Origin: Gemmiger formicilis
GTDB lineage: Bacteria > Bacillota > Clostridia > Oscillospirales > Ruminococcaceae
Reading direction: 5' to 3'
Length of the DNA: 64,000 nt
Assembly: GCF_900167555.1 (NCBI RefSeq)
Contig: NZ_FUYF01000001.1
Span: 186,001 to 250,000 of the forward strand
A model generated the notes under the pieces. That model did no database searches. It worked only from the letters and a program-made list of their open reading frames with translations, and was not told where the DNA came from. Below are positions 1 to 64,000 of this stretch, one piece after another (within the stretch, counting starts at the first letter, position 1; every line of letters begins with the position of its first letter). The position numbers and the translations under genes are program-made.

Positions 1-416
1 TGGAGGCCGAGCTTGGCCCCGGCTGTGCCGCACACACCGACCTGACGCTGTGGGCGCGACAGGGTGTGCTGCTGCTGAACACGGTGCTGACCGTGGAGCA
101 GGGCGCGGCCAACGCCCATGCGGGCCGCGGGTGGGAGACGTTTACCCGTGCCGCGCTGGAATACGCCGCCGCCCACGGCACCGCCCCGCTGGCCGCCGTG
201 CTGTGGGGCAAGCCCGCGCAGAAGTACGCGCCGATTTTCAACAGGGCTGCCGCCCATCGCCCGGTGCTGGTGCTGGAATCCGCCCACCCCAGCCCGCTGT
301 CGGCCTACCGCGGGTTCTTCGGCTCGGCGCCGTTCGGCAAGGTGAATGCGTTTTTAAAAAACAACGGTGCAGCGGAAATCGACTGGCGTCTGCCCGCAAA
401 CGCAACCCACGGTTGA
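1..416 (+). CDS. ung: Uracil-DNA glycosylase, C-terminal part (5' end outside window)
   Basis: Family 1 uracil-DNA glycosylase removes uracil from DNA to start base excision repair in the cytoplasm. The reading frame is open from the first complete codon at position 3, so the N-terminus lies outside the window. The visible part has the conserved stretch GVLLLNTVLTVEQG and, near the end, the DNA-intercalation loop HPSPLSAYRGFFG followed by a GKVNAFL segment and the typical ending IDWRLP. About 137 residues are visible of the usual ~220-230. The catalytic Asp motif (GQDPYH) would be upstream and cannot be seen. The TGA stop overlaps the -35 element of the next gene's promoter. Confidence 0.95.
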   Translation, partial: EAELGPGCAAHTDLTLWARQGVLLLNTVLTVEQGAANAHAGRGWETFTRAALEYAAAHGTAPLAAVLWGKPAQKYAPIFNRAAAHRPVLVLESAHPSPLSAYRGFFGSAPFGKVNAFLKNNGAAEIDWRLPANATHG

Positions 417-441
417 CAGATTGACGGGGTAACTGTATGGT
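413..441 (+). promoter_or_regulatory. Sigma-A promoter for the XRE regulator gene
   Basis: A consensus TTGACA (413-418), a 17-bp spacer and TATGGT (436-441). The -35 contains the ung stop codon. Transcription would start near 448 and give a leader of about 150 nt that includes a GTAGGG repeat. Confidence 0.6.
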
Positions 442-491
442 GCGCAACCGGGGAATTTGGTAAGATAAGGTCAGAAAATTTCCGAAAACCC

Positions 492-562
492 GTAGGTGCG
501 GATTCCATATCCGCCCGCAAGGCCGGCAGCCGTTGACGGGCGCATATAGAATGCGCCCCTAC
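492..562. repeat. GTAGGG modular palindromic repeat (pair)
   Basis: Left module starts GTAGG and has the core GGATTCCATATCC; right module is inverted, has the core GCGCATATAGAATGCGC and ends CCCCTAC. The two cores differ but each is self-complementary. It lies in the leader of the downstream XRE gene. Confidence 0.85.
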
Positions 563-596
563 GATTGCCATAAGGCTGCCAAGGAGGAGGCACACC

Positions 597-1583
597 ATGA
601 CATTTTCCGATAAGCTCATTGCTCTGCGCAAAAAGGCGGGCTGGTCGCAGGAGGAGCTGGCCGAGCGGCTAAACGTCAGCCGCCAGTCGGTCTCCAAGTG
701 GGAGAGCGCACAGTCGATGCCCGACATTGACAAAATTTTACAGTTGAGCAGTTTGTTCAGTGTGACGACGGACTGCCTTTTAAAAGACACGCAGGACGAC
801 ACGCAGCCTGCCGCGGCACAGACGCCCTCTCCCCTGCCCCGGGTGACGCTGGCGCAGGCGGAGGATTACCTGACCAAGGCACAGGCCAACGCGCCGCAGA
901 TGGCGCTGGCGACGGCGCTCTGCATCGTCAGCCCCATTCCGCTGCTGGCGCTGGGTACGGTGAGGGAGCTCGGGCTGCTTGGTTTGGCTGACGATCTGGC
1001 GGGCGGCTTGGGGATGATCGCGCTGGTGGTGCTGGTGGCTGTGGCTGTTGTGCTGTTTATGCAGTGCGGCGCGGCGGTGCGGGAATATGAGTTTCTGGAA
1101 AAGGAGCCCATCGAGACCGAGCACGGCGTGACAGCGCTGGTGAGGGAGCGCCGCGCCGCCTTTGCGCCGGAGTATGACCGGGCCAACCGCATTGGTGCGG
1201 CGCTCTGCATTCTGGCGGCAGTGCCCCTGTTTACGGCTGTGATGGTCGGTGTGTCGTTTTTGATGTCGATGTCCATCTGTCTGCTGTTGGTGCTGGTCGC
1301 CTGCGGTGTGTACGCCTTTGTGCGGGTGGGCACGGTGCAGGACGCCATGGATCGGCTGCTGGAGGACGGGGACTTTACCCGTGGGCACAAGGCCGTGAAA
1401 GGGCGGCTGACCGCGCTGACTGCGGCCTACTGGCTGGTGGTGGTTGCCATCTTCCTGTGGTACACCTTCGGCCCCAACGGCAACGGCCAGCCGCAGTACA
1501 GCTGGTTCATCTGGGCCATTGCGGGCGTGGTCTACGCCGCGTGTGTGGTTGCGGCAAAGGCGTTTGTGAGGAAAAAAGTGTAA
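597..1583 (+). CDS. XRE-family transcriptional regulator with C-terminal membrane domain
   Basis: 328 residues. Residues ~1-60 are a Cro/CI-type helix-turn-helix (LRKKAGWSQEELAERL, then NVSRQSVSKWE), the form common in Firmicutes regulators. Residues ~100-325 contain about five to six hydrophobic segments (around 100-125, 137-157, 205-245, 275-295, 303-325) separated by a charged cytoplasmic stretch. The protein therefore probably binds DNA while anchored in the membrane. AAGGAGGAGG lies 7 bases before the ATG and fixes the start. The signal it senses and its targets are not visible; there is no obvious target operon on the same strand. Confidence 0.85.
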   Translation: MTFSDKLIALRKKAGWSQEELAERLNVSRQSVSKWESAQSMPDIDKILQLSSLFSVTTDCLLKDTQDDTQPAAAQTPSPLPRVTLAQAEDYLTKAQANAPQMALATALCIVSPIPLLALGTVRELGLLGLADDLAGGLGMIALVVLVAVAVVLFMQCGAAVREYEFLEKEPIETEHGVTALVRERRAAFAPEYDRANRIGAALCILAAVPLFTAVMVGVSFLMSMSICLLLVLVACGVYAFVRVGTVQDAMDRLLEDGDFTRGHKAVKGRLTALTAAYWLVVVAIFLWYTFGPNGNGQPQYSWFIWAIAGVVYAACVVAAKAFVRKKV

Positions 1584-1625
1584 AGGCAACAGCCCCTGAC
1601 CGAGTGATGGTCAGGGGCTTGCCTT
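1583..1625 (+). terminator. Hairpin terminator after the XRE gene
   Basis: The stem AGCCCCTGACC / GGTCAGGGGCT is extended by AAGGCA / TGCCTT and begins at the stop codon. The U-tract is weak. Confidence 0.7.
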
Positions 1626-1635
1626 ATAGATAGCG

Positions 1636-1721
1636 GTAGGGGCCGGGCATGCCCGGCCCGCGGCTTTCCCGCAAGAGGTCATCTGCCGTACAGCTGCGGG
1701 CCGCATATATGCGACCTCTGC
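1636..1721. repeat. GTAGGG modular palindromic repeat, right module decayed
   Basis: Left module is GTAGGGG followed by the core CCGGGCATGCCCGG. The right module (GCGGGCCGCATATATGCG) has lost the usual CCCCTAC end. Confidence 0.75.
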
Positions 1722-1754
1722 AGGGCGTCTCCCTCTGGGGGGGGGACAATTTAT

Positions 1755-2537
1755 TCAAATCAGCCCAAAATGCGCCAGTGCCTTTGCAAGGCCGTCTGCG
1801 GTAATGTCGTCGGTGACATAATCCGCGACGGCCTTGGCGGCATCGCAGGCGTTGCCCATGGCGACGCCGATCCCGGCATATTCCAGCATCGTCACGTCGT
1901 TGCCGCCGTCACCAAAGGCGATGGACTGCTCCCGCGTCAGGCCCAGATGGGCCAGCGTGTGGGCCAGGCCGTTGGGCTTGCCGCCGCCCGCGGGTAGGAT
2001 ATCGCAAAAATCATCCTCCCAGCGCACAGCCAGGCAGCCGGGGCAGCGGCGCAGGAACTCGGCCTCCTTCTCCGGCGGCAGGAACGCGCTAAGCTGGTAA
2101 ATATCCTCGTGCTGGATCAGCGCGGCAACATCCCCGGCCCCCAGCTCCAGCTTTTTGGCAAAGTCGCGGCTCAAATCGTTGATAAGGTTGAACCGGCAGA
2201 AGTCCTTTCCTACAAAACCGACGGACAGCTGTTCTTTTTCAATGTACGGCAGCAGCGTTTGCAGCGATGCCGCCGGGATGTACTTGGTGTACAGCAGCTC
2301 GCCGTCGGCCAGATAGCAGTATTGGCCGTTCATCGTCACATAGCCGTCAAACGGGATGCCGTCCAGCGCGTGCAGGTACGGCAGGTGTACCGGCGGGCGG
2401 CCGGTAGCAATAAACGTTTTGACGCCGTTTTTGCGCAGCCGGGCCAGCGCGTCCACCGTTGAGGCGGGCAGGTGCGTGGCCTCAAAAGGAAGCAGCGTGC
2501 CGTCAATATCAAAAAATGCGGCCTTGATTTGTGTCAT
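1755..2537 (-). CDS. HAD-superfamily phosphatase, Cof type
   Basis: 260 residues, a predicted cytoplasmic phosphatase of small phosphorylated metabolites. Motif I is DIDGT (nucleophile D10, acid D12), motif II is the T45 region ATGRP, a conserved Lys lies near 187, and motif IV is GDGGND (209-214). The cap between residues ~80 and 190 is of the C2 type seen in Cof/YbjI proteins. AAGGAA precedes the ATG. It begins 11 bases after the gpsA stop and is probably the last gene of that transcription unit. The substrate cannot be read from the sequence. Confidence 0.88.
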   Translation of the reverse strand: MTQIKAAFFDIDGTLLPFEATHLPASTVDALARLRKNGVKTFIATGRPPVHLPYLHALDGIPFDGYVTMNGQYCYLADGELLYTKYIPAASLQTLLPYIEKEQLSVGFVGKDFCRFNLINDLSRDFAKKLELGAGDVAALIQHEDIYQLSAFLPPEKEAEFLRRCPGCLAVRWEDDFCDILPAGGGKPNGLAHTLAHLGLTREQSIAFGDGGNDVTMLEYAGIGVAMGNACDAAKAVADYVTDDITADGLAKALAHFGLI

Positions 2538-2548
2538 GGCGGTGTTCC

Positions 2549-3547
2549 TTATTCGCGCTTGAGGCTGCGGCCCATCAGCGCCATCAGCGCGCTGCGGGCC
2601 TCGAGCTTGCCGTCCAGAATGGCCTCCACAGCCTGGACGATGGGCATTTCGACCTTATACTGCTTGGCCAGGCGGCAGGCGGCGGGCAGTGCGTTGATGC
2701 CCTCAACGACCTGGCCGACCTCGGTCTTGGCCTCCTCCACCGACTTGCCGCGGCCAATCAGCATACCGGCGTGCAGGTTGCGGCTGTGCATACTCGTGCA
2801 GGTGACGATCAGGTCGCCCATACCGGACAGGCCCGCAAAGGTTTCGGCCTTGCAGCCCATGGCGATGCCCAGTCGGGACAGCTCGGCGTTGCCGCGGGTG
2901 ATGAGCGCGGCCTTGGCGTTGTCACCGTAGCCCAGGCCCAGCGCAATGCCGACAGCCAGCGCAATGACGTTCTTGACCGCACCGCCCAGCTCGGTGCCGC
3001 GGCGGTCATCGTTGGTGTAGACGCGGAAGGTCGGTGTGGTAAAGACCTTCTGCACGGCTTTGGCGGCGTCCTCGTCGGCACTGGCGGCCACGATGGCGGT
3101 GGGCATATCGCGGGCGACCTCCTCGGCGTGGGTCGGGCCGGACAGTGCCACAACGCGCGCTTTGCGCCCGGCCTTGGCAAGCTCATCCTCGATGATCTCG
3201 CTCATCGTCATCAGGGTCTTGTCCTCGACGCCCTTGGCGACGTCAACGATTAGCTGGCCCTCCGGGATGTGCGGCGCGGCCTTTTTTGCGGTGGCACGCA
3301 CAAACGGGGATGGCACGGCAAAGAGCAGGATGTCGCGGCCCGTGCAGGCCTCGGCAATGTCGGCGGTGTAGTGCATTGCGGCGGGCAGCTCCATACCGGG
3401 CAGGTTGGGGTGGCGGTGCGTGGTGCTTAAAGACTTCAGCTCGGCGGGGATGGCGCTCCATACGGTGACGTCGCGCCCGTTGGCGGCCAGCAGCCGCGCC
3501 AGCGCAATGCCCCAGGTGCCTGCACCGAATACTGCGATTTTTGTCAT
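2549..3547 (-). CDS. gpsA: NAD(P)H-dependent glycerol-3-phosphate dehydrogenase
   Basis: 332 residues. The enzyme reduces dihydroxyacetone phosphate to sn-glycerol 3-phosphate for phospholipid synthesis in the cytoplasm. The N-terminal nucleotide-binding loop is GAGTWG (8-13). Conserved active-site lysines are visible at K105 (VAKGVE) and K192 (AVKNVIA), and the C-terminal all-alpha domain has the usual GLSGMGDL and EG.NALP elements. Length is normal for the family. CAAGGAGA precedes the ATG. In many Firmicutes it follows plsY/der; here it is downstream of a phosphoesterase, with a repeat between them. Confidence 0.97.
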   Translation of the reverse strand: MTKIAVFGAGTWGIALARLLAANGRDVTVWSAIPAELKSLSTTHRHPNLPGMELPAAMHYTADIAEACTGRDILLFAVPSPFVRATAKKAAPHIPEGQLIVDVAKGVEDKTLMTMSEIIEDELAKAGRKARVVALSGPTHAEEVARDMPTAIVAASADEDAAKAVQKVFTTPTFRVYTNDDRRGTELGGAVKNVIALAVGIALGLGYGDNAKAALITRGNAELSRLGIAMGCKAETFAGLSGMGDLIVTCTSMHSRNLHAGMLIGRGKSVEEAKTEVGQVVEGINALPAACRLAKQYKVEMPIVQAVEAILDGKLEARSALMALMGRSLKRE

Positions 3548-3590
3548 GGGAATAGTTCTCCTTGTTTGATGAAGTTAGCCGTGCCGCTTG

Positions 3591-3677
3591 GTAGGGGCCG
3601 GACGTATCCGGCCCTCAGCGTGAAAGGCAGAAGAATGCCCACGGGAAGGCCGAGGGCGAGGCATGCCTCGCCCCTAC
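3591..3677. repeat. GTAGGG modular palindromic repeat that supplies a stop codon
   Basis: Left core CCGGACGTATCCGG (slightly imperfect), right core GCGAGGCATGCCTCGC ending CCCCTAC. Read on the - strand, the GTAGGGG end of the right module gives the TAG stop of the phosphoesterase gene (3674-3676). Confidence 0.85.
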
Positions 3678-4327
3678 AGGGCATTCCGCCCCAGCAGCGA
3701 AGCAAACAGCCGCGGGCGGGGCTTGGGGGCGGGGGCGTCCACGTCCAGATACACCCGCTCATAGCAATTGACGATGCGGGTCGCGCCGTACTGTTGCTCC
3801 CGCGGGATGGAGCAGCCGTAGTTCAGATGGATGTGCCCGTGCAGCATCAGTTGCGGATGGTAGCGGTCCAGCAGGACCGAAAACGCTGTAAAGCCGCGGT
3901 GCGGCAGGTCGGTCATATCGCCGTAGCCGTGCAGCGGCGCGTGGGTGACCAGTATGTCAATGCCGCCATGGCGGTCGATCTTGCCGCGCAGATGGTTGAT
4001 GCGCTTTTTCATCTCGGCCTCGGTAAACTGCCAGGCGCCGGTGCGGTAGCGGCAGCTGCCGCCCAGCCCGGCGATGCGCAGGCCGTTGTGTACGTACACG
4101 TCGTCATCCAGGCAGATGACGCCCTGCGGCGGGCGGGTGTCGTAGCTCTCGTCATGGTTGCCGTGTACGTACAAAAGCGGTACGGGTGCCATGGTGGCAA
4201 GGTATTCCAGATAATGGCGGCTCAAATCGCCGCAGGCAATGATGAGTTCGACGCCCTCGAGCTTGTCGGGGGTGAAGTAGTCCCAGAGGGCCTTGCACTC
4301 CTCGTCCGCAACGGCCAGAATCTTCAT
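3674..4327 (-). CDS. Calcineurin-like metallophosphoesterase
   Basis: 217 residues. Metallophosphoesterase motifs are present in order: GDLS (~33), GNHD (~56), TH (~128 region, VTHAPLHGYGD) and GHIH (~164). The first metal-binding motif, normally D-x-H at the N-terminus, reads AVADEE, so the histidine is absent. The start overlaps the upstream BMP-family gene by ATGA (4 bases), so the two are translationally coupled. The C-terminus ends on a TAG contributed by a repeat element. The substrate is unknown; members of this superfamily act on nucleotides, phosphoproteins or nucleic acids. Confidence 0.85.
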   Translation of the reverse strand: MKILAVADEECKALWDYFTPDKLEGVELIIACGDLSRHYLEYLATMAPVPLLYVHGNHDESYDTRPPQGVICLDDDVYVHNGLRIAGLGGSCRYRTGAWQFTEAEMKKRINHLRGKIDRHGGIDILVTHAPLHGYGDMTDLPHRGFTAFSVLLDRYHPQLMLHGHIHLNYGCSIPREQQYGATRIVNCYERVYLDVDAPAPKPRPRLFASLLGRNAL

Positions 4328-6291
4328 AGCTCGGCCTCCTTCTCGACGGGAAGAAGATCGCGGTGGATGCCCTGCATCCGGTACATCGGCTTCGAGACCT
4401 CGGCCAGCTCGTCATATTCGGGGATGTGGCCGTCAACGGCGTCGCACAACCAGTCCATGTGGGCGATCTGCTCCAGGTCCAGCCCGTGGCGTCCGCTGTT
4501 CTTGACGCTGCCGTCCTGCCCGGTGATCCGGCAGTGGAACGGGTCGATCATACCGGAGGTGACGCCGGTGCGCAGGATCTGCGCCAGATGGGTCACATCG
4601 GGCGGCAGCTCGCGGCTGAGCAGAACGTCCATGACGCCGCTGTTCATGCCCCACCAGTAGTTGACGGCGCGGCCATCGGTGCCGGACTTGTCCCGCACCC
4701 AGCCGCCGTTCAAAACGGTGCGGATGACGTTCTCATAGAACTGGCCCCAGTGCCAGAACGGCGTGGCCAGGTCCTGCAGCACGCCGCCCGGGCGCACCAG
4801 AAACGTGCCGAACTCTCGCTGCGGGCGGTTCGGCATCGGTGCGTCGCGGCCCGAGATGACCGTGATGCCCTTCTGGGTAAAGACGTGCAGCGGGTCAATC
4901 TGGTCGGGCAGGCAGGTCCATTGCAGGTCGATGCGGACGTTGGGGTTCGTCATCCGCGCGCCGAGCGCGAATGCGTTGATGTTGGCAGGCACGCCGAAGC
5001 TGGGGTAGTCGGCCACATAGCCGATGCGGTCCCCGCCCGCCATGGCACCGGCAATCGCGCCGGTGATGAACTTGGCCTCATACACGCGGGTGTAGTAGGT
5101 GCGGATGCTGGCGTAGGGCATCTCCATCGAGCAGTTCAGGATGTGTACCTGCGGGTGCCGGACGGCGGCGCGCAGGGACGCGCCTACCAGCTTGGGGCTG
5201 GTCGTAAAGACGACATCCGCACCGTCGGTGATGGCCTGCTCGACAAGGGCATCGGCGTTCTTGCCCGGGACGGCGTTGAAGTAGGCTGCCGTCTCGACCT
5301 TGCCCTCAAACACAGTGTCCAGCTGGGTACGGCCAAACTCATGCTGGCTTGTCCAGGAGCTGGTGCCGGGGGCGCGCTCATGCACAAAGGCAACCTTCAA
5401 ATGGCTGGGCGCGGTGTGCTTGCCGGGCAGGATAAAATCCAGCAGGCCGGTCTGCTTCGGGGCGGCGGGCTTGTCGCTGACCTGCACGGGGTCCGATTTC
5501 TGCAGGGCCAGCACATCGTCCCACAGGGCGTCGAGCTTTTCGCTCAGCTCGCTGGGACTTAAATTGGCCAGCTCCTCCTTGGTGTAGACGCGCAGCAGCA
5601 GCAGCAGCACGTCGCCGACGGTACACTGCAGCCGTGCGCCGCCGTGGGCCAGAAACGCCTTCTTGACCCAGTTGTACAGCGATAAGACCTCGGTTCGATC
5701 CTCGCCAGTCCACTTTTCGTCCGGCGCCTTGCCCAGTATTTTTTGCAGGCGGGCATAGCTGCCGGGCTTGGTGAAGGTCAGCAGATAGTTCTGCATGACC
5801 GGGTAAAAGTGCATGAACTCGTAGTACATCTGCACGGCGGGGTCGTCGCTGTACTGCGGCACGACGCGAGTGACATTGCCGGTGATGCTGCTGGCGTCAA
5901 AATACTTCAGCACGCTGACGCGCTTATTGCCCTCCTGCACGTAGAAGCGGCCCATGTACTCATAGCAGGTGATGGGGTCACGGATGCCCTCATCCAGATG
6001 GGACACGCACAGGTTGATCCACTTGGTGGCAAACTCGGTCTTGAGACCGAGCAGCGGCATAAAGTTGGACGCAAACGCCGCTGTGCGGCCCGAGGTCTTG
6101 GTACCAACGAGCAGCTCCAGCGGGATCTCTACCTGGCCGAGCGGGATCTGGTTCTCCACAGGGACGTTTTGCAGAATATCGTCCAATACGGGCAAAAACG
6201 GCGACTGCCCAGCGTTCATCTTCTCGCGGTAATCGCGCTGGCCCTGTCGAAGGGCTTTCTGGTAGCAATCGATTCCATCTGCACGGTTCAC
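4324..6291 (-). CDS. Cytoplasmic BMP-family (nucleoside-binding) protein with N-terminal ParB-like region
   Basis: About 655 residues. The C-terminal half resembles the Bmp/Med nucleoside-binding fold of ABC transporter lipoproteins (FVHERAPGTSSW, then a stretch around ADVVFTTSPKLV, GAIAGAMAGGDRIGYVADYP). There is no signal peptide or lipobox. The N-terminal part has IRDPITCYEYMGRFYV followed by EGNKRVSVLKYF, which resembles the ParB/Srx-type nuclease-like motif. I chose the GTG start at 6291 because AGGAGG lies 9 bases before it; the alternative TTG at 6309 would put that AGGAGG inside the coding region. It has its own promoter at 6334-6362 and is coupled to the phosphoesterase gene. The function is not known; an intracellular ligand sensor is my inference. 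Confidence 0.75.
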   Translation of the reverse strand: MNRADGIDCYQKALRQGQRDYREKMNAGQSPFLPVLDDILQNVPVENQIPLGQVEIPLELLVGTKTSGRTAAFASNFMPLLGLKTEFATKWINLCVSHLDEGIRDPITCYEYMGRFYVQEGNKRVSVLKYFDASSITGNVTRVVPQYSDDPAVQMYYEFMHFYPVMQNYLLTFTKPGSYARLQKILGKAPDEKWTGEDRTEVLSLYNWVKKAFLAHGGARLQCTVGDVLLLLLRVYTKEELANLSPSELSEKLDALWDDVLALQKSDPVQVSDKPAAPKQTGLLDFILPGKHTAPSHLKVAFVHERAPGTSSWTSQHEFGRTQLDTVFEGKVETAAYFNAVPGKNADALVEQAITDGADVVFTTSPKLVGASLRAAVRHPQVHILNCSMEMPYASIRTYYTRVYEAKFITGAIAGAMAGGDRIGYVADYPSFGVPANINAFALGARMTNPNVRIDLQWTCLPDQIDPLHVFTQKGITVISGRDAPMPNRPQREFGTFLVRPGGVLQDLATPFWHWGQFYENVIRTVLNGGWVRDKSGTDGRAVNYWWGMNSGVMDVLLSRELPPDVTHLAQILRTGVTSGMIDPFHCRITGQDGSVKNSGRHGLDLEQIAHMDWLCDAVDGHIPEYDELAEVSKPMYRMQGIHRDLLPVEKEAEL

Positions 6292-6333
6292 GACCCATCG
6301 CCTCCTCAAAACTTATACATTAGCTACAAAATT

Positions 6334-6362
6334 ATTATAGCACATCTGTGCGGAATATACAA
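6334..6362 (-). promoter_or_regulatory. Sigma-A promoter of the BMP/phosphoesterase operon
   Basis: On the - strand: TTGTAT, a 17-bp spacer, TATAAT, with an extended -10 (TGC before TATAAT). The -10 is at 6334-6339 and the -35 at 6357-6362. Confidence 0.75.
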
Positions 6363-6374
6363 AGAATTTTAAAA

Positions 6375-6576
6375 GGCTTCCCCATCGGGGGAAGCTGTCA
6401 CCGAAGGTGACTGATGAGGGCTGTACCTGCCGATATTGCCCATGAACGGGTTATGATGGCACACTCGCCCCTCATCCGGCCCTGCGGGGCCACCTTCAGT
6501 CTACGCGCTAAGAGCCGCCTCCGGCGGTTGCGCTCCGACACGCGCCTGCGGGCGCAGCCCCCCCCAGGGGGAAGGC
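6375..6576. repeat. Family B palindromic element (diverged copy)
   Basis: Starts GGCTTCCCC..GGGGGAAG, contains CTGATGAGGG and CGCCCCTCATCCGGCCCTG, and ends in a GGGGGAAGGC hairpin arm. This copy carries extra sequence before the last hairpin. It abuts the stop codon of the CmpB-like gene. Confidence 0.75.
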
Positions 6577-7875
6577 TTAAGAGTTGGTATGCACGGCCTT
6601 GGGGTAGACCTGATACATCCGGTCATTGCCGTAGTGCTCGTCGAGATAGACCTCGACGCTGTTGGACGCAGGTACGCCGTTCAGGCGGTCATTGTACCGC
6701 ACAAGTGCGGCGGAGCTGACGGCAATGTCCGCCGCCATAAAGATGCACAGTGCCCAGGTCAGCACTCTGCCGCCGCGGGGCGGCAGCTTCTCGATGCAGG
6801 CGGAGATCGGCGGGAACAACACCTTGAACCAGGCAATCGCCGCAAAGCCCCAGAAGAAGCAGTACAGCAGGTTGATGCGCCCGCCCAGGTTGAACGGGAT
6901 CGCGCTGTAGTCCCAGAACACCGCACCGAAAACGACCTCGGTGAAAACGCTGCACAGGTACTCATACGCACCGCCCAGCAGCGTGCCCATGACGAACAGC
7001 CAGCTGGCGGGCTTGTCCTTGTAGCGGTAGAGCAGCTGGGTGACCATGGCGATGGCCAGGCCCCACACGATGGAGAACGGGCCCCACACGACGCTGGAGC
7101 GGCTCATCCACTCGCCGCCGGTGACGCGGCAGAAGATCGTCTCGGTGATGTCGCCGAGGAACGCGCCGATGAAGAACAGTAAAATAATTTTATACGGGCT
7201 GCACCCGGCGGCAAACGTGTCGGTCTGCTGCCGTTTGGGGCGCACAAAGGTCAGTGCGGGATGAGCCTTCGCCATACGGCGCTCGACGTGGTCGAGAATC
7301 CACATGCCGCCGCGGACGGTTAGGTTTGCCAGACGGTTTTCTACAGCCGCGGCGGCGGGCCAGCGGTAGCGAAGACCGGCCATGGCCAGCAGGGTGCCGA
7401 CCAGATCGACGCAGAACACGACAAGCGCGGCCAGCAGCACAACAACCCAGACGCCGCGCGGCACAAGGCTGTACAGCGCCAGCAGCAGCGGGTTGCCCCA
7501 TTTGAGCACGACAACGCCGAGCGCACCCCAGGTCAGCGACGCGCCGAGGCAGACATAGCCGTCCAGATTGAACGGCATGGCGCTGTAATCCCACCACCGG
7601 GTATGGGTCGTGTACTCCAGAATGTGCCCGCCGATCCACTCGATGACCGTGGCATAGACGGCGCTGAATACAAGCAGGAAGAACCAGCCCTCACGGATGT
7701 CGCCGAGGGCAAAGGTGATGACCAGCCCGCCGACGCCGTACAGAAGGCAGAGCGGACCGCTCAGCACGCCGCGGTCCTGATATTTGCGGTGTACGACGGC
7801 GGTAAAGAGGACCTCCCCCACCCAGCCGAGGAACGAGTAGGCGAAGAAGAGAAAAACAATTTGATAGAAGGTCAT
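6577..7875 (-). CDS. Putative ABC transporter permease, CmpB type, duplicated domain
   Basis: 432 residues and strongly hydrophobic. Two copies of the same ~190-residue membrane domain are visible. The first begins FYQIVFLFFAYSFLGWVGE (~3-21) and has GPLCLLYGVGG. The second begins PYKIILLFFIGAFLGDITE (~225) and has GPFSIVWGLA. This is the pattern of the ABC_trans_CmpB family. Copies of this protein are common in Clostridia but no ATPase or binding protein is adjacent here, so a transport role is not proven. CAGGAGAG precedes the ATG. The stop lies at the edge of the downstream family B element. Confidence 0.75.
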   Translation of the reverse strand: MTFYQIVFLFFAYSFLGWVGEVLFTAVVHRKYQDRGVLSGPLCLLYGVGGLVITFALGDIREGWFFLLVFSAVYATVIEWIGGHILEYTTHTRWWDYSAMPFNLDGYVCLGASLTWGALGVVVLKWGNPLLLALYSLVPRGVWVVVLLAALVVFCVDLVGTLLAMAGLRYRWPAAAAVENRLANLTVRGGMWILDHVERRMAKAHPALTFVRPKRQQTDTFAAGCSPYKIILLFFIGAFLGDITETIFCRVTGGEWMSRSSVVWGPFSIVWGLAIAMVTQLLYRYKDKPASWLFVMGTLLGGAYEYLCSVFTEVVFGAVFWDYSAIPFNLGGRINLLYCFFWGFAAIAWFKVLFPPISACIEKLPPRGGRVLTWALCIFMAADIAVSSAALVRYNDRLNGVPASNSVEVYLDEHYGNDRMYQVYPKAVHTNS

Positions 7876-7915
7876 AGGGGGCTCTCCTGTAAGTGAGAAA
7901 ATTATCGGGTGGAAT

Positions 7916-8064
7916 GGCTTCCCCCAAGGGGGAAGCTGTCAGCGGCCCCGCCCGCTGACTGATGAGGGGAAAGCCTTGCGGATATTGCCCGTAAATGGGT
8001 GGCAGAGGCAGACTCGCCCCTCATCCGGCCCTGCGGGGCCACCTTCCCCCCCAGGGGGGAAGAC
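7916..8064. repeat. Family B palindromic element
   Basis: Full copy, ~149 bp: GGCTTCCCCC..GGGGGAAG hairpin, inner hairpin GTCAGCGG..CCGCTGAC, then GATGAGGGG pairing with CCCCTCATC, and an end hairpin CTTCCCCCC..GGGGGGAAG. It ends two bases from the queH stop codon. Confidence 0.85.
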
Positions 8065-8065
8065 T

Positions 8066-8686
8066 TTAAGAGTTTTGCTTCTCCCTCTCCCGCTTGCTGA
8101 ACACGCACCCGCAGTAATCCTGCCGGTACAGGCCGTACTCGGCGCTCAACTGTAAGCTGCGCTTGTAGCCGTCCTTTTTGCGGAACTCACTGGGCAGGAA
8201 CGGCACGCCGTACTGCCTGCCCAGCTCGGTGCCAAGCTCGTTCAGCCGCACGGGGTCCTTCATCGGGGAGATCGAGAGCGTTGTGCAGTACCAGTCAAAG
8301 CCGTGGTCGGCGGCATAGCGGGCGGCCTGCTCCAGCCGCAGCCGATAGCAGACCGTGCAGCGTGCGCCCTTCTCCGGCTCGTTTTCCAACCCCTTCACGG
8401 CGGTATAGAACTCCTGCGGGTCGTAGGGCAGCTCCACCACGGGGTAGTGATACCCGGCCTGCTCGACAAAGCGTTCCAGCTCGGCCTCGCGGCGGTGGTA
8501 TTCCTCCGGCGGGTAGATGTTGGGATTGTAGTAAAGAATGGTCAGGTCAAAGTGCGCGGACAGGCGCTCCAGTGTCGCGCTCGAGCACGGCGCACAGCAG
8601 GCGTGCAGCAGCAGCTTCGGGCGGGTGCCGTCCAGCGTGCGCAGGACCTTTTCCATTTCAAGCTGATAGTTGATGCGGTTGGGCAT
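8066..8686 (-). CDS. queH: Epoxyqueuosine reductase QueH
   Basis: 206 residues. QueH reduces epoxyqueuosine to queuosine in tRNA, the last step of queuosine synthesis, and is the iron-sulfur alternative to QueG. Family features are the N-terminal LLLHACCAPCS (adjacent cysteines), YNPNIYPPEEYHRR, the CTVCYRLRLE motif in the middle, and the C-terminal YCGCVFS. CGAGGTC precedes the ATG. No other queuosine genes are nearby. The protein is usually cytoplasmic. Confidence 0.92.
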   Translation of the reverse strand: MPNRINYQLEMEKVLRTLDGTRPKLLLHACCAPCSSATLERLSAHFDLTILYYNPNIYPPEEYHRREAELERFVEQAGYHYPVVELPYDPQEFYTAVKGLENEPEKGARCTVCYRLRLEQAARYAADHGFDWYCTTLSISPMKDPVRLNELGTELGRQYGVPFLPSEFRKKDGYKRSLQLSAEYGLYRQDYCGCVFSKREREKQNS

Positions 8687-8701
8687 GGGTAGTGACCTCG
8701 T

Positions 8702-11044
8702 TTACACAGTGGCAGGGGTGCGGCGCTTGCGGCGGGCAAAAGCGCCGCAGCCGATGACCCCCAGCAGGCTGACGGCGGAGAGTACCTCAAACGCGCGCCA
8801 ATACCCGGGGGCGTGGTACCGGACATGGATCGTGCCGGTGTAGCCCGCGGGGATCGTCAGTACGATGCGCATATTCTCGCCGCTGGTGATGGCAAACGGC
8901 GCGCCGCTCTCGTCGGCGGCATAATAATTGCCGTAGTTGTAGATGGGCAGCGAGATGGCCGCCTCGCCGCCGTCGTTCTCGACGCTGACATAGGCGACGC
9001 CCTCACGCTTTTCATAGCTGATAAGGTGCAGGTCGCCGCTGGCGGGCTTGGGCTGTGCCCAGATGGCCTCATAGGAGCTGGCGCCGTCGATGAGGTATTC
9101 CGCCGTGCCGACGGAGTTGATGGTGGCGTTCTGGTTGTAGGTCGCGTAGGAGCTTTCGCCCTGGGCGCTCATGATGTTCGTCTCGGTGATGCTGGCGGTC
9201 AGCAGCGCGGCGCAGACAAGCCCCGCGGCGGCCAGTGCGGCGCGGCGCTCCGGCAGCAGCTGCAGCGCAAACAGCGCAGCGGCGCAGAGCAGCAGCGTGC
9301 CCAGCGAGAGAAAGCGGAACGGGAACTGGAACATTCCCACGACCTTGCCGACGGCGGGGCCGAACCAGCCCTCGACAAAATCCCACGGGAAGGCGTGGAG
9401 CGAGAGCACGAGCGTCAGCACGGCAAAGCCGGTGGTGGTGTACAGGTGCTTTGCCGCGGGGCGTGTGTCCCCGCGGGCCTGGGTGCGCCACAGGCAGTAA
9501 AACGCCAGCGCAAGCGCCAGCAGCAGCGGCAGACCGGGGGTCAGCGCCATGTCGTGGGTCGTGCCCTCCGCGGAGGAGCCGCCCGCCGTGCCGAAGAAGC
9601 TGAACAGTTGCACGGCGTACAGGCCGTGCTTTTGCAGCTTACCGACCAGATCACTGCGGTTGACAAGGAACGGGATGGAGCGGGTGGAAATAAAAAACGG
9701 GAAAAGATACCACGCGCTCAGCCCCACAGCCAGCAGCGCGGCCTTGACCCAGGCCAGCAGCCGCGCGGGGCGGAGAGTCTCCCGCAGGCGCAAAAGACAA
9801 AACAAAATCAGCAGCAGCGCCGTCAGCTCACAGGAGAGCAGATGGCTCTGCACCATGGCCGCCATGCCCAGCGCCATCGGCAGCCAGTCCCCGAAGCGGG
9901 GCCTGTCGCTGGTGTAGATGCCGTACAGACCCAGCAGCACGAGCGGGAAAAACGCCATGGCCGTGAACTCGCCGACGGCGGCGCGGGTGTAGACGCAGGT
10001 CAGCCGGTAGGCGGACAGCGTGTAGAGCAGTGCCCCCAGCAGGCCCAGCCGACGGCTGGCCGTGATTTTGGCAAAGCTGAAATAGGCGATCAGGCAGGTC
10101 GCCAGCGTGACCGCAAAGAGGTAGACCTGGTAGCAGGTGCGCAGCGGCAGCCACAGATTGTAGAGCAGCGCGGGCAGCAGCAAAAACAGCTCACAGTAGC
10201 AAAGCGGGCTGGCGTAGCCATAGCCGTTCAGCGTGGTCGTGGTCAGCCGCACCGGGAACTGCCCGTAGGACAGCTCCGCAGCCATGGCGGCGATGCGCTG
10301 CATGTGAAATTCCAAATCATGGCCGAAGTACAGATAGTTGCTGAACAGCGGCAGGCAGGCCAGCAGCGCGATGCCCGCCAGCGCCAGCGGCAGACGCAGC
10401 GCACGGCGGCGGGCAGCGCCCCGCTCCCCCACATGGGCAAACAGGAGCAGCAGTGCGGCGTCTGCGGCGGCAAACAGCACAAGGAAGCAGAGCAGCCGCG
10501 CCGCGCGGTAGATGGGCTGCTCGGTCAGGGTGATGCTGTAAATGTACAGCTGGCCCTGGTCGTAGGTGACGGTGGCGGTCAGGTCCTGCATCCGCGCACC
10601 GAAGCCGACCCAAAGCCGGGTCGTCAGGCTGCGGTGGCAGTCGTCCAGCCGCAGCGCGTCAAAGGTCACGGCGGCGGGGCTGCGTTCACTGGCAAAGGTC
10701 AGCGACCCGGCAGCGTTGAGCATATTAAAGGTGGGCGCGTCGGGTGTCTGGCAGGAAAAATAACGGACTGTGACCTCATACGCGCCGGAGGGCAAAGCGA
10801 TATTGTCTGCCGAGAAGGTCATCGGGTCGTCGCTGTGATAGCCGATCTGGTTCCAGATTTTTAAGCCGTCGTCGTCCGCGGCGGCAATGTCGGGCAGGGT
10901 ATTTGTAAAGTCGCCGGGCGTCAGCGCCAGCTTATACGGCGCGCCGAACAGCCCGGCTGCCAGCGCACAGACAACGGCCAGCTCGGCGGCCAGCAGCGCC
11001 GCAAACAGCCGGTTGCGGCGGCAAAAGGCAATAAAGTGTTTCAT
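8702..11044 (-). CDS. Large polytopic membrane protein, YfhO/glycosyltransferase-like
   Basis: About 780 residues with an N-terminal membrane segment (RLFAALLAAELAVVCALAAG), an extracytoplasmic domain of ~150 residues, then a dozen or so hydrophobic segments, a second extracytoplasmic beta-rich domain (~620-750) and a last membrane segment before the basic C-terminal tail RRKRRTP. The arrangement matches YfhO-like or '6-pyruvoyl-tetrahydropterin synthase-related' membrane proteins, which are thought to be GT-C-type glycosyltransferases acting on lipid-linked sugars. The start at ATG 11044 was chosen because AGGGAG lies just upstream; the longer GTG start would place it inside the gene. It follows a similar gene by 21 bases and is probably co-transcribed with it. 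Confidence 0.7.
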   Translation of the reverse strand: MKHFIAFCRRNRLFAALLAAELAVVCALAAGLFGAPYKLALTPGDFTNTLPDIAAADDDGLKIWNQIGYHSDDPMTFSADNIALPSGAYEVTVRYFSCQTPDAPTFNMLNAAGSLTFASERSPAAVTFDALRLDDCHRSLTTRLWVGFGARMQDLTATVTYDQGQLYIYSITLTEQPIYRAARLLCFLVLFAAADAALLLLFAHVGERGAARRRALRLPLALAGIALLACLPLFSNYLYFGHDLEFHMQRIAAMAAELSYGQFPVRLTTTTLNGYGYASPLCYCELFLLLPALLYNLWLPLRTCYQVYLFAVTLATCLIAYFSFAKITASRRLGLLGALLYTLSAYRLTCVYTRAAVGEFTAMAFFPLVLLGLYGIYTSDRPRFGDWLPMALGMAAMVQSHLLSCELTALLLILFCLLRLRETLRPARLLAWVKAALLAVGLSAWYLFPFFISTRSIPFLVNRSDLVGKLQKHGLYAVQLFSFFGTAGGSSAEGTTHDMALTPGLPLLLALALAFYCLWRTQARGDTRPAAKHLYTTTGFAVLTLVLSLHAFPWDFVEGWFGPAVGKVVGMFQFPFRFLSLGTLLLCAAALFALQLLPERRAALAAAGLVCAALLTASITETNIMSAQGESSYATYNQNATINSVGTAEYLIDGASSYEAIWAQPKPASGDLHLISYEKREGVAYVSVENDGGEAAISLPIYNYGNYYAADESGAPFAITSGENMRIVLTIPAGYTGTIHVRYHAPGYWRAFEVLSAVSLLGVIGCGAFARRKRRTPATV

Positions 11045-11065
11045 CCGGGGCTCCCTCACAGTTTA

Positions 11066-12817
11066 TCAGCCGTCCCAGATCATGAGCTTGGCGTTCACGA
11101 TGGACGTGTCCTCAACAGTGGCCAGATAGTCGCCGTTCCGGTCCCGCGGGGTCTGGGTGCAGTCCAGCAGGCAGATGGCGCGGGCCTCCTCGGTGCCGTC
11201 GGCCAAACGGACCTTATACTTGATGACAGCGTTGTCGGGAACATAGGCGCTCTGCACGTAGACCTGTACCCCGTCCATCAGGTCACTGTCGGCGCTTTGC
11301 AGTCTGCCGCACCACGCCAGATCGTAGCCACCGTAATTGCGGTAGGTCTGGTAGGCGTAGGCGTCGCCGTCGGTGGCGGGGTTCTCGGTCCAAAGGACCT
11401 GTGCGTGCAGGGCACGCCCGGTGAACCGGCTGAAGAAGGCGGACTCGGCCTCCGCGTTGCTGTCCCAGACGTTCTCGTTGCAGAGAATCAGGTCGTCGGA
11501 TTGTACGGCATCGGCAAGACCTGCCTCAATCGTGCGGACAAAGAACTGATAGGCAGCGAGGTTCTCGGCATGGTGGGTGCGCACGACACCGCGCAGATAG
11601 CCGCCGTTCAGGCAGAGACCCGCCGCCAGCACCGCCGTCAGGGCCAGTCGTGATACCACGGAGAGAACGTTCGGCAGCTTACAGCACAGCCCCGCCAGCA
11701 GCGCCAGCAGCGCTGCGACGAGCAGCGTAAAGCCGATGGAGCTGGCCGCCGCGGGAATGTAGCCCCACTGCCAGGTAATGGCCTCGGGCTGCTGATAGCG
11801 GGCGGACAAAGCCAGCAGCAGCGCGGGCAGTGCCCAGACGGCCAGGCCGAACCCGGCCAGTGCGCCCAGCGTTCTGCCGCGCAGCTTTTTAAACGGCACG
11901 CCGAAGAAAATCAACAGCCCGGCCAGCACACCCAGCGCCAGCGGCCACAGCCGATCCCCGTTCGTGATGACCCCGGCGTCCTCCTGCAAAAGGCGGGAGT
12001 TCAGCCCAGGGAGCGACGCGGCCATCTGCTGCACGGTGACGCGCAGCACGGCGGGAATATCCAGAGAAAGCTCGTTGCCGGTGCCGCCGTTGCGCCCGCA
12101 CAGAACGTGGAACACAAGCGCCGCGCCCATGCCGCCCAGCGCGGGAGCCGTGTCCAGCAGGGCGTTTTTGACGCTGCGTCGGCGCAGCAGCCAGACGACG
12201 AGCGCCAGCAGCGCAAAGACATAGCCGATCTCATAGGTGCCGCAGGCGATAAAGGACAGCACCGCGCCCAGCACAGCCCAGCGGCGGTGCCGTGTCCCCT
12301 GCCACGCAAACAGGCAGAGCCAGGCCGTCATAGCCCAGAACAACGCCCGCTGCGGTACGGCGTAGTAGCTGTACATGCCCTCGTTCCAGATGGGGGCCGC
12401 GGCCAGCGCCAGCGCAAAGCCGCCCAGCGCCAGCGCATCCCCACTGCCCAGTCTGGCCGCCACGCGGCTGACAGCGAAGGCCGCCGCGCCGGTCCAGGCG
12501 ATGATGTAGAGCCGGTAGTGCGTCAGGCTGGTGTAAAACAGCAGGTCGACGGCGTTCGGGTAATGGAACGGGAAAAAACGGACCTCCTGCAGCGTAAAGT
12601 ACCGCAGCCGCCCCTGCAGGTCCTGCAGAGCATACTGCCAGAACGGCATCCGCTGGAAGTCATACAGCCAGAGGTTCAGCGTCAGCTTATCGTCGCCCTC
12701 CGGCGGGATGTTGACCGTGACGCGCAGATACAGCACGCCCACGGCAAAAATAGCCAGATAGGCCGCAGCCAGCAGCAGCCGACGGTACCGCCGACAAAAT
12801 GATTTGACCTGTTCCAT
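11066..12817 (-). CDS. Polytopic membrane protein, DUF6056/GT-C-like
   Basis: About 583 residues. The N-terminal membrane segment is followed by the short loop PPEGDDKLTLNLW, whose acidic pair resembles the catalytic DD/ED loop of GT-C-type and DUF6056 membrane glycosyltransferases. Around ten hydrophobic segments follow, then a C-terminal extracytoplasmic domain of ~170 residues. GGAGGAGGG lies 10 bases before the ATG at 12817. It sits upstream of the YfhO-like gene and may act with it in decorating a surface polymer, but no other polysaccharide genes are adjacent. Confidence 0.6.
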   Translation of the reverse strand: MEQVKSFCRRYRRLLLAAAYLAIFAVGVLYLRVTVNIPPEGDDKLTLNLWLYDFQRMPFWQYALQDLQGRLRYFTLQEVRFFPFHYPNAVDLLFYTSLTHYRLYIIAWTGAAAFAVSRVAARLGSGDALALGGFALALAAAPIWNEGMYSYYAVPQRALFWAMTAWLCLFAWQGTRHRRWAVLGAVLSFIACGTYEIGYVFALLALVVWLLRRRSVKNALLDTAPALGGMGAALVFHVLCGRNGGTGNELSLDIPAVLRVTVQQMAASLPGLNSRLLQEDAGVITNGDRLWPLALGVLAGLLIFFGVPFKKLRGRTLGALAGFGLAVWALPALLLALSARYQQPEAITWQWGYIPAAASSIGFTLLVAALLALLAGLCCKLPNVLSVVSRLALTAVLAAGLCLNGGYLRGVVRTHHAENLAAYQFFVRTIEAGLADAVQSDDLILCNENVWDSNAEAESAFFSRFTGRALHAQVLWTENPATDGDAYAYQTYRNYGGYDLAWCGRLQSADSDLMDGVQVYVQSAYVPDNAVIKYKVRLADGTEEARAICLLDCTQTPRDRNGDYLATVEDTSIVNAKLMIWDG

Positions 12818-12858
12818 AGGGACGGGGCCCTCCTCCACAAAAATCACATATATACTAA

Positions 12859-12887
12859 ATTATAGCATAAAGCCCCGCTGTGCGCAA
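12859..12887 (-). promoter_or_regulatory. Promoter whose -35 sits in an upstream terminator
   Basis: Extended -10 TGCTATAAT (TATAAT at 12859-12864), 17-bp spacer, -35 TTGCGC (12882-12887). The -35 covers the loop and inner stem of the terminator at 12866-12906. Confidence 0.5.
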
Positions 12888-12906
12888 CGCACAGCGGGGC
12901 TTTATG
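12866..12906 (-). terminator. Terminator of the PTS gene, perfect 18-bp stem
   Basis: CATAAAGCCCCGCTGTGC pairs with its exact complement across a 5-nt loop. It lies 52 bases after the PTS gene stop and is symmetrical, so it could work on both strands. Confidence 0.85.
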
Positions 12907-12957
12907 TAAATACAATTTGTATAAGACTGCTGAAAAATACGAAAAGTAAAGAGAAAA

Positions 12958-14850
12958 TCAATGCTTCAGCGGCTTTTTCAGCATGCCCAGCAGCAGGGCC
13001 GTGGTCAGGGTGCCGACAGCCAGCGCAATCAGAAAGCCCGGCGGGTTTTCCATGACCGGCAGCAAAAACAACCCGCCGTGCGGCGCGGGACACCCGCAGC
13101 CCAGCAAAATCGTTATGAACCCGGCCAGTGCACTGCCTGCGATGCAGGCGAGGCTGACCCGCAGCGGATCGCGCAGTGCAAACGGCAGCGCACCCTCGGT
13201 CACGAAGGTCGCGCCCATCAGCAGGGTCTGCGGCGCAGAGCAGCGCTCGGTGCTGGTGAACCGCGTCGGGAACAGCAGGCAGGCCAGCCCAATGCCCAGC
13301 GGCGGAATCATGCCGCCCGCCATGACAGCGGCCATCAGGTCATACTGCTGGTCTACCAGTGCCAGCGTGCCGCTGACGTAGGCGGCCTTGTTGATCGGCC
13401 CGCCGTAGTCGGTGGCCATCATGCCGCCCAGCAGCGTGCCCAGCACCAGACGGCTGCCGCCCTGCATCCCATCCAGCTGGATGGAAAGCCAGGCATTGAA
13501 ACGCCCGAGCGGCGGATTGATGGCCATGACCATCAGGGCACCGACAAACAGCAGACTCAACAGCGGGACCAGCAGCCCGGTTTTGATGTGATCCAGCTCC
13601 TGCGGAATGCGGCGGAACAGGTAATTCAGAAGCCGCACAGCCAGACCGGCAGCAAAGCCCGCGACAATGGCCCCCCAGAACCCGCTGGAGATCCAGCCCA
13701 ACCGGGGGGCGGTGGTTGTGCCGAGCTGTGCCAGGTAGCCGCCCATCAGGCCGGGCATAAAGCCGGGGCGGTCCGCAATGCTGTAAGCGATGAACGCAGC
13801 CAGCACGGGGTACATCATCCTGAACGTAGCGTTGCCGACGTTCGTCATCATGGTGGTGATGTCGCTGCGGCCAAAAAGGTGCTGCAGCAGCAGGGAAAGC
13901 GCCAGCATCACGCCGCCCGCCACAACAAACGGCAGCATGTGGGAGATGCCGCTCATCAGGTGGCCGTAGTATTCGCGGCCCAGCTCCTTCCAGTCGCTGG
14001 TGCGGAAGGCGTGCCCGCCGCGGTAGACGGGAGCCTTGCCGGAAACGGCCTTTTCCAGCAGTCTGTCCGCGTCGCGCACGGCATCCCCCGCCGAGGCATA
14101 GACCAGCCGCTTGCCAACGAACCGCGCCAGCGGGATCGAGCGATCCACCGCCACGATCACGCACTCTGCGGCCTGGATCTCATCATCGGTCAGCTCGTCG
14201 TTGACACCGGCAGCGCCGTTCGTCTCGACCTTGAGCGTCAGGCCGCGGGCCTGCGCGGCCTGCTGGAGCGCCTCCGCCGCCAGGTAGGTGTGCGCGATGC
14301 CGGTGGGGCAGGCCGTCACGGCCAGCAGCTGATAGCCGGGCTTGGCGGCGCCCGGCGCTGCGTCAGACGGGGCAGACGGCGGCTCCTGCGCGTCCTGCTC
14401 CTCCCGCGCGGAGATGGCGCGGCAGAATGCCTCGGGGGTCTCACTCTCCCGCAGGCGGGCGCAGAAATCGGTGTCCAGAAAGAGCGTCGCCAGCTCGGCC
14501 AGCACCTGTACGTGCAGGTCGTTGGCTTCGGCGGGGGCGGCAATCATCACCAGCAGGTCCAGCGGCTTGCCGTCCGGTGTGTCGCAGGGCAGCGGCGGGT
14601 CCAGTGTCAGCGCAGCCAGCTGCAGCTGCCTGACGGCGGTGCTTTTGGCGTGCGGGATGGCCAGGCCGTTGCCCACACAGACGCCGCCCAGCGCCAGCCG
14701 GGCGCGGACGTCCGCCGCAAACACAGCGGTGTCAGTCAGATTGTCAGTCCCGTCCAGCAGTGTAACCATCTGCTGCACTGCACCGGTGAGCGAGTCCGCC
14801 TGTTGGCGCAGTGCGACGCAGTCAGGCCGCAGGTAGTTGGCGATGCGCAT
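12958..14850 (-). CDS. fruA: PTS fructose transporter subunit IIABC
   Basis: 630 residues with domains in the order IIA-IIB-IIC. The IIA active-site histidine is H67 in GLAIPHAKS. The IIB phosphocysteine is C181 in CPTGIAHTYLAAEAL. IIC starts near residue 300 (GISHMLPFVVAGGVMLALS) and has the usual membrane segments, ending about residue 630. It takes up fructose, or a related sugar such as mannose or 2-O-mannosylglycerate, with phosphorylation at the membrane. ACGGAGG precedes the ATG. No 1-phosphofructokinase or DeoR regulator is adjacent, unlike the common fruRKA operon, so the exact sugar is uncertain. A PtsI paralogue is present at 56 kb. Confidence 0.92.
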   Translation of the reverse strand: MRIANYLRPDCVALRQQADSLTGAVQQMVTLLDGTDNLTDTAVFAADVRARLALGGVCVGNGLAIPHAKSTAVRQLQLAALTLDPPLPCDTPDGKPLDLLVMIAAPAEANDLHVQVLAELATLFLDTDFCARLRESETPEAFCRAISAREEQDAQEPPSAPSDAAPGAAKPGYQLLAVTACPTGIAHTYLAAEALQQAAQARGLTLKVETNGAAGVNDELTDDEIQAAECVIVAVDRSIPLARFVGKRLVYASAGDAVRDADRLLEKAVSGKAPVYRGGHAFRTSDWKELGREYYGHLMSGISHMLPFVVAGGVMLALSLLLQHLFGRSDITTMMTNVGNATFRMMYPVLAAFIAYSIADRPGFMPGLMGGYLAQLGTTTAPRLGWISSGFWGAIVAGFAAGLAVRLLNYLFRRIPQELDHIKTGLLVPLLSLLFVGALMVMAINPPLGRFNAWLSIQLDGMQGGSRLVLGTLLGGMMATDYGGPINKAAYVSGTLALVDQQYDLMAAVMAGGMIPPLGIGLACLLFPTRFTSTERCSAPQTLLMGATFVTEGALPFALRDPLRVSLACIAGSALAGFITILLGCGCPAPHGGLFLLPVMENPPGFLIALAVGTLTTALLLGMLKKPLKH

Positions 14851-14931
14851 GGTTTGAGCCTCCGTTTGGTGCCGCTGTGCTCCGTCAGCTGTCGATGCAG
14901 CGCGGCTTTTGCGGCGCAGTATTAGTAAAAA

Positions 14932-14957
14932 AGCGGTTCCGCCGCAACGGAACCGCT
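14932..14957 (-). terminator. Terminator of the sugar ABC ATPase gene
   Basis: AGCGGTTCCG pairs with CGGAACCGCT across a 6-nt loop and is followed on the - strand by TTTTTTAC. It begins 17 bases after the gene's stop codon. Confidence 0.88.
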
Positions 14958-14973
14958 ATGAATGCTGTAAAAA

Positions 14974-16086
<1,113 letters not shown>

Positions 16087-16145
16087 AATGCTCATCCTCC
16101 AAATGTATTCAGTGGTTTCAGCCCGTGTAGAGGGGGCTGTTTCTG

Positions 16146-16174
16146 TTGACATGATTATAATAACAGGTTATAAT
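16146..16174 (+). promoter_or_regulatory. Perfect consensus sigma-A promoter of the AraC gene
   Basis: TTGACA (16146-16151), 17-bp spacer, TATAAT (16169-16174): both hexamers match the consensus at every position. Confidence 0.85.
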
Positions 16175-16183
16175 CTATTTGAA
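16154..16183 (-). promoter_or_regulatory. Promoter of the sugar ABC ATPase gene
   Basis: On the - strand: TTCAAA (16178-16183), 18-bp spacer, TATAAT (16154-16159). It overlaps the opposite-strand AraC gene promoter almost completely. Confidence 0.6.
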
Positions 16184-16215
16184 AATAGCATTTTATTGAT
16201 ATAGAGGTGTCGAAA

Positions 16216-16989
16216 TTGATATTTGACCCGGAAATTTACTGCACCGCTGCCGAAACGGCGGAATTGGACGGCACAGCGCCGCTGGCTCTGGCCGGAGACG
16301 GCCTGTGGGTGGGGGTGCTTTCCCGCGGGGCGTGCCTGCTGGACGGCGTTGACCGCCCGGGCCAAAGCGGCGATATTCTGCTGGGCCCTGCCCCCCTGGT
16401 GCTGACGCCGCAGAGCGACTGCCACCTGCTGGCCGTGCGGCTGACCGGCCACTGCACGGACGCCTACCTGTTGCAACTGGGGGCGGCGCGCTGGGCGGAC
16501 GGCGCTGCCTGCCCCGGCGCGGCGGAGCTGATCGCACAGCTGTGCGGCGCACAGACGGCCCCCATGGCCTACGCGCTGCTCTGCGCCGCAGCCAAGGCCG
16601 ACGAGACCGCCCGTCCCCTGCCGCCGCTTGTGGCCGAGGCCGTGGCGGCCATCCGCCAGAACTACATGGCGCTCTACGGCGTCGAGGAGCTGAGCGAGCA
16701 GCTCGGCGTGACAAAAAGCCATCTGGTGCGCGTCTTTAAGCAGGAGATGGGGGTGCCGCCGGGCAAGTACATGACGAATGTGCGCATCGAGGCAGTCAAG
16801 ACGCTGCTGCTGACCGATGAGTACAATCTGGACATGATCGCGGGCCTGACGGGGTTTTCCGGGGCCAATTATCTGTGCCGCGTCTTTAAGCGGGAGGTGG
16901 GCCTCTCCCCCGCGGCCTGGCGCACCGCCGCCGCACCCCTGCCCGCCGTACCCAAGCTCCCGCCGCGAAGCCAGGAAATGTATGTGTAA
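16216..16989 (+). CDS. AraC-family transcriptional regulator
   Basis: About 257 residues. The N-terminal part (~1-130) is a small cupin-like sensing domain rich in short beta stretches. The C-terminal ~100 residues are a double helix-turn-helix: EELSEQLGVTKSHLVRVFKQ (~160) and DMIAGLTGFSGANYLCRVFK (~205), ending in the usual P-AWR motif. I prefer TTG at 16216, which has AGAGG 8 bases upstream; GTG at 16207 lacks a ribosome binding site because it overlaps AGAGG. Its promoter overlaps that of the divergent sugar ABC ATPase gene, so control of that gene is a reasonable inference. Confidence 0.85.
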   Translation: MIFDPEIYCTAAETAELDGTAPLALAGDGLWVGVLSRGACLLDGVDRPGQSGDILLGPAPLVLTPQSDCHLLAVRLTGHCTDAYLLQLGAARWADGAACPGAAELIAQLCGAQTAPMAYALLCAAAKADETARPLPPLVAEAVAAIRQNYMALYGVEELSEQLGVTKSHLVRVFKQEMGVPPGKYMTNVRIEAVKTLLLTDEYNLDMIAGLTGFSGANYLCRVFKREVGLSPAAWRTAAAPLPAVPKLPPRSQEMYV

Positions 16990-17007
16990 AAGAATATGGC
17001 AGGAGCA

Positions 17008-17093
17008 GTAGGGGCCGGACATGTCCGGCCCGCAGCCTTCCCGCAAGCATCCGCTTTCTATACACATCCGGGCCGGGCATGCCCGGCCCCTAC
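17008..17093. repeat. GTAGGG modular palindromic repeat (pair)
   Basis: Left core CCGGACATGTCCGG, right core CCGGGCATGCCCGG. The cores differ at symmetrical positions (A/T versus G/C), keeping the pairing. Confidence 0.88.
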
Positions 17094-17112
17094 TGCGCGA
17101 TGACATAAAAAA

Positions 17113-17145
17113 CCTCCCGATGCAAGAGCATCAGGAGGCTTTTTT
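17113..17145. terminator. Bidirectional terminator between the AraC gene and galE
   Basis: CCTCCCGATGC and GCATCAGGAGG pair with one mismatch. A-runs upstream and T-runs downstream (TTTTTT) allow use by both converging genes. It starts 8 bases after the galE stop on the - strand. Confidence 0.85.
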
Positions 17146-17153
17146 ATGCAATT

Positions 17154-18179
17154 TTATTCCGCAGTCTTATACCCGTCCGGGTTGTGGCTCTGCCAGTTCC
17201 AGCTGTGGGCGCACATTTCCTCAATGCCGTACTGGGCCTCCCAGCCGAGCTCACGCTTGGCCTTGGAGGGATCGCACCAGCACTCGGCGATGTCGCCGGG
17301 GCGGCGCGGGTCGATGACATAGGGGATTTCCTTGCCGCAGGCCTTGCTGAAGGCGTTGATGACGTCCAGCACGCTGTAGCCGTGGCCGGTGCCCAGGTTG
17401 CAGATGAACAGGCCGGGCTTCTGCTCCAGCTTTTTGATGGCAGCAACATGGCCGCGGGCCAGGTCGACAACATGGATGTAGTCGCGCACGCCGGTGCCGT
17501 CGGGGGTCGGGTAGTCATTGCCAAAGACGTGGACCTTCTCCAGCTTGCCGACAGCGACCTTGGCGATGTAGGGCACGAGGTTGTTGGGGATGCCGTTGGG
17601 GTCCTCGCCGATCAGGCCGGACGGATGCGCACCGATGGGGTTGAAGTAACGCAGCAGCGCAACGTTCAGCTCGGGGTCGGCGTGGCAGCAGTCGGTCAGG
17701 ATGCGCTCGGTGAACACCTTCGTGGTGCCGTAGGGGTTCGTGGTGCCGCCGACGGGGAAATCCTCGCGGATGGGCACGCTGGCGGGGTCGCCGTAGACCG
17801 TGGCGGAGGAGGAGAAGATGATGTTGTGGCAGTTGTGGCGGCGCATGACATCCAGAATGTTCAGCGTGCAGGCCAGATTGTTGGAGTAGTACTCGATGGG
17901 CTTGGAAACGCTCTCGCCGACGGCCTTGTAGGCGGCGAACTGGATAACACAGTCAATGTCCTCGTTTTCGGCAAAGATCTTCTCCACGGCGTCCTTGTCG
18001 GTCATGTCGGCCTCGACAAAACGGAAGTCCTTGCCGGCGATCTTCTTGACGCGGGCCAGGGCCTCGGGGCAGGAGTTGTAGTAGTTATCGGCTACAACGA
18101 TGTCGTACCCTGCGGCCAGAAGTTCCACACAGGTGTGGCTGCCGATGTAGCCGGCGCCACCGCTAACCAGAATTGCCAT
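17154..18179 (-). CDS. galE: UDP-glucose 4-epimerase
   Basis: 341 residues. It interconverts UDP-galactose and UDP-glucose (Leloir pathway and surface polysaccharide precursors). The NAD-binding motif is GGAGYIG (8-14), followed by a Y-x3-K catalytic pair in PYGTTKVFTE and the conserved SSSATVYG. Family length is normal. AAGGAGA precedes the ATG. It is transcribed alone from a promoter at 18249-18277 that overlaps the end of an AraC gene, and ends at a bidirectional terminator. The leader has a GCGAACC/GGTTCGC hairpin near 18215-18233. Confidence 0.97.
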   Translation of the reverse strand: MAILVSGGAGYIGSHTCVELLAAGYDIVVADNYYNSCPEALARVKKIAGKDFRFVEADMTDKDAVEKIFAENEDIDCVIQFAAYKAVGESVSKPIEYYSNNLACTLNILDVMRRHNCHNIIFSSSATVYGDPASVPIREDFPVGGTTNPYGTTKVFTERILTDCCHADPELNVALLRYFNPIGAHPSGLIGEDPNGIPNNLVPYIAKVAVGKLEKVHVFGNDYPTPDGTGVRDYIHVVDLARGHVAAIKKLEQKPGLFICNLGTGHGYSVLDVINAFSKACGKEIPYVIDPRRPGDIAECWCDPSKAKRELGWEAQYGIEEMCAHSWNWQSHNPDGYKTAE

Positions 18180-18248
18180 AACAGTCGTCTCCTTATGTTA
18201 TATGATATTGTTGCGTGCGAACCGGGCGGTTCGCCTCTCTTTGCTTGT

Positions 18249-18277
18249 ATTCTACTCTTTCTGCGGAGTTTCTGCAA
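18249..18277 (-). promoter_or_regulatory. Sigma-A promoter of galE
   Basis: On the - strand: TTGCAG, 17-bp spacer, TAGAAT. It overlaps the last codons of the upstream AraC gene. Confidence 0.7.
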
Positions 18278-19184
18278 TAGGAGTTTTTGATTCTGATTTG
18301 CCTTTTTGTTGCCTGTTTTGCCGCCGGGCGGGCAGCCCCTGCTGAATGCGGCGGTAGGCGGACGGCGTGTGCCCCGTGGCAGCGCGGAATTTCTGGCTGA
18401 AATACGCGCCGGAGCAGTAGCCCATCTGCGCGGCGACCTCGCCGGGGGATGCCCCGCGGGCCAGCAGCTGGGCCGCGTACTCGATGCGCATGGCGGAAAA
18501 TTCCTCCATGGCCGTGCGGTGGAGCCGCGCACGGAACGCCTGCTGCAGCTGGGGCCGCGTGCAGCCCAGCGCCGTGCAGATGTCGTCGATTTTCAGTTCA
18601 TGCGCAAGATTTTCGGCAAAATAGGCGCGGGCGTCCTCGACCAGCGCGTTCTGGCGGCGCTCCCGCCGGACGCGGGCCACGGGGCGCTTGGTGCGGCGGC
18701 AGCGGCGGGCCAGCAAAATCAGCAGATTTTCCAGATGGATGATGAACTGCTGCATCGCGCCGAAGGGCAGCTCCTCCTTTAAGACAGGCCGTCCGCCCGG
18801 CACGGGGGCGGCGTCGAACAGCTCGTTGGCGGCATTTGCCAGCCAGTTCAGGTCATGCTGCTCGGCAGGCTCCATGTGCAGCATCGCGCCGCGGAAACGG
18901 TCCATGGCTGCGCCGGTGCAGTAAAAGTCGATGCGCAGCGTCTCGGGCGGGACCTCGCCGACGGTGGTCATAGCAAAGACCTCCCCCGGCTGGTGGAACA
19001 GCAGTCCGCCTGCCCGCAGCAGCACGTGGCGGGCATCGCAGCGTTCCTCAATGGTGCCGCTGCGCACAAAGACCAGCTGCCAGGCTTGCGTCTCGCTGGG
19101 CGGGAATGAGTCGTCCGCGCGCCACTCCGACGCATGTGCCGCCGGGATCGCTTCGACCCGCAGCGGAAAGGTATCGTTCAGCAT
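18252..19184 (-). CDS. AraC-family transcriptional regulator
   Basis: About 310 residues. The N-terminal cupin domain (~1-130) contains WQLVFVRSGTIEERCDA and LFHQPGEVFA, the pattern of sugar-sensing AraC proteins. The C-terminal ~100 residues carry the two helix-turn-helix motifs (LKIDDICTALGCTRPQLQQA and GEVAAQMGYCSGAYFSQKF), ending TPSAYRR. AAGGGAGGT lies 6 bases before the ATG at 19184. It precedes galE on the same strand, but galE has its own promoter. A role in galactose use is possible but not shown. Confidence 0.88.
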   Translation of the reverse strand: MLNDTFPLRVEAIPAAHASEWRADDSFPPSETQAWQLVFVRSGTIEERCDARHVLLRAGGLLFHQPGEVFAMTTVGEVPPETLRIDFYCTGAAMDRFRGAMLHMEPAEQHDLNWLANAANELFDAAPVPGGRPVLKEELPFGAMQQFIIHLENLLILLARRCRRTKRPVARVRRERRQNALVEDARAYFAENLAHELKIDDICTALGCTRPQLQQAFRARLHRTAMEEFSAMRIEYAAQLLARGASPGEVAAQMGYCSGAYFSQKFRAATGHTPSAYRRIQQGLPARRQNRQQKGKSESKTPIAETPQKE

Positions 19185-19218
19185 GGGTGTGACCTCCCTT
19201 CCCCGGCTTGACACCGCT

Positions 19219-19246
19219 GTAGGGGCCGGGCATGCCCGGCCCGCAT
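19219..19246. repeat. GTAGGG repeat, single module
   Basis: GTAGGGG followed by the core CCGGGCATGCCCGG. No matching right module is present. Confidence 0.75.
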
Positions 19247-19306
19247 GTGTATGGCGACCAGCTGCCTGCGGGAAGGCTCTCTCCCTTCGGGCGGTGCTTA
19301 CTTTCC

Positions 19307-20314
19307 TTACACCGCTACCGCGCCCGGCCAGCTCTCGCCGGTCTCCGCGCTCCCCGCTTCCCCGTCGGCGCCGTAAGAGAAAACGCCGGGGGTCATGTCG
19401 GCCAGCAGGGGGAACTGCGCAAGCTCGGGGCAGGTGTCGGTCAGCCCCAGACAGTAGGCCGTCAGCGGACTGATCTCCTTTGTGATGGCGTCAAACCGGC
19501 TTGAGCCGTCGTCCTCGTAGGTGCTCAGCATAATATCGCCGGGGTAGGTGTCGGCCACATAGCTGACAAGTGCCTCGTCGACGTAGGGGTCGCTGCTGCC
19601 CTCATACAGGTCGGGCGCGCCGAACAGATGCAGGATCTCGTGGGCGTAGGTCGCCGGGGATTCCGCCTCGCCGTCGGTGTAGGCGTCGGTTTTGTACAGG
19701 CAGCTGTATTCATAATAAAAACTGTCGCCGTCGTCGGCGTAGTGAGCCATCGTGAAGGATGTCCCGCTGATGGGCAGGAAGAACAAAAATGCGATGTGCC
19801 GGGCCCCGTAGGCAGCCAGACGGCTGTCGGCGGCCAGCGACGCGCACAGCGTATCCATCTCGTCGAGAAAAGCGGAGCTTTCCTCGGAATTTTCGCCGCC
19901 CTGCATGGCAGACTGCACAAGATAACTGCGTGTCAGCGTTGAATCGCTGCCGTCCGCGCTGCGATCACAGATCAGATTCACCGCGGCCTCGTAGCCCGCG
20001 GCTTGCTCGGTGATCCAGTCCACGGCCAGCTGGGTGCGCTGCACGGCGGCAGCGCGGCTCTCGGCGTCCCAGGTCTGCCCGTGGGCGGCGTCGTTCAAAA
20101 ACACGTTGACGAGCACGGTGGCATCGGTCAACAGTGCGGCGCTGCCGTAGGACTTCTGCTCCTCGGTAAAGGTGGGCACAGGCTCCGGCGTTGGGGTGGC
20201 GGCGGGGCTTTCGGCCCGGGGCAGCTCCGCGGGATAACGCTGCACCGTGACGCGGGCCGAGCAGCTGCACAGCAGCGCCGCGGCCAGCACCAGGGCAGCC
20301 AGTTTTCTGTACAT
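19307..20314 (-). CDS. Lipoprotein with HEXXH metalloprotease motif
   Basis: 335 residues. Residues 1-18 are a lipoprotein signal peptide (KLAALVLAAALLCSC) with the lipid cysteine probably at C18, followed by a Pro/Thr/Glu-rich linker (~30-50). HEILHLFGAPDLY at 225-237 fits HEXXHxxGxxD, a zinc-binding signature seen in M6-type and related secreted metalloproteases. The protein would act on the outer face of the membrane. The ATG at 20314 follows AAGGGG. That site overlaps the end of clpE, whose stop is 11 bases upstream, so the two genes are in one operon. The substrate is unknown. Confidence 0.75.
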   Translation of the reverse strand: MYRKLAALVLAAALLCSCSARVTVQRYPAELPRAESPAATPTPEPVPTFTEEQKSYGSAALLTDATVLVNVFLNDAAHGQTWDAESRAAAVQRTQLAVDWITEQAAGYEAAVNLICDRSADGSDSTLTRSYLVQSAMQGGENSEESSAFLDEMDTLCASLAADSRLAAYGARHIAFLFFLPISGTSFTMAHYADDGDSFYYEYSCLYKTDAYTDGEAESPATYAHEILHLFGAPDLYEGSSDPYVDEALVSYVADTYPGDIMLSTYEDDGSSRFDAITKEISPLTAYCLGLTDTCPELAQFPLLADMTPGVFSYGADGEAGSAETGESWPGAVAV

Positions 20315-20324
20315 GGTGCGCCCC

Positions 20325-22637
20325 TTAAATTTCCAGCACGGCCCTGCCGTCGTGGTCGGCCAGCTCCAGCGTGACCTCGCGGCCATCCAGGCGGCCATCG
20401 ACGAGCGCATCGGAGACGGGGTCCTCAATGGTCTTGCGGATCGTGCGGCGCAGCTCACGCGCACCGTATTTGGTGGAGCTTTCGGCTACGATGTCCGCCA
20501 GCGCGGGCTGCGTGTAGTGCAGCGTGATGCCGTGCGCGGCCAGACCGGGCTTGTACTCGTCGAGCATGAGCGCGGCGATCTTCTCAAGGTTTTCCTCGCT
20601 CAGCGGCTTGAACGTAATGATCTCGTCCACACGGCCGATGAACTCGGGGCGCAGGAACTCCTGCAGCGCCTTCATGCTGCGGTCCGCGCTGGCGACCTCG
20701 GCCTTTTTGCCGAAGCCCGTCGCGCCGCTCTGGTCGGTGGAGCCCGCGTTGGAGGTCATGCAGATGACCGTGTTCGAGAAGTCCACCGTGCGGCCCTGCG
20801 CGTCGTTGATCTTGCCCTCGTCCAGAATCTGCAGCAGGATATTCATAACGTCAGGATGTGCTTTTTCGATCTCATCAAACAGCACGACGCTGTAGGGATG
20901 GCGGCGGACCTTCTCGGTCAGCTGCCCGGCCTCGTCGTAGCCGACATAGCCCGGGGGCGAGCCGATGAGACGGGACACCGCGTACTTTTCCATGTACTCG
21001 CTCATGTCGATGGAGATGAGCGGGTCAACGGTGTCGAACAGCTGGCTGGCCAGCTGCTTGACCAGCTCGGTCTTGCCGACGCCGGTGGGGCCGACGAAGA
21101 TAAAGCTGGCCGGGCGGTGACGGCCGGACAGGTCGGCGCGGGCGCGCTTGATGGCCCCGGCCACGGCGTGGACAGCCTCGTCCTGGCCGATGATGTGAGC
21201 CTTGAGGGCATCCTCCAGCCCCTGCAGGCGGCCATACTCGGTCTCTTTGATCTTCACAGCAGGCACACCGGTCCAAAGCTCAATGACCTGTGCGACGTCG
21301 TCCATGGTCACTTCAATTTCCGCGACCTTCAGCTGCAGGGCGGGCAGCTTTTCGCGCTGCTTCGCCAGATCGGTCTTGACCGCGGCCAGTGCCTCGTAGT
21401 CGATGGCAGCGTCCTGGCCGTTCTGCGGCTCGGGGTTCTCCAGTTCGTGCTCGCGGGTCTCCAAATCGGCCACGGTGCGCTGGGTCTCCATGAGCTCTGT
21501 AATTTCAGGATGGCGCAGGTTGCAGCAGGCGCAGGATTCATCCAGCAGGTCAATGGCCTTGTCCGGCAGGAAACGATCCGTGATGTAGCGTTCCGACAGC
21601 TTGACGATGCTCGTCACGATGGGGTCGGACACACGGACGCAGTGGTGCTTTTCATAGTAGACGCGGATGCCCTTGATGACCTCGATGGTGTCCAGCAGCG
21701 ACGGCTCCTCGACCTTGACGGGCTGGAAACGGCGCTCCAACGCGGAATCCTTCTCGATATACTTGCGATACTCGGCAAACGTCGTTGCGCCGATGACCTG
21801 CATCTGCCCGCGGGACAGTGCGGGCTTCATGATGTTGGCGGCGTTCATAGAGCCGTCGGAGTCGCCCGCGCCGACGATGGAGTGGATCTCATCAATAAAC
21901 AGGATGATGTTGCCCGCAGCCTTGACCTCGCTGATGAGGCCCTTGACACGCTGCTCAAACTGGCCGCGGAACTGGGTGCCTGCGACGAGGGACGTCATGT
22001 CGAGCAGGTAAATTTCCTTGTCCTGCAGACGCGCGGGGACCTTGCCCTCGGCAATGCGCTGGGCAATACCCTCGGCAATCGCAGTCTTGCCGACACCGGC
22101 CTCGCCGATCAGGCAGGGGTTGTTCTTCTGGCGGCGGCACAAAATCTGGATCGTGCGGTAAATTTCGCGGTCACGGCCAATGATGCGGTCCGTCTTGCCG
22201 TCGCGGGCCTTCTGGGTCAGGTTCTCGCAGTAGGTCTCAAGGAACTTGCGGCGGGGAGCCTTTTCCTTCTTGCCGTTTTTGGGCTTGGCGTCGTCCTTAT
22301 TCTGGCGCGCACCAAAGCCAAACGGGAACACGGGGCTGCCGCCCGGGACAAAATCGTCCTGCGGGGCGGGCTCGTCACCGGCGTCGGTGTCGTCGCCGTT
22401 CATCATGGGGGCCAGCATGCCGGAGTCGGAGGCCTCCTGCAAAAAGCTGGACATCCGCTCCTCCATGTTTTCCAGATCCTGGTCGGACATGCCGAACTGT
22501 TTCATCAGATCATCCACAGGCTGGATGTGCATGGCACGGGCGCAGGTCAGGCAGTAGCCCTCCTGCACGGTCTTGCCGTTTTCAAGCCGCTGCACAAACA
22601 CGACAGCGGGGCGTTTTTGGCATTTAACACAAAGCAT
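20325..22637 (-). CDS. clpE: ATP-dependent Clp protease ATP-binding subunit, ClpE-like
   Basis: 770 residues. A four-cysteine zinc site at the N-terminus (C3, C6, C29, C32) is typical of ClpE rather than ClpC. Two AAA+ modules follow: Walker [10 protein letters not shown] (~177) with Walker B ILFIDEIH, and Walker [10 protein letters not shown] (~498) with [12 protein letters not shown] middle coiled region lies at ~390-440. The C-terminal D2-small domain is complete ([12 protein letters not shown]). It unfolds proteins for ClpP in the cytoplasm. No CtsR-type GGTCAAA repeat is visible upstream, although in Bacillus clpE is a CtsR target. A GTAGGG repeat lies 60 bases before the start. Confidence 0.9.
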
Positions 22638-22696
22638 TTACTTCACCTCTATGAAAAGTGCCCGATAAGAGGCACGTGGGATTGCGATAAATTGTT

Positions 22697-22773
22697 GTAG
22701 GGGACGGCGTTCTCGACGCCCGGCGGGCGGATAGGAAATCCGCCCTACGTAGGGTGGGCAGTCCCCTGCCCGC
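22697..22773. repeat. GTAGGG repeat, three modules in a row
   Basis: Modules with the cores GGCGTTCTCGACGCC, GGCGGATAGGAAATCCGCC (inverted) and GTGGGCAGTCCCCTGCCCGCC. The second and third meet directly at CCCTAC/GTAGGG. Confidence 0.75.
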
Positions 22774-22800
22774 CGCACCGCAGCTACACTACTATTATTA

Positions 22801-22840
22801 AACAAACCCTGCCAAATTGCAAGTTTTGGCGGGGCTTGTT
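22801..22840 (-). terminator. Terminator after cvpA
   Basis: AACAAACCCTGCCAAA pairs imperfectly with TTTGGCGGGGCTTGTT around a 7-8-nt loop. It begins 11 bases after the cvpA stop. Confidence 0.6.
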
Positions 22841-22850
22841 CAGAATTTGT

Positions 22851-23522
22851 TTAATAATGGAGCAAAAACGGGTTGAACGCACCAAAAAGGCTGTACCCGA
22901 CGCTGCGCTGCAAAACGCCGGTGGTCAGCCAGTCGATCTGGCCGGTGGTGATGCTGGCGGCGAACCAGAGCAGCAGCGCCAGCAGCCAGCAGTCGAACGC
23001 GCCGGTCACAAGGCCCAGCACCAGACCCAGCAGCCGGTTGGCGCCGCCCACCAGCGGGATAAGATTGACGCCGCGCATCAGCCGCACCAGCAGGGCGAAC
23101 ACCCAGCGCACGATCATGCAGAGCAGCACAAACAGCAACGCCTGCACCAGCGGCAGGAAAAGCGGCTCCAGCAGGGCGTTGATCTTTTCGGGCAGCTGGT
23201 CCCCGGCAGTCTGCAGACCCGCGGCCAGCGCGGCACGGATGGATTCCGGCAGAAAGTCCAGCCCCTGCACCGCAGCGGCAATATCGCCGCCCGACTGCGC
23301 GACGGCCTGCTCGACCCGGGTGGAGACGGAGTCGCTGAAAAAGCTAAGGTAGACTTCCGGGGCCAGCGTGCGGCTGCCCCAGGAGGCAATGCCGACGCCC
23401 AACACCGCGCCGATCAGCTCGGTCAGCCCGGCGAGAAAGCCCTTCTGCCAGCTTTTGACAGCGGCAAAGGAAAATACGGCCAGAAAAATAAAATCATAGA
23501 CAAGTGCGGGAGAAAAAGACAT
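22851..23522 (-). CDS. CvpA-family membrane protein
   Basis: 223 residues. Four hydrophobic segments fit the CvpA (colicin V production) family: FIFLAVFSFAAVKSWQKGFL (~10-30), AVLGVGIASWG (~38-48), a helix near 130-155 (LVQALLFVLLCMIVRWVFAL) and one near 180-205. The family motif K-GF--G is present (WQKGFLAGL). CvpA proteins are linked to envelope integrity but have no agreed biochemical function. The ribosome binding site is weak (AGAAAGAAG). The gene lies between clpE and a DUF5711-type gene, each separated by repeats. Confidence 0.78.
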   Translation of the reverse strand: MSFSPALVYDFIFLAVFSFAAVKSWQKGFLAGLTELIGAVLGVGIASWGSRTLAPEVYLSFFSDSVSTRVEQAVAQSGGDIAAAVQGLDFLPESIRAALAAGLQTAGDQLPEKINALLEPLFLPLVQALLFVLLCMIVRWVFALLVRLMRGVNLIPLVGGANRLLGLVLGLVTGAFDCWLLALLLWFAASITTGQIDWLTTGVLQRSVGYSLFGAFNPFLLHY

Positions 23523-23563
23523 AGATGGGTACTTCTTTCTGTTAGATTACTTGCGGGTCGAAC

Positions 23564-23709
23564 GGCTTCCCCCGAGGGGGAAGCTGTCAGCGGCCCCGCC
23601 CGCTGACTGATGAGGGCGAACCTTGCCATTATTGCCCGCAAATTGGTTATTGCGGCAAGGCAGCCCCTCGTCCGGCCCTGCGGGGCCACCTTCCCCCGAG
23701 GGGGAAGGC
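23564..23709. repeat. Family B palindromic element
   Basis: Full copy of ~146 bp, very similar to 7916-8064 (GTCAGCGGCCCCGCCCGCTG is shared). It ends 8 bases from the stop codon of the DUF5711-type gene. Confidence 0.88.
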
Positions 23710-23716
23710 TTCGGAG

Positions 23717-25063
23717 CTACTCGGCTGGCTTCGCCAAAACGTCCGCCTGACTGCCGGTAAAGACCAGCGTCTGCTTGCCGTGCAGGACCGCCAGCGGGCG
23801 GGACGGCAGGCCGGTCTGCACCCAGTTCTGCACGCCATCGTAGCCGTAGCACTCGACGGCATCGGGGCAGAGCAGATAAATGTCGGTGTCGGTGGCCGAG
23901 ACCGCAAACGCCTGCCGTGCGGGAATCTCGGACATAACGGTGAGGCTTTCAGACAGGGTGACCAGGCTGTTGCCGCCGTGTACGTTCAGAAGCAGCGCGG
24001 TCTGGCGGCGTCCGGGCGCAACGCTTTGCAGCGCGGCCCCGCCGTAGTCGTAGCGTGCGACCTCGGCGGCGGTGCGGGGGTCGATGACCGCAATGTAGGT
24101 GTCAAACACGGCCATGACGCGGTTCTCGCTCTGCCAGTCCAGCCGCAGCAGCATGCTGCCCGCGTCGGCGGTGTAGAGCAGCCCCTCGGTGTCGGAGTCG
24201 AGGCTCATAAAGTAGACCGAGCAGTTCAGCTGCCCGTCCCGCGCGGCAATCATGCCCGAGGCAAACCTGCGGTTGTCGGGGGCAAAGTCCAGCGCAATCG
24301 GCGTGCCCATCGACTGGGGCATCCGCCAGCTGTACAGCTCCCGCATCGAAGGGTCATAGATGTGTACCCAGCCGGCAAAACGGTCCGCGTCGGTCACGAC
24401 GGCCAGCGAGTTGTTGTTTGACATGGCGCAGAGCAGAATGTCCTCGTCAAAGCGCTGTGTGTAGAGCGTGCGGGTGCGGCTGCATACGGTCAGCTCACTG
24501 CCCGCGCGGTTGTAGACCACAAAGTGGGTGCCGCCCACAGCCAGCACGGGCCGCGCATAGGACGGCTGCAGGCTCAGAATTTTGGAGCCGTAGGCCGAGT
24601 AGACGAGCACATCCTCATTGCCCAGCTCGACGAAGCCGTCCGCCAGCGGTTCGATTTGCAAAGGCTCGGTGATGCCGGTGGTGGCCGGCCAGCCGCCGGC
24701 AGTGCGGTTCAGGTAGAGCGACGCGCTGTCCACGGCATCACCCAGCAGCGCCAGAGAGGCCGACAGTGTGCCGGTCACAACGGTGAGCGCCAGCGCCAGC
24801 GCAATGATAATGACGATCAGGACGGTGAGCCGCCGCTGCTGGCGCTGCTTGTAGAGCGGCGTCAGGGATTTGAGCCGCGCGGCGCTCTGCGCGGACGGCT
24901 GCTCGGACGTCCGGGACGGCGGGCTGTCATCGCGCCGCGGTGTGGGAGCGGTGCGCAGCGTGCGGGCGCGGTCTGCGTCGCGGGCGGCGGCGCTCAGGGC
25001 CCGCCTCTGCTCACGCGCCAGCCGCTGCAGCAATGCCTGCCGATCTCTGTCCGCCTTACTCAT
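23717..25063 (-). CDS. DUF5711-type membrane-anchored beta-propeller-like protein
   Basis: 448 residues. A basic cytoplasmic N-terminus (~1-80, rich in Arg, Ala and Gln) is followed by one membrane helix (LTVLIVIIIALALALTVVTG, ~95-115). The rest is an extracytoplasmic domain of about 330 residues made of repeated short beta blades. This is the layout of DUF5711 proteins of Clostridia, which look like WD40/PQQ-type propellers. AAGGAGGGG lies 7 bases before the ATG at 25063. Its function is not known; a structural or sensing role at the cell surface is an inference. Confidence 0.65.
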   Translation of the reverse strand: MSKADRDRQALLQRLAREQRRALSAAARDADRARTLRTAPTPRRDDSPPSRTSEQPSAQSAARLKSLTPLYKQRQQRRLTVLIVIIIALALALTVVTGTLSASLALLGDAVDSASLYLNRTAGGWPATTGITEPLQIEPLADGFVELGNEDVLVYSAYGSKILSLQPSYARPVLAVGGTHFVVYNRAGSELTVCSRTRTLYTQRFDEDILLCAMSNNNSLAVVTDADRFAGWVHIYDPSMRELYSWRMPQSMGTPIALDFAPDNRRFASGMIAARDGQLNCSVYFMSLDSDTEGLLYTADAGSMLLRLDWQSENRVMAVFDTYIAVIDPRTAAEVARYDYGGAALQSVAPGRRQTALLLNVHGGNSLVTLSESLTVMSEIPARQAFAVSATDTDIYLLCPDAVECYGYDGVQNWVQTGLPSRPLAVLHGKQTLVFTGSQADVLAKPAE

Positions 25064-25112
25064 AGGTGGGCCCCCTCCTTTCCGGAAAAAATTTGTGCGT
25101 ATGGGTTGGTTT

Positions 25113-25190
25113 GTAGGGAGGCGTCTTGACGCCTCCGGGCCGTTAGCGGCGGTGGTCAGGCTCCGCGGAGGGGTCAAGACCCCTCCCTAC
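25113..25190. repeat. GTAGGG modular palindromic repeat (pair)
   Basis: Left core GGAGGCGTCTTGACGCCTCC; right core, read in reverse, GGAGGGGTCTTGACCCCTCC. The difference at two symmetrical positions keeps the stem. Confidence 0.9.
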
Positions 25191-25199
25191 GGTACGCCA

Positions 25200-25958
25200 T
25201 TAAACGTCATCCAACCCGGGATAGTCTACTTTCTCCAAAAACAGCCCCTTTGCGGGCAGCGTCGGCCCGGCCCGGCGTCGGTCTCCGCTTTCCAGCAGGG
25301 CGGGGATGCTCTCCGGCGTCCGCTTGCCAAGACCCGCGTCCGCGAGCGTGCCCGCCAGAATGCGCACCATATTATAGAGATAGCCGTCGGCGGTCACGGA
25401 AATTGTAAACAAATCGCCGTTCTGTACAACAGTACAATCCGTAATCGTCCGCACGGTATCCCCGTGGGCGGCGGCGCTGGACCCGGACGCGCAGAGTGCG
25501 GAAAAATCGTGCGTGCCTATGAACTGCGCCGCAGCGGCCTGCATGGCGGCCAAGTCGAGCGCGGCCCCTACCCTGTGGCAGGTGTCGTAGGTGAACGGAT
25601 CATCCACCCGCGCGTTCAAAATGTAGTAGCGGTAGGTCTTGGCGTGGGCGGCGTAACGCGCGTGGAAGCCGTCCGGCACGGACCGGATGTCCACTGCGCG
25701 GATGTCCGGCGGCAGGTGGGCGTTGAGCGCGGGCACGATTTTTTGCATCGGCACTTTGCCAGTATAGCAGAAGCTGAGCGCGAAACGCCGCGCATGGACG
25801 CCGGCATCGGTGCGGGAGCAGCCCTTGACGTCGGGGCGGCAGCCGAACACCGCCTGCATCGCGTCCTGCAAAACCGCGCAGACCGTGGGCGCATTTGGCT
25901 GGACCTGGAACCCGGCATAGCGGGTGCCCTTGTAGGAAATCCAAAGTAGATAGGTCAT
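25200..25958 (-). CDS. truA: tRNA pseudouridine(38-40) synthase
   Basis: 252 residues. TruA forms pseudouridine at positions 38-40 of tRNA anticodon arms. The catalytic aspartate lies in CSRTDAGVHA (~50). YKGTRYAGFQ (N-terminus) and YLYNMVRILAGTL (~205) are conserved family segments. Length is normal. AGGTGA precedes the ATG. Its place at the end of ecfA1-ecfA2-ecfT-truA is the standard Firmicutes order. Confidence 0.96.
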   Translation of the reverse strand: MTYLLWISYKGTRYAGFQVQPNAPTVCAVLQDAMQAVFGCRPDVKGCSRTDAGVHARRFALSFCYTGKVPMQKIVPALNAHLPPDIRAVDIRSVPDGFHARYAAHAKTYRYYILNARVDDPFTYDTCHRVGAALDLAAMQAAAAQFIGTHDFSALCASGSSAAAHGDTVRTITDCTVVQNGDLFTISVTADGYLYNMVRILAGTLADAGLGKRTPESIPALLESGDRRRAGPTLPAKGLFLEKVDYPGLDDV

Positions 25959-25973
25959 AGTTCACCTGAATTC

Positions 25974-26003
25974 GTAGGGGCGCATTCTATATGCGCCCGC
26001 AAG
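25974..26003. repeat. GTAGGG repeat, single module
   Basis: GTAGGGG then GCGCATTCTATATGCGC. It lies between ecfT and truA. Confidence 0.75.
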
Positions 26004-26014
26004 GCGGCTGATTC

Positions 26015-26833
26015 TTACGCCAGCCCCGGCACAAAGAATCGTGTGCAGGCAATGGCCACCAGCGCCACGGCAATGACCGCCAGGCATTTGAAGTCCTCGC
26101 CGGTGAATTTCAGCTGCTTGAGCCGGGTGCGGCCCTCGCCGCCGTGATAGCAGCGGCATTCCATCGCCATGGCCAGCTCGTCGGCGCGGCGGAACGCCGA
26201 GATGAACAGCGGAATCAGGATCGGCACCAGCGCCTTGATGCGCTGGGTAAATGTGCCGCTGTCCAGCATCGCGCCGCGGGCTTTCTGGGCGTTCATGATC
26301 TTTTCCGTCTCCTCGATCAGGGTCGGGATGAACCGCAGCGCAATCGTCATCATCATGGCCAGCTCATGCACGGGAAAGTGCAGCTTCGCCAGCGGGCGCA
26401 GCAGGCTCTCGATGGCGTCGGTCAGCACGATGGGACTGGTCGTGTAGGTCAGCAGGCTCGTGCCTGCAATCAGTGCGCAGACGCGCACCGCCAGCAGGAT
26501 GGCATACTTGACACCTTCGGCGTAAATGTTCAAAACCCAGAAGTGTACAAGCGGCTTCCCCTGCCCCGTGACGAAGAACAGGTTCAGCACCGCCGTAAAA
26601 ATCACGATGGGCACGATGGGCTTTAGGCTTTTCAAAATCATCTTGCCGGGAATCTGTGCTACCTTGTACAGCGCGGCCAGCAGCAGGATGGACAGTGCCA
26701 GCCCCAGCGGGTTCGGGGCCACAAACAGCACGACGATATAGGCAATCGTCGCGACCAGCTTGAGCCGCGGGTCGCAGCGGTGCAGGATGGAATGCCCGGG
26801 AAAATGCTGACCTATCGTAATATCTTTAAGCAT
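26015..26833 (-). CDS. ecfT: Energy-coupling factor transporter transmembrane protein EcfT
   Basis: 272 residues. EcfT couples the two ATPases to substrate-binding S components for vitamin and micronutrient uptake. Residues ~25-130 hold four to five membrane helices. The two coupling motifs have the A-R-G type: AQKARGAML (~175) and RRADELAMAMECRCY (~215). GGAGGTGGGG lies just before the ATG. Its first 8 bases overlap the end of ecfA2, which indicates translational coupling. S components are not in this window. Confidence 0.95.
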   Translation of the reverse strand: MLKDITIGQHFPGHSILHRCDPRLKLVATIAYIVVLFVAPNPLGLALSILLLAALYKVAQIPGKMILKSLKPIVPIVIFTAVLNLFFVTGQGKPLVHFWVLNIYAEGVKYAILLAVRVCALIAGTSLLTYTTSPIVLTDAIESLLRPLAKLHFPVHELAMMMTIALRFIPTLIEETEKIMNAQKARGAMLDSGTFTQRIKALVPILIPLFISAFRRADELAMAMECRCYHGGEGRTRLKQLKFTGEDFKCLAVIAVALVAIACTRFFVPGLA

Positions 26834-27704
26834 TTGCCCCACCTCCCTGTTTGGCGGCCAGCGCCTTTTGAATCGTTTTGACCGCATAGGGGATCGTGTA
26901 GACGTCCGCGGGGATGTCCAGCCCCATCTGGCGCAGCTTTAAAAAGATCTGCGTGACCTGCGGCACCGAAAGCCCCAGCTCCAGCAGCTCCTGCGCGCGG
27001 GCAAAGACGTTTTCCACCGTGTCATACATGGCAATTTTGGCGTGGTGCATGACCAGCACGCGGTTGGCGTACTTGGCAATATCCTCCATCGAGTGGCTGA
27101 CCAGCAGCACCGTGATGCCGGTTTTCTCATGGTAGTCCCTGATCTGGCTCAGGATCGTGTCGCGGCCCTCGGGGTCCAGACCGGCGGCGGGCTCGTCCAG
27201 CACCAGCACGCGGGGGTGCATGGCCATGACGCCCGCAATCGCAACGCGGCGCTTCTGCCCGCCCGAAAGCTCAAACGGGCTTTTTTCCAACAACTCATCG
27301 GACAGACCGACGAACGCGGCGGCCTCCCTGACGCGGCGCTGGACCTCGGCCTCGTCCAGGCCCATGTTGCGCGGGCCGTAGGCGATGTCGCGGGCGCAGG
27401 TCTCCTCAAACAGCTGGTACTCGGGGTACTGCATGACAAGGCCGACGAGAAAGCGGAAACTGCGCAGGTCTGCGCCCTGCTCCCACAGGTCCCTGCCGTC
27501 CACAAGGACGCGGCCCGACGTCGGGCGGTTCAGGCCGTTGAAATGGCTGATAAGCGTGGATTTTCCGCTGCCCGTCGAGCCGATGATACCGACAAAGTCG
27601 CCCTCCTCGACGGTGAAGGACACGTCATCCAGCGCCTTCGTCGCGTCGGGCATACCCTGGTTATAGATGTAGCTCAGGTTTTCAACACGAATGATTTCGG
27701 ACAT
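26826..27704 (-). CDS. ecfA2: Energy-coupling factor ATPase EcfA2
   Basis: 292 residues. Walker A GSTGSGKST (~42), Q-loop VMQYPEYQLFE (~92), signature LSGGQKRR (~145), Walker B VLVLDEPAAGLDP (~165) and H-loop VSHSMED (~198). The Q-loop with YPE is typical of EcfA2. AAAGGA lies 6 bases before the ATG at 27704, and homology starts at SEIIRVENLSYIY, which supports this start over longer ones that run into the upstream AT-rich repeat. Confidence 0.95.
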   Translation of the reverse strand: MSEIIRVENLSYIYNQGMPDATKALDDVSFTVEEGDFVGIIGSTGSGKSTLISHFNGLNRPTSGRVLVDGRDLWEQGADLRSFRFLVGLVMQYPEYQLFEETCARDIAYGPRNMGLDEAEVQRRVREAAAFVGLSDELLEKSPFELSGGQKRRVAIAGVMAMHPRVLVLDEPAAGLDPEGRDTILSQIRDYHEKTGITVLLVSHSMEDIAKYANRVLVMHHAKIAMYDTVENVFARAQELLELGLSVPQVTQIFLKLRQMGLDIPADVYTIPYAVKTIQKALAAKQGGGANA

Positions 27705-27773
27705 AGTTGTTCCTTTCCCGCCAAATATCGCCCGCAGAGGGTGCAATTTTGGCCTGTGGTGGGATGTTTTACA

Positions 27774-27988
27774 AATAAAAAATAATAAATAAGAAATAAT
27801 AAAGATTGTGGAGTTTTTGCCGAAAGGCAAAAACAAAATCTGTAGGGGCGGATTCCATATCCGCCCGCGGCATTCCCGGGAGCTGCACGGGCGCATATAG
27901 AATGCGCCCCTACAGGTGTTGAGAAATTTTTGAGCGGCCACAGGCCGCGATCCACCGCATTTATTATTTATTATTTTTTATTTATTAT
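27774..27988. repeat. AT-rich inverted-repeat-bounded element between ecfA1 and ecfA2
   Basis: Two AT-only arms in inverse orientation (about 27774-27804 and 27959-27988, made of TAATAAATA-type units) enclose a GTTTTTGCC/GGCAAAAAC hairpin and a GTAGGG repeat pair (27842-27913). The right arm runs into the ecfA1 stop codon. The base composition is unlike the surrounding GC-rich DNA. Confidence 0.6.
27842..27913. repeat. GTAGGG modular palindromic repeat (pair)
   Basis: Left core GGATTCCATATCC, right core GCGCATATAGAATGCGC, ending CCCCTAC. It is the same module combination as at 492-562. Confidence 0.9.
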
Positions 27989-28827
27989 TTCAGCAGCTTA
28001 AACAGCTCCTCCGCGCAGGCGTCGGGGGTAATGACATTTTCTGGCATCGGAATCCCGGCCTTGACCAGCTCGTCGCGCAGCTCGGCGGCCTGCGGGACAT
28101 CGAGGTGATACCCGTGCAGCCGCTCGGTCTGGCTGAACACCTGCTCGGGTGTGCCCTCCATGACGATGCGGCCCCGGCTCATGACCAGCACGCGGTCTGC
28201 CTGGGCGGCCTCCTCCATGTAGTGGGTGATGGACACGATCGTGATGCCCGCCGCCCGCAGCTGGCGGATGGTTTTCATGACCTGCGCGCGGCCATGGGGG
28301 TCCAGCATGGCGGTGGACTCGTCCATAACAAGGCAGTCGGGCCGCATGGCGATAACGCCCGCAATCGCGACGCGCTGCTTCTGGCCGCCGGACAGCTTGT
28401 ACGGCGCAGCCTCGCGCTTTTCATAGATGCCCGCCAGCTTCATAGCCTCGTCGATGCGGGTGCGGATCTCCTCGGGCGGCACGCCGAGGTTCTCCGGCGC
28501 AAAGGCCACGTCCTCCTCGACGATGGTCGCCACGATCTGGTTGTCGGGGTTCTGGAACACCATGCCGACCTTCTGGCGCACATCGTAGAGATGGTCCTCG
28601 TTGCGGGTGTCCATGCCCTCGACCAGCACGGTACCGGCCTCGGGCAGCAGAATGGCGTTGAAGTGCTTCGCCAGCGTGGACTTGCCGCAGCCGTTCGCGC
28701 CCAGCACGGCGACGAACTCGCCGCGGCGGATGTCCAGGCTCACGCCGTCCACAGCGTACTTGGGCTGCTCGGGGTCGTAGCGGAAGCGGACGTCCTGTAC
28801 TTTGATCATCGGTTCCTGATTCGGCAT
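27985..28827 (-). CDS. ecfA1: Energy-coupling factor ATPase EcfA1
   Basis: 280 residues. Walker A GANGCGKST (~41), Q-loop VFQNPDNQIVA (~88), signature LSGGQKQR (~140), Walker B CLVMDESTAMLDP (~160) and H-loop ITHYMEEA (~195). The Q-loop NPDNQ is typical of EcfA1. GGGAG precedes the ATG. It starts 4 bases after the upstream methyltransferase gene. The usual short gap to ecfA2 has been widened to 280 bases by inserted repeats. Confidence 0.95.
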   Translation of the reverse strand: MPNQEPMIKVQDVRFRYDPEQPKYAVDGVSLDIRRGEFVAVLGANGCGKSTLAKHFNAILLPEAGTVLVEGMDTRNEDHLYDVRQKVGMVFQNPDNQIVATIVEEDVAFAPENLGVPPEEIRTRIDEAMKLAGIYEKREAAPYKLSGGQKQRVAIAGVIAMRPDCLVMDESTAMLDPHGRAQVMKTIRQLRAAGITIVSITHYMEEAAQADRVLVMSRGRIVMEGTPEQVFSQTERLHGYHLDVPQAAELRDELVKAGIPMPENVITPDACAEELFKLLK

Positions 28828-28830
28828 GAC

Positions 28831-29694
28831 TTATTTCTCCCAGATGGCCGTTGCGCCGCAGGGCACCACGCCGCCTGTGGCGGAGACCGGCAGACCGATC
28901 TCGTCGCAGTGGGTGTGGCCGCCCTTGACGGGGCAAAGCGTCGTTTTGACGATGTATTCCATGACCGCGGGGCTCAGACCCTCGGTGTAGGAGTTGATGG
29001 CGAAGAACAGCGGGTCGTCGCTCAGCACCTGCTCAGTCAGCGTGATGAGGTCGTAGACGTTGTCCTCGAGCTTCCAGATCTCGCCGCCCGGGCCGCGGCC
29101 ATAGCTCGGCGGGTCCATGATGACAGCGTCATAGCGGCTGCCGCGGCGGATCTCACGCTGCACAAACTTGGCGCAGTCGTCCACGATCCAGCGGCAGGGG
29201 CGGTCTGCCAGCTCGCTGGCGGCAGCGTTCTCCCGCGCCCAGGCGACCATGCCCTTGCTGGCGTCCACATGGGTGACGGACGCGCCCGCGGCCAGGCACG
29301 CCAGCGTTGCGCCGCCCGTGTAGCCGAACAGGTTCAGCACGCGGATGGGACGGCAAGCCTGCCGTATCTTTTCCTGGTACCATGCCCAGTTCACGGCCTG
29401 CTCCGGGAAAACGCCGGTGTGCTTGAAGCCCGTGGGGCTGACGATCAGCGTCAAATCGTTCCAGTGGATCTGCCATTTCTGCGGCAGCTTTTTGTGGTAA
29501 TTCCACTGCCCGCCGCCCTTGGCAGAGCGGTAATAGACAGCGTCGGCCTTGGCCCACAGCGGGCTGGTCTCGTCGTTTTTCCAGATGACCTGCGGGTCGG
29601 GACGGATCAGCAGGGTCTGGCCCCAGCGCTCCAACCGGTTGTGGTTGGTAGCGTCCAGCAGCTCATAATCCTGCCAGGAATCAGCAGGGCGCAT
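28831..29694 (-). CDS. Class I SAM-dependent methyltransferase, RlmI/RlmK-like
   Basis: 287 residues. An N-terminal beta region (~1-95) is followed by a Rossmann methyltransferase domain. Motif I is LNLFGYTGGATLACL (~120), the acidic SAM-ribose residue is in VTHVDASKG, and motif IV is IMDPPSYGRG (~198), the form seen in rRNA cytosine methyltransferases of the RlmI/K/YccW group. AAAGGAGA precedes the ATG. It lies between ruvB and ecfA1. The exact rRNA position cannot be stated. Confidence 0.85.
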   Translation of the reverse strand: MRPADSWQDYELLDATNHNRLERWGQTLLIRPDPQVIWKNDETSPLWAKADAVYYRSAKGGGQWNYHKKLPQKWQIHWNDLTLIVSPTGFKHTGVFPEQAVNWAWYQEKIRQACRPIRVLNLFGYTGGATLACLAAGASVTHVDASKGMVAWARENAAASELADRPCRWIVDDCAKFVQREIRRGSRYDAVIMDPPSYGRGPGGEIWKLEDNVYDLITLTEQVLSDDPLFFAINSYTEGLSPAVMEYIVKTTLCPVKGGHTHCDEIGLPVSATGGVVPCGATAIWEK

Positions 29695-29756
29695 AGGCGA
29701 TTCTCCTTTGCTATATGTGTTGGTTCGATGAATTTTGTGGTTAAGGCCAAGCGGCA

Positions 29757-29850
29757 GAGCCTCTCAGGCCTCGTAAACTCGGCCAGCTCCCCACTTCGTG
29801 GGGAGGTGGGCGAGCGAAGCGAAGCCCGGAAGGGCTCTACCCGTTTCCTT
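29757..29850. repeat. Family C repeat
   Basis: Contains CTCGGCCAGCTCCCC, ACTTCGTGGGGAG, a GCGAGCGAAGCGAAGC stretch and GGGCTCT, pairing with AGAGCC at the other end. A second, partly decayed copy lies at 62224-62300. Confidence 0.65.
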
Positions 29851-29852
29851 AT

Positions 29853-30908
29853 TTAAAACATACTCGTCTGGCCGGAATCCTCGTCGTCAAAGCGCTTCGG
29901 CACGGCCATGTGCAGGTGCTCATAGGCCAGGCGGGTCACGCAGCGGCCACGGGGCGTGCGGGTCAGCATGCCCATCTGCATCAGGTACGGCTCGCAGATG
30001 TCCTCCAGGGTGACGCTCTCCTCGCCCAAGGCTGCGGCCAGCGTTTCCAGACCGACGGGGCCGCCGCCGTACATCTCAATGATGGCGCGCAGGACACTGC
30101 GGTCCAGCTCGTCCAGACCCAGCTCGTCAATGTCCATCCACTTGCGGGCGGCGATGGCGGTCTCCTCGTCAATCGTGCCGTCTCCCTGCACGGTGGCAAA
30201 GTCGCGCACGCGCTTGAGCATACGGTTGGCGATACGCGGCGTGCCGCGGGCACAGCGGGCCAGCTCCAGCGCGCCCTCCTCGGTGATGGGCACGCCCAGA
30301 ATGCCCGCGCTGCGCAGGATGATGCGGCCCAGCTCCCGGGGGCTGTAGGGCTCTAATTTGAGCAGGATGCCGAAGCGGTCACGCAACGGCCCGGTCAGCT
30401 GGCCCGCGCGGGTCGTGGCGCCCACCAGCGTGAACCGCGGCAGATTGATGCGGATGCTCTGGGCACTCGGCCCTTTGCCGATCATGATGTCCAGCGCGAA
30501 ATCCTCGAGAGCCGGGTACAGGACTTCTTCGACCTGACGCGACAGGCGGTGGATCTCGTCGATAAAGAGGATGTCGCCCTCCTGTAGGTTCGTCAGCAGG
30601 GCGGCCAGGTCGCCGGGCTTCTCGATGGCGGGGCCGGACGTGATGCGAATTTGTACGCCCATCTCCTGCGCCACGATGCCGGCCAGCGTGGTTTTGCCCA
30701 GGCCCGGCGGGCCGTAGAGCAGGATGTGGTCCATCGGCTCGCCGCGCTGCTGCGCCGCCCGCAGATAGACCTTTAAGTTGCCCTTGGCCTTCTCCTGACC
30801 GACGTAATCGTCCAGGGTTTTCGGGCGCAGGCTGACTTCCTCCGTGTCGGCGGGGGTCATATCGGGGCTGACGAGACGGCTGGGGTCCACGGTGTATTCC
30901 TGGTTCAA
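29853..30908 (-). CDS. ruvB: Holliday junction branch migration helicase RuvB
   Basis: 351 residues. The AAA+ motor of the RuvABC resolvasome. Walker A is GPPGLGKTT (66-74), Walker [11 protein letters not shown] (~115), sensor region VGATTRAG (~165), and the C-terminal winged helix contains [13 protein letters not shown] and RTPRGR. The start codon is TTG at 30908, supported by AAGGGGAG 7 bases upstream and by homology beginning at DPSRLVSP. It follows ruvA by 18 bases. Confidence 0.97.
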
Positions 30909-30926
30909 TTCGGCACTCCCCTTCTG

Positions 30927-31526
30927 TTACACGCGCGACAGACTGCGCAGCGCGATGGTGATGATCTCCTGCACGGAGAGGGTCTCGTCGACGCGGGCCA
31001 CGGCGGCGGCAGCGTCCGACGGCGCATAGCCCAGGCTGACGAGCGCGGCGACGGCCTGCGCGGGCGCAGAGCTGGGGGCCGGGGCGGCAACATTGCCGGA
31101 GAAGCCCGTGCCCGCGGCCAGCCCCTTGCCGACCTTGTCCTTCAATTCCAGCGTGATGCGCTGGGCCAGCTTCGGCCCGACGCCCGCGGCCTTGGTGAAC
31201 GCTTTGTGGTCGCCGCTGGACGCGGCCAGCGCGATTTTTTCCGGCGTCATGATGGACAGGATAGACAGCGCGGCCTTGGGGCCGACACCGGTGACGCCGG
31301 TCAGCATCTTAAAGCAGTCGCGCTGCTCCTCGGCAGCAAAGCCGTAGAGCGAGACGTCGTTCTCGGTGACGTTCATAATCGTATAAACGGTCCCCTCCTG
31401 CCCGGCAGGGGGCAGGGCCTCGCCGGTGGTGGCGGGGATCTGGACAAAATAGCCGACCCCGCCGCAGCTGATGACGACGGAATCCAGCGTTTTCTTGATG
31501 ATTTTTCCGGTAAGGCAGTAGATCAT
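30927..31526 (-). CDS. ruvA: Holliday junction branch migration protein RuvA
   Basis: 199 residues. The N-terminal OB fold begins MIYCLTGKIIKK. Two helix-hairpin-helix motifs are seen: LTGVTGVGPKAALSIL (~75) and AAGVGPKLAQRITLEL (~110). The C-terminal RuvB-binding domain (ALVSLGYAPSDAAAAV, ~155) follows a flexible Ala/Pro linker. AAGGAT precedes the ATG. The order ruvC-ruvA-ruvB is normal, but a family B element lies between ruvC and ruvA. Confidence 0.96.
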   Translation of the reverse strand: MIYCLTGKIIKKTLDSVVISCGGVGYFVQIPATTGEALPPAGQEGTVYTIMNVTENDVSLYGFAAEEQRDCFKMLTGVTGVGPKAALSILSIMTPEKIALAASSGDHKAFTKAAGVGPKLAQRITLELKDKVGKGLAAGTGFSGNVAAPAPSSAPAQAVAALVSLGYAPSDAAAAVARVDETLSVQEIITIALRSLSRV

Positions 31527-31554
31527 GGTGTATCCTTCTTTTGTATGGTGGAAA

Positions 31555-31691
31555 GCCTCCCCCCACTTGGGGGAGGTGCCCGAGGGCGGATGAGGGGCAG
31601 CTTGTCGGGTACCGCACGCAAATGGGTGATTGCGGAAACCTCATCCCTCATCCGGCCCTGCGGGGCCACCTTCCCCCACTTGGGGGAAGGC
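31555..31691. repeat. Family B palindromic element between ruvC and ruvA
   Basis: Full copy of ~137 bp with the ends GCCTCCCCCC..GGGGGAGG and CTTCCCCC..GGGGGAAGGC, and the inner GATGAGGGG/CCCTCATC. It follows the ruvC stop by about 7 bases. Confidence 0.85.
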
Positions 31692-31697
31692 AAGGGA

Positions 31698-32195
31698 TTA
31701 TCTCACCGGTGTCCCCATCAACCGGCTGCGGCTGCAATGGCAGTGGGCGATAGCCATGCCGAGGGCGTCGGCGGTATCGTCGGGCTTGGGGACGGACTCG
31801 AGGTGCAGCATTATGCGGGTCATCTCCTGAATCTGCTTCTTCACGGCCTTGCCGTATCCGGTGATGGCCTGCTTGACCTGCATGGGTGTGTATTCGTAGA
31901 TCGGCACGCCGCACTGCGCCGCGGCCAGCAGAATGACGCCGCGGGCCTCGGCCACGCCGATGACGGTGGTCTGGTTGTGCTGGTAGTACAGTTTTTCGAT
32001 GGAGAGGGCTTCGGGCTGGTAGCGCTTGCAGATGTCGAATACGCTCTCATAAATTTCAACGAGGCGCTGTTCAAAGGGCGTGTCCTTCTCGGTGATGACC
32101 GCCCCGTAGCCGATGGGTGCAAAGCGGTTGCTGATGTACTCCACAACGCCCCAGCCCACAATGGCATACCCCGGGTCGATGCCCAAAACGCGCAT
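31698..32195 (-). CDS. ruvC: Crossover junction endodeoxyribonuclease RuvC
   Basis: 165 residues. RuvC cuts Holliday junctions. The acidic catalytic residues are visible: D7 in GIDPGYAIVGWG, the Glu in SIEKLYY (~68), and the Asp pair region PDDTADALGMAIAH (~138-141). GGGAGG lies 8 bases before the ATG at 32195. It is transcribed from a promoter at 32226-32254 and heads the ruvCAB operon. Confidence 0.96.
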   Translation of the reverse strand: MRVLGIDPGYAIVGWGVVEYISNRFAPIGYGAVITEKDTPFEQRLVEIYESVFDICKRYQPEALSIEKLYYQHNQTTVIGVAEARGVILLAAAQCGVPIYEYTPMQVKQAITGYGKAVKKQIQEMTRIMLHLESVPKPDDTADALGMAIAHCHCSRSRLMGTPVR

Positions 32196-32225
32196 AGTCC
32201 TATACCTCCCCACTTTAACCGATAT

Positions 32226-32254
32226 AGTATACCATAAAATTGCAGTTACGTCCA
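32226..32254 (-). promoter_or_regulatory. Promoter of the ruvCAB operon
   Basis: On the - strand: TGGACG, 17-bp spacer, TATACT. Confidence 0.55.
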
Positions 32255-32268
32255 TAGGTTGTAAATAA

Positions 32269-32302
32269 AAAAGCCTCCCTTTCGTGTGAAAGAGAGACTT
32301 TT
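32269..32302 (-). terminator. Terminator after the 18-codon peptide gene
   Basis: On the - strand: a 15-bp stem AAAAGTCTCTCTTTC / GAAAGGGAGGCTTTT with two G-U pairs, a 4-nt loop and a following T-run. Pairing is better on the - strand than on the +. Confidence 0.8.
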
Positions 32303-32372
32303 GGGAACGAGCGGCTTCCCTCTCGGGGGAAGGCTTTGATAGATCAGTACCCAATCTGCCGTTTTGCCGCCT

Positions 32373-32429
32373 TTAGCGCCTTGCGGCGGACAGCGCCAGG
32401 GACAAAATCAGTGCAGAAAGTTTTTTCAT
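32373..32429 (-). CDS. Tiny hydrophobic peptide, 18 residues
   Basis: The peptide is MKKLSALILSLALSAARR. Two lysines, a hydrophobic core of about 12 residues and two arginines make it look like a lone signal peptide or a one-helix membrane peptide. AGAGGG lies 9 bases before the ATG. A promoter (32491-32519) lies upstream and a terminator (32269-32302) downstream, so it forms its own unit of about 200 nt. A mini family B hairpin (32311-32335) follows the stop. It could be a small toxin-like or signalling peptide, a leader peptide, or the leftover start of an exported protein gene. No homologue is recognised. Confidence 0.4.
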   Translation of the reverse strand: MKKLSALILSLALSAARR

Positions 32430-32459
32430 GTGGAAATTCCCTCTCTATGTTCAAATAAA

Positions 32460-32489
32460 ACTACCGCGCAGGGAAAACTGCGCGGCAGT
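32460..32489 (-). other. Hairpin at the 5' end of the small peptide transcript
   Basis: ACTGCCGCGCAG pairs with CTGCGCGGTAGT on the - strand (one G-U), followed by TTTATTT. It lies at the predicted transcription start, so it would be a 5'-terminal stem or an attenuator. Confidence 0.6.
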
Positions 32490-32490
32490 T

Positions 32491-32519
32491 ATTATACATG
32501 GGTGGAAGGGAAAATGCAA
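32491..32519 (-). promoter_or_regulatory. Promoter of the small peptide gene
   Basis: On the - strand: TTGCAT, 17-bp spacer, consensus TATAAT. Confidence 0.6.
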
Positions 32520-32559
32520 GTGCCGGGGCGAAATGACGGCTGTACGTGTATCACTGTGC

Positions 32560-32651
32560 GTAGGGCGGGGTGCCCTCACCCCGCCGCAGGCTTCCGCAAT
32601 AGACCGTAAGCGGAGTGGCAGCAACGGCGGCATGAGGGCATGCCGCCCTAC
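32560..32651. repeat. GTAGGG modular palindromic repeat (pair)
   Basis: Left module GTAGGGCGGGGTGCCC followed by TCACCCCGCC; right module GGCGGCATGAGGGCATGCCGCC ends CCTAC (the right core has a longer loop). Confidence 0.75.
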
Positions 32652-32684
32652 GGGGCTGCCCGTGAAAGGCCTGCAATGGCAGGC

Positions 32685-32734
32685 TTGCCCCTCATCCGGC
32701 CCTGCGGGGCCACCTTCCCCCAAAGGGGGAAGGC
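32685..32734. repeat. Family B element, right half only
   Basis: CCCCTCATCCGGCCCTGC, GGGGCCACC and the end hairpin CTTCCCCC..GGGGGAAGGC are present; the left half is missing. It abuts the ABC exporter operon stop. Confidence 0.8.
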
Positions 32735-32743
32735 TTTGGGCTC

Positions 32744-34627
32744 TTACCCCTCCAGCTGCTCCTTATGATATTGCAGCGTGTACAGCTGGTAATATCTGCC
32801 GTGCTTCGCCAGAAGCTCCTGATGGTTCCCCTGCTCGAGGATCTTGCCGTGGGACAGCACAATAATGTTGTCCGCGTGCTGGATGGTGGACAGCCGGTGC
32901 GCGACGATCAGCATCGTGCCGACAGACCGCATCTTTTCCAGCGAATCCTGAATCAAAAGCTCGGTCTCGGTGTCAATATTCGCCGTGGCTTCGTCCAGAA
33001 TCATGACGCTTGGCTTGTGGATGATCGTCCGCGCAAAGCTCAACAGCTGGCGCTGCCCGGCGGAGAAGTTGTTCCCGCGCTCGCGGACCTCCTCGTCCAG
33101 ACCGTGGTCCAGCTTGTCAATGAACTTGTCGGCGTTGACATAGCGGCAGACCTGTAGGATCTCCTCGTCGGAGATGCCCTCCTCCCGCAGGACGATGTTG
33201 CTGCGGATCGTGCCCGAGAAAAGGAACACGTCCTGCAGCATCTGCCCGAAGTGACGGCGCAGCGACGAAATTTTGATTTTGCGGATGTCGATGCCGTCAA
33301 TCAGGATCTCGCCCTTCTGGAACTCGTAGTTGCGGCAGATCAGCGAGAGAATCGTGCTCTTGCCCGAGCCCGTCGAGCCGACAAACGCCACGGTCTGGTG
33401 CGGGTCAATGTGGAAGGACACGCCCTGCAGCACCCACTCGCTCGGAAGATAGCTGAACCAGACGTCGCGGAACTCGATTTCGCCCTTTACCTCGTCCAAC
33501 TCGACGGCGTCGGGGGCGTCCACCATTTTGGGCGCAATGTCCATGATGGAAAACACCTTCTCCGACGAGGCCAGCGCCGACTGCAGCCAATTGAACTGCT
33601 CGGCCAGATTCTGGATGGGCGTGAAGAATTTGGAAATGTACATGTAGAACGTGACGATGGTGCCACCCGTGATGGTCTGGCCCAGAAACGTCACGCCGTT
33701 CAGATGCCCCATACCGCCGAGATAAAAAAGACACAGGATCGAGCAGATATACAGCATGTAGACCAGAGGACGAAACACGCCGAACACAAAGATCTGCTCC
33801 CGGTTCGCGCGGGCGAGGCGCTGGCTTTTCTCGCGGAACTCCGCCATCTTCTCGTCCTCGCGGCCAAAGATCTGCGTGACCTTGATGCCGGACAGATTCT
33901 CCGACAGGTAGGTGTTGATGTCGGTGGTCGCGTCCTTGACCTTGCGGTAGGCCCGGCGGGAGAACTTGCGGAAGATGACCGTAAAAATCACGATGAACGG
34001 CACAAAGCAGAGCACCATCAGTGTCAGCTCATAGTTGAGCGCCAGCATGGCGACCAGGATGCCGAGGATGACAAAGATGTTCTTGGTCAGCGTGACCAGC
34101 AGGTTCGTGAACATCATCGAGATGGCGTTCGTATCGTTCGTCACGCGGGTGACGAGCTTGCCGACGGGAATCTCGTTCAGCTGCTCGTGGGACAGCGACT
34201 CAATGTGGGTGAATAGGTCCTCGCGCAGGTCGGAGATGATGCGCTGGCCGACGCGCTGCAGAATGACGGCCTGGAAGTAGGTGCTGGCCATCGAGAAAAC
34301 GAGCACGCCCGCATAGACAGCGACGCCCGCGAACAGCCGCGGCAGCTCGAACTCGCCTGAAACCAGCTCCTCCAGTGCGCCGACGATCAGCGGCGAGATG
34401 ATGTCATAGGCAATCGAGAACAGCATTAAAAACAGCACAACGACGAATTTCGCCAGGTACGGCTTGGCGTACCCGGCCAGGCGGCGCAGAATCTCGCCGT
34501 CGTTCATCGTGCGCTCAAAGCTCATCGTCTCTTTTTTGTCCTTGACGAGGGCGTAGGCCAGCACCAGCAGCGCCGTGACGACACCGATGACTGCGCCTAC
34601 CAGCAACAGCGGATTTACGTTAGCCAT
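32744..34627 (-). CDS. ABC exporter half-transporter, catalytic-site subunit
   Basis: About 627 residues. An extra N-terminal membrane helix (NPLLLVGAVIGVVTALLVL) precedes six transporter helices (~60-360). The ATPase domain has Walker A GSTGSGKST (~415), a canonical Walker B with glutamate (VMILDEATANID), an H-loop (VAHRLST) and a non-standard signature FSAGQRQ in place of LSGGQ. Together with the partner, this pattern indicates a heterodimeric exporter with one active and one degenerate ATP site, as in LmrCD, BmrCD and TM287/288. AGGAGG lies 8 bases before the ATG. The first 8 bases overlap the partner gene. The cargo is unknown (drug, lipid or peptide). Confidence 0.92.
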   Translation of the reverse strand: MANVNPLLLVGAVIGVVTALLVLAYALVKDKKETMSFERTMNDGEILRRLAGYAKPYLAKFVVVLFLMLFSIAYDIISPLIVGALEELVSGEFELPRLFAGVAVYAGVLVFSMASTYFQAVILQRVGQRIISDLREDLFTHIESLSHEQLNEIPVGKLVTRVTNDTNAISMMFTNLLVTLTKNIFVILGILVAMLALNYELTLMVLCFVPFIVIFTVIFRKFSRRAYRKVKDATTDINTYLSENLSGIKVTQIFGREDEKMAEFREKSQRLARANREQIFVFGVFRPLVYMLYICSILCLFYLGGMGHLNGVTFLGQTITGGTIVTFYMYISKFFTPIQNLAEQFNWLQSALASSEKVFSIMDIAPKMVDAPDAVELDEVKGEIEFRDVWFSYLPSEWVLQGVSFHIDPHQTVAFVGSTGSGKSTILSLICRNYEFQKGEILIDGIDIRKIKISSLRRHFGQMLQDVFLFSGTIRSNIVLREEGISDEEILQVCRYVNADKFIDKLDHGLDEEVRERGNNFSAGQRQLLSFARTIIHKPSVMILDEATANIDTETELLIQDSLEKMRSVGTMLIVAHRLSTIQHADNIIVLSHGKILEQGNHQELLAKHGRYYQLYTLQYHKEQLEG

Positions 34628-36404
34628 GGCTGCCGCCTCCTTCCTCGTCCTCGAGCTTCTGCAGATCGACCATGCGGCGGTATTCGGCGCAGCTGCGATA
34701 CAATTCATCGTGCGGGCCGACGGCCTCTACCCTGCCGTCCTCGATAAAGACGATCTTGTCCAGCTGCTCCACCGTCGAAATGCGGTGGGCGATCAGCAGC
34801 GTTGTCTTGCCCGCGCGGCTGGTCTTGAGGTTGTCGAGGATGATTTTCTCGGTGCGGGTATCGACAGCCGAGACAGAGTCGTCCAGAATCAGGATCGGCG
34901 CGTTTTTCAGCAGGGCACGCGCAATCGAGATGCGCTGCTTCTGTCCGCCGGAGACGGTCACGCCGCGCTCACCGAGTACGGTCTCGTAGCCGTCCTTGAA
35001 GTCCACGATGTTGTCCCGCACATCGGCCAGCGCGGCGGCGCGGTCAATGTCGGCCTGGCTGGCGTCGTCCACGCCGAAGCCGATGTTGTGGGCAATCGTG
35101 TCCGAGAACAGGAAGTTGTCCTGCGGCACGTAGGCGCAGGCGTCGCGCACCGAATGGATGGACACGGCGTTCACGTCCTGCCCGTCCACAAACAGCGTGC
35201 CGTCGGGCACATTGTAGGTACGCAGCAAAAGGTCCACCAGCGCGGTCTTGCCTGCGCCGGTCTTGCCGACGATGCCGACGCTCTCGCCGGGCTTGATGGT
35301 GAACGATACGTCCTTCAGCACGTCGTACTCGCCGTCTGGGTAGCGGAACGTCAGATGGCGGAACTCAATGCCGCCGTGCGGGTCGCGCAGGTCGGCGACG
35401 CCGTCGCGGTCCGCCACGTCGATGGGCGCATCCAGAAGCTCGGTAATGCGGTTCAGCGATGCCTTGCCGCGGGAGGTCTTTTCAATCAGCATCGAGATGG
35501 CCATGATGGGCCAGACGATGGCCTCAAAGTAGCCGATGTACTCCACAAGCTGACCTGCGTTGAACTGCCCGCGCCAGACGAGCCAGCCGCCGTAGCCCAA
35601 AATCACGCAGATGACCGACTCGACGAACAGCGTGACCAGCACCTCGAGCAGTGTTGCAATCTTGGTGTAGGCGACGTTGACCTCCTCGTTCTCCTTGTTG
35701 AGGCGGCGGAAGGCAATCAGCTCCTTGAGTTCCTTCACAAACGCCTTGATGACCGCAATGCCGGAAAAGTTCTCCTGTGCAAAGTCGGACAGGTCGGAGA
35801 ACGCCTGCTGGCGCTCCTCCCACCGTCTGGTCATGACTTGGCTCATGACGGTGCCGAGTACGAACATGACCGCCGCCGGGATCAGCGCCAGAAGTGTTAA
35901 TTTACAGTCCATCCGCCACATCTTGACCAGCGCCATAATGCCAAGCACGGCGGCGTCAAAGAACATCAAAATGCCGTCGCCGAAGCACTCCTGAATGGTG
36001 TCGAGGTCGTTGGTGTAGAGGCTCATCAGGTTGCCGACCTTGTTGACTTGATAGTACTGCTGGGACAGGCGGCGGCTGTGGTCAAACATTCGCTCCCGCA
36101 AATCGGCGGCCACGCTGACCGCTGACCCGAAGAAACAGACGCGCCACAGGAACCGCCCGATGACCATGAGCACGACGATCCAGATCATTGGCAGACAGAT
36201 GTGCTGAAACAGCACCTCCCTGGTAAAGGGCAGCGTCTGGTCGTCCACGACCACCTGCCCCAGATTTACGCCGTTGATGACCAGCCGGTACAGCTCCGGG
36301 ATGAGCAGCTGAATGTAGTCCACCGTCAGCAGCGACAGAATGCCCAGCAGCAGCACCGGCGCGTGCTTGAGATAGTATCGATTGATCGCTTTGCCGAAAA
36401 TCAC
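34620..36404 (-). CDS. ABC exporter half-transporter, degenerate-site subunit
   Basis: About 594 residues. Six membrane helices (~20-320) are followed by an ATPase domain with Walker A GKTGAGKTA, signature VSGGQKQR and the Walker B LILDDSVSAVD, where the catalytic Glu is replaced by Asp. This subunit therefore contributes the non-hydrolysing Walker B, and its intact signature completes the partner's active site. I chose the GTG at 36404, with AGGAGGGAGG 6 bases upstream, over an ATG further upstream that has no ribosome binding site. The leader contains a MITE-like hairpin element. Confidence 0.92.
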   Translation of the reverse strand: MIFGKAINRYYLKHAPVLLLGILSLLTVDYIQLLIPELYRLVINGVNLGQVVVDDQTLPFTREVLFQHICLPMIWIVVLMVIGRFLWRVCFFGSAVSVAADLRERMFDHSRRLSQQYYQVNKVGNLMSLYTNDLDTIQECFGDGILMFFDAAVLGIMALVKMWRMDCKLTLLALIPAAVMFVLGTVMSQVMTRRWEERQQAFSDLSDFAQENFSGIAVIKAFVKELKELIAFRRLNKENEEVNVAYTKIATLLEVLVTLFVESVICVILGYGGWLVWRGQFNAGQLVEYIGYFEAIVWPIMAISMLIEKTSRGKASLNRITELLDAPIDVADRDGVADLRDPHGGIEFRHLTFRYPDGEYDVLKDVSFTIKPGESVGIVGKTGAGKTALVDLLLRTYNVPDGTLFVDGQDVNAVSIHSVRDACAYVPQDNFLFSDTIAHNIGFGVDDASQADIDRAAALADVRDNIVDFKDGYETVLGERGVTVSGGQKQRISIARALLKNAPILILDDSVSAVDTRTEKIILDNLKTSRAGKTTLLIAHRISTVEQLDKIVFIEDGRVEAVGPHDELYRSCAEYRRMVDLQKLEDEEGGGSHG

Positions 36405-36428
36405 GGCGATCCTCCCTCCTTTTCCTAT

Positions 36429-36600
36429 GGCAACACCGCACAATTCCCGCCTGACGGCTTAAGCACCGCTCCGGCGGCTGCGGCACGGCATCTGCGTTGC
36501 CAAAATGCTCGATAATACACAAAGTATTATCTGCGCTTTTGGCTTAGCAGCTGCCGTGCCTCGCTCGCCGTATCGGCACTTAGAATTGTGCGGTATTGCC
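36429..36600. mobile_element. MITE-like element, 172 bp, in the exporter operon leader
   Basis: Ends are an 18-bp inverted repeat GGCAAYACCGCACAATTC (36429-36446 and 36583-36600). The interior is also largely self-complementary (GGCACGGCA... with ...TGCCGTGCC) around a central GATAATAC/GTATTATC hairpin. The flanks carry CTAT on both sides, a possible 4-bp target duplication. There is no open reading frame. Confidence 0.75.
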
Positions 36601-36645
36601 CTATTTCTGCTTTGAACAAAGTACGACAAAATGCCGTAAAATATA

Positions 36646-36674
36646 AGTATATCGTACCAGCGCAGGTTCGTCAA
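36646..36674 (-). promoter_or_regulatory. Promoter of the ABC exporter operon
   Basis: On the - strand: TTGACG, 17-bp spacer, TATACT. About 20 bases after the predicted start lies the small palindrome CTTTGTTCAAAG (36610-36621), a possible repressor site. Confidence 0.65.
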
Positions 36675-36695
36675 TGGGGACACAAAAAGTGCATT

Positions 36696-36773
36696 GTAGG
36701 GGCAGGGGCGCAGTACGCCCGGCCCTGCGGCAGTCGTTCAGCTCCCGGGTCGATGATGAGCATCGACCCCTAC
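36696..36773. repeat. GTAGGG modular palindromic repeat (pair)
   Basis: Left core CAGGGGCGCAGTACGCCCGG plus CCCTG; right core GGGTCGATGATGAGCATCGACC ending CCTAC. Together with the MITE and promoter it fills the 445-base space between the exporter and the tRNA. Confidence 0.75.
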
Positions 36774-36811
36774 ATGCAGAAGCGGATGCTCGCATCCGCG
36801 GAAACAAAAGA

Positions 36812-36846
36812 AAAGCCCCTTGCCGAACGTATCGGCAAGGGGCTTT
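36812..36846 (-). terminator. Terminator of the tRNA-Val gene
   Basis: AAAGCCCCTTGCCGA pairs perfectly over 15 bp with TCGGCAAGGGGCTTT around a 5-nt loop. It starts 3 bases after the tRNA and is followed by TTCTTTTG on the - strand. Confidence 0.9.
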
Positions 36847-36849
36847 CTC

Positions 36850-36925
36850 TGGTGCGCGGTACAGGACTCGAACCTGTGACCTCCTGCACGTCAAGCAGAT
36901 GCTCTACCAGCTGAGCTAACCGCGC
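36850..36925 (-). tRNA. tRNA-Val (anticodon GAC)
   Basis: 76 nt with the acceptor stem GCGCGGT/ACCGCGC, D-arm AGCTCAGCTGGTAGAGC, anticodon loop TTGACGT (GAC reads GUC), T-arm ACAGG-TTCGAGT-CCTGT and an encoded CCA end. All four arms fold normally. It is followed by a strong terminator. Confidence 0.96.
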
Positions 36926-37005
36926 ATATACGTCACTGCGTTTCAGCGACGTATGTTATTATAGCATACTGCTTTGTGGAATGCAAGCCCTTTTTGCAAA
37001 AAAAA

Positions 37006-37728
37006 TCAGTCCAGAATCCGCCCGTCGGTGGAGATCGTTACGACCTGCCACGGAATGAACTTGCCGGACGCCTGCAAGGCGCGCTTGGCGGCATTTTCCA
37101 GCCCGCCGCAGCAGGGCACCTCCATGCGCACAACGGTGACCTCTTGAATGTCGTTGCTGCGGATGATGGCGGTCAGCTTCTCACTGTAATCGACGTCGTC
37201 CAGCTTGGGGCAGCCCACCAGCGTGATGTGCCCGCGGATGAACCGCTCGTGGAACGCGGCGTAGGCGTAGGCCGTGCAGTCGGCAGCGATCAGCAGCCGC
37301 GCACCGTCAAAGTAGGGTGCATTCACAGGCACCAGCTTGATCTGCACGGGCCACTGGCGCAGCCGGCTGGGGGCCGTCGTCGGGGCGCTCTCCCCTGCCT
37401 CGGCGGGGTGCAGGGCCTTGGCCATGCTGCCCGGGCAGACGTGCATCGCTTTGGGCGCACTGCCGGGGCAGCCGGGCGTGTGGGCGGCCTTGTGCTGCCT
37501 GGCGGCCTGCACGGCGGCCTCGTTGTAGGGCGCGGCCTCGCGCTGCTCAAACGTGATGGCCCCCGTGGGGCAGTGCGGCAGGCAGTCGCCCATGCCGTCG
37601 CAGTAGTCGTCGCGCATCAGCGTGGCCTTGCCGCCGATCATGGCGATCGCGCCCTCGTGGCAGGCGGCGGCGCAGGCCCCGCAGCCGTTGCATTTCTCCT
37701 GGTCGATGTGAATGATTTGTCGTTTCAT
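37006..37728 (-). CDS. 4Fe-4S dicluster ferredoxin-like protein
   Basis: 240 residues. The N-terminal ~60 residues bind two [4Fe-4S] clusters: CNGCGACAAAC (13-23 region) and CDGMGDCLPHCP (43-54 region). A variable Ala/His/Pro linker with extra cysteines follows (CPGS repeated). The C-terminal ~110 residues include LIAADCTAYAYAAFHERF and VPCCGGLENA. The same architecture occurs in Clostridia beside hcp or Crp/Fnr regulators. It is probably an electron carrier or redox sensor of the nitrosative or oxidative stress response, though no hcp is seen here. AAGGAGG precedes the ATG. It is divergent from a Crp/Fnr gene, with a shared operator at 37783-37798. Confidence 0.85.
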   Translation of the reverse strand: MKRQIIHIDQEKCNGCGACAAACHEGAIAMIGGKATLMRDDYCDGMGDCLPHCPTGAITFEQREAAPYNEAAVQAARQHKAAHTPGCPGSAPKAMHVCPGSMAKALHPAEAGESAPTTAPSRLRQWPVQIKLVPVNAPYFDGARLLIAADCTAYAYAAFHERFIRGHITLVGCPKLDDVDYSEKLTAIIRSNDIQEVTVVRMEVPCCGGLENAAKRALQASGKFIPWQVVTISTDGRILD

Positions 37729-37739
37729 GGTCAGCCTCC

Positions 37740-37768
37740 TTGACTTTGTGCTGTCATTTTACTACAAT
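37740..37768 (+). promoter_or_regulatory. Promoter of the Crp/Fnr gene
   Basis: TTGACT (37740-37745), 17-bp spacer, TACAAT (37763-37768). The operator at 37783-37798 lies just downstream of the predicted start. Confidence 0.7.
37756..37761 (-). promoter_or_regulatory. -10 element of the ferredoxin gene promoter
   Basis: TAAAAT on the - strand with no usable -35 hexamer 17 bases upstream, as expected for an activator-dependent promoter. Confidence 0.55.
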
Positions 37769-37782
37769 GGCAGCAAGAGTTC

Positions 37783-37798
37783 TGTTGTAGCAACAACA
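37783..37798. promoter_or_regulatory. Probable Crp/Fnr operator
   Basis: Perfect inverted repeat TGTTGT-AGCA-ACAACA, 6-4-6, with the spacing of Fnr/HcpR-type boxes. Its centre lies at about -41.5 from the predicted ferredoxin gene start and at about +15 of the regulator's own start. Confidence 0.65.
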
Positions 37799-37814
37799 TG
37801 TGAGGTGCATAATT

Positions 37815-38468
37815 ATGGAATTGCCGGATGTACCACTGTTCCGCGGCCTGACCGCCGACGAGGCCGAGGCAGCCGTAACCGCGCTGCGGATGCGCCGCAG
37901 GGCATTTACCAAAGGGGAGATCCTGCTGGAGGCCGGGCAGAGAGCCCCGGCGCTGGGCGTGGTGCTGGCCGGGCGGGTGCACATGGAGCACCTGGACGTC
38001 TGGGGCAGCAAGACGCTGCTGGGCCAGGCCGGGCCGGGTGACCTGTTTGCCGAGACCTACGCCTGTCTGCCGGACGAGCCGCTGCGGGTCAGCGTTGTGG
38101 CCGCAGAAAACGGTGAGGCACTGTTTTTGGAGACCGGGCAGCTTTTGCAGTGCGGCTGCGAGCCGTGGCGCTGGAAGCTGACGCAAAATCTTTTGCGCAT
38201 TGCAGCGCGTAAAAATCTGGGGCTGGCGCAGCGCAGCCTGTACACCGCCCCCAAAACGATCCGCGGGCGGATCACAGCGTACTTTTCGGTGCTGGCGCGG
38301 CAAAACGGCAGCCTGCGGTTTACGCTCCCTTTTGACCGCCAGCAGCTGGCCGACCACCTTGGTGTGGACCGCAGCGCCTTGAGCAATGCGCTGAGCCAGA
38401 TGCAGAAGGAAGGACTGCTGGTGATCGATAAGCGGGAGGTAGAGCTGAAACAGGTGGAGGAGATGTGA
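37815..38468 (+). CDS. Crp/Fnr-family transcriptional regulator
   Basis: 217 residues. The N-terminal cyclic-nucleotide-binding-like beta barrel spans ~10-120 (GEILLEAGQRAPALGVVLAG). A long dimer helix follows, then a winged helix with DRQQLADHLGVDRSALSNAL (~175-194), where the recognition helix is DRSALSNALSQM. The Fnr N-terminal cysteine cluster is absent, so sensing is probably by another ligand or by haem. GAGGTG lies 7 bases before the ATG at 37815. It is divergent from the ferredoxin-like gene, which it probably activates. HcpR-type regulators are the closest functional analogy, an inference from context. Confidence 0.88.
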   Translation: MELPDVPLFRGLTADEAEAAVTALRMRRRAFTKGEILLEAGQRAPALGVVLAGRVHMEHLDVWGSKTLLGQAGPGDLFAETYACLPDEPLRVSVVAAENGEALFLETGQLLQCGCEPWRWKLTQNLLRIAARKNLGLAQRSLYTAPKTIRGRITAYFSVLARQNGSLRFTLPFDRQQLADHLGVDRSALSNALSQMQKEGLLVIDKREVELKQVEEM

Positions 38469-38498
38469 GGGAAGCTCAAACTGTCGAAAAAGTCCATT

Positions 38499-38602
38499 GT
38501 AGGGGCGAGCATTGCTCGCCCGTGCCTGTTTGCCTTGGAAGAAACTTTCCCGGAAAATGCGTTGCTGCGGTAAGTTGGCGGGCGACCAATGGTCGCCCCT
38601 AC
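38499..38602. repeat. GTAGGG modular palindromic repeat (pair)
   Basis: Left core GCGAGCATTGCTCGC, right core GCGACCAATGGTCGC ending CCCCTAC. A mini family B hairpin (CTTCCC..GGGAAGG, ~38643-38662) follows. Confidence 0.88.
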
Positions 38603-38681
38603 ACACGCAATAAGATAAGAATGCAATTTTTTGACACGCAGGGCTTCCCTAAGGGGGAAGGCTTGAAGTCTGTATAAAAAG

Positions 38682-38711
38682 GCCGCTGACAATTATGCCA
38701 GCGGCTTTTTT
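38682..38711. terminator. Bidirectional terminator
   Basis: GCCGCTG/CAGCGGC stem with a 10-nt loop, A-run before and T-run after. It ends 7 bases before the dehydratase-like gene's stop and serves the converging crp gene too. Confidence 0.75.
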
Positions 38712-38717
38712 ATACAT

Positions 38718-40037
38718 TTATCGTACCACCGTCTCCACCTGCGGTGCGCCGCCTGCCAGCTGTTCCGCGGTGACAGGCTGTACCTCGCCGGGCTGGTCCA
38801 GCTTCTCGCGGGCTACGGCCAGCATCAGCTTAATGCGGTTTTCCTGGTTGACGCGGGTCGCGCTGGGGTCGTAGTCCACGGGGGTGATGTTCGCGTCCGG
38901 GTGCAGGGCGCGGATCTTATTGATCATGCCCTTGCCCACGATGTGGTTCGGCAGACAGCCGAACGGCTGGGCGCAGACAATGTTGCCGTAGCCGCCCTCG
39001 ACCAGCTCGATCATCTCGGCGGTCAGCAGCCAGCCCTCGCCCATCTTGGCACCCAGAGAGATGATGCCCTCGGGTTTTTTCATCAGCTCGCGGAACGAGC
39101 CGGGCGCGTAGAAGCCGTACTTGCGCATGGCGTCATAGCTGGCGCAGCCGATGCCGTCCAGCCAGCTCAAGAACGCGTCCGCGCCGCCCGCCACCAGCTT
39201 GTTGCCGCCGTACAGGTCGATGTCCAGTTTGTAGTTGGCCACGCAGTACTCCACAAAGCCCATCAGGCCGGGCAGGTTGACCTCGCAGTCCTGACTTTCC
39301 AGAAATTTTTCCAGATCATTGTTGCCCAGCGGCGAGTATTTGACATAAATCTCGCCGACGACGCCGACCTTGACCTTCGGCACGCGGGTGATGGGAATGG
39401 TCGCGTAGTCCGCGGCAATGTCGTAGAACCGGCGCTTTATGTCATGGGCGGAGTAGTTCTTGTCGTCGCGGATCCAGCCTTGTATCGTAGAGATCCACTT
39501 CTCGGTCATGGCGTCGGCGTCGCCCCTGTGGTTCTCGTAGGCGTGGGTCTGGCTGCGCAGGGCGACCAGCATATCGCCGTAAAAGATCGACGCAATGACC
39601 TTGCGCAGCAGCGGCACGGTCAGCGGCAGACCGCTGCCCTTTTCCAGACCGGAGAAGTTCAACGATGCTACGGGAATATTGCCGTAGCCCGCCTTGACGA
39701 GCGCCTTGCGCAGCAGCTTGATGTAGTTGGACGCACGGCAGCCGCCGCCGGTCTGGGTGATGAGCAGCGCGGTGTGGTCCAAATCGTATTTGCCGCTGTT
39801 CAGTGCGTCGAGAAACTGCCCGATGACGAGCAGCGCCGGGTAGCAGGTGTCGTTGTGGACGTATTTCAGGCCCAGCTGCGCGACCTCGCTGCCGCAGTTG
39901 CCGAGCACCTCGGTCTGGTAGCCCTCGCTGGCCAGTGCCGCCTGCATGAGCCGAAACTGAGTCACGGCCATGTTCGGGATCAGGATTTTATGGGTCTTTA
40001 CCATGTCCTTGGTAAAGTTGGGGGTCATGTATTCCAT
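38718..40037 (-). CDS. 2-hydroxyacyl-CoA dehydratase-like protein (HgdB/DUF2229-related)
   Basis: 439 residues. The sequence has family cysteines in GNCGSE, NDTCYPALLVIGQF and GGGCRASNY, followed by VGVVGEIYVKYSPLGN and the C-terminal AQPFGCLPNHIVGKG. These fit the 2-hydroxyacyl-CoA dehydratase component or its double-cubane relatives. AGAGG precedes the ATG at 40037. The gene starts 11 bases after the activase gene. In many Clostridia the two are one protein of ~1400 residues; here they are separate. No CoA transferase or acyl-CoA dehydrogenase is nearby, so the substrate is open and may not be an acyl-CoA. Confidence 0.8.
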   Translation of the reverse strand: MEYMTPNFTKDMVKTHKILIPNMAVTQFRLMQAALASEGYQTEVLGNCGSEVAQLGLKYVHNDTCYPALLVIGQFLDALNSGKYDLDHTALLITQTGGGCRASNYIKLLRKALVKAGYGNIPVASLNFSGLEKGSGLPLTVPLLRKVIASIFYGDMLVALRSQTHAYENHRGDADAMTEKWISTIQGWIRDDKNYSAHDIKRRFYDIAADYATIPITRVPKVKVGVVGEIYVKYSPLGNNDLEKFLESQDCEVNLPGLMGFVEYCVANYKLDIDLYGGNKLVAGGADAFLSWLDGIGCASYDAMRKYGFYAPGSFRELMKKPEGIISLGAKMGEGWLLTAEMIELVEGGYGNIVCAQPFGCLPNHIVGKGMINKIRALHPDANITPVDYDPSATRVNQENRIKLMLAVAREKLDQPGEVQPVTAEQLAGGAPQVETVVR

Positions 40038-40048
40038 GGAATTGCCTC

Positions 40049-42976
40049 TTACTTTTTGTCCTCTTTGCGTTCTTCCAGCGCCGCAAACAAACTGCGCAGT
40101 CTTATGTTCACCGCGCCCAGATTTGTGATCTCGTCGATCTTCAGCTGGGTGTACAGCTTGCTGCCCGCCTGCAGAATCTCGCGGGTCTCGTCGGTGGTGA
40201 CGGCGTCCAGGCCGCAGCCGAAGGAGACGAGCTGCACAAGGTCCATGTCGGGGTTCTCGGTGCAGTATTTCGCGGCGGCGTACAGGCGGCTGTGGTAGGT
40301 CCACTGGTTCAGGACGGAGGTCTGGAACTTCTGCTCGTGCCAGCTGACGGAGTCCTCGCTGATGACGGCAGCGCCCTGCCGGATGATGAGCTGGTCAATA
40401 CCGTGGTTGACCTCAGGGTCAACGTGGTAGGGGCGGCCCGCCAGCACAATGATGCGGCGGCCTTCCCTGCGGGCCTGCGCAATGATCTCGGTGCCCTTGT
40501 CGCGCAGCTGCTGCATGTGGCGGGCGTACTCGTCGTAGGCCGCATCAATGGCTTCGTGCACGGCCTTCCGGTCCAGCCCCGGGAAATAATGGTCCAGCGT
40601 CTGCTGGAATTTCTTGTAGAAATCCTTGCGGCGCTCGAGGTTGAAGTAATCGTAGATGAACTTCGTCGCCTTCAGCTCGGGGCAGTTGCCCTCGAGGACC
40701 TCGGGATAGTAGGCCACGACGGGGCAGTTATAATGGTTGTCGCCCAGGTGCTCGTCCAAGTTGTAGCTCATGCAGGGGTAGAAGATCGCGTCCACGCCCT
40801 GCTCACACAGCCAGTGAATGTGGCCGTGGCTCAGCTTGGCCGGGAAGCAGGCCGTGTCGCTGGGGATCGTCGCCTGACCGCTCTGGTACAGCTTGCGGTT
40901 GGAGAAGGGGCTGACGACGACCTCAAAGCCGAGGCGGCTGAACAGCGTGTGCCAGAACGGCAAAAGCTCGTACATATTCAGGCAGAGCGGGATGCCGATC
41001 TTGCCGCGGCTGTTCGCGGGGGCTGCTGCCTTGCGGTAGCCGTCCAGCAGCTTGAGCTTGTAGGCGTAGAGGTCCAGGTCCTCGTTGTTGGCCTTGCCGG
41101 TCACGGGCTTGTCGCACCGGTTGCCGGAGATAAAGCGCTTGCCATCGGCAAAAACGTTGACGGTCAGCTGGCAGTGGTTGCCGCACCCCTGACACTGCAC
41201 GGTGTTGACCTTCTGGCTGAAATGCTCCAGCTCCAGCTGGGTCAGCACGGTGCTGCGGGCGTGCGCGCCTGCCTTGGCCTTGCCGTACAGGGCCGCGCCG
41301 TAAGCGCCCATCAGGCCCGCAATGTCGGGACGGATGACGTTGACGCCCATCTCCTTCTCAAAGGCGCGGAGCACAGCCTCATTGTAGAAGGTGCCGCCCT
41401 GTACCACGATGTTGCGGCCCAGCTCCTCGGGGCTGGACGCACGGATGACCTTGTACAGCGCGTTCTTGACGACGGAGATGGACAGACCGGCGCTGATATT
41501 TTCAATCGAGGCACCGTCCTTCTGCGCCTGCTTGACAGACGAGTTCATGAACACAGTGCAGCGGCTGCCAAGGTCAACGGGCTTGTCGGCAAACAGGCCC
41601 AGCGCGGCAAACTCCTTCACATCGTAGCCCAGCGCCTGGGCGAACGTCTGCAAAAAGCTGCCGCAGCCGGAGGAGCAGGCTTCGTTCAGGAAGATGTTGC
41701 TGATCGCACCGTCCTCAATTTTGAAGCACTTCATGTCCTGACCGCCGATGTCGATGATGAAATCCACGTCGGGCAAAAAGTGCTTGGCGGCGGTAAAGTG
41801 CGCGACAGTCTCGACAAGACCGCGGTCACAGTGGAACGCATTTTTGACGAGCTCCTCGCCGTAGCCGGTGGTGGTCACGCTGGCGATCTGCAGGCCCGGG
41901 TGATCCCTGTAGAGACCAAGCAGCGTCTCCCTGACGAGCGGGATCGGGTTGCCGAGGTTCGGACGGTAGCGTTCGAACAGAATGTTCGCGTCGTTGTCGA
42001 TGACGACGAGCTTGATGGTGGTGGAGCCGGAGTCGATGCCGATATGTACCGGCCCGCAGTCTGCGCCAAAGGGCAGGCAGGGCACGGTGGCCTTTAAGTG
42101 GCGGGCGTGGAAGTCCTCGTACTCCTGTTTGTTTGCGAACAGCGGCGGCAGGCTGACGTAGGTCGCTGTGGCGCTGTAGTCGTCGAGGCGCTTGGCAACC
42201 TCGCGCAGGTCGGATTCCTCGTCGGCATAGAACGCCGCGCCCATCGCAACGAAGAGCAGGCTGTTCTCCGGCAGGGTGCCGGTGACACCCAGAGTCTTGT
42301 CAAAGCTCCGGCGCAGCGTCTCGGAGAAGGTCAGCGGGCCGCCGAGATACAGGATATTGCCCTTGATGGGGCGGCCCTGTGCCAGACCTGCAATGGTCTG
42401 GTTGACAACGGCCTGATAGATCGACGCCGCGATGTCGCCCGCCTGTGCGCCCTGGTTGATGAGGGGCTGGATGTCGCTTTTGGCAAAAACGCCGCAGCGG
42501 CTGGCGATGGTGTAGGTGCGGGTCGCGGCCTGCGCGGCCTTGTCCATCTCGTCGGCGCCCATCTTCAGCAGGGTCGCCATCTGGTCAATGAACGCGCCCG
42601 TGCCGCCGGCGCAGCTGCCGTTCATGCGGACCTCGGTGCCGTTTGTCAGGAAAAGGATTTTGGCGTCCTCGCCGCCCAGCTCGATGATGCAGTCGGTGCC
42701 GGGGGCCAGCCGGTTGGCGGCCACACGGGTGGCAAAGACCTCTTGCACGAAGGGGACCTTGCAGCTGTCAGCCAGGCCCATACCGGCGGAGCCGGAGATG
42801 GCTAAGTAGGCGCGGCCATCGGGCAGATATTCGGCGGCAACCTTCTCAAGCAGCGCCCTGCCCTTCTCTAAAATATGGCTGAAATGGCGCTCGTAGGTCG
42901 AATAGACGATCTGCCCAGCGTCGTTCAGCACAACACATTTAATGGTGGTGGAACCAATGTCCAGACCAACTCTCAT
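40049..42976 (-). CDS. Acyl-CoA dehydratase activase, tandem BadF/BcrA ATPase domains
   Basis: 975 residues. Two ASKHA-type BcrAD/BadFG ATPase domains occur in tandem. The first (~1-250) starts GLDIGSTTIKCVV and has GSCAGGTGAFIDQM around the cluster cysteine. The second (~310-570) has GIDSGSTTIKLVV and NEACSSGCGSFLQTF. A DUF2229 region (~600-960) follows, with CQGCGNHC and SDTACFPAKLSHGH. Such proteins use ATP to deliver low-potential electrons to a dehydratase-type partner, the next gene. AGGAGG lies 8 bases before the ATG. The promoter is TTGCCG-17-TATAAT at 43059-43087. Confidence 0.88.
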   Translation of the reverse strand: MRVGLDIGSTTIKCVVLNDAGQIVYSTYERHFSHILEKGRALLEKVAAEYLPDGRAYLAISGSAGMGLADSCKVPFVQEVFATRVAANRLAPGTDCIIELGGEDAKILFLTNGTEVRMNGSCAGGTGAFIDQMATLLKMGADEMDKAAQAATRTYTIASRCGVFAKSDIQPLINQGAQAGDIAASIYQAVVNQTIAGLAQGRPIKGNILYLGGPLTFSETLRRSFDKTLGVTGTLPENSLLFVAMGAAFYADEESDLREVAKRLDDYSATATYVSLPPLFANKQEYEDFHARHLKATVPCLPFGADCGPVHIGIDSGSTTIKLVVIDNDANILFERYRPNLGNPIPLVRETLLGLYRDHPGLQIASVTTTGYGEELVKNAFHCDRGLVETVAHFTAAKHFLPDVDFIIDIGGQDMKCFKIEDGAISNIFLNEACSSGCGSFLQTFAQALGYDVKEFAALGLFADKPVDLGSRCTVFMNSSVKQAQKDGASIENISAGLSISVVKNALYKVIRASSPEELGRNIVVQGGTFYNEAVLRAFEKEMGVNVIRPDIAGLMGAYGAALYGKAKAGAHARSTVLTQLELEHFSQKVNTVQCQGCGNHCQLTVNVFADGKRFISGNRCDKPVTGKANNEDLDLYAYKLKLLDGYRKAAAPANSRGKIGIPLCLNMYELLPFWHTLFSRLGFEVVVSPFSNRKLYQSGQATIPSDTACFPAKLSHGHIHWLCEQGVDAIFYPCMSYNLDEHLGDNHYNCPVVAYYPEVLEGNCPELKATKFIYDYFNLERRKDFYKKFQQTLDHYFPGLDRKAVHEAIDAAYDEYARHMQQLRDKGTEIIAQARREGRRIIVLAGRPYHVDPEVNHGIDQLIIRQGAAVISEDSVSWHEQKFQTSVLNQWTYHSRLYAAAKYCTENPDMDLVQLVSFGCGLDAVTTDETREILQAGSKLYTQLKIDEITNLGAVNIRLRSLFAALEERKEDKK

Positions 42977-43058
42977 AGGATTTTGCCTCCTGCGGATGGA
43001 GTGAAATTGCGGGATATGTGCGCCGGGTCTGCCCCGCGGCGATACAATATCAGATTAT

Positions 43059-43087
43059 ATTATACAGGGTTCTGCACGATTCGGCAA
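43059..43087 (-). promoter_or_regulatory. Promoter of the activase/dehydratase operon
   Basis: On the - strand: TTGCCG, 17-bp spacer, TATAAT. Confidence 0.7.
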
Positions 43088-43134
43088 GAGTACGGTGCAG
43101 GAAAACACGTTGTCAAATGCAGAAATCTGTCCTA

Positions 43135-43260
43135 AAAAAAACACCGAAGCGGTGCAGGAAAGTCCTGCACCGCTTCGGCATCAAAAGAAAAGAGGAGTAT
43201 GGATGAAAAACTTGGGGTTCTGTTCTCAGGCCCGGGTCCCTGCTCCCTTCCTGAGAACAC
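43135..43260 (-). ncRNA. Candidate small RNA
   Basis: A possible transcript of ~125 nt. It has a 5' hairpin TGTTCTCAGG/CCTGAGAACA (43221-43259) and ends at a 16-bp intrinsic terminator (43144-43178). A weak promoter (TTAACA-16-TATAAG, 43260-43287) lies just upstream, although its predicted start falls inside the hairpin. The ftsZ-divIVA unit upstream has its own terminator, so this second terminator is otherwise unexplained. I do not recognise an Rfam family. Confidence 0.4.
43144..43178 (-). terminator. Strong orphan terminator
   Basis: CCGAAGCGGTGCAGGA pairs perfectly over 16 bp across a 3-nt loop and is followed on the - strand by eight T residues. Confidence 0.92.
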
Positions 43261-43365
43261 TTATAGTATACCCGCCATTTGTGTTAAAGTCGTGAAGGAA
43301 AATTCAACAAATTAAGAAGGGTTTGTGAACAAACCAAGCCTTCCCCCAGGGGGAGCCGCTCTAAA

Positions 43366-43394
43366 CAAAAACCACCCGGCGCAAAACCGAGTGG
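43366..43394 (-). terminator. Terminator of the ftsZ-divIVA unit
   Basis: On the - strand: CCACTCGG/CCGGGTGG with a 7-nt loop, then TTTTTGTTT. It begins 12 bases after the divIVA-like stop. Confidence 0.78.
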
Positions 43395-43406
43395 CTATGT
43401 ACAAAC

Positions 43407-44402
43407 TTATTGCTCCTCCCGGCCCAATTTGTCGATCTGATCCTGCAAAAGCTGGGAGATCGGGCGGCGGGTGTTGCGCAGACGGTGGACCGGGGCGGCA
43501 GGGGCCGTGTGGTGCACGGGCTGTGCCTTGGCCTTGACGCGCAGACGCTCGGCGGGCTTTTCGGGAGACGGGGCGGCAGGCTTGGCGGCGGGGCGCGGCG
43601 GCACCGGTTCGGGAATATCCGTTTCCGGTGTGCCCTGTGCAAAGCTGCGCATATCGGTGCCCAGATCCTTCAGCTCGGCCTCGGTCTGGTCAAGCGCCTG
43701 ATAGATGGCCTGCGTCAGGCCGTCTAAATCCAGCGTGGCGGCGCTCAGGCGCTCGTCCACGCGGGCCAGACGCTCCCGCACCAGCATGACGCCCGACGCA
43801 ATGCTGCGGGCATTCTCCGCCATGCGGTTCTTCTGGGTCTCGGCCTGCTGCTTGAGCTCCCGCTCTGCGCTCTCGGCGTACAGGCGGGCATCGGCCAGGA
43901 TCTTACCGGCCTCGAGCTTGGCCTCCCGCACCAGATCGGATGTGGGGGCAGCCGGGGCGGCGGCAGTGTTCAGCGCACGCGCGGCGGTCAGCTGCTTTTG
44001 CAGCTCGTCCACCTGCTGCTGCAGATCGTGGCATTTCAGCTGCCAGATGTTGGCGTTTTTCTGGGATTCCCGCTGGGTGGACTGGAAGGAGGCCGTCTTT
44101 TTCTTGATGGTCTCCAGCTGCTCGTCCGCCTCGCGGCGCTTGGCCTCGGCCGTGTCTGCACGCTGGGTCGCGGCAGCCAGCTCGGCCTTCAGGGCCTCCA
44201 TGCGGCTGTCGGCGGTGCCCCGCTCGCTGCGCAGCTCGTCCAGCTTGGACTGCAGCTGCTGCAGCTGGCGGTTGTACTCCAGCTCGTGCTGCTGGGCCTC
44301 GTTGGCCAGTGCGTTCATGTAAGCCAGCACGTCATTTTTATCAAAGCCGAACAAGCTGGAACGAAAACCCTGTTCCTGAATGTTCATCGGTTCAGACGGC
44401 AT
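43407..44402 (-). CDS. DivIVA-like coiled-coil cell division protein
   Basis: 331 residues. Residues ~8-35 (GFRSSLFGFDKNDVLAYMNA) resemble the DivIVA membrane-binding N-terminus. A long heptad-rich coiled coil (~30-240) follows, rich in Gln, Glu, Arg and Ala. The last ~90 residues are a Pro/Ala-rich disordered tail ending in a short helix (SQLLQDQIDKLGREEQ). A role at poles or septa is likely from its position directly after ftsZ (30 bases). The start at 44402 follows AGAGGATG; an ATG five codons later has no ribosome binding site. It is more divergent than true DivIVA. Confidence 0.72.
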   Translation of the reverse strand: MPSEPMNIQEQGFRSSLFGFDKNDVLAYMNALANEAQQHELEYNRQLQQLQSKLDELRSERGTADSRMEALKAELAAATQRADTAEAKRREADEQLETIKKKTASFQSTQRESQKNANIWQLKCHDLQQQVDELQKQLTAARALNTAAAPAAPTSDLVREAKLEAGKILADARLYAESAERELKQQAETQKNRMAENARSIASGVMLVRERLARVDERLSAATLDLDGLTQAIYQALDQTEAELKDLGTDMRSFAQGTPETDIPEPVPPRPAAKPAAPSPEKPAERLRVKAKAQPVHHTAPAAPVHRLRNTRRPISQLLQDQIDKLGREEQ

Positions 44403-44432
44403 GGCTTTTTACATCCTCTCGCAAAAAAATCA

Positions 44433-45665
44433 TTAAGAACGCTTGTTCAGGATGCTGAGCAGGTCGTCAAAGTAATCGCCGTCATCCTCTTCCTCGGCAG
44501 GGGCTGCGGGCTGTGCGGCCACAGGCGTGTCCATGCCGGTGCTGAAGGACTGGGTGAAGATCGGGTTGGGCATGACGGGGTTGACCTGCGGCTGGACAGG
44601 CTGCACGGGCTGGACCGGAGCAGCGGCAGGCTGTGCGGCGGGCTGGGTAGCGGCCTGTGCGGCACGCTTGGCGTCAACATGGGCCTGAATGGGCTCGTCG
44701 ACCTCGGGCGTGCTCTCGAAACCTGTGGCAACGACGGTAATGCTCATCTCGTCGCTCAGGCGCTCGTCGAACGCAGTACCCCAGATGATGTTGGCATCGG
44801 GATGCGCGCTCTGGGTGATCATGCTGGCAGCGGTCTCGACATCCTCCAGGCCGATGTCGGGGCTGGAGGTGATGTTGATGATGACGCCGCGTGCACCGGC
44901 AATGCTGGTCTCCAGCAGCGGGCTGGAGATGGCAGCCTTGGCGGCGTTCTCGGCCTTGCCGGCGCCCTTGGCAACGCCGACGCCCATGTGGGCAAAGCCG
45001 GCGTCCTTCATGATAGAGCGGACGTCCGCGAAGTCCAGGTTGATGAAGGCAGGAATGTTGATCAGGCTGGAGATGCTCTCAACGCCCTGGCGCAGCACGT
45101 TGTCAGCGGCCTCGAAGGCGTTCATCAGGGTGATCTTCTCCTGGCTGATGAGCTTCAGGCGCTCGTTGGGAATGACGATCAGGGAGTCAACGTGCATCAT
45201 CAGGGAAGCGATGCCCTGCTCGGCCTGCGCCATCTTGCGCTTGCCCTCAAAGGCGAAGGGCTTCGTGACGATGCCGACGGTCAGGATACCCAGGTCATGG
45301 GCCGTCTCGGCCACGACAGGGGCAGCGCCCGTGCCGGTGCCGCCGCCCATGCCGGCGGTGATAAAGACCATCTGCGCACCCTTCAGCGCGTTGGTGATCT
45401 CGTCCTTGCTCTCCTCGGCGGCGCGCTGGCCGATCTCCGGGTCAGCACCGGCACCGCGGCCCTTGGTCAGCTTGGCACCAAGCTGGACCTTCTGGGTGGC
45501 CTTGGAGTTGAGCAAAGCCTGCTGGTCGGTGTTCATCGCGACGAACTCGACCCCGGACAGACCGGACTCCACCATGCGGTTGACGGCGTTGCCGCCGCCG
45601 CCACCTACGCCGATAACCTTGATATTGGTTACATTTTGCATTTCTTCGTCGAGAACGAATGCCAT
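44433..45665 (-). CDS. ftsZ: Cell division protein FtsZ
   Basis: 410 residues. The tubulin-like GTPase forms the division ring. The GTP-binding motif is GGGTGTGAAPVVAE (~105-118), with IGVGGGGGNAVNRM at the N-terminus and the T7-loop NLDFADVRSIM near 205. A Pro/Ala/Gln-rich linker (~320-385) leads to the C-terminal peptide DYFDDLLSILNKRS, which replaces the more usual D-P-FL-RR tail. AGGGGGA precedes the ATG. The promoter is at 45766-45794, with a structured leader between. Confidence 0.98.
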   Translation of the reverse strand: MAFVLDEEMQNVTNIKVIGVGGGGGNAVNRMVESGLSGVEFVAMNTDQQALLNSKATQKVQLGAKLTKGRGAGADPEIGQRAAEESKDEITNALKGAQMVFITAGMGGGTGTGAAPVVAETAHDLGILTVGIVTKPFAFEGKRKMAQAEQGIASLMMHVDSLIVIPNERLKLISQEKITLMNAFEAADNVLRQGVESISSLINIPAFINLDFADVRSIMKDAGFAHMGVGVAKGAGKAENAAKAAISSPLLETSIAGARGVIINITSSPDIGLEDVETAASMITQSAHPDANIIWGTAFDERLSDEMSITVVATGFESTPEVDEPIQAHVDAKRAAQAATQPAAQPAAAPVQPVQPVQPQVNPVMPNPIFTQSFSTGMDTPVAAQPAAPAEEEDDGDYFDDLLSILNKRS

Positions 45666-45698
45666 GAGTGTATCCCCCTAAAAGTGATGTTGTGAAAC

Positions 45699-45739
45699 CG
45701 GATTCCTGGGGTGCACCCACGCATGGGCACACTAATCCG
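45699..45739 (-). other. Hairpin in the ftsZ leader
   Basis: CGGATT/AATCCG closes a stem that includes GTGTGCCCA/TGGGTGCAC around TGCG. It lies between the promoter and the ribosome binding site and is not followed by T residues, so it is not a terminator. Confidence 0.5.
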
Positions 45740-45765
45740 TGATTTTTTACATATAACTGTTTATA

Positions 45766-45794
45766 AGAATAGCAAATTTTCCGCGCAATTTCAA
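45766..45794 (-). promoter_or_regulatory. Promoter of ftsZ
   Basis: On the - strand: TTGAAA, 17-bp spacer, TATTCT. In the rest of the 45795-46023 space I see only a single GTAGGG module and no gene. Confidence 0.65.
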
Positions 45795-45964
45795 TACCTT
45801 AGCGAGAAATTCATAAAAAAATACGGCCTGCCCTGCCCTTTTGGACAACGCAGACCGCGATAGAGACTGTATTTTTAGTGCAAAGCTACATACTTTGTGT
45901 AAGGATGTGAAAAAATTGAGAAGCGGAGCTGCTGTGATCGGCCATGTGCCGGGGCGGCTCCCCC

Positions 45965-45990
45965 GTAGGGGCCGGGCATGCCCGGCCCGG
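45965..45990. repeat. GTAGGG repeat, single module
   Basis: GTAGGGG with the core CCGGGCATGCCCGG, downstream of murA. Confidence 0.75.
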
Positions 45991-46023
45991 TGGTGTAACG
46001 TGAGCGGCAGTCTGCGGGCAGTC

Positions 46024-47277
46024 TCAGGAGATCTCCGCCCCCAGCCCGCGCAGTGCGGCGGGTAAATTTTCATACCCGCGGGGGATGTGCCCGGGGTCGC
46101 GCAGGCGGGTCTCACCGTCCGCGGCCAGTGCCGCCGCCAGAAGCGCCGCTCCGCCGCGCAGGTCTGGCGCGGTGACGTCCGTCCCGTGCAGGACGGCCCC
46201 GCCCGGGAGCGTCAGCTGCCGCCCCCTGACCGTGCAGGCCGCGCCCATGGCGGCAAAGCCCGCGGCACAGGCAAAGCGGTTGGCAAACAGGCTGTCGTAA
46301 ATTTCGCTCTCCCCCGCTGCCGTCAGCAGCACGGCGGCGGCCAGCGGCGCAGTGTCGGTGGCAAAGGCGGGCCAGGCGTCGGCCCGCAGGTGCGCCCCGC
46401 CCCGCAGCGGCGCGGCGGGGTCACGGGCCAGCCGCACGCAGTCTCCGACCCGGCTGACCTGCACGCCGGTCCCGGCCAGAAAGCGCAGAAACGAGTCATA
46501 GCTGGCCGGGTCGCAGCCCGCAATTTCGATCTGTCCGCCCGCGCACGCCAGTGCGGCGGCGTAGGTCGCGGCGGCGATGCGGTCCGGCAGCGGGCGGTGA
46601 AAGGCTCCGCCCAGCGGTCTGCCGCCCTGCACGGTCAGCACCGGCGTGCCCGCGCCCTGAATATCCGCCCCGCAGGCAGACAGAAACGCGATCATGTCGC
46701 CGATCTCCGGCTCCTGCGCAGCGCCGCGCAGCACGGTCTGCCCCGCGGCGCAGCAGGCGGCCATCAGCAGGGTCATTGTGGCCCCGACGCTGGGCAGCCG
46801 CAGTGTAAAATCCACCCCATGCAGCGGCCCCGTGCGCCGCAGCGTGACGGCAATGCCCTCCAATTCGACCTCGGCCCCCATGGCGGCCAGCCCGGCCAGG
46901 TGGATGTCCACGGGCCGCGGGCCGAGGCGGCAGCCCCCGGGCAGCGGCAGGCGCACATAGCCGACGCGGCAGAGCAGCGGCGCGAGATAAAATACCGAGC
47001 TGCGCATGGCCCCGGCCAGATGCTCCGGGATGTCACCGCAGAGACGGTCCGCGGGACGGGTGCAGAGGTCCGCCCCGCAGCACCGCACCCGGGCTCCGAC
47101 TGCGTCCAGCAGCGCCAGGCTGGTGTCCACGTCGGCCAGACGCGGGACGTCCTGCAGGCGGCAGGGGCCGTCGCAGAGCAGCGTCGCCGCCAGCAGCGGC
47201 AGGGTGCTGTTTTTGGCGGCGGCAGGCCGGATGCTGCCGTGCAGGGTGCGTCTGCCGTGGATGGTGATCGTCTGCAT
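46024..47277 (-). CDS. murA: UDP-N-acetylglucosamine 1-carboxyvinyltransferase
   Basis: 417 residues. MurA adds enolpyruvate to UDP-GlcNAc, the first committed step of peptidoglycan synthesis. The active-site Lys-Asn is in AAAKNSTLPLL (K22). The fosfomycin-reactive cysteine is in GGCRLGPRPVD (~115). The catalytic Asp is in FATDTAPLAA (~305) and the phosphate-binding Arg near RGGAALLAAAL (~372). The sequence is unusually Ala/Cys-rich and divergent, which suggests it may be the second paralogue (MurZ/MurA2) of a Firmicute. AGGAGG precedes the ATG. It sits between dpaB and ftsZ. Confidence 0.9.
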   Translation of the reverse strand: MQTITIHGRRTLHGSIRPAAAKNSTLPLLAATLLCDGPCRLQDVPRLADVDTSLALLDAVGARVRCCGADLCTRPADRLCGDIPEHLAGAMRSSVFYLAPLLCRVGYVRLPLPGGCRLGPRPVDIHLAGLAAMGAEVELEGIAVTLRRTGPLHGVDFTLRLPSVGATMTLLMAACCAAGQTVLRGAAQEPEIGDMIAFLSACGADIQGAGTPVLTVQGGRPLGGAFHRPLPDRIAAATYAAALACAGGQIEIAGCDPASYDSFLRFLAGTGVQVSRVGDCVRLARDPAAPLRGGAHLRADAWPAFATDTAPLAAAVLLTAAGESEIYDSLFANRFACAAGFAAMGAACTVRGRQLTLPGGAVLHGTDVTAPDLRGGAALLAAALAADGETRLRDPGHIPRGYENLPAALRGLGAEIS

Positions 47278-47328
47278 GAGCGGGGCCTCCTAAACCTATG
47301 ATATTGCCAGAAAGCGGGAGGATGCGCG

Positions 47329-47357
47329 GTAGGGGCCGCATATAGGCGGCCCGCAGC
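47329..47357. repeat. GTAGGG repeat, single module
   Basis: GTAGGGGCCGCATATAGGCGGCCC; the core pairing is imperfect and the right module has decayed. Confidence 0.6.
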
Positions 47358-47430
47358 CTTCCGGCAGACAGCCGGCTGCCTTACACGCGCGGGCCGGGCG
47401 GCATTGTCAGTCAACGGGCCGCCGCATACT

Positions 47431-47478
47431 CTCCCCTCATCCGGCCCTGCGGGGCTACCTTCCCCCAAGGGGGAAGGC
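47431..47478. repeat. Family B element, right half only
   Basis: CCCCTCATCCGGCCCTGC, GGGGCTACC and the end hairpin CTTCCCCC..GGGGGAAGGC, like 32685-32734. Confidence 0.8.
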
Positions 47479-47523
47479 AAGGGGTATCTCTACCCCGTTA
47501 TATGCCGCGCTCCCTCCCTCTTA

Positions 47524-48105
47524 TTACAGCAGCAGCGGCTGGATCTGCACGCCGCGCAGCGCGGCCTCTAATGTGTCGGGCAGGAGCGTGAAATCGCTTT
47601 TCAGGCTGCACGGCTTTTTGTAGCTGTCGTCCTGGCCGAAGGGCACAAAATAGTAGCTGCGCCGCTGCAAAAGCTGGCCCAGCGCCGGGGCACTGCCCGA
47701 AAGCCCATCGTTCGTGGACGGCGCGATAATCACGGGCCGTCCGCCGCGCAAAAGGCTTTTTGCGGCCAGCGTCACGGGGGTCGAGCTGATGCCTGCGGCC
47801 AGCAGCGCCATCGTGGTGCCGGTGGCCGGGGCGATGATGAGCGCCTCGGCAAGCCGCTGCGGGCCGAGCGGCTCAACGGCCTGCAGGGTCGTCAGCGGTC
47901 TGTGGCCGGTCACTTCATATAAGGTCTGCCGCAGGGCCGACGCGGTGCCGAAGCGGGTATCCAGCCCGGCGGCGCTGGCACTCAAAACAGGCAGGACGTC
48001 CCACCCGCGGGCAGTCAGGACACGCAGCTGGGGCAGCACCGCAGCAAAGCTGCAAAAGCTGCCGCACAGCGCAAAGGCGATGGTGCGTTTGGATTGGGTG
48101 GTCAT
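47524..48105 (-). CDS. dpaB: Dipicolinate synthase subunit B
   Basis: 193 residues. A flavoprotein-type subunit that, with DpaA, converts dihydrodipicolinate to dipicolinic acid in the mother cell of spore formers. Family segments are FALCGSFCSFA at the N-terminus, LIIAPATGTTMALLAAGI (~88) and APSTNDGLSG (~127). Length is normal. AAAGGAG precedes the ATG, and its first 4 bases overlap dpaA. Confidence 0.93.
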   Translation of the reverse strand: MTTQSKRTIAFALCGSFCSFAAVLPQLRVLTARGWDVLPVLSASAAGLDTRFGTASALRQTLYEVTGHRPLTTLQAVEPLGPQRLAEALIIAPATGTTMALLAAGISSTPVTLAAKSLLRGGRPVIIAPSTNDGLSGSAPALGQLLQRRSYYFVPFGQDDSYKKPCSLKSDFTLLPDTLEAALRGVQIQPLLL

Positions 48106-48905
48106 GGGGCGGTGCTCCTTTCGTCGGGATCACGTTCTTCCAGGATCGCCAGCACGGTCTGTGCAATCAGTGCCCCGGCTGTCTGCGGCGCGCAGCGGCC
48201 CGGCAGGGCCAGGGCGTGCTCGGCGTGCAGACCCAGTTCCTCGGCGGCGGCAAAGTCGGTGCCGCCGGGCAGACTGGCCAGGTCAATGATGAGCGCCCCG
48301 CCCGGCAGCTGCTGCAGAAGGGCCCGGGGCAGCACCGGCGCGGGGATCGTGTTGATGACGGCGTCAAAGCTGGGCAGCAGTGTGGGCAGGGCCGTCAGAG
48401 GCGCGGCGCGGCACCCGGCACAGCGGGCATTGGCGCGCTGCTCGGGGCTGCGGGCGGCCACGGTGACGCGCCCGCCCAGCAGCACCAGCCGCCGTGCTAC
48501 GGCACGCCCGACGCGGCCATAGCCCAGCACGAGAAAGCCGCTCTCCCAGATCGTGCGCTCCCGCAGGCGGAGCAGCAGCTCAAGACAGCCCTCGGCGGTG
48601 GGCACGGCGTTCAGGCATTCCAGCTCGGGCCGCAGAAAATAGTCGATCAGCGGCAGCCCGGCCTCCCGCGCGGCCATCCGCACCGGCATCCCGGGGCGGC
48701 CAGCTAAGATCAGCGTCCCCTGCCCCGCACCCTGCAGTGCGCGGGCGACCTCGTCACTGACGCGGCCTTGGGACATGGGCAGCAAAATGTAATCGGCTGC
48801 GGCGGCATTGTCGGCGGCGGTCACGCCGTAACCCGCACGGCGCAGCACGCGCGCCGCCGCCTGCTGGCGGGCATCGTGCCCGACCACGCAAAATGTTTTC
48901 GGCAT
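48102..48905 (-). CDS. dpaA: Dipicolinate synthase subunit A
   Basis: 267 residues. The NAD(P)-dependent subunit of dipicolinate synthase. The nucleotide-binding loop is LVLGYGRVGRAVA (~127-139), preceded by LNAVPTAEG and followed by INTIPAPVLP and LIIDLASLPGGTDF, both characteristic. It is about 20-30 residues shorter than Bacillus SpoVFA at the N-terminus. GAGGTGAG precedes the ATG. A sigma-K-like promoter lies at 48934-48960. Its presence implies an ability, or former ability, to make heat-resistant spores. Confidence 0.92.
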   Translation of the reverse strand: MPKTFCVVGHDARQQAAARVLRRAGYGVTAADNAAAADYILLPMSQGRVSDEVARALQGAGQGTLILAGRPGMPVRMAAREAGLPLIDYFLRPELECLNAVPTAEGCLELLLRLRERTIWESGFLVLGYGRVGRAVARRLVLLGGRVTVAARSPEQRANARCAGCRAAPLTALPTLLPSFDAVINTIPAPVLPRALLQQLPGGALIIDLASLPGGTDFAAAEELGLHAEHALALPGRCAPQTAGALIAQTVLAILEERDPDERSTAP

Positions 48906-48933
48906 AGGCGCTCACCTCGGTTTGATTTGCGCC

Positions 48934-48960
48934 ATACTATGCCGGGGCGCGTGTACCTGT
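48934..48960 (-). promoter_or_regulatory. Sigma-K-like promoter of dpaAB
   Basis: On the - strand: AC, 17 bases, CATAGTAT. The known sigma-K consensus is AC-N16/17-CATANNNTA. It matches except for the last A. No sigma-A promoter is apparent. Confidence 0.5.
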
Positions 48961-48967
48961 GCCTTCT

Positions 48968-49103
48968 GCCTTCCCCGTCGGGGGAAGGTGGCCCGCAGGG
49001 CCGGATGAGGGCAGAGTATGCCCTATTGCCAATTCACGGGCAATTGCGGCGGCTCTGCCCTCATCAGTCGCTTTCAGCGACAGCTTCCCCCGAGGGGGAA
49101 GCC
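48968..49103. repeat. Family B palindromic element (inverted)
   Basis: Full copy of ~136 bp in the opposite orientation to 7916-8064, between dpaA and the terminator at 49113-49149. Confidence 0.85.
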
Positions 49104-49112
49104 ACGGCACGC

Positions 49113-49149
49113 AAAAAAGGCACCCACCTTTTCTTAAAAGATGGATGCC
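49113..49149 (-). terminator. Terminator of the LytM gene pair
   Basis: On the - strand: a 14-bp stem GGCATCCATCTTTT / AAAAGGTGGGTGCC with two G-U pairs, then TTTTTT. It begins 8 bases after the stop. Confidence 0.85.
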
Positions 49150-49156
49150 TTTTTAC

Positions 49157-51307
49157 TCAATAATATTTCAGCCCGTCGCACTGGCCGCGCCAGACGAGGA
49201 GCGGGTTGATGGGCACGGTGCCGATGCGCAGCTCGGCCACAACGGTCCTGCCGCTGGTGCCCAGCAGCTGGCCCTGCTTGACATCGTCCCCGGCCTCGAC
49301 GTCCAGTGCGGTCAGGCCGTAGAAGATGCTCCTGAGGCCCGCGCCGTGGTCGATGACGACGGTGTAGCCGTAGCTGCCGCCAAGGTCCTCGGCCAGCAGC
49401 ACATGGCCGCTGGCGGGCACGATCATAGAATCCTTCGACTTCTTCGGCTTGATGACGACATTTGTCGAGGTGCGCCCGCCGTAGCCGTAGTTCGTGCTGC
49501 GCTCGCTGTAGGAACGGCCCACGTACTCGGTCATGCCGTAGAGCAGCGGCGTGTCAAAGCTGTCCAGGAACGGCTGCACAAAGCCGCCCGTGGCCCACTG
49601 GATCTCGCCGCCGTCATTCGTCAGCAGCCTGCGGACGGCATCGGGGGCGTCGTCCGCGCCGATGTAGGGCGACATCAGCTGGGACTTGGCGCTGTAATCC
49701 TTATAGGAGTAGGAGGCCGCGCGGACCGACAGCGTCAGCGTTTCGGTATAGCCGTCGGCAGTTACGGTCAGCTCGGTGTTTCCGGTCTCGGCGTTCCACG
49801 GGATGGGCAGGTAGCAGATCCAGCCGTTGGCGGCCCTGACGAAGCCTGTGCTTTCCAGCGGGCCCGTCAGCGTCGGTTCGGTCCGGCTCATGGTGCTGCC
49901 GACACGCACGGCGGCCACGCTGCCCTGCTGCACCGTCGGTGTGCAGAGCGTGACGGACGGCTTGATGCCGACGGTGAAGCGGAACTGCCAGGTCTCGGTG
50001 CCGGTGACGCTGGAGCGGTCCTCGGCGGCGCTGTCAGACGCGGTGACGACGAGCTTGGCGTCAAACGTGCCGTTCTCCGCAAACAGATAACTGCGGAAGC
50101 CGGTGACGCTGCCCTCGTACACGGTCTCCTTGTCGGCGTCGGTGATGGTCAGCTGGGTGCTGTAGTCGGACGGCGTCACGATAATATCCGGCGATGCGTC
50201 GGATATGGCATCCTCGAGCACAACGGGAGAGGAATTGAGCGTTTCGGCGTAGGTGCGTCTGAAAAAGCTGCCGACCACCGGCACGTGCCACTTGTAGGCC
50301 GTGGGAGCAAGCTCCTGGCCGTCAAAGGTGACCTTGACTTCGGGCAGCATGTCAGGCGTGGCGCTGCGGTAAAGCCATGCTACGCCGCCGCCTGCGATGA
50401 TGAGCACGAACAGCACAACGAGGAGCAACCACTTGAACATGCCGAACACACCGCGCCCGAGGGCCTGCGGGATCGTATCCTGCGGCTCGTCGTCCTCGTC
50501 GGCGGCGGCGCTGTCATGCTGCGGTGCCTCGGGCGCCGGGGCAGGCCCCGCAGACGGCGCGGGGTCCTCCTCCAGCCCGGCCATGATCTGCGCAATCGAA
50601 AGCTGCGCCGTGCGGGAGATGTTCGCCATGCGGGCGGCCTCGGCGGCAAGGGCTTTATCGTTGGCAAGGTCATCGCTGAAAACAAGGCCGGACGGCTCGG
50701 CAGCGTCCTCCGCGGGGACGTCCCCGGTTTGCTCGGGCGTGTCGGTGACGGCTGTGTCTGCCGCGGCGGCCTCGGGGGGCGCTTCTGCCGCAGGCGTATC
50801 GTCGGCGGCAGGGGCGTCCGCTGTCGGTTCGGGCTCCGTCCCGGCGGGCTCGGCCTTTTCCGCAGGCTCGGGCAGCTCCGGGGTACTCGGGACGTCGGGC
50901 ACGGTGGGTGCGGCAGCGTCCTCCCGGGCGGGGGTCTCCGGCGGTTCGGGCTTGCTTTCGGATTTGGGCTCGGCAAGCTCCGGCGCGGCGGGAACGGGGC
51001 TGTCCTGTGCGGGAGCCTTGTGCTCCGGGGTCTCGTCAGCCGGGGCTTTTTTCGCCGTCTTAGCAGCCTTCGGCGTCTTGGACTTTGCGGTTTTTGTTGT
51101 CTTTGTGTTTTTTTTGGCCCGCGGCTTCTTGGGGGACGCGGCAGGCTTTTTCGTGGTCTGCCCGTCTGCGGCGGGCAGCTCGGCGCTGTCCGTCGGCGCA
51201 GGGGGCGTGTCGGCGGCAGACTGGGGGCTGGCTGCCTTGCGGCGCCGGGGCTTCGGCTTGGGGGCCTCCTCCGGCTGTACCGCAGTGGATTTCTTATCTT
51301 CTTCCAT
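49157..51307 (-). CDS. Membrane protein with degenerate LytM/M23 domain (large)
   Basis: About 716 residues. Residues ~1-290 are a low-complexity cytoplasmic region rich in Ala, Pro, Glu and Lys. One membrane helix (FKWLLLVVLFVLIIAGGGVAWLY, about 320-342) is followed by Ig-like beta domains and a C-terminal LytM-like domain (~590-715; GYTVVIDHGAGLRSIFYGL). The zinc ligands are missing: HLHFE is replaced by VVAELRI, and no HxxxD is seen. It is therefore a pseudo-peptidase, as are SpoIIQ and EnvC-type adaptors. The ribosome binding site is weak. It lies 87 bases after a shorter paralogue. Confidence 0.75.
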   Translation of the reverse strand: MEEDKKSTAVQPEEAPKPKPRRRKAASPQSAADTPPAPTDSAELPAADGQTTKKPAASPKKPRAKKNTKTTKTAKSKTPKAAKTAKKAPADETPEHKAPAQDSPVPAAPELAEPKSESKPEPPETPAREDAAAPTVPDVPSTPELPEPAEKAEPAGTEPEPTADAPAADDTPAAEAPPEAAAADTAVTDTPEQTGDVPAEDAAEPSGLVFSDDLANDKALAAEAARMANISRTAQLSIAQIMAGLEEDPAPSAGPAPAPEAPQHDSAAADEDDEPQDTIPQALGRGVFGMFKWLLLVVLFVLIIAGGGVAWLYRSATPDMLPEVKVTFDGQELAPTAYKWHVPVVGSFFRRTYAETLNSSPVVLEDAISDASPDIIVTPSDYSTQLTITDADKETVYEGSVTGFRSYLFAENGTFDAKLVVTASDSAAEDRSSVTGTETWQFRFTVGIKPSVTLCTPTVQQGSVAAVRVGSTMSRTEPTLTGPLESTGFVRAANGWICYLPIPWNAETGNTELTVTADGYTETLTLSVRAASYSYKDYSAKSQLMSPYIGADDAPDAVRRLLTNDGGEIQWATGGFVQPFLDSFDTPLLYGMTEYVGRSYSERSTNYGYGGRTSTNVVIKPKKSKDSMIVPASGHVLLAEDLGGSYGYTVVIDHGAGLRSIFYGLTALDVEAGDDVKQGQLLGTSGRTVVAELRIGTVPINPLLVWRGQCDGLKYY

Positions 51308-51394
51308 ACTCACACTCACTCTTTTAGGGACCTTTATGGATGCCCGGCAAAACGGCAGCGGCACGGCAGGCCGGGTGTGCCGTGTGCAGCTATT

Positions 51395-52627
51395 TTATTC
51401 AGCCTCGCGGAATTGCAGACCACTGTTTCCGTCCAGCGCGGTCTGCGGGTCAGTGGATTTGCTGCCGATGCGCAGCTCGTAGATCAGGTTGTGGGCCGTC
51501 CCGGCGGTGCCCAGCGGGTCGCCGGCGGACACACTCTGCCCGCGCTCCACGCCGACAGTCTCCAGCCCGTACAGGTAGCTCTTTACGCCGCAGCCGTGGT
51601 CGATGACCACCGTGCCGCCGGTCAGGGTCAGTGTGCCCGCAAAGACAACGTTGCCTGCCTGCGGGGCGGTGACGGTCTCGCCGTCCGCGGCGGCATAGGT
51701 CAGGCCGGTGGCCTGGCCGCTGCGCTGGCCGTCCACCATCTGGGTGACACCGTACTCCATGGCGACAGCGCCCGCGCTGGGGGCCTCAAAGCGGCCATTC
51801 CAGAGCTTGGCGGAGCTGCCCGTTGTGTACAGCGGCCATATAGCGTTGCGGAACTCCTCCCCGCCGCCGGTGTCCTCCTCGGCGGGGACGGTGACCGTAT
51901 CATACATGGTGCGGGTGACGGTCAGGGTGATGTCCTTTTCCAGACTCCCGCAGGTCAGGTGCAGCGTATGGTCGCCGCCCTCGGCGTTGTAGGTCACGGG
52001 AATATAGCCCATGTAGCCGCTGGCGGTCTTGCGGAACCAGACGGTGCCAAGATCGGTCTCCAGGCTCGGCTCGCCGTCCAGAATGCCGGACAGCTGCACA
52101 GCCACGATGCTGCCCTGCGGCGCGCGCTCGGTGCTCAGGGTGACCTTGGGGTTCATCGCCATCGTGTAGCCGGCGCGGTAGGCGTACCAGCCCACGGGGT
52201 CGCCGGGGTTGTCCGCACTGCTGTGGTGCGCGGTCACGATGATCTGATAGTCCCCGTTTTGTGTATAGGTATAGGTATTGCAGTCGGCCAGTGCGCCGGT
52301 CCAGACCGTGCCGTCGGGCGCGGTGATCTGAAGCTCGGCAGCGGTGACCCAGTCGGGCAGGACGAGCTGCGGCACGGTATCGGTGAAGGTGCCCAGCTTC
52401 TGCACGGTCAGATTCGTCGGGCTTTCGTAGGTTTTGTTGACCTTATCGCCCAGCACCGGGATGACCCAGCTCCAGCCGTTGGGCTCGAGGGTCTGCTCAC
52501 CGAAGGTGACAGCCTCCTGCGGCAGGGCGTCCGTCCCGGTGCGGCTGTAAAGAAAAGCCGCCGTTCCGCCCAGGATGGCGGCAATCATAACGGCGACCAT
52601 CACAAGCCAAAGCAGCAGTTTACGCAT
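51395..52627 (-). CDS. Membrane protein with degenerate LytM/M23 domain (short paralogue)
   Basis: 410 residues. An N-terminal membrane anchor (LLLWLVMVAVMIAAILGGTAAFLY, ~4-28) is followed by two Ig-like beta domains and a LytM-like C-terminus (~300-405; GGTVVIDHGCGVKSYLYGL). As in the neighbour, the HxH motif is replaced (NLIYELRIG) and the first ligand pair is absent, so no peptidase activity is expected. The extracytoplasmic part aligns with the larger paralogue throughout, which indicates a tandem duplication in which the other copy gained a long cytoplasmic tail. CACGGAG precedes the ATG. Confidence 0.75.
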   Translation of the reverse strand: MRKLLLWLVMVAVMIAAILGGTAAFLYSRTGTDALPQEAVTFGEQTLEPNGWSWVIPVLGDKVNKTYESPTNLTVQKLGTFTDTVPQLVLPDWVTAAELQITAPDGTVWTGALADCNTYTYTQNGDYQIIVTAHHSSADNPGDPVGWYAYRAGYTMAMNPKVTLSTERAPQGSIVAVQLSGILDGEPSLETDLGTVWFRKTASGYMGYIPVTYNAEGGDHTLHLTCGSLEKDITLTVTRTMYDTVTVPAEEDTGGGEEFRNAIWPLYTTGSSAKLWNGRFEAPSAGAVAMEYGVTQMVDGQRSGQATGLTYAAADGETVTAPQAGNVVFAGTLTLTGGTVVIDHGCGVKSYLYGLETVGVERGQSVSAGDPLGTAGTAHNLIYELRIGSKSTDPQTALDGNSGLQFREAE

Positions 52628-52710
52628 ATTGTGTTTTCTCCGTGGCAGTATGGCATTGCCAAAAAGCCGGACGCCGTCAGGTCGGTGCCCAGCCGGGTTG
52701 TGGTGGCAGA

Positions 52711-52736
52711 AAGGCTTCCCACGCGGGGGAAGCCTT
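52711..52736 (-). terminator. Mini family B hairpin after the small membrane protein gene
   Basis: AAGGCTTCCC pairs with GGGAAGCCTT around a short loop, 9 bases after the stop. It may work as a terminator. Confidence 0.55.
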
Positions 52737-52745
52737 GAGGATCAT

Positions 52746-52964
52746 TTACTCCTTCTCCTCTGCGGGGGCGGAGGGGATGTTCTCGTAGGTGGTGGAATCC
52801 TCGTCGTCGTAATCGTCATCCTCGTAGTCGTCGCTGAACAGCAGGCGCTCGTACTCGTCCAGTTCCTTTTCACGGTGGTAGAGATAGAGAGCGGCGGCGG
52901 TCAGGGCACCGGCAGCGGCAAACAGGAACGCCAGAACGGCACCGAAGGTGGTTTTCTTCATCAT
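52746..52964 (-). CDS. Small membrane protein with acidic tail
   Basis: 72 residues. After a basic start there is one membrane helix (GAVLAFLFAAAGALTAAALYLY, ~7-28), then a charged segment (HREKELDEYERLLF) and a very acidic C-terminus (DDYEDDDYDDED). GGAG lies 8 bases before the ATG at 52964. It has its own sigma-A promoter. The family is not recognised. Similar short helix-plus-acidic-tail proteins occur near cell envelope genes in Clostridia; no function can be given. Confidence 0.65.
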   Translation of the reverse strand: MMKKTTFGAVLAFLFAAAGALTAAALYLYHREKELDEYERLLFSDDYEDDDYDDEDSTTYENIPSAPAEEKE

Positions 52965-53056
52965 AGTAGTTCTCCTTTTGCAAATGCTGCGCTGCAACGC
53001 ATCTTTCGTGAAAAACGCCGCAGCGGGCGTGCATACAAAGCAATAGTGCTAACCTT

Positions 53057-53085
53057 ATTATACCCGACGCAGAGGGCAATTACAA
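53057..53085 (-). promoter_or_regulatory. Promoter of the small membrane protein gene
   Basis: On the - strand: TTGTAA, 17-bp spacer, TATAAT. The leader is about 86 nt. Confidence 0.7.
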
Positions 53086-53195
53086 CCCGAACATTTGTAA
53101 AATATTAAAGGTATTTTTTTGCTGTTTTTACGCGGATTGCTGCAGGACAAAGGGTACATTTGAGCCAAGGGCGGCATGAGGTATATGGGAAGGTT

Positions 53196-53272
53196 GTAGG
53201 GGAGGGATTTATCCCGCCCGGAATGTTTGCGTGGCCGGAAACCCTCACGGAGGGGTCAAGACCCCTCCCTAC
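53196..53272. repeat. GTAGGG modular palindromic repeat (pair)
   Basis: Left core GGGATTTATCCCGCCC; right core, read in reverse, GGAGGGGTCTTGACCCCTCC. Confidence 0.88.
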
Positions 53273-53295
53273 GATGTGCCGTTCACGGGTGCTTT

Positions 53296-53372
53296 GTAGG
53301 GAGCGGTCTTGACCGCTCCGGGGAAGTGTGCGGCTGCCATCCACTCCACGGGAGGGATAAATCCTCCCCTAC
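53296..53372. repeat. GTAGGG modular palindromic repeat (pair)
   Basis: Left core GGAGCGGTCTTGACCGCTCC, right core GGGAGGGATAAATCCTCCC. It is 23 bases from the previous pair. With the terminator at 53381 these elements fill the space before the nucleotidyltransferase gene. Confidence 0.88.
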
Positions 53373-53380
53373 GCAAAACA

Positions 53381-53413
53381 AAAATGCGGTCTCCGCGCAG
53401 GAGGCCGCATTTT
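53381..53413. terminator. Terminator of the nucleotidyltransferase gene
   Basis: AAAATGCGGTCTCC pairs with GGAGGCCGCATTTT around a 5-nt loop, 10 bases after the stop on the - strand. Confidence 0.85.
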
Positions 53414-53423
53414 TATACGATTT

Positions 53424-54353
53424 TCAGAACAGCCTATCCACCGGGTACAGCCCATCCTCGCTCATCTTTTTCAGGGCTTCGACCAGCTCGGGCTTGTCCT
53501 CGCGGTAGGTGATGCCGTGCCATTTGTCGGCACTGGTCAGCACATGGACGTCCGCCTTACCGGCCTCCAGCGCGTTCGTCACGACGGTGGGCAGGTAATA
53601 TTCGCACTTCATCGGGTTGACGGGCAGGCTGGCCTGCAGGAACGCGGCAAAACCGGCCTTGGCCTCCTGCACGTAGGCGGGGGTGAAGCCCCACAGGTTC
53701 ATCGAGACAACACAGTCGGCGGGCAGGTCGGCCCAGCTCTTGCCGCCGTCCTCGCTGTAATGGATGCCGTCGGCGTAGGGCTCGATGCAGGTGCGCTCGG
53801 TCACGCTGACGAGGTTGCGGCTCTCGTCGGTCACGCAGACGCCGCGGCTGACACTGCCGTTGGTGCTGACCGTGTTGCCCAGCAGGAAGCCGACCATGGC
53901 CCAGGCGTAGCGGTCCCCGTCGGCGTGGGTGCTCAGGTAGTCGTAGATGAGCTTGAAGCCCTGCGGGCCGTAGTAGTCGTCGGCGTTGATGACCGCAAAC
54001 GGCGCGTCGCCGATGGCCTCCTCGGCCACGAGGATGGCATGGGCGGTGCCCCAGGGCTTGACGCGGCCCTCCGGCACGGTGAAGCCCTCGGGCAGCTTTT
54101 CCAGCTGCTGGTAGGCGTAGCGGACCTCGAACCCGGCGCGCACGGCACGGGCACCGACGGCCTCTTTAAACGCCTGCTCGATCTCATGCTTGATGATAAA
54201 GACGACGGTCTTGAACCCGGCGCGGCGGGCATCGTACAGGCTGTAGTCGAGGATGGCCTCGCCGGACGGGCCGACGGGGTCGATCTGTTTGAGTCCGCCG
54301 TAGCGGCTGCCCATACCGGCGGCCATGACAACGAGGATCGGTTTGGTCTGCAT
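53424..54353 (-). CDS. Sugar-1-phosphate nucleotidyltransferase family protein
   Basis: 309 residues. The N-terminal nucleotidyltransferase signature is MAAGMGSRYGGLKQ (~9-22), followed by PSGEAILDYSLYDA and the metal-binding INADDYYG (~100). It has the form of NDP-sugar pyrophosphorylases that activate a sugar 1-phosphate. The C-terminal part (~220-309) is specific to this family of Firmicutes proteins (CEYYLPTVV, WHGITYREDK). GGGAGAG precedes the ATG at 54353. The sugar and nucleotide are not determined. It is flanked by repeats and forms a single-gene unit. Confidence 0.82.
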   Translation of the reverse strand: MQTKPILVVMAAGMGSRYGGLKQIDPVGPSGEAILDYSLYDARRAGFKTVVFIIKHEIEQAFKEAVGARAVRAGFEVRYAYQQLEKLPEGFTVPEGRVKPWGTAHAILVAEEAIGDAPFAVINADDYYGPQGFKLIYDYLSTHADGDRYAWAMVGFLLGNTVSTNGSVSRGVCVTDESRNLVSVTERTCIEPYADGIHYSEDGGKSWADLPADCVVSMNLWGFTPAYVQEAKAGFAAFLQASLPVNPMKCEYYLPTVVTNALEAGKADVHVLTSADKWHGITYREDKPELVEALKKMSEDGLYPVDRLF

Positions 54354-54375
54354 AGTTTGCACTCTCCCAATATTT

Positions 54376-54454
54376 GTAGGGGAGGGATTCATCCCTCCCG
54401 GGTATTCAGCGGCTGCCGCGGCGTACCTGCGGAGCGGTCAAGACCGCTCCCTAC
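54376..54454. repeat. GTAGGG modular palindromic repeat (pair)
   Basis: Left core GGGAGGGATTCATCCCTCCC; right core, in reverse, GGAGCGGTCTTGACCGCTCC. Confidence 0.9.
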
Positions 54455-54477
54455 AAAGCACCCGTAAACGTCATTCT

Positions 54478-54553
54478 GTAGGGAGGGGTCTTGACCCCTC
54501 CGGGACGTGTGCCGCGTCGCTAAGTCCACGGGAGGGATGAATCCCTCCCCTAC
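54478..54553. repeat. GTAGGG modular palindromic repeat (pair)
   Basis: Left core GGAGGGGTCTTGACCCCTCC, right core GGGAGGGATGAATCCCTCCC ending CCTAC. Confidence 0.9.
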
Positions 54554-54673
54554 GGGCGTATTTTAAGTTTACTCCATTTCTCCTGCTATTGCAAGCACCT
54601 TATAAAATTAGAAAAAACTGCGCAATTTCCGCAGATTGTGACCCGGTTTGCTATGGCAACTTAAAACAGAAAA

Positions 54674-54682
54674 TGCTATAAT
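54674..54682 (+). promoter_or_regulatory. Extended -10 promoter of the patatin gene
   Basis: TGCTATAAT with no good -35 hexamer, as usual for extended -10 promoters. Confidence 0.55.
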
Positions 54683-54716
54683 GAATAAAACTACAAAACA
54701 GGAGGGCTTTTTTCCG

Positions 54717-55901
54717 ATGGAACATACCGGAAAACGTGCGCTGGTGCTGGCTGGCGGCGGGGCCAAGGGCAGCTATCAGATCGGCGTCTGGCGCGCTCTG
54801 CAGGAGCTGGACTGGACGCCTGACATCATCACGGGCGCAAGCGTCGGCACGCTGAACGGCTGCCTGTTCACGATGGGCAAGATCCAGGAGGCCGAGGACC
54901 TGTGGCGCAGCCTGGAAATTCACGATGTTCTCGAAGTCCCCGCAACGCTCAAGCCCGAGGAGCTGCGCGCGTTCTTCCTCGACATCATCCGCAGCGGCGG
55001 ACTGAACGTTGAACCGCTGGCCGAGATGATCGACCGTCTGATCGACGAGGACGCCGTGCGCACATCGCCTATCCACTTCGGCCTTGTCATGACCGAGCTG
55101 GGCAGCCTGCGCAGCGTGCAGTGCCCCATCGAGGACATCCCCGAAGGGCAGTTAAAGGACTATATGCTGGCGTCCAGTGCCTGCTTCCCGGCCCTGCGCC
55201 CGCGGGAAATTGACGGTGTAAAGTACATTGACGGCGGCTGGCGCGACAATATGCCGCTGGATCTGGCCGCAAAAATGGGCGCAGCGGAGCTGCTCGGCGT
55301 CGATGTGGACGGCATCGGCATTGTACGCCCCAACACCACCGGCCTGCCGACGCGCATCGTGCGCAGCCATTGGGATCTGGGCCCGACGCTGGACTTTGAC
55401 CCCGCCCGCGCCGGGCGCAACATTGCGCTGGGCTACTTTGACACGCTGCGGCTGTTTGGCCGCTGTGGCGGCACGGCCTACGCCATGCTGCCCGACAATG
55501 AGGAATTTCTGGCTCGCTTTGCCGAGCAATACCAAAAGCTGCTGGCCGAGGTCTGCGCCCGCGCACCGGAAATTGACCTTGTGGAGAAAAACGCGCGGCT
55601 GCGCGCAAACTACCCGGCGCCCTATGCACCGAACCCGAGTGCGCCCACCCGCGGCGCACTGGCCCCGCTGGAGCTGGCCGCCGAGCGCGTCGGCGTGCCC
55701 GAGGATGTGCCCTACACGCCGAAGCTGCTGGCCGCGACCTTCATGGGCAGCTTTGACAAGGACCCGGCAGACCGCTTCCCCGCCCTGCTGGACGGCAGGG
55801 ACAACACCCTCGTGACCGAGCGTGCCATCGCCGCCGCCGTGCCCGAGGAATTCGTGACCGCCCTGGTCAGCAAGACCCTGGGCGAGCTGCCGATTTTGTA
55901 A
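54717..55901 (+). CDS. Patatin-like phospholipase family protein
   Basis: 394 residues. A Ser-Asp dyad hydrolase expected to act on membrane lipids from the cytoplasm. The oxyanion motif is GGGAKGSYQIG (~13-23), the nucleophile Ser is in GASVG (~42-46) and the Asp is in DGGWRDNMP (~175). The C-terminal ~150 residues are not conserved in patatin itself. AGGAGGG lies 9 bases before the ATG at 54717. Its role in this organism is not known. The PEP-protein phosphotransferase paralogue follows after a repeat. Confidence 0.87.
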   Translation: MEHTGKRALVLAGGGAKGSYQIGVWRALQELDWTPDIITGASVGTLNGCLFTMGKIQEAEDLWRSLEIHDVLEVPATLKPEELRAFFLDIIRSGGLNVEPLAEMIDRLIDEDAVRTSPIHFGLVMTELGSLRSVQCPIEDIPEGQLKDYMLASSACFPALRPREIDGVKYIDGGWRDNMPLDLAAKMGAAELLGVDVDGIGIVRPNTTGLPTRIVRSHWDLGPTLDFDPARAGRNIALGYFDTLRLFGRCGGTAYAMLPDNEEFLARFAEQYQKLLAEVCARAPEIDLVEKNARLRANYPAPYAPNPSAPTRGALAPLELAAERVGVPEDVPYTPKLLAATFMGSFDKDPADRFPALLDGRDNTLVTERAIAAAVPEEFVTALVSKTLGELPIL

Positions 55902-55960
55902 AAAGGCTTCCCCCTTGGAGCCCCGCGCGTGTATGGCAGAGGAGCGCCCGCCGTAAAGCT

Positions 55961-55986
55961 GCGGGCCGCACATGTGCGGCCCCTAC
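55961..55986. repeat. GTAGGG repeat, right module
   Basis: Core CCGCACATGTGCGG ending CCCCTAC. A decayed family B end (CCCCTCATCCGACCCTGC) lies at ~56026-56070. Confidence 0.75.
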
Positions 55987-56088
55987 CGGGCGGTAAGCCT
56001 TTAACGGGTGTCTGCGGCGAACCCGCCCCTCATCCGACCCTGCGGGAGCCCATCCCGGAGGGGCCAAGAAGAAAAAAGGAGGCATCCT

Positions 56089-57648
56089 ATGCACACCTAT
56101 ACCGGCGTACCGGCGTCCACCGGCATTGTGGTCGGCCCGGTTGAGCAGATAGACCACGGCACCACCGGCCTGCACCGCATCGTCTGCGACCCGTTCCGGG
56201 AGCGTGCCCTCTACGACGTCGCCGTCGTGCTGGCCAAGGATGAGCTGCGCCGTTTGAGCCAGCGCGCCAAGGGGCCGGACGCGGATATTCTGCTGTTCCA
56301 GATCGCCCTGCTGGAGGACGAGTCCTTCACGAACGAGATCGGTGACTATATCGCCGCCGGTGCGGGCGGGGCTGCCGCCGTCGAGCGCGCCGAGCAGATT
56401 TTTGCGGGCCGCCTGAAAAACGTCGATGATGAGTACATCCGGGAGCGCAGCGTCGATGTCTGCGACGTCTGCCGCCGCGTGGTGGATATTCTGGACGGAC
56501 GCCCGCGCCGCCGCCTGCATCTGAAGCGCCCCAGCATCCTGGTGGCGGACCGCTTCTTCCCCAGTGACCTGTTCAGTCTGGACCGCCGCATGGTGCTGGG
56601 CCTGGCCAGCGACCAGGACAGCACGGTCAGCCATGCCGCCATCATGGCCCGCAGCATGGGCATCCCGGCGGTGGTACAGCTGGGCGGCGGCACTGCGGCC
56701 ATGGCCGTGGGCCACCGTGCGATCCTTGACGCCGACAACGGCACGCTTATTGTGGAGCCGGACGGTACGCAGATCGCCCAGGCGGACTGTAAAATTGCAT
56801 TGAGCCGCCTGCACGGCCAGAAGCCCGACCCCGTGGCCGCCCTGCCCTGCCTGACGAAGGACGGCACGGCCTTCCGCCTGATGCCGACCTGCAACATCAG
56901 CGACAGCGACGTGCCCCATACGCGCGGTGCGGCGGGCATCGGCCTTGTGCGCACCGAGACCGCGATTCTGTACGACCAGAGCGACGAGGTGCAGACCACC
57001 CGTCTGCGCGAGCTGCTGAAAAGCGCCGAGGGCGTGCCTGTGCTGCTGCGCACCTGCGATACCCGCGCCGCCGACGACGCCCCCTGGGCCGGGGAGACAC
57101 AGGACCGCCTGCGCGGCAACCGACTGTTCAAGCCGCAGATCCGGGCGCTGCTGCGCGCCGCCACGGACGGCGACCTGCGGGTCGTGTTCCCGATGATAAA
57201 AGATGTGGCCGACTGGGATCGCTGCGTGAAGGAGGTCAACACCTGCCGCGACGAGCTGCTGGCCGAGGGCCGCGAGACCGGCCCGATGATGCTGGGCTGC
57301 GTTGTGGACATGCCGTCCGCCGCGGTCATGGCCGGGGATATGATGGAGCACGGCGCGCAGCTGATGGCTGTGGATATTGAGGACCTGACCCGCTACACGC
57401 TGGGCCTTGTGCAGAACCCCACCGCCGCCGTGAACCAGCTGACGAACCCCGCCGTGCTGCGCCTTGTCAGCGGCATTCTGGAGCAGGCGCAGGAGCACGG
57501 CGCACAGGTCTACCTCTGCGGTATCACCGTGGCCGCCGTGGATGCCATGCCGGCCTATTTAAAGCTCGGCATCCGCACCTTCAGCGCCGAGCCCGCGGCG
57601 CTATTGCCGCTGAAGAAGCTGCTGATGGAGCAGGAGCTGACGCAGTAG
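56089..57648 (+). CDS. PEP-protein phosphotransferase (enzyme I) paralogue, divergent
   Basis: 519 residues, shorter than typical PtsI (~570). The N-terminal domain starts YTGVPASTGIVVG. The phosphohistidine is retained in STVSHAAIMARSMGIPAVV (~H184). In the PEP-binding domain LRT and FPMI are present, but the metal-binding motif MVEIP reads CVVDMP and the GTNDL motif reads DIEDL. The C-terminal cysteine is kept (VYLCGIT). It may be a regulatory or specialised enzyme I rather than the general one. AAAAAGGAGG precedes the ATG. No HPr gene is adjacent. Confidence 0.75.
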   Translation: MHTYTGVPASTGIVVGPVEQIDHGTTGLHRIVCDPFRERALYDVAVVLAKDELRRLSQRAKGPDADILLFQIALLEDESFTNEIGDYIAAGAGGAAAVERAEQIFAGRLKNVDDEYIRERSVDVCDVCRRVVDILDGRPRRRLHLKRPSILVADRFFPSDLFSLDRRMVLGLASDQDSTVSHAAIMARSMGIPAVVQLGGGTAAMAVGHRAILDADNGTLIVEPDGTQIAQADCKIALSRLHGQKPDPVAALPCLTKDGTAFRLMPTCNISDSDVPHTRGAAGIGLVRTETAILYDQSDEVQTTRLRELLKSAEGVPVLLRTCDTRAADDAPWAGETQDRLRGNRLFKPQIRALLRAATDGDLRVVFPMIKDVADWDRCVKEVNTCRDELLAEGRETGPMMLGCVVDMPSAAVMAGDMMEHGAQLMAVDIEDLTRYTLGLVQNPTAAVNQLTNPAVLRLVSGILEQAQEHGAQVYLCGITVAAVDAMPAYLKLGIRTFSAEPAALLPLKKLLMEQELTQ

Positions 57649-57652
57649 CGCT

Positions 57653-57738
57653 GTAGGGGCCGGGCATGCCCGGCCCGCAGGCTTCCCATAAGCAGGGCGA
57701 TTTCGCGAGGTGCAGGGCCGCACATGTGCGGCCCCTAC
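57653..57738. repeat. GTAGGG modular palindromic repeat (pair)
   Basis: Left core CCGGGCATGCCCGG, right core CCGCACATGTGCGG ending CCCCTAC; it starts 4 bases after the upstream stop codon. Confidence 0.9.
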
Positions 57739-57747
57739 CGGCAGCTT

Positions 57748-57824
57748 GTGGGGGAGGCATTCATGCCTCCCGTGTACCTACCGGCAGCACCAAACGCCCC
57801 GGGAGGGATGAATCCCTCCCCTAC
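57748..57824. repeat. GTAGGG modular palindromic repeat (pair)
   Basis: Left module GTGGGGGAGGCATTCATGCC plus TCCC (first bases changed); right core GGGAGGGATGAATCCCTCCC ending CCTAC. Confidence 0.8.
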
Positions 57825-57840
57825 TACTTAAAAAATGAAA

Positions 57841-57868
57841 ATGCCCGCCGTGTTTCCACGGCGGGCAT
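57841..57868 (-). terminator. Terminator of rpsT
   Basis: ATGCCCGCCGTG pairs perfectly over 12 bp with CACGGCGGGCAT across a 4-nt loop; T-rich sequence follows on the - strand. Confidence 0.88.
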
Positions 57869-57883
57869 TGTTCATGCGATCAA

Positions 57884-58150
57884 TTACTGAGCGGCAGCCT
57901 TGTTGGCGCGCTTAGCCATGCGGCTGATCTTGCGGGCAGCGGTGTTCTTATGGATAACACCCTTGCTCTTAGCAGAGTCGATGGCAGAGACAGCAACCTT
58001 AACGACGGTCTCCTTGTCAGCAGCATTGCTGTCGATGGCAGCGTTTGCCTTCTTGACCACTGTTTTCAGGTTGGACTTGACGACCTTGTTGTGCAGAGCC
58101 TCTTTCTTGGCCTGAACAACACGATCCTTCTGAGATTTAATATTAGGCAT
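57884..58150 (-). CDS. rpsT: 30S ribosomal protein S20
   Basis: 88 residues. A basic primary rRNA-binding protein of the small subunit. The sequence begins MPNIKSQKDRVVQAKKE and ends with the SRMAKRANKAAAQ helix, typical of bS20. AGGAGGTGGAA precedes the ATG at 58150. It is divergent from spoIIP. In most Firmicutes gpr lies between rpsT and spoIIP; here it does not. Confidence 0.97.
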   Translation of the reverse strand: MPNIKSQKDRVVQAKKEALHNKVVKSNLKTVVKKANAAIDSNAADKETVVKVAVSAIDSAKSKGVIHKNTAARKISRMAKRANKAAAQ

Positions 58151-58188
58151 TCGTTCCACCTCCTTGGTTCCCCATAACAGTACAAGTT

Positions 58189-58217
58189 ATCCTACCACAC
58201 TTTTTGCAAAGTTGCAA
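58189..58217 (-). promoter_or_regulatory. Promoter of rpsT
   Basis: On the - strand: TTGCAA, 17-bp spacer, TAGGAT. Confidence 0.65.
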
Positions 58218-58237
58218 GGGCTTTTTGAAAAAAACTT

Positions 58238-58265
58238 CATAGAAACCAAAAAAATCGCATAAAAT
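58238..58265 (+). promoter_or_regulatory. Sigma-E-like promoter of spoIIP
   Basis: TCATAGA, 14 bases, CATAAAAT, compared with the Bacillus sigma-E pattern of an ATA-containing -35 and CATANNNT -10 at about this spacing. No sigma-A hexamers fit as well. Confidence 0.4.
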
Positions 58266-58288
58266 TCTGGTACAAGGGGGTGTGTGCC

Positions 58289-59419
58289 ATGCAAAAGCTG
58301 CGCCGGTGGGCGGCGGCTGCACTGTGCGGGGCCGCATTTGCGGGCAGTGCGACGGCGGTTCTGGCCGCGTGTGCGGTCTGCCCCGGGCGGGCGTGGATCG
58401 TGCGCGGGGCGCTGTTTTTGCAGGACCCCGCGGCGGCTGCGGCCATCGCCTGGCCAGCGGATGCCGCCCGGGCCGCCTACAAGCCCCAGAAGCCGGACCG
58501 CCGCCCCACGCCCGTGCCCACGGCGACGCCCTCCCCGGCTCCGACAGCTGCGGCAACGCCCACGCCGGAGCCGTCCCCCGTTTCCACGCCGCTGCCCAGC
58601 GCCGCGCCGGAGCTGGACGACGCGGGCCGCATCCGCAGCGTGACACTCAGGCAGGGCAGCGGCGACGGTTATGTGGCACTGGCCGCAGGCAGCATCCGAA
58701 ACAGCACCGAACACACCGACGCTGACCTGCGCGCCGCCGTGACGACGCAAAATTTACCGTTTGCCGTTGAAAAGAATAGTGCCCTGCCGCAGGTGCTCAT
58801 CATGCACACCCATGCCACCGAGAGCTACCAGACCTGGCCGGATCCCGTGTTTGACCCCGGCTACACGGCCCGCAGCAAAAGCACGGCGCTGAATATGTGT
58901 GCCGTCGGAGAGAAAATGGCGCAGGTGCTCAACGCGGCGGGCATCCGCACGCTGCACGACGAAACGCTCTACGACGCGCCCGGCTACACTGACAGCTATA
59001 AGCGCAGCCGCGCGGGCGTGCAGACGTATCTGGAGCGCTACCCTTCTATAAAGGTCGTGCTGGATGTCCACCGCGATGCCATCGAGGACAGCGACGGCAC
59101 GCGGGTCAAGCCCGTGTGCGAGATCGACGGCGAGAGCACGGCGCAGGTCATGGTCATTGCCGGGTGCGGCAACGGCAGCAGCATTGCCCTGCCTAACTGG
59201 CGGCTCAATCTGCGTTTTGCCGCCGAATGGGAGGCCGCTATGGAAAGTGCCTACCCGGGCCTGACCCGCCCCGTGCTGTGCGGGTATCGGTTTTACAATC
59301 AGGATTTAACGACAGGCAGTCTTTTAATAGAGATCGGCGGCCACGCGAACACGCTGGACGAGGCCCTCCGCGCCGGAGAGTACGCCGCCAAGGCGCTGGC
59401 GGCGGTGCTGGGAGGGTAA
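58289..59419 (+). CDS. spoIIP: Stage II sporulation protein P
   Basis: 376 residues. SpoIIP is the amidase/endopeptidase that digests peptidoglycan during engulfment, working with SpoIID and SpoIIM. An N-terminal anchor (LRRWAAAALCGAAFAGSATAV) precedes a Pro/Thr/Ala-rich linker (~75-115) and the amidase_3-like domain. Zinc and catalytic motifs are visible: MHTHATESY (~172), VLDVHRDAI (~258) and LIEIGGHANTL (~350). The ATG at 58289 follows AAGGGGG. Together with dpaAB it points to a sporulation pathway. Confidence 0.93.
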   Translation: MQKLRRWAAAALCGAAFAGSATAVLAACAVCPGRAWIVRGALFLQDPAAAAAIAWPADAARAAYKPQKPDRRPTPVPTATPSPAPTAAATPTPEPSPVSTPLPSAAPELDDAGRIRSVTLRQGSGDGYVALAAGSIRNSTEHTDADLRAAVTTQNLPFAVEKNSALPQVLIMHTHATESYQTWPDPVFDPGYTARSKSTALNMCAVGEKMAQVLNAAGIRTLHDETLYDAPGYTDSYKRSRAGVQTYLERYPSIKVVLDVHRDAIEDSDGTRVKPVCEIDGESTAQVMVIAGCGNGSSIALPNWRLNLRFAAEWEAAMESAYPGLTRPVLCGYRFYNQDLTTGSLLIEIGGHANTLDEALRAGEYAAKALAAVLGG

Positions 59420-59454
59420 ATCTCAAAATCTCTTATTACAGTTTTAATCAAGGG

Positions 59455-59526
59455 GCGGGATTCATCCCTCCCGGGCAGCTTGCGCCGCCGCACACTCCCA
59501 CGGGCGGATATGGAATCCGCCCCTAC
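59455..59526. repeat. GTAGGG modular palindromic repeat (pair)
   Basis: Left core GGGATTCATCCC (first bases changed to AAGGGGC); right core GGCGGATATGGAATCCGCC ending CCCTAC. A further loose module (GGTAGGAATCGGCGTCCCC) follows to ~59560. Confidence 0.75.
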
Positions 59527-59596
59527 GGTAGGAATCGGCGTCCCCGACGCCCCGCAGACCTTCATAGCATCGCAAACGTAACATCATCGCCGCGCG

Positions 59597-59682
59597 GTAG
59601 GGGCCGGACATGTCCGGCCCTGCACCTTCCCATAAACGCCTGCCCGCGGGATACCTCCGGGCCGGGCATGCCCGGCCCCTAC
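59597..59682. repeat. GTAGGG modular palindromic repeat (pair)
   Basis: Left core CCGGACATGTCCGG, right core CCGGGCATGCCCGG ending CCCCTAC; the same pair as 17008-17093. Confidence 0.92.
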
Positions 59683-59719
59683 AACCCCTGCAACCCTGCA
59701 ACTCTGCAAATATCGGCTC

Positions 59720-59748
59720 TTTACTTTTTATAAAATACCTGTTACAAT
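59720..59748 (+). promoter_or_regulatory. Promoter of asnS-mutY
   Basis: TTTACT, 17-bp spacer, TACAAT. Confidence 0.6.
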
Positions 59749-59783
59749 AGGAACATTCATATATAAAGAGGAGTGGACTATCC

Positions 59784-61169
59784 ATGCAGAGAACGGAACT
59801 TGCATCGCTGTACAAGGCCACCCCTGCAGACGGCACCAAGGTCACCGTCTGCGGCTGGGCCAAGACTGTGCGCGATTCTAAAAATATCGGCTTTATCTCG
59901 CTGTCCGACGGCAGCTGCTATAAGCCCGTCCAGATCGTTTTTCAGGCCGACAAGCTCGCCAACTATGCCGAGATCGCCAAGTGCGGTCTGTACACGAGCT
60001 TTGAGGTCACCGGCAGCGTTGTTGTGACCCCGGGTGCCAAGCAGCCCTTTGAGATCAATGCGGATGAAATCACCGTGCTCGGCCCCTGCGGCGGCGACTA
60101 TCCGCTGCAGAAAAAGAAGATGGGCATGGACTACCTGCGCACCATGACCCACCTGCGCCCCCGCACCAACACCTTCAACGCTGCGTTCCGCGTGCGCGGC
60201 CAGGCGGCGTTCGCCCTGCACCAGTTCTTCCATGAGCACGGCTTTACCTACGTGCATACGCCGATTTTCACAGGCTCTGACTGTGAAGGTGCCGGTGAGA
60301 TGTTCCAAGTGACCACCCTTGACCTCAACGATATCCCCCGCAACGACGAGGGCGGCGTTGACTACACGAAGGACTTCTTCAAGCGTCCTGTCAACCTGAC
60401 CGTTTCCGGCCAGCTGGAGGCCGAGGCCATGGCCATGGCGCTGGGCAACGTCTACACGTTCGGCCCCACCTTCCGCGCCGAGAAGAGCTACGACACCCGC
60501 CATGCCGCCGAGTTCTGGATGATCGAGCCCGAGATGGCCTTCGCCGACCTGAACACCTATCTCGAGACCGCCGAGGCCATGACCCGCTACGTCATCCGCT
60601 ACCTGCTGGACAACTGCCCCGACGAGCTGGCCTTCTTCAACCAGTTCTTTGACAAGGGCCTGATCGAGCGCCTCGAGCTGGTCGCATCCAGCGACTTTGC
60701 CCGCGTGACCTACACCGACGCCATCGAGCTGCTGAAGAAGAACAACGACAACTTCCAGTATAAAGTCGAGTGGGGCACCGACCTGCAGACCGAGCACGAG
60801 CGCTACCTGACCGAGCAGATCTTCAAGAAGCCCGTGTTCGTCACCGACTACCCGAAGGAAATCAAGGCATTCTACATGCGCCAGAACGAGGACGGCAAGA
60901 CCGTGGCCGCCGCCGATATGCTGGTTCCCGGCATCGGTGAGCTGATCGGCGGCTCTCAGCGTGAGGAGCGCCTCGATGTGCTGGAAGCCCGCATGAAGGA
61001 GCTGGGCCTGAACACCGCCGACTACGACTGGTATCTCGACCTGCGCCGCTACGGCAGCGTCAAGCATGCGGGCTACGGACTGGGCTTTGAGCGCCTGCTG
61101 ATGTACGTCACCGGCATCCCCAACATCCGCGACGTCATCCCCTTCCCCCGTACCTGCGGTGGTTTTTGA
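59784..61169 (+). CDS. asnS: Asparagine--tRNA ligase
   Basis: 461 residues. A class IIb aminoacyl-tRNA synthetase that charges tRNA-Asn. The N-terminal OB-fold (~1-110) has [19 protein letters not shown]. Motif 1 is [15 protein letters not shown] (~153), motif 2 is [22 protein letters not shown] (~232) with FRAE, and motif 3 is [12 protein letters not shown] (~432), where GFER binds ATP. Length is normal. AGAGGAG precedes the ATG. No T-box leader is visible. Codon use is strongly biased, as expected of a highly expressed gene. Confidence 0.97.
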
Positions 61170-62197
61170 TGCAGCCCATTGCCGCACCGCTGCTGCAATG
61201 GTTTGACGCAAACAAGAGGCTCCTGCCTTTCCGGCAGGAGCCTTCTGCGTACCATATCTGGGTCAGCGAGATCATGCTCCAACAGACCCGCGTGGCAGCG
61301 GCCATCCCCTATTATGAACGCTTTATCGCGGCTTTGCCGGACCCCGCCGCGCTGGCGGCCTGTGAGCCGGACGCCCTGCGCAAGCTGTGGCAGGGGCTGG
61401 GCTACTACAACCGCGTCAACAATATGCAGAAGGCTGCCCGCATCGTCTGCGAGCAGTACGGCGGCGACCTGCCCGCCGACTACGACGCCCTGCGCAGTCT
61501 GCCGGGCATCGGTGACTACACGGCGGGCGCGGTGGCCAGCATTGCGTTTGGCATCCCCGTCCCCGCGGTGGACGGCAACGTCCTGCGCGTTTTTGCGCGG
61601 CTGTACAACGACGACGCGGACGTCATGGCCCCGGCAACGAAGAAAGCCTTTACCGTGCGGGTGCTGGACCAGATGCCCAAGGCCACGCCCGGCCCCTACA
61701 ACGAGGCCCTGATGGAGCTGGGTGCGCTGGTCTGCATCCCCGGCACGCCCCACTGTGAAGAATGCCCGCTGGCCGATTTGTGCCGGGGCTATGCGGCTGG
61801 CCGGGCGGACCAGCTGCCTGTGAAGCCCGCGCCCAAGGCCAAGGGCAAGGTGCCCGTGACGGTGGCGTTGATTGAAAGTGAGCAGGGATTGCTTTTGCAG
61901 CGCCGCCCCGCACGGGGACTGCTGGCCGGATTGTGGCAGCCCGCAGCGTGGGAAAAAGCGCTGACGCGGGACGAGCTGACCGCCGCACTGGCGGGCATCG
62001 GTGTGCAGGCCGCGCTGGACGAGCCTCTGCCCCCCGCAAAGCACGTATTTACGCACAAGATTTGGGAACTCGGCGGCTGGAAGGGCACCGCCCCTGCCTG
62101 TGCTCTGCCCGACGGGTATGTCTGGGCCGCGCCGGAGGATTTGGCAGAGGTGTACCCCGTGCCGAATGCGTTCGGGGCGTATGTGAAGGCGAAGTGA
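61169..62197 (+). CDS. mutY: A/G-specific adenine glycosylase
   Basis: 342 residues. MutY removes adenine mispaired with 8-oxoguanine. The catalytic Glu is in SEIMLQQTRV (~36), the helix-hairpin-helix is LPGIGDYTAGA (~112) with the Asp in VDGNVLRVF (~138), and the [4Fe-4S] cysteines follow C-x6-C-x2-C-x5-C (~193-209). The C-terminal ~120 residues form the MutT-like recognition domain (LQRRPARGLLAGLWQP). The ATG shares one base with the asnS stop (TGATG), so the two are translationally coupled, an unusual pairing. Confidence 0.95.
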   Translation: MQPIAAPLLQWFDANKRLLPFRQEPSAYHIWVSEIMLQQTRVAAAIPYYERFIAALPDPAALAACEPDALRKLWQGLGYYNRVNNMQKAARIVCEQYGGDLPADYDALRSLPGIGDYTAGAVASIAFGIPVPAVDGNVLRVFARLYNDDADVMAPATKKAFTVRVLDQMPKATPGPYNEALMELGALVCIPGTPHCEECPLADLCRGYAAGRADQLPVKPAPKAKGKVPVTVALIESEQGLLLQRRPARGLLAGLWQPAAWEKALTRDELTAALAGIGVQAALDEPLPPAKHVFTHKIWELGGWKGTAPACALPDGYVWAAPEDLAEVYPVPNAFGAYVKAK

Positions 62198-62223
62198 GGG
62201 TGAGTTTCTCATGGCCATGAACG

Positions 62224-62300
62224 GCCAGAGCCCCTCAGACCTCGCGGGCTCGGCCAGCTCCCCACTTCGTGGGGCGCCTTTTTTCGCGGGCTCTGCTCGT
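62224..62300. repeat. Family C repeat, second copy
   Basis: Shares CTCGGCCAGCTCCCC and ACTTCGTGGGG with 29757-29850; the right part is changed. Confidence 0.55.
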
Positions 62301-62349
62301 TTGCCGCTATGTATGACCTCCCGTGGGCTGTGCGCCAGCCACACACCTC

Positions 62350-62550
62350 CCCGGAGCGGTCAAGACCGCTCCCTACAAACCGGCCGTGAACGGCATTCCG
62401 TAGGGAGGGGTCTTGACCCCTCCGCGCCCGTGTTCGCTTAGCGCCCGTAAAAAGGCAATAGAGCCGTAGGGGCCGCACATGTGCGGCCCGCAGCCTGCCC
62501 GTCAGCACCCGTTCCAGGAAAGCCGCGGGCGGCATATATGCCGCCCCTAC
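62350..62550. repeat. Cluster of GTAGGG modules
   Basis: Right module with GGAGCGGTCAAGACCGCTCC ending CCTAC at 62374; left module GGAGGGGTCTTGACCCCTCC from 62398; then a pair 62466-62550 with the cores CCGCACATGTGCGG and GGCGGCATATATGCCGCC. Confidence 0.88.
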
Positions 62551-62587
62551 AAGCCATCCCGCAAACGCCCGCCTGCCTTATACGTCC

Positions 62588-62612
62588 CGGGTCGGGCATG
62601 CCCGGCCCCTAC
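62588..62612. repeat. GTAGGG repeat, right module
   Basis: GTCGGGCATGCCCGG ending CCCCTAC. With the family C copy and the cluster above it fills the 62.2-62.6 kb gap; I see no gene there. Confidence 0.75.
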
Positions 62613-62627
62613 AATACAACCAACAAA

Positions 62628-62663
62628 AACAGGAGCATCACCACGCACGGTGACGCTCCTGTT
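62628..62663. terminator. Bidirectional terminator between mutY and rsmE
   Basis: AACAGGAGCATCACC pairs with GGTGACGCTCCTGTT (one G-U on the - strand) around a 6-nt loop, with T-runs on both sides. Confidence 0.85.
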
Positions 62664-62691
62664 CTTTTTTACATAGTATGGCTTGCTGCGG

Positions 62692-63420
62692 TTATTCCAA
62701 ATTCCCGGTCAGCAGCATGACAGAGGTCAACGCGGCTAACGGTGCGGTCTCGCAGCGCAAAATGCGGGGGCCTAACCCTACGGTCACAGCCCCGGCGGCC
62801 TTCGCGGCCTCGGCCTCCTCGACGGAGAAGCCGCCCTCGCTGCCGGTCACGATGGCAACGCGCTTGTACTGCCCGGGGTGCAGCACCTCCCGCAGGGGTG
62901 CGCCGCCACCCTCGTAAAAGAACAGCACAACGTCGAAATCCGCAAATGCTTTGCAAACCGCGGCAAAATCGTTCAACGGCAGGGCCACGTGGGGCAGCAT
63001 GGCGCGGCCCGCCTGCTTGGCGGCCTCGGCGGCAATGCGGTTGTAGCGCTCGTTCTTGACATCCTCTTTTTTTGGCGTGGCTACGCAATACCGGCTGAAA
63101 AACGGCACGACCTCGGTCACGCCCAGCTCGACGCTGTGGCGGATGACCTCCTCCAGCTTGCCCGCCTTGGGGTAGCCCGCAAACAGCGTCACGGCGCAGT
63201 CCGGCTCGGCCTTGCTCGTCGTGCCGTCGGTGACGGAAAACTCCACCCGCCCCGGCTCGATGGCCGTGACCGTGCCGAGGTATTCCAGCCCGTCCGGCCC
63301 GCAGAGCACGACCTCCTCACCGATTCTGGCGCGCATGACGTCGGCCAGATGGTGGGCGTCGCTGCCGGTCAGCGCGGCGCGGCCATCGGCCAGCTCCCGC
63401 GTAAAATAACGATGCGGCAT
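62692..63420 (-). CDS. rsmE: 16S rRNA (uracil-1498-N3)-methyltransferase
   Basis: 242 residues. A SPOUT-class methyltransferase that modifies U1498 of 16S rRNA. The N-terminal PUA-like domain has SDAHHLADVMRARIGEEV. The C-terminal knot has VTGSEGGFSVEEAEAA (~190) and LGPRILRCETAPLAAL (~215), both typical. AAAGAGG precedes the ATG. It follows prmA by 3 bases, the usual prmA-rsmE operon. Confidence 0.96.
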   Translation of the reverse strand: MPHRYFTRELADGRAALTGSDAHHLADVMRARIGEEVVLCGPDGLEYLGTVTAIEPGRVEFSVTDGTTSKAEPDCAVTLFAGYPKAGKLEEVIRHSVELGVTEVVPFFSRYCVATPKKEDVKNERYNRIAAEAAKQAGRAMLPHVALPLNDFAAVCKAFADFDVVLFFYEGGGAPLREVLHPGQYKRVAIVTGSEGGFSVEEAEAAKAAGAVTVGLGPRILRCETAPLAALTSVMLLTGNLE

Positions 63421-63423
63421 AGA

Positions 63424-64000
63424 TCAAGCCTCTTTCTTTTCGCAGATGATGCAGACCCAGCCGCGCTTCTCCTTGACCTCGACAGGCTCGAGACCTGCGG
63501 CCTTCAGCCCGGCCAGCACCTCGTCCTTGCGCTCGTCGATGATGCCGCTGGCGATGAACCGTGCGCCCGGGGCCATGAGCACCGGCACATGCGGGGCCAG
63601 CGACAGGATGGCAGCCGCCACGATGTTGGCCGTGATGATGTTGTACTGGCCGCTGGCCTTGTCGGACAGGTCGCCGACGAGGACTTTAAAACGGTCCGCC
63701 ACGCCGTTGCGCGCGGCGTTCTCGCCCGCGGTGCGCACGCACATGGGGTCGATGTCCACGCCCTCGGCGGAGTCTGCGCCTAATTTCAGCGCGGCAATGG
63801 CCAGAATGCCGGAGCCGGTGCCGATGTCGAGCACGCGCTCCCCGCCCTTGACAAGGCTGTCCAGCGTCTCGAGGCAGAGCGAGGTCGTCTCATGCGTGCC
63901 GGTGCCAAAGGCCATGCCGGGGTCCATGACGATCCTGATGCGGTCCGTCCGGTAATCCTCCCAGCCGGGCACGATGGCGAGGCGCTCGCCGATGTCCATG
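63424..64000 (-). CDS. prmA: Ribosomal protein L11 methyltransferase, C-terminal part (5' end outside window)
   Basis: About 192 residues are visible of ~310. PrmA trimethylates lysines of ribosomal protein L11. The SAM-binding motif I is VLDIGTGSGILAIAA (~59 of the visible part), preceded by MDPGMAFGTGTHETT and followed by ITANIVAAAILSLAP, the N-A/P-P-type catalytic loop variant of PrmA. The N-terminal L11-recognition domain lies beyond the window. It is the first visible gene of the prmA-rsmE operon. Confidence 0.95.
   Translation of the reverse strand, partial: MDIGERLAIVPGWEDYRTDRIRIVMDPGMAFGTGTHETTSLCLETLDSLVKGGERVLDIGTGSGILAIAALKLGADSAEGVDIDPMCVRTAGENAARNGVADRFKVLVGDLSDKASGQYNIITANIVAAAILSLAPHVPVLMAPGARFIASGIIDERKDEVLAGLKAAGLEPVEVKEKRGWVCIICEKKEA

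What the first reader, a model, noticed from the sequence alone, without database searches (positions are those of the whole stretch)
492..62612. Modular GTAGGG palindromic repeats with compensatory changes in the core
More than twenty intergenic elements share one plan: GTAGGG(G), a self-complementary core of ~14-20 bp, CCC, a spacer of 15-50 bp, then a second module in inverse orientation ending CCCCTAC. Cores vary between copies in a paired way. GGAGGGGTCTTGACCCCTCC, GGAGCGGTCTTGACCGCTCC and GGAGGCGTCTTGACGCCTCC differ only at mirrored positions. CCGGGCATGCCCGG, CCGGACATGTCCGG and CCGCACATGTGCGG do likewise, as do GGATTCCATATCC and GCATTCTATATGC. Left and right modules of one element often carry different cores, and the same module types recur in new combinations (492 and 27842; 17008 and 59597), so modules seem exchangeable. 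Conserved ends with covarying stems suggest selection on a hairpin, or hairpin-templated correction by a trans-acting enzyme, as proposed for REP/BIME elements. I know of no name for this family.
Basis: seen in the sequence. Interest (0 to 1): 0.75.

Follow-up and report, generated by a model that had tools for sequence, protein, structure and literature searches.

The report
REPINs and their self-tagged RAYT transposases
The GTAGGG hairpin repeats scattered between genes here are REP/REPIN elements, a known kind of tiny mobile DNA, and the transposase genes that go with them carry copies of the same kind of hairpin inside their own coding sequence, which may tie each enzyme to its repeat.

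Summary
The window has 36 GTAGGG-tagged modules; about 13 inverted pairs have the tags outside. Stem changes are compensatory beyond shuffled controls. The family has a name: GTAG-tagged REPs, paired as REPINs/BIMEs. Each carries, in frame, an inverted REP pair around its catalytic HuH segment: class B (TCTTGA) in one, class D (CATTG) in the other; both classes are dispersed in the window. In-frame REPs in this subclass were reported in 2018 (PMC6006769) and judged to matter little. Added here: (i) internal REPs show no synonymous change in 8 of 9 gene comparisons, with up to 43% divergence outside; (ii) class-B internal stems match dispersed stems in 8 of 8 genomes, three stem types; (iii) in one relative, both REPs, the HuH segment and the next helix differ as one block. 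Against simple matching, that relative's internal core is in none of its 15 dispersed class-D REPs. I read this as a REP system whose enzyme gene carries its own recognition hairpin. Mobilisation by RAYT is inferred, not shown.

The parts
492..562 (.). REPIN, class G: GGATTCCATATCC (+, tag GTAGGT) and GCATTCTATATGC (-)
1636..1659 (+). single REP module, class A (CCGGGCATGCCCGG)
3654..3677 (-). single REP module, class A variant (CGAGGCATGCCTCG)
17008..17093 (.). REPIN, class A/A (CCGGACATGTCCGG and CCGGGCATGCCCGG), 86 bp
19219..19242 (+). single REP module, class A
25113..25190 (.). REPIN, class B/B (GAGGCGTCTTGACGCCTC and GAGGGGTCTTGACCCCTC), 78 bp
25974..25998 (+). single REP module, class G
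27842..27913 (.). REPIN, class G/G, 72 bp, same two cores as 492-562
32560..32651 (.). REPIN, class C/C (CGGGGTGCCCTCACCCCG and CGGCATGCCCTCATGCCG), 92 bp
38499..38602 (.). REPIN, class D/D (GCGAGCATTGCTCGC and GCGACCATTGGTCGC), 104 bp; the same two cores in the same left-right order as inside the genome's RAYT-D gene
45965..45988 (+). single REP module, class A
47329..47352 (+). single REP module, class A (ATAT loop), one unpaired position
53196..53272 (.). REPIN, class E/B, 77 bp
53296..53319 (+). REP module, class B (GAGCGGTCTTGACCGCTC)
54376..54454 (.). REPIN, class E/B, 79 bp
54478..54553 (.). REPIN, class B/E, 76 bp
55963..55986 (-). single REP module, class A (CCGCACATGTGCGG)
57653..57738 (.). 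REPIN, class A/A, 86 bp; the G221 interval lacks it, G210 has other modules there
57748..57824 (.). REPIN, class E/E, 77 bp, left tag GTGG
59502..59526 (-). single REP module, class G
59597..59682 (.). REPIN, class A/A, 86 bp, same core pair as 17008-17093; not in the shorter matching intervals of G210 and G221
62353..62423 (.). tag-inside pair, class B (62376 - and 62400 +); absent from the matching intervals of G210 and G221
62466..62550 (.). class A pair (CCGCACATGTGCGG +; GCGGCATATATGCCGC -)
62589..62612 (-). REP module, class A with one mismatched pair

Best explanation
The elements are GTAG-tagged REP hairpins, about half of them arranged as REPINs (two inverted REPs and a spacer). Seven stem-loop classes (A, B with E, C, D, F, G, H) coexist in this Clostridia-like genome. 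Classes B/E and D go with two resident RAYT genes, most like group 4 (subclass 2.4). The likely cycle: when the DNA is single-stranded the hairpin folds, the cognate RAYT (an HuH/Tyr nuclease) binds tag and stem-loop, cuts and rejoins, and copies of the REPIN spread. Stem changes are mostly kept only when paired, because the folded single strand is the substrate. Both resident RAYT genes also carry their own REP pair in frame, in inverted orientation, in two loops on either side of the HuH segment. These look conserved at the DNA level, so enzyme and target can be inherited and exchanged together. Shown here by sequence: the elements, the pairing, class-to-RAYT linkage, in-frame copies, lack of synonymous change, one block replacement, presence/absence between species. 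Inferred: folding in vivo, cutting, transposition, and what the internal copies are for.
For: Tag and compensatory stems. RAYT identity: the A1 profile matches 4er8 TnpArep at 5.3e-11, with W, Q, H, R, Y, N and P of the catalytic region aligned. The model of relative L034 (mean pLDDT 80.9) has 4er8 as its best PDB fold match (E 1.5e-07, TM 0.59). Internal tagged palindromes in 31 of 79 Y1/RAYT frames; synonymous-codon shuffles give a mean of 1.98 and at most 7 genes in 200 shuffles. Inverted pairs in both loops in 13 genes, one class per gene in 13 of 13. Class-B stem match in 8 of 8: AG/CT in G000 and G221, CG/CG in G206, G214, G216, G220, G222, AA/TT in G033. A RAYT of the B clade is in 9 of 11 genus genomes with 5 or more class-B REPs and in 0 of 20 others (Fisher 2.7e-6; threshold chosen after seeing the counts). 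With REP-coded residues masked, REP class needs 4 changes on the RAYT tree (least possible 4; shuffled 12.7; 0 of 200). Synonymous changes in REP codons 0 of 15 against 37 of 74 outside (L112/L113), 0 of 14 against 43 of 130 (L108/L109), 0 of 16 against 34 of 105 (L125/L126). Presence/absence in relatives.
Against: Five classes (A, C, F, G, H) have no RAYT found in this genome. G210 and G200 have 5 and 10 class-B REPs but no B-clade RAYT was found. In G221 the RAYT-D internal core CACAGTGTG is in none of the 15 dispersed class-D REPs. B-clade RAYTs L116 and L118 have no internal REP. REP codons are not frozen: L113/L123 differ at 5 of 45 REP bases (11.1%, against 20.7% outside) and L125/L126 at 2 of 51, all in codons whose amino acid changed; L108/L110, whose cores differ, has 1 synonymous change in 8. 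The best NCBIfam RAYT model scores 62.4 bits for RAYT-B, under its cut-off of 80. The tree behind the class test is a quick one with many weak branches. No cutting, transposition or expression data.
Confidence: 0.85

Rival explanations
1. The in-frame REPs are tolerated passengers: REPINs jumped into permissive loops of the transposase gene and stay because they do no harm (the view in PMC6006769).
For: The loops have low confidence (pLDDT block means 62-68) in the model of L034. REPs are absent (L116, L118) or expanded (L123 holds five) within one clade.
Against: No synonymous change in REP codons in 8 of 9 comparisons, while 2 of 89 to 47 of 79 outside codons changed. Corresponding loops and same orientation in 13 genes of three classes, B, D and F (correspondence by alignment A1 for three of them and by the flanking peptides for the rest). 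L110/L115 keep the core (0 of 13 against 47 of 79) though no exact dispersed copy was found in either genome.
Confidence: 0.3
2. Internal REPs look unchanged because gene conversion with the many dispersed copies overwrites them, not because of selection.
For: Internal and dispersed stems match for class B in 8 of 8 genomes.
Against: G221 and G202 keep CACAGTGTG inside the RAYT without exact dispersed copies elsewhere (exact pattern only, draft genomes).
Confidence: 0.3
3. Transcription terminators or RNA hairpins stabilising mRNA ends.
For: GC-rich hairpins, mostly outside genes (62 of 157 overlap ORFs in a crude gene model with coding fraction 0.878). No Rfam family matches them at its gathering score.
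Against: No excess between convergent genes or deficit between divergent ones: 40 co-directional, 30 convergent, 24 divergent against 102, 64, 50 intergenic gaps. It would not explain the tag, the RAYT link or the in-frame copies.
Confidence: 0.07
4. Miniature inverted-repeat elements of a DDE transposon, or palindromic sites for a double-strand DNA-binding protein.
For: Palindromic modules; inverted ends.
Against: A one-sided GTAG tag marks a strand, and the classes track HuH-type RAYTs. No DDE transposase search was made.
Confidence: 0.03

Closest known systems
GTAG-tagged REPs (Di Nocera et al. 2013, PMC3733652; abstract and sections 5, 14, 15, 16 read)
   Same: GTAG at one end, stem mostly 6-13 bp, complementary stem variation within families, head-head dimers mostly 20-100 bp apart, heterodimers common
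   Different: Main text has no word beginning Firmicutes, Clostridi, Ruminococc, Faecalibacterium or Oscillibacter (figures and supplements not seen). There REPs favour convergent and co-directional gaps; here no such bias.
REPINs (Bertels and Rainey 2011, PMC3116915; abstract read)
   Same: Inverted REP doublets with spacer, over-represented, linked to specific RAYTs
   Different: Here seven classes in one genome, five without a RAYT found in it
TnpAREP subclass 2.4 / RAYT group 4 (PMC6006769, 2018; section 12 read, other passages by find)
   Same: WQ and Y motifs close to those listed; long REPs with three G-C pairs at the stem base; double-foot REPs; REPs inserted in frame in tnpAREP
   Different: The paper places insertions generally between HuH and Y and expects little impact. 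Here two sites on either side of HuH, inverted, mostly without synonymous change, and for class B matching dispersed REPs. Taxa named there: Cyanobacteria, Bacteroidetes and various phyla.
E. coli TnpAREP (4er8) and TnpAREP/REP recognition (PMC8266576; abstract and part 1 of the discussion read)
   Same: HuH and catalytic Tyr region; in E. coli the helix called alpha3 contacts the REP
   Different: 19% identity in the fold match; E. coli REPs have a bulge, most classes here do not

Membership tests
GTAG-tagged REP | Unpaired GTAG at one end of a short palindrome | tested here: met
GTAG-tagged REP | High copy, mainly extragenic | tested here: met
   230 exact class-A and 114 exact class-B copies in this genome; 95 of 157 outside ORFs by a crude gene model against 12% non-coding
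REPIN | REP doublets as inverted repeats with a spacer | tested here: met
   104 of 197 modules lie in 52 tag-outside pairs
REPIN | Disseminates within genomes | tested here: inconclusive
   Presence/absence between related species at matching intervals; no transposition seen
REPIN | Associated with a specific RAYT | tested here: met
   Class B/E: internal copies plus genome counts. Class D: internal copies in G000 and G210 match dispersed ones, G221 does not. Classes C and F: only as internal copies in RAYTs of relatives; class A: only as flanks of L133 in G210. Classes G and H: none found
RAYT / TnpAREP subclass 2.4 | NH[IFV]H, WQ and YIxNNP motifs (list from PMC6006769) | tested here: inconclusive
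   By eye: RAYT-D has NHVH, WQ, YIDTNP; RAYT-B has DHLH, WQ, YIDNNP. Each departs at one motif. The paper's own subclass profiles were not available
RAYT / TnpAREP subclass 2.4 | In-frame REP insertion in the gene | tested here: met
RAYT / TnpAREP | Homology to TnpAREP with HuH and catalytic Tyr region | tested here: met
RAYT / TnpAREP | Single-strand REP cutting and rejoining | not testable with these tools
   needs biochemistry

The most novel reading that the evidence does not exclude
These RAYT genes are self-labelled: each keeps, by selection on DNA, an inverted pair of its own recognition hairpins around the segment that encodes catalysis and hairpin binding. This REP-bounded cassette can be exchanged as one piece, as in G221, which changes enzyme specificity and its template REP together and can found a new REP family.
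Probability: 0.35. Interest if true: 0.75.

Novelty: new variant of a known kind. Interest (0 to 1): 0.5.

Why it matters
How REP families are born and how they stay matched to their transposases is, as far as I know, open. Internal REPs that match dispersed ones, resist synonymous change and move as a block with the recognition helix would give a concrete, testable answer. The genus also offers several RAYT/REP pairs that differ by a few paired bases, which suits specificity assays.

Tried and rejected
REPINs as internal-deletion derivatives of the RAYT gene: 59 spacers compared with RAYT segments gave only short chance-level matches in the part of the output I printed (best E 0.006, 13 nt), so rejected. 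PF01797 as the RAYT detector: it found two Y1 genes and missed RAYT-D, which the protein and profile searches found. Rfam: one tRNA only, at gathering scores. Class counts for C, E and F used a palindrome filter or overlapped other classes, so only A, B, D and G are quoted. Terminator role: no context bias (crude greedy ORF model, many spurious ORFs). A catalogue in G183 (54 kb) and G105 (100 kb) showed few REPs (3 and 4 tagged palindromes against 2 and 0 in the control), so the internal REPs there could not be matched well; G183 has two further exact copies. G033 was sampled (81 kb), not searched whole. Tandem repeats in the C39 stretch: nothing relevant found. Rows dropped before the count: L013 and L027 (same genes as L125 and L108), L025, L026, L042, L045, L072 (fragments or broken), L047 and L129 (frame under 200 nt). 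Of the 31 hits, L056 and L064 have the palindrome near the 5' end of a stop-to-stop frame, perhaps before the true start. Short RAYT fragments (in G054, G221, G223) were not put on the tree. The two stray class-B anchors and the stray class-D anchor were kept. The eight rows are the eight distinct class-A stems.
Full report
What is there. The window is G000:C68:186001-250000 of an unnamed 3.24-Mb draft genome in 92 contigs. GTAGGG is in threefold excess (59 against 18.25). Over half of the sites head a palindrome: G-T-A-G, then a stem of 8-10 pairs, a loop of 2-5 bases and the return arm (36 modules in the window). In 450 kb (window, C68:1-186000, C40:1-200000) there are 157 such tagged palindromes against 4 in the reversed control. 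A catalogue by loop type holds 197 modules: A 65, B/E 35, C 26, G 26, H 19, F 15, D 11 (H was found by a pattern, not by pairing). Exact counts in the whole genome are 230 for class A and 114 for class B, with 0 in the reversed-pattern control.

Compensatory change. Sites chosen by tag and loop alone are mostly paired (57 of 61, 21 of 29, 10 of 13, 26 of 28 fully paired for A, B, D, G). In those four classes 60 cells changed on both sides and stayed Watson-Crick against 18 changed on one side (after dropping two class-B and one class-D anchor with few pairs); these are copies, not events. On distinct stems, the paired count exceeds all 1000 shuffles for A, B and D and not for G; both-sided changes exceed all shuffles for A and B only. 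The 8-sequence class-A test agrees (0 of 500 shuffles as high for paired cells and for covariation score; sliding the arms destroys it).

Pairs and mosaics. Of 197 modules 104 lie in 52 tag-outside pairs; 38 of 52 are within one merged class (shuffled mean 10.4, maximum 21 in 2000) and only 5 have identical cores. Heterodimers are thus the rule, as described for several GTAG families (PMC3733652, section 14). Class B modules pair with class E ones, three times in the window. Seven composite elements share A, a similar spacer and B; the third module, next to B, is H in five and C in two (in one of the H cases it lies a little further off). That is the clearest case of module exchange, on seven elements. 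In the six intervals of window 53.1-62.6 kb that I aligned with G210 and G221 (one without G210), several A/A elements and a tag-inside B pair are missing or replaced; boundaries are blurred by divergence, so no target site was defined.

The enzyme. Two RAYT genes of one subfamily are in the genome: RAYT-B (C39:29135-29629) and RAYT-D (C68:167693-168181, 18 kb before the window). The same profile matched 17 of 31 genus genomes. It matches solved TnpArep 4er8 (5.3e-11). The AlphaFold model of the relative L034 (mean pLDDT 80.9) puts HuH on strand 93-100, followed by a loop and helix 113-128, and has 4er8 as best fold match. A further Y1 gene of another type, L001, is present.

REPs inside the enzyme gene. 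RAYT-B reads GTAGGGAGGGGTCTTGACCCCTCC as V-G-R-G-L-D-P-S before HuH and the reverse complement as A-E-G-S-R-P-L-P-T after it. RAYT-D has GCGAGCATTGCTCGC before and GCGACCATTGGTCGC after, the same two cores in the same order as the window REPIN 38499-38602. Over 79 Y1/RAYT frames from this and other phyla, 31 hold a tagged palindrome; codon shuffles that keep the protein give 1.98 on average and at most 7. Within the window's family and two near Clostridia the count is 22 of 43 (rows). Thirteen genes have the inverted pair at both loops (L016, L108, L109, L110, L112, L113, L114, L115, L117, L125, L126, L130, L135), one class per gene. PMC6006769 (2018) reported REPs inserted in frame in subclass 2.4 and judged them peripheral, so the existence of such copies is known.

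What is added. First, REP codons show no synonymous change in 8 of 9 comparisons (0 of 8 to 0 of 16), while codons outside change, for example 37 of 74 in L112/L113 (p 1e-4) and 47 of 79 in L110/L115 (p 3e-5); for L108/L109 and L125/L126 p is 0.011 and 0.005. The comparisons share genes and are not all independent; L120/L122 is too close to tell (2 of 89 outside); L108/L110, whose cores differ, has 1 of 8. Changes inside REPs in codons whose amino acid changed do occur: 5 of 45 bases in L113/L123 (20.7% outside), 2 of 51 in L125/L126, 1 of 42 in L110/L115. Second, class-B stems agree between gene and genome in 8 of 8: AG/CT (G000 114 copies, G221 18), CG/CG (G206 37, G214 7, G216 21, G220 19, G222 51), AA/TT (G033, 5 in 81 kb that do not include the gene). 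Counts other than G033's include the copies in and beside the RAYT genes; in G214 that leaves 3 elsewhere. Related species share stems, so independent changes are few. Third, in G221 RAYT-D is a mosaic: 84% identical to G000 up to the first REP, 60% from there to the WQ motif, 89% after it, whereas G210 is 85, 85 and 88%. The divergent part holds both REPs, HuH and the helix after it. The core there, CACAGTGTG, is only in the gene (2 of 17 sites); the 15 dispersed ones have other cores. I take this as enzyme and label replaced together before any spread; it also shows that internal and dispersed cores need not match.

Class and enzyme. On a quick tree built with REP-coded residues masked, REP class needs 4 changes, the least possible, against 12.7 shuffled (0 of 200); near-copies help such a result. 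B-clade RAYTs occur in 9 of 11 genus genomes with 5 or more class-B REPs and in 0 of 20 others (p 2.7e-6, threshold set after seeing the counts); short RAYT fragments in G054 and G223 were not placed. Class A is confined to G000 (230), G210 (126), G221 (7) and G211 (1) of 31 genomes; the RAYT L133 in G210 sits between two class-A REPs, tags outside, and G221 has a 38-residue fragment 61% like it. No close relative of L133 was found in G000 (its two matches are RAYT-D, 44%, and RAYT-B, 36%), whose draft may lack it.

Mechanism and limits. TnpAREP biochemistry (PMC8266576, abstract and part of the discussion) shows single-strand REP recognition and cutting; I transfer that by homology. To look for earlier reports I used paper searches; none listed a paper that by title or abstract is on these repeats in Clostridia, but subscription papers are mostly not held. 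Bertels et al. 2017, which defines RAYT group 4, I know only from PMC6006769. Of PMC2817692 I saw two passages.

Noticed in passing
L123 (G216:C138, about 1160-1440): A RAYT-B frame of 351 codons, stop to stop, holds five in-frame REPs, a tandem expansion alternating TCTTGA and ATTTAT/ATTCAT cores.
   Followed up: partly
G000:C40:12462, 50959, 51156, 70985, 75988, 135509, 139048: Composite A-spacer-B-(H or C) elements with the third module exchanged.
   Followed up: partly
G000:C39:16648-17481: Class A and B modules recur at steps of 257, 257 and 229 bp, as in a tandem array (positions).
   Followed up: no
G000:C39:26663-26690 and C42:70709-70736: 'Double-foot' class-A palindromes with GTAG at both ends.
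   Followed up: no
window 36696-36773: A class-F hairpin (GGGTCGATGCTCATCATCGACCC) lies 80 bases from the tRNA gene at 36853-36925.
   Followed up: no
L036, L037, L038, L040, L043, L046, L049: Relatives in records labelled Cyclobacterium, Planktophila, Bacteroidales, Bacteroidetes, Aquiflexum and Flavobacterium carry tagged palindromes in frame; in the five whose rows were in view (not L046, L049) they are double-foot and lie after HuH.
   Followed up: partly
L001 (G000:C53:8270-8608): Another kind of Y1 transposase gene; NCBIfam RAYT model at 60.2 bits, under its cut-off. Not scanned for internal REPs.
   Followed up: no
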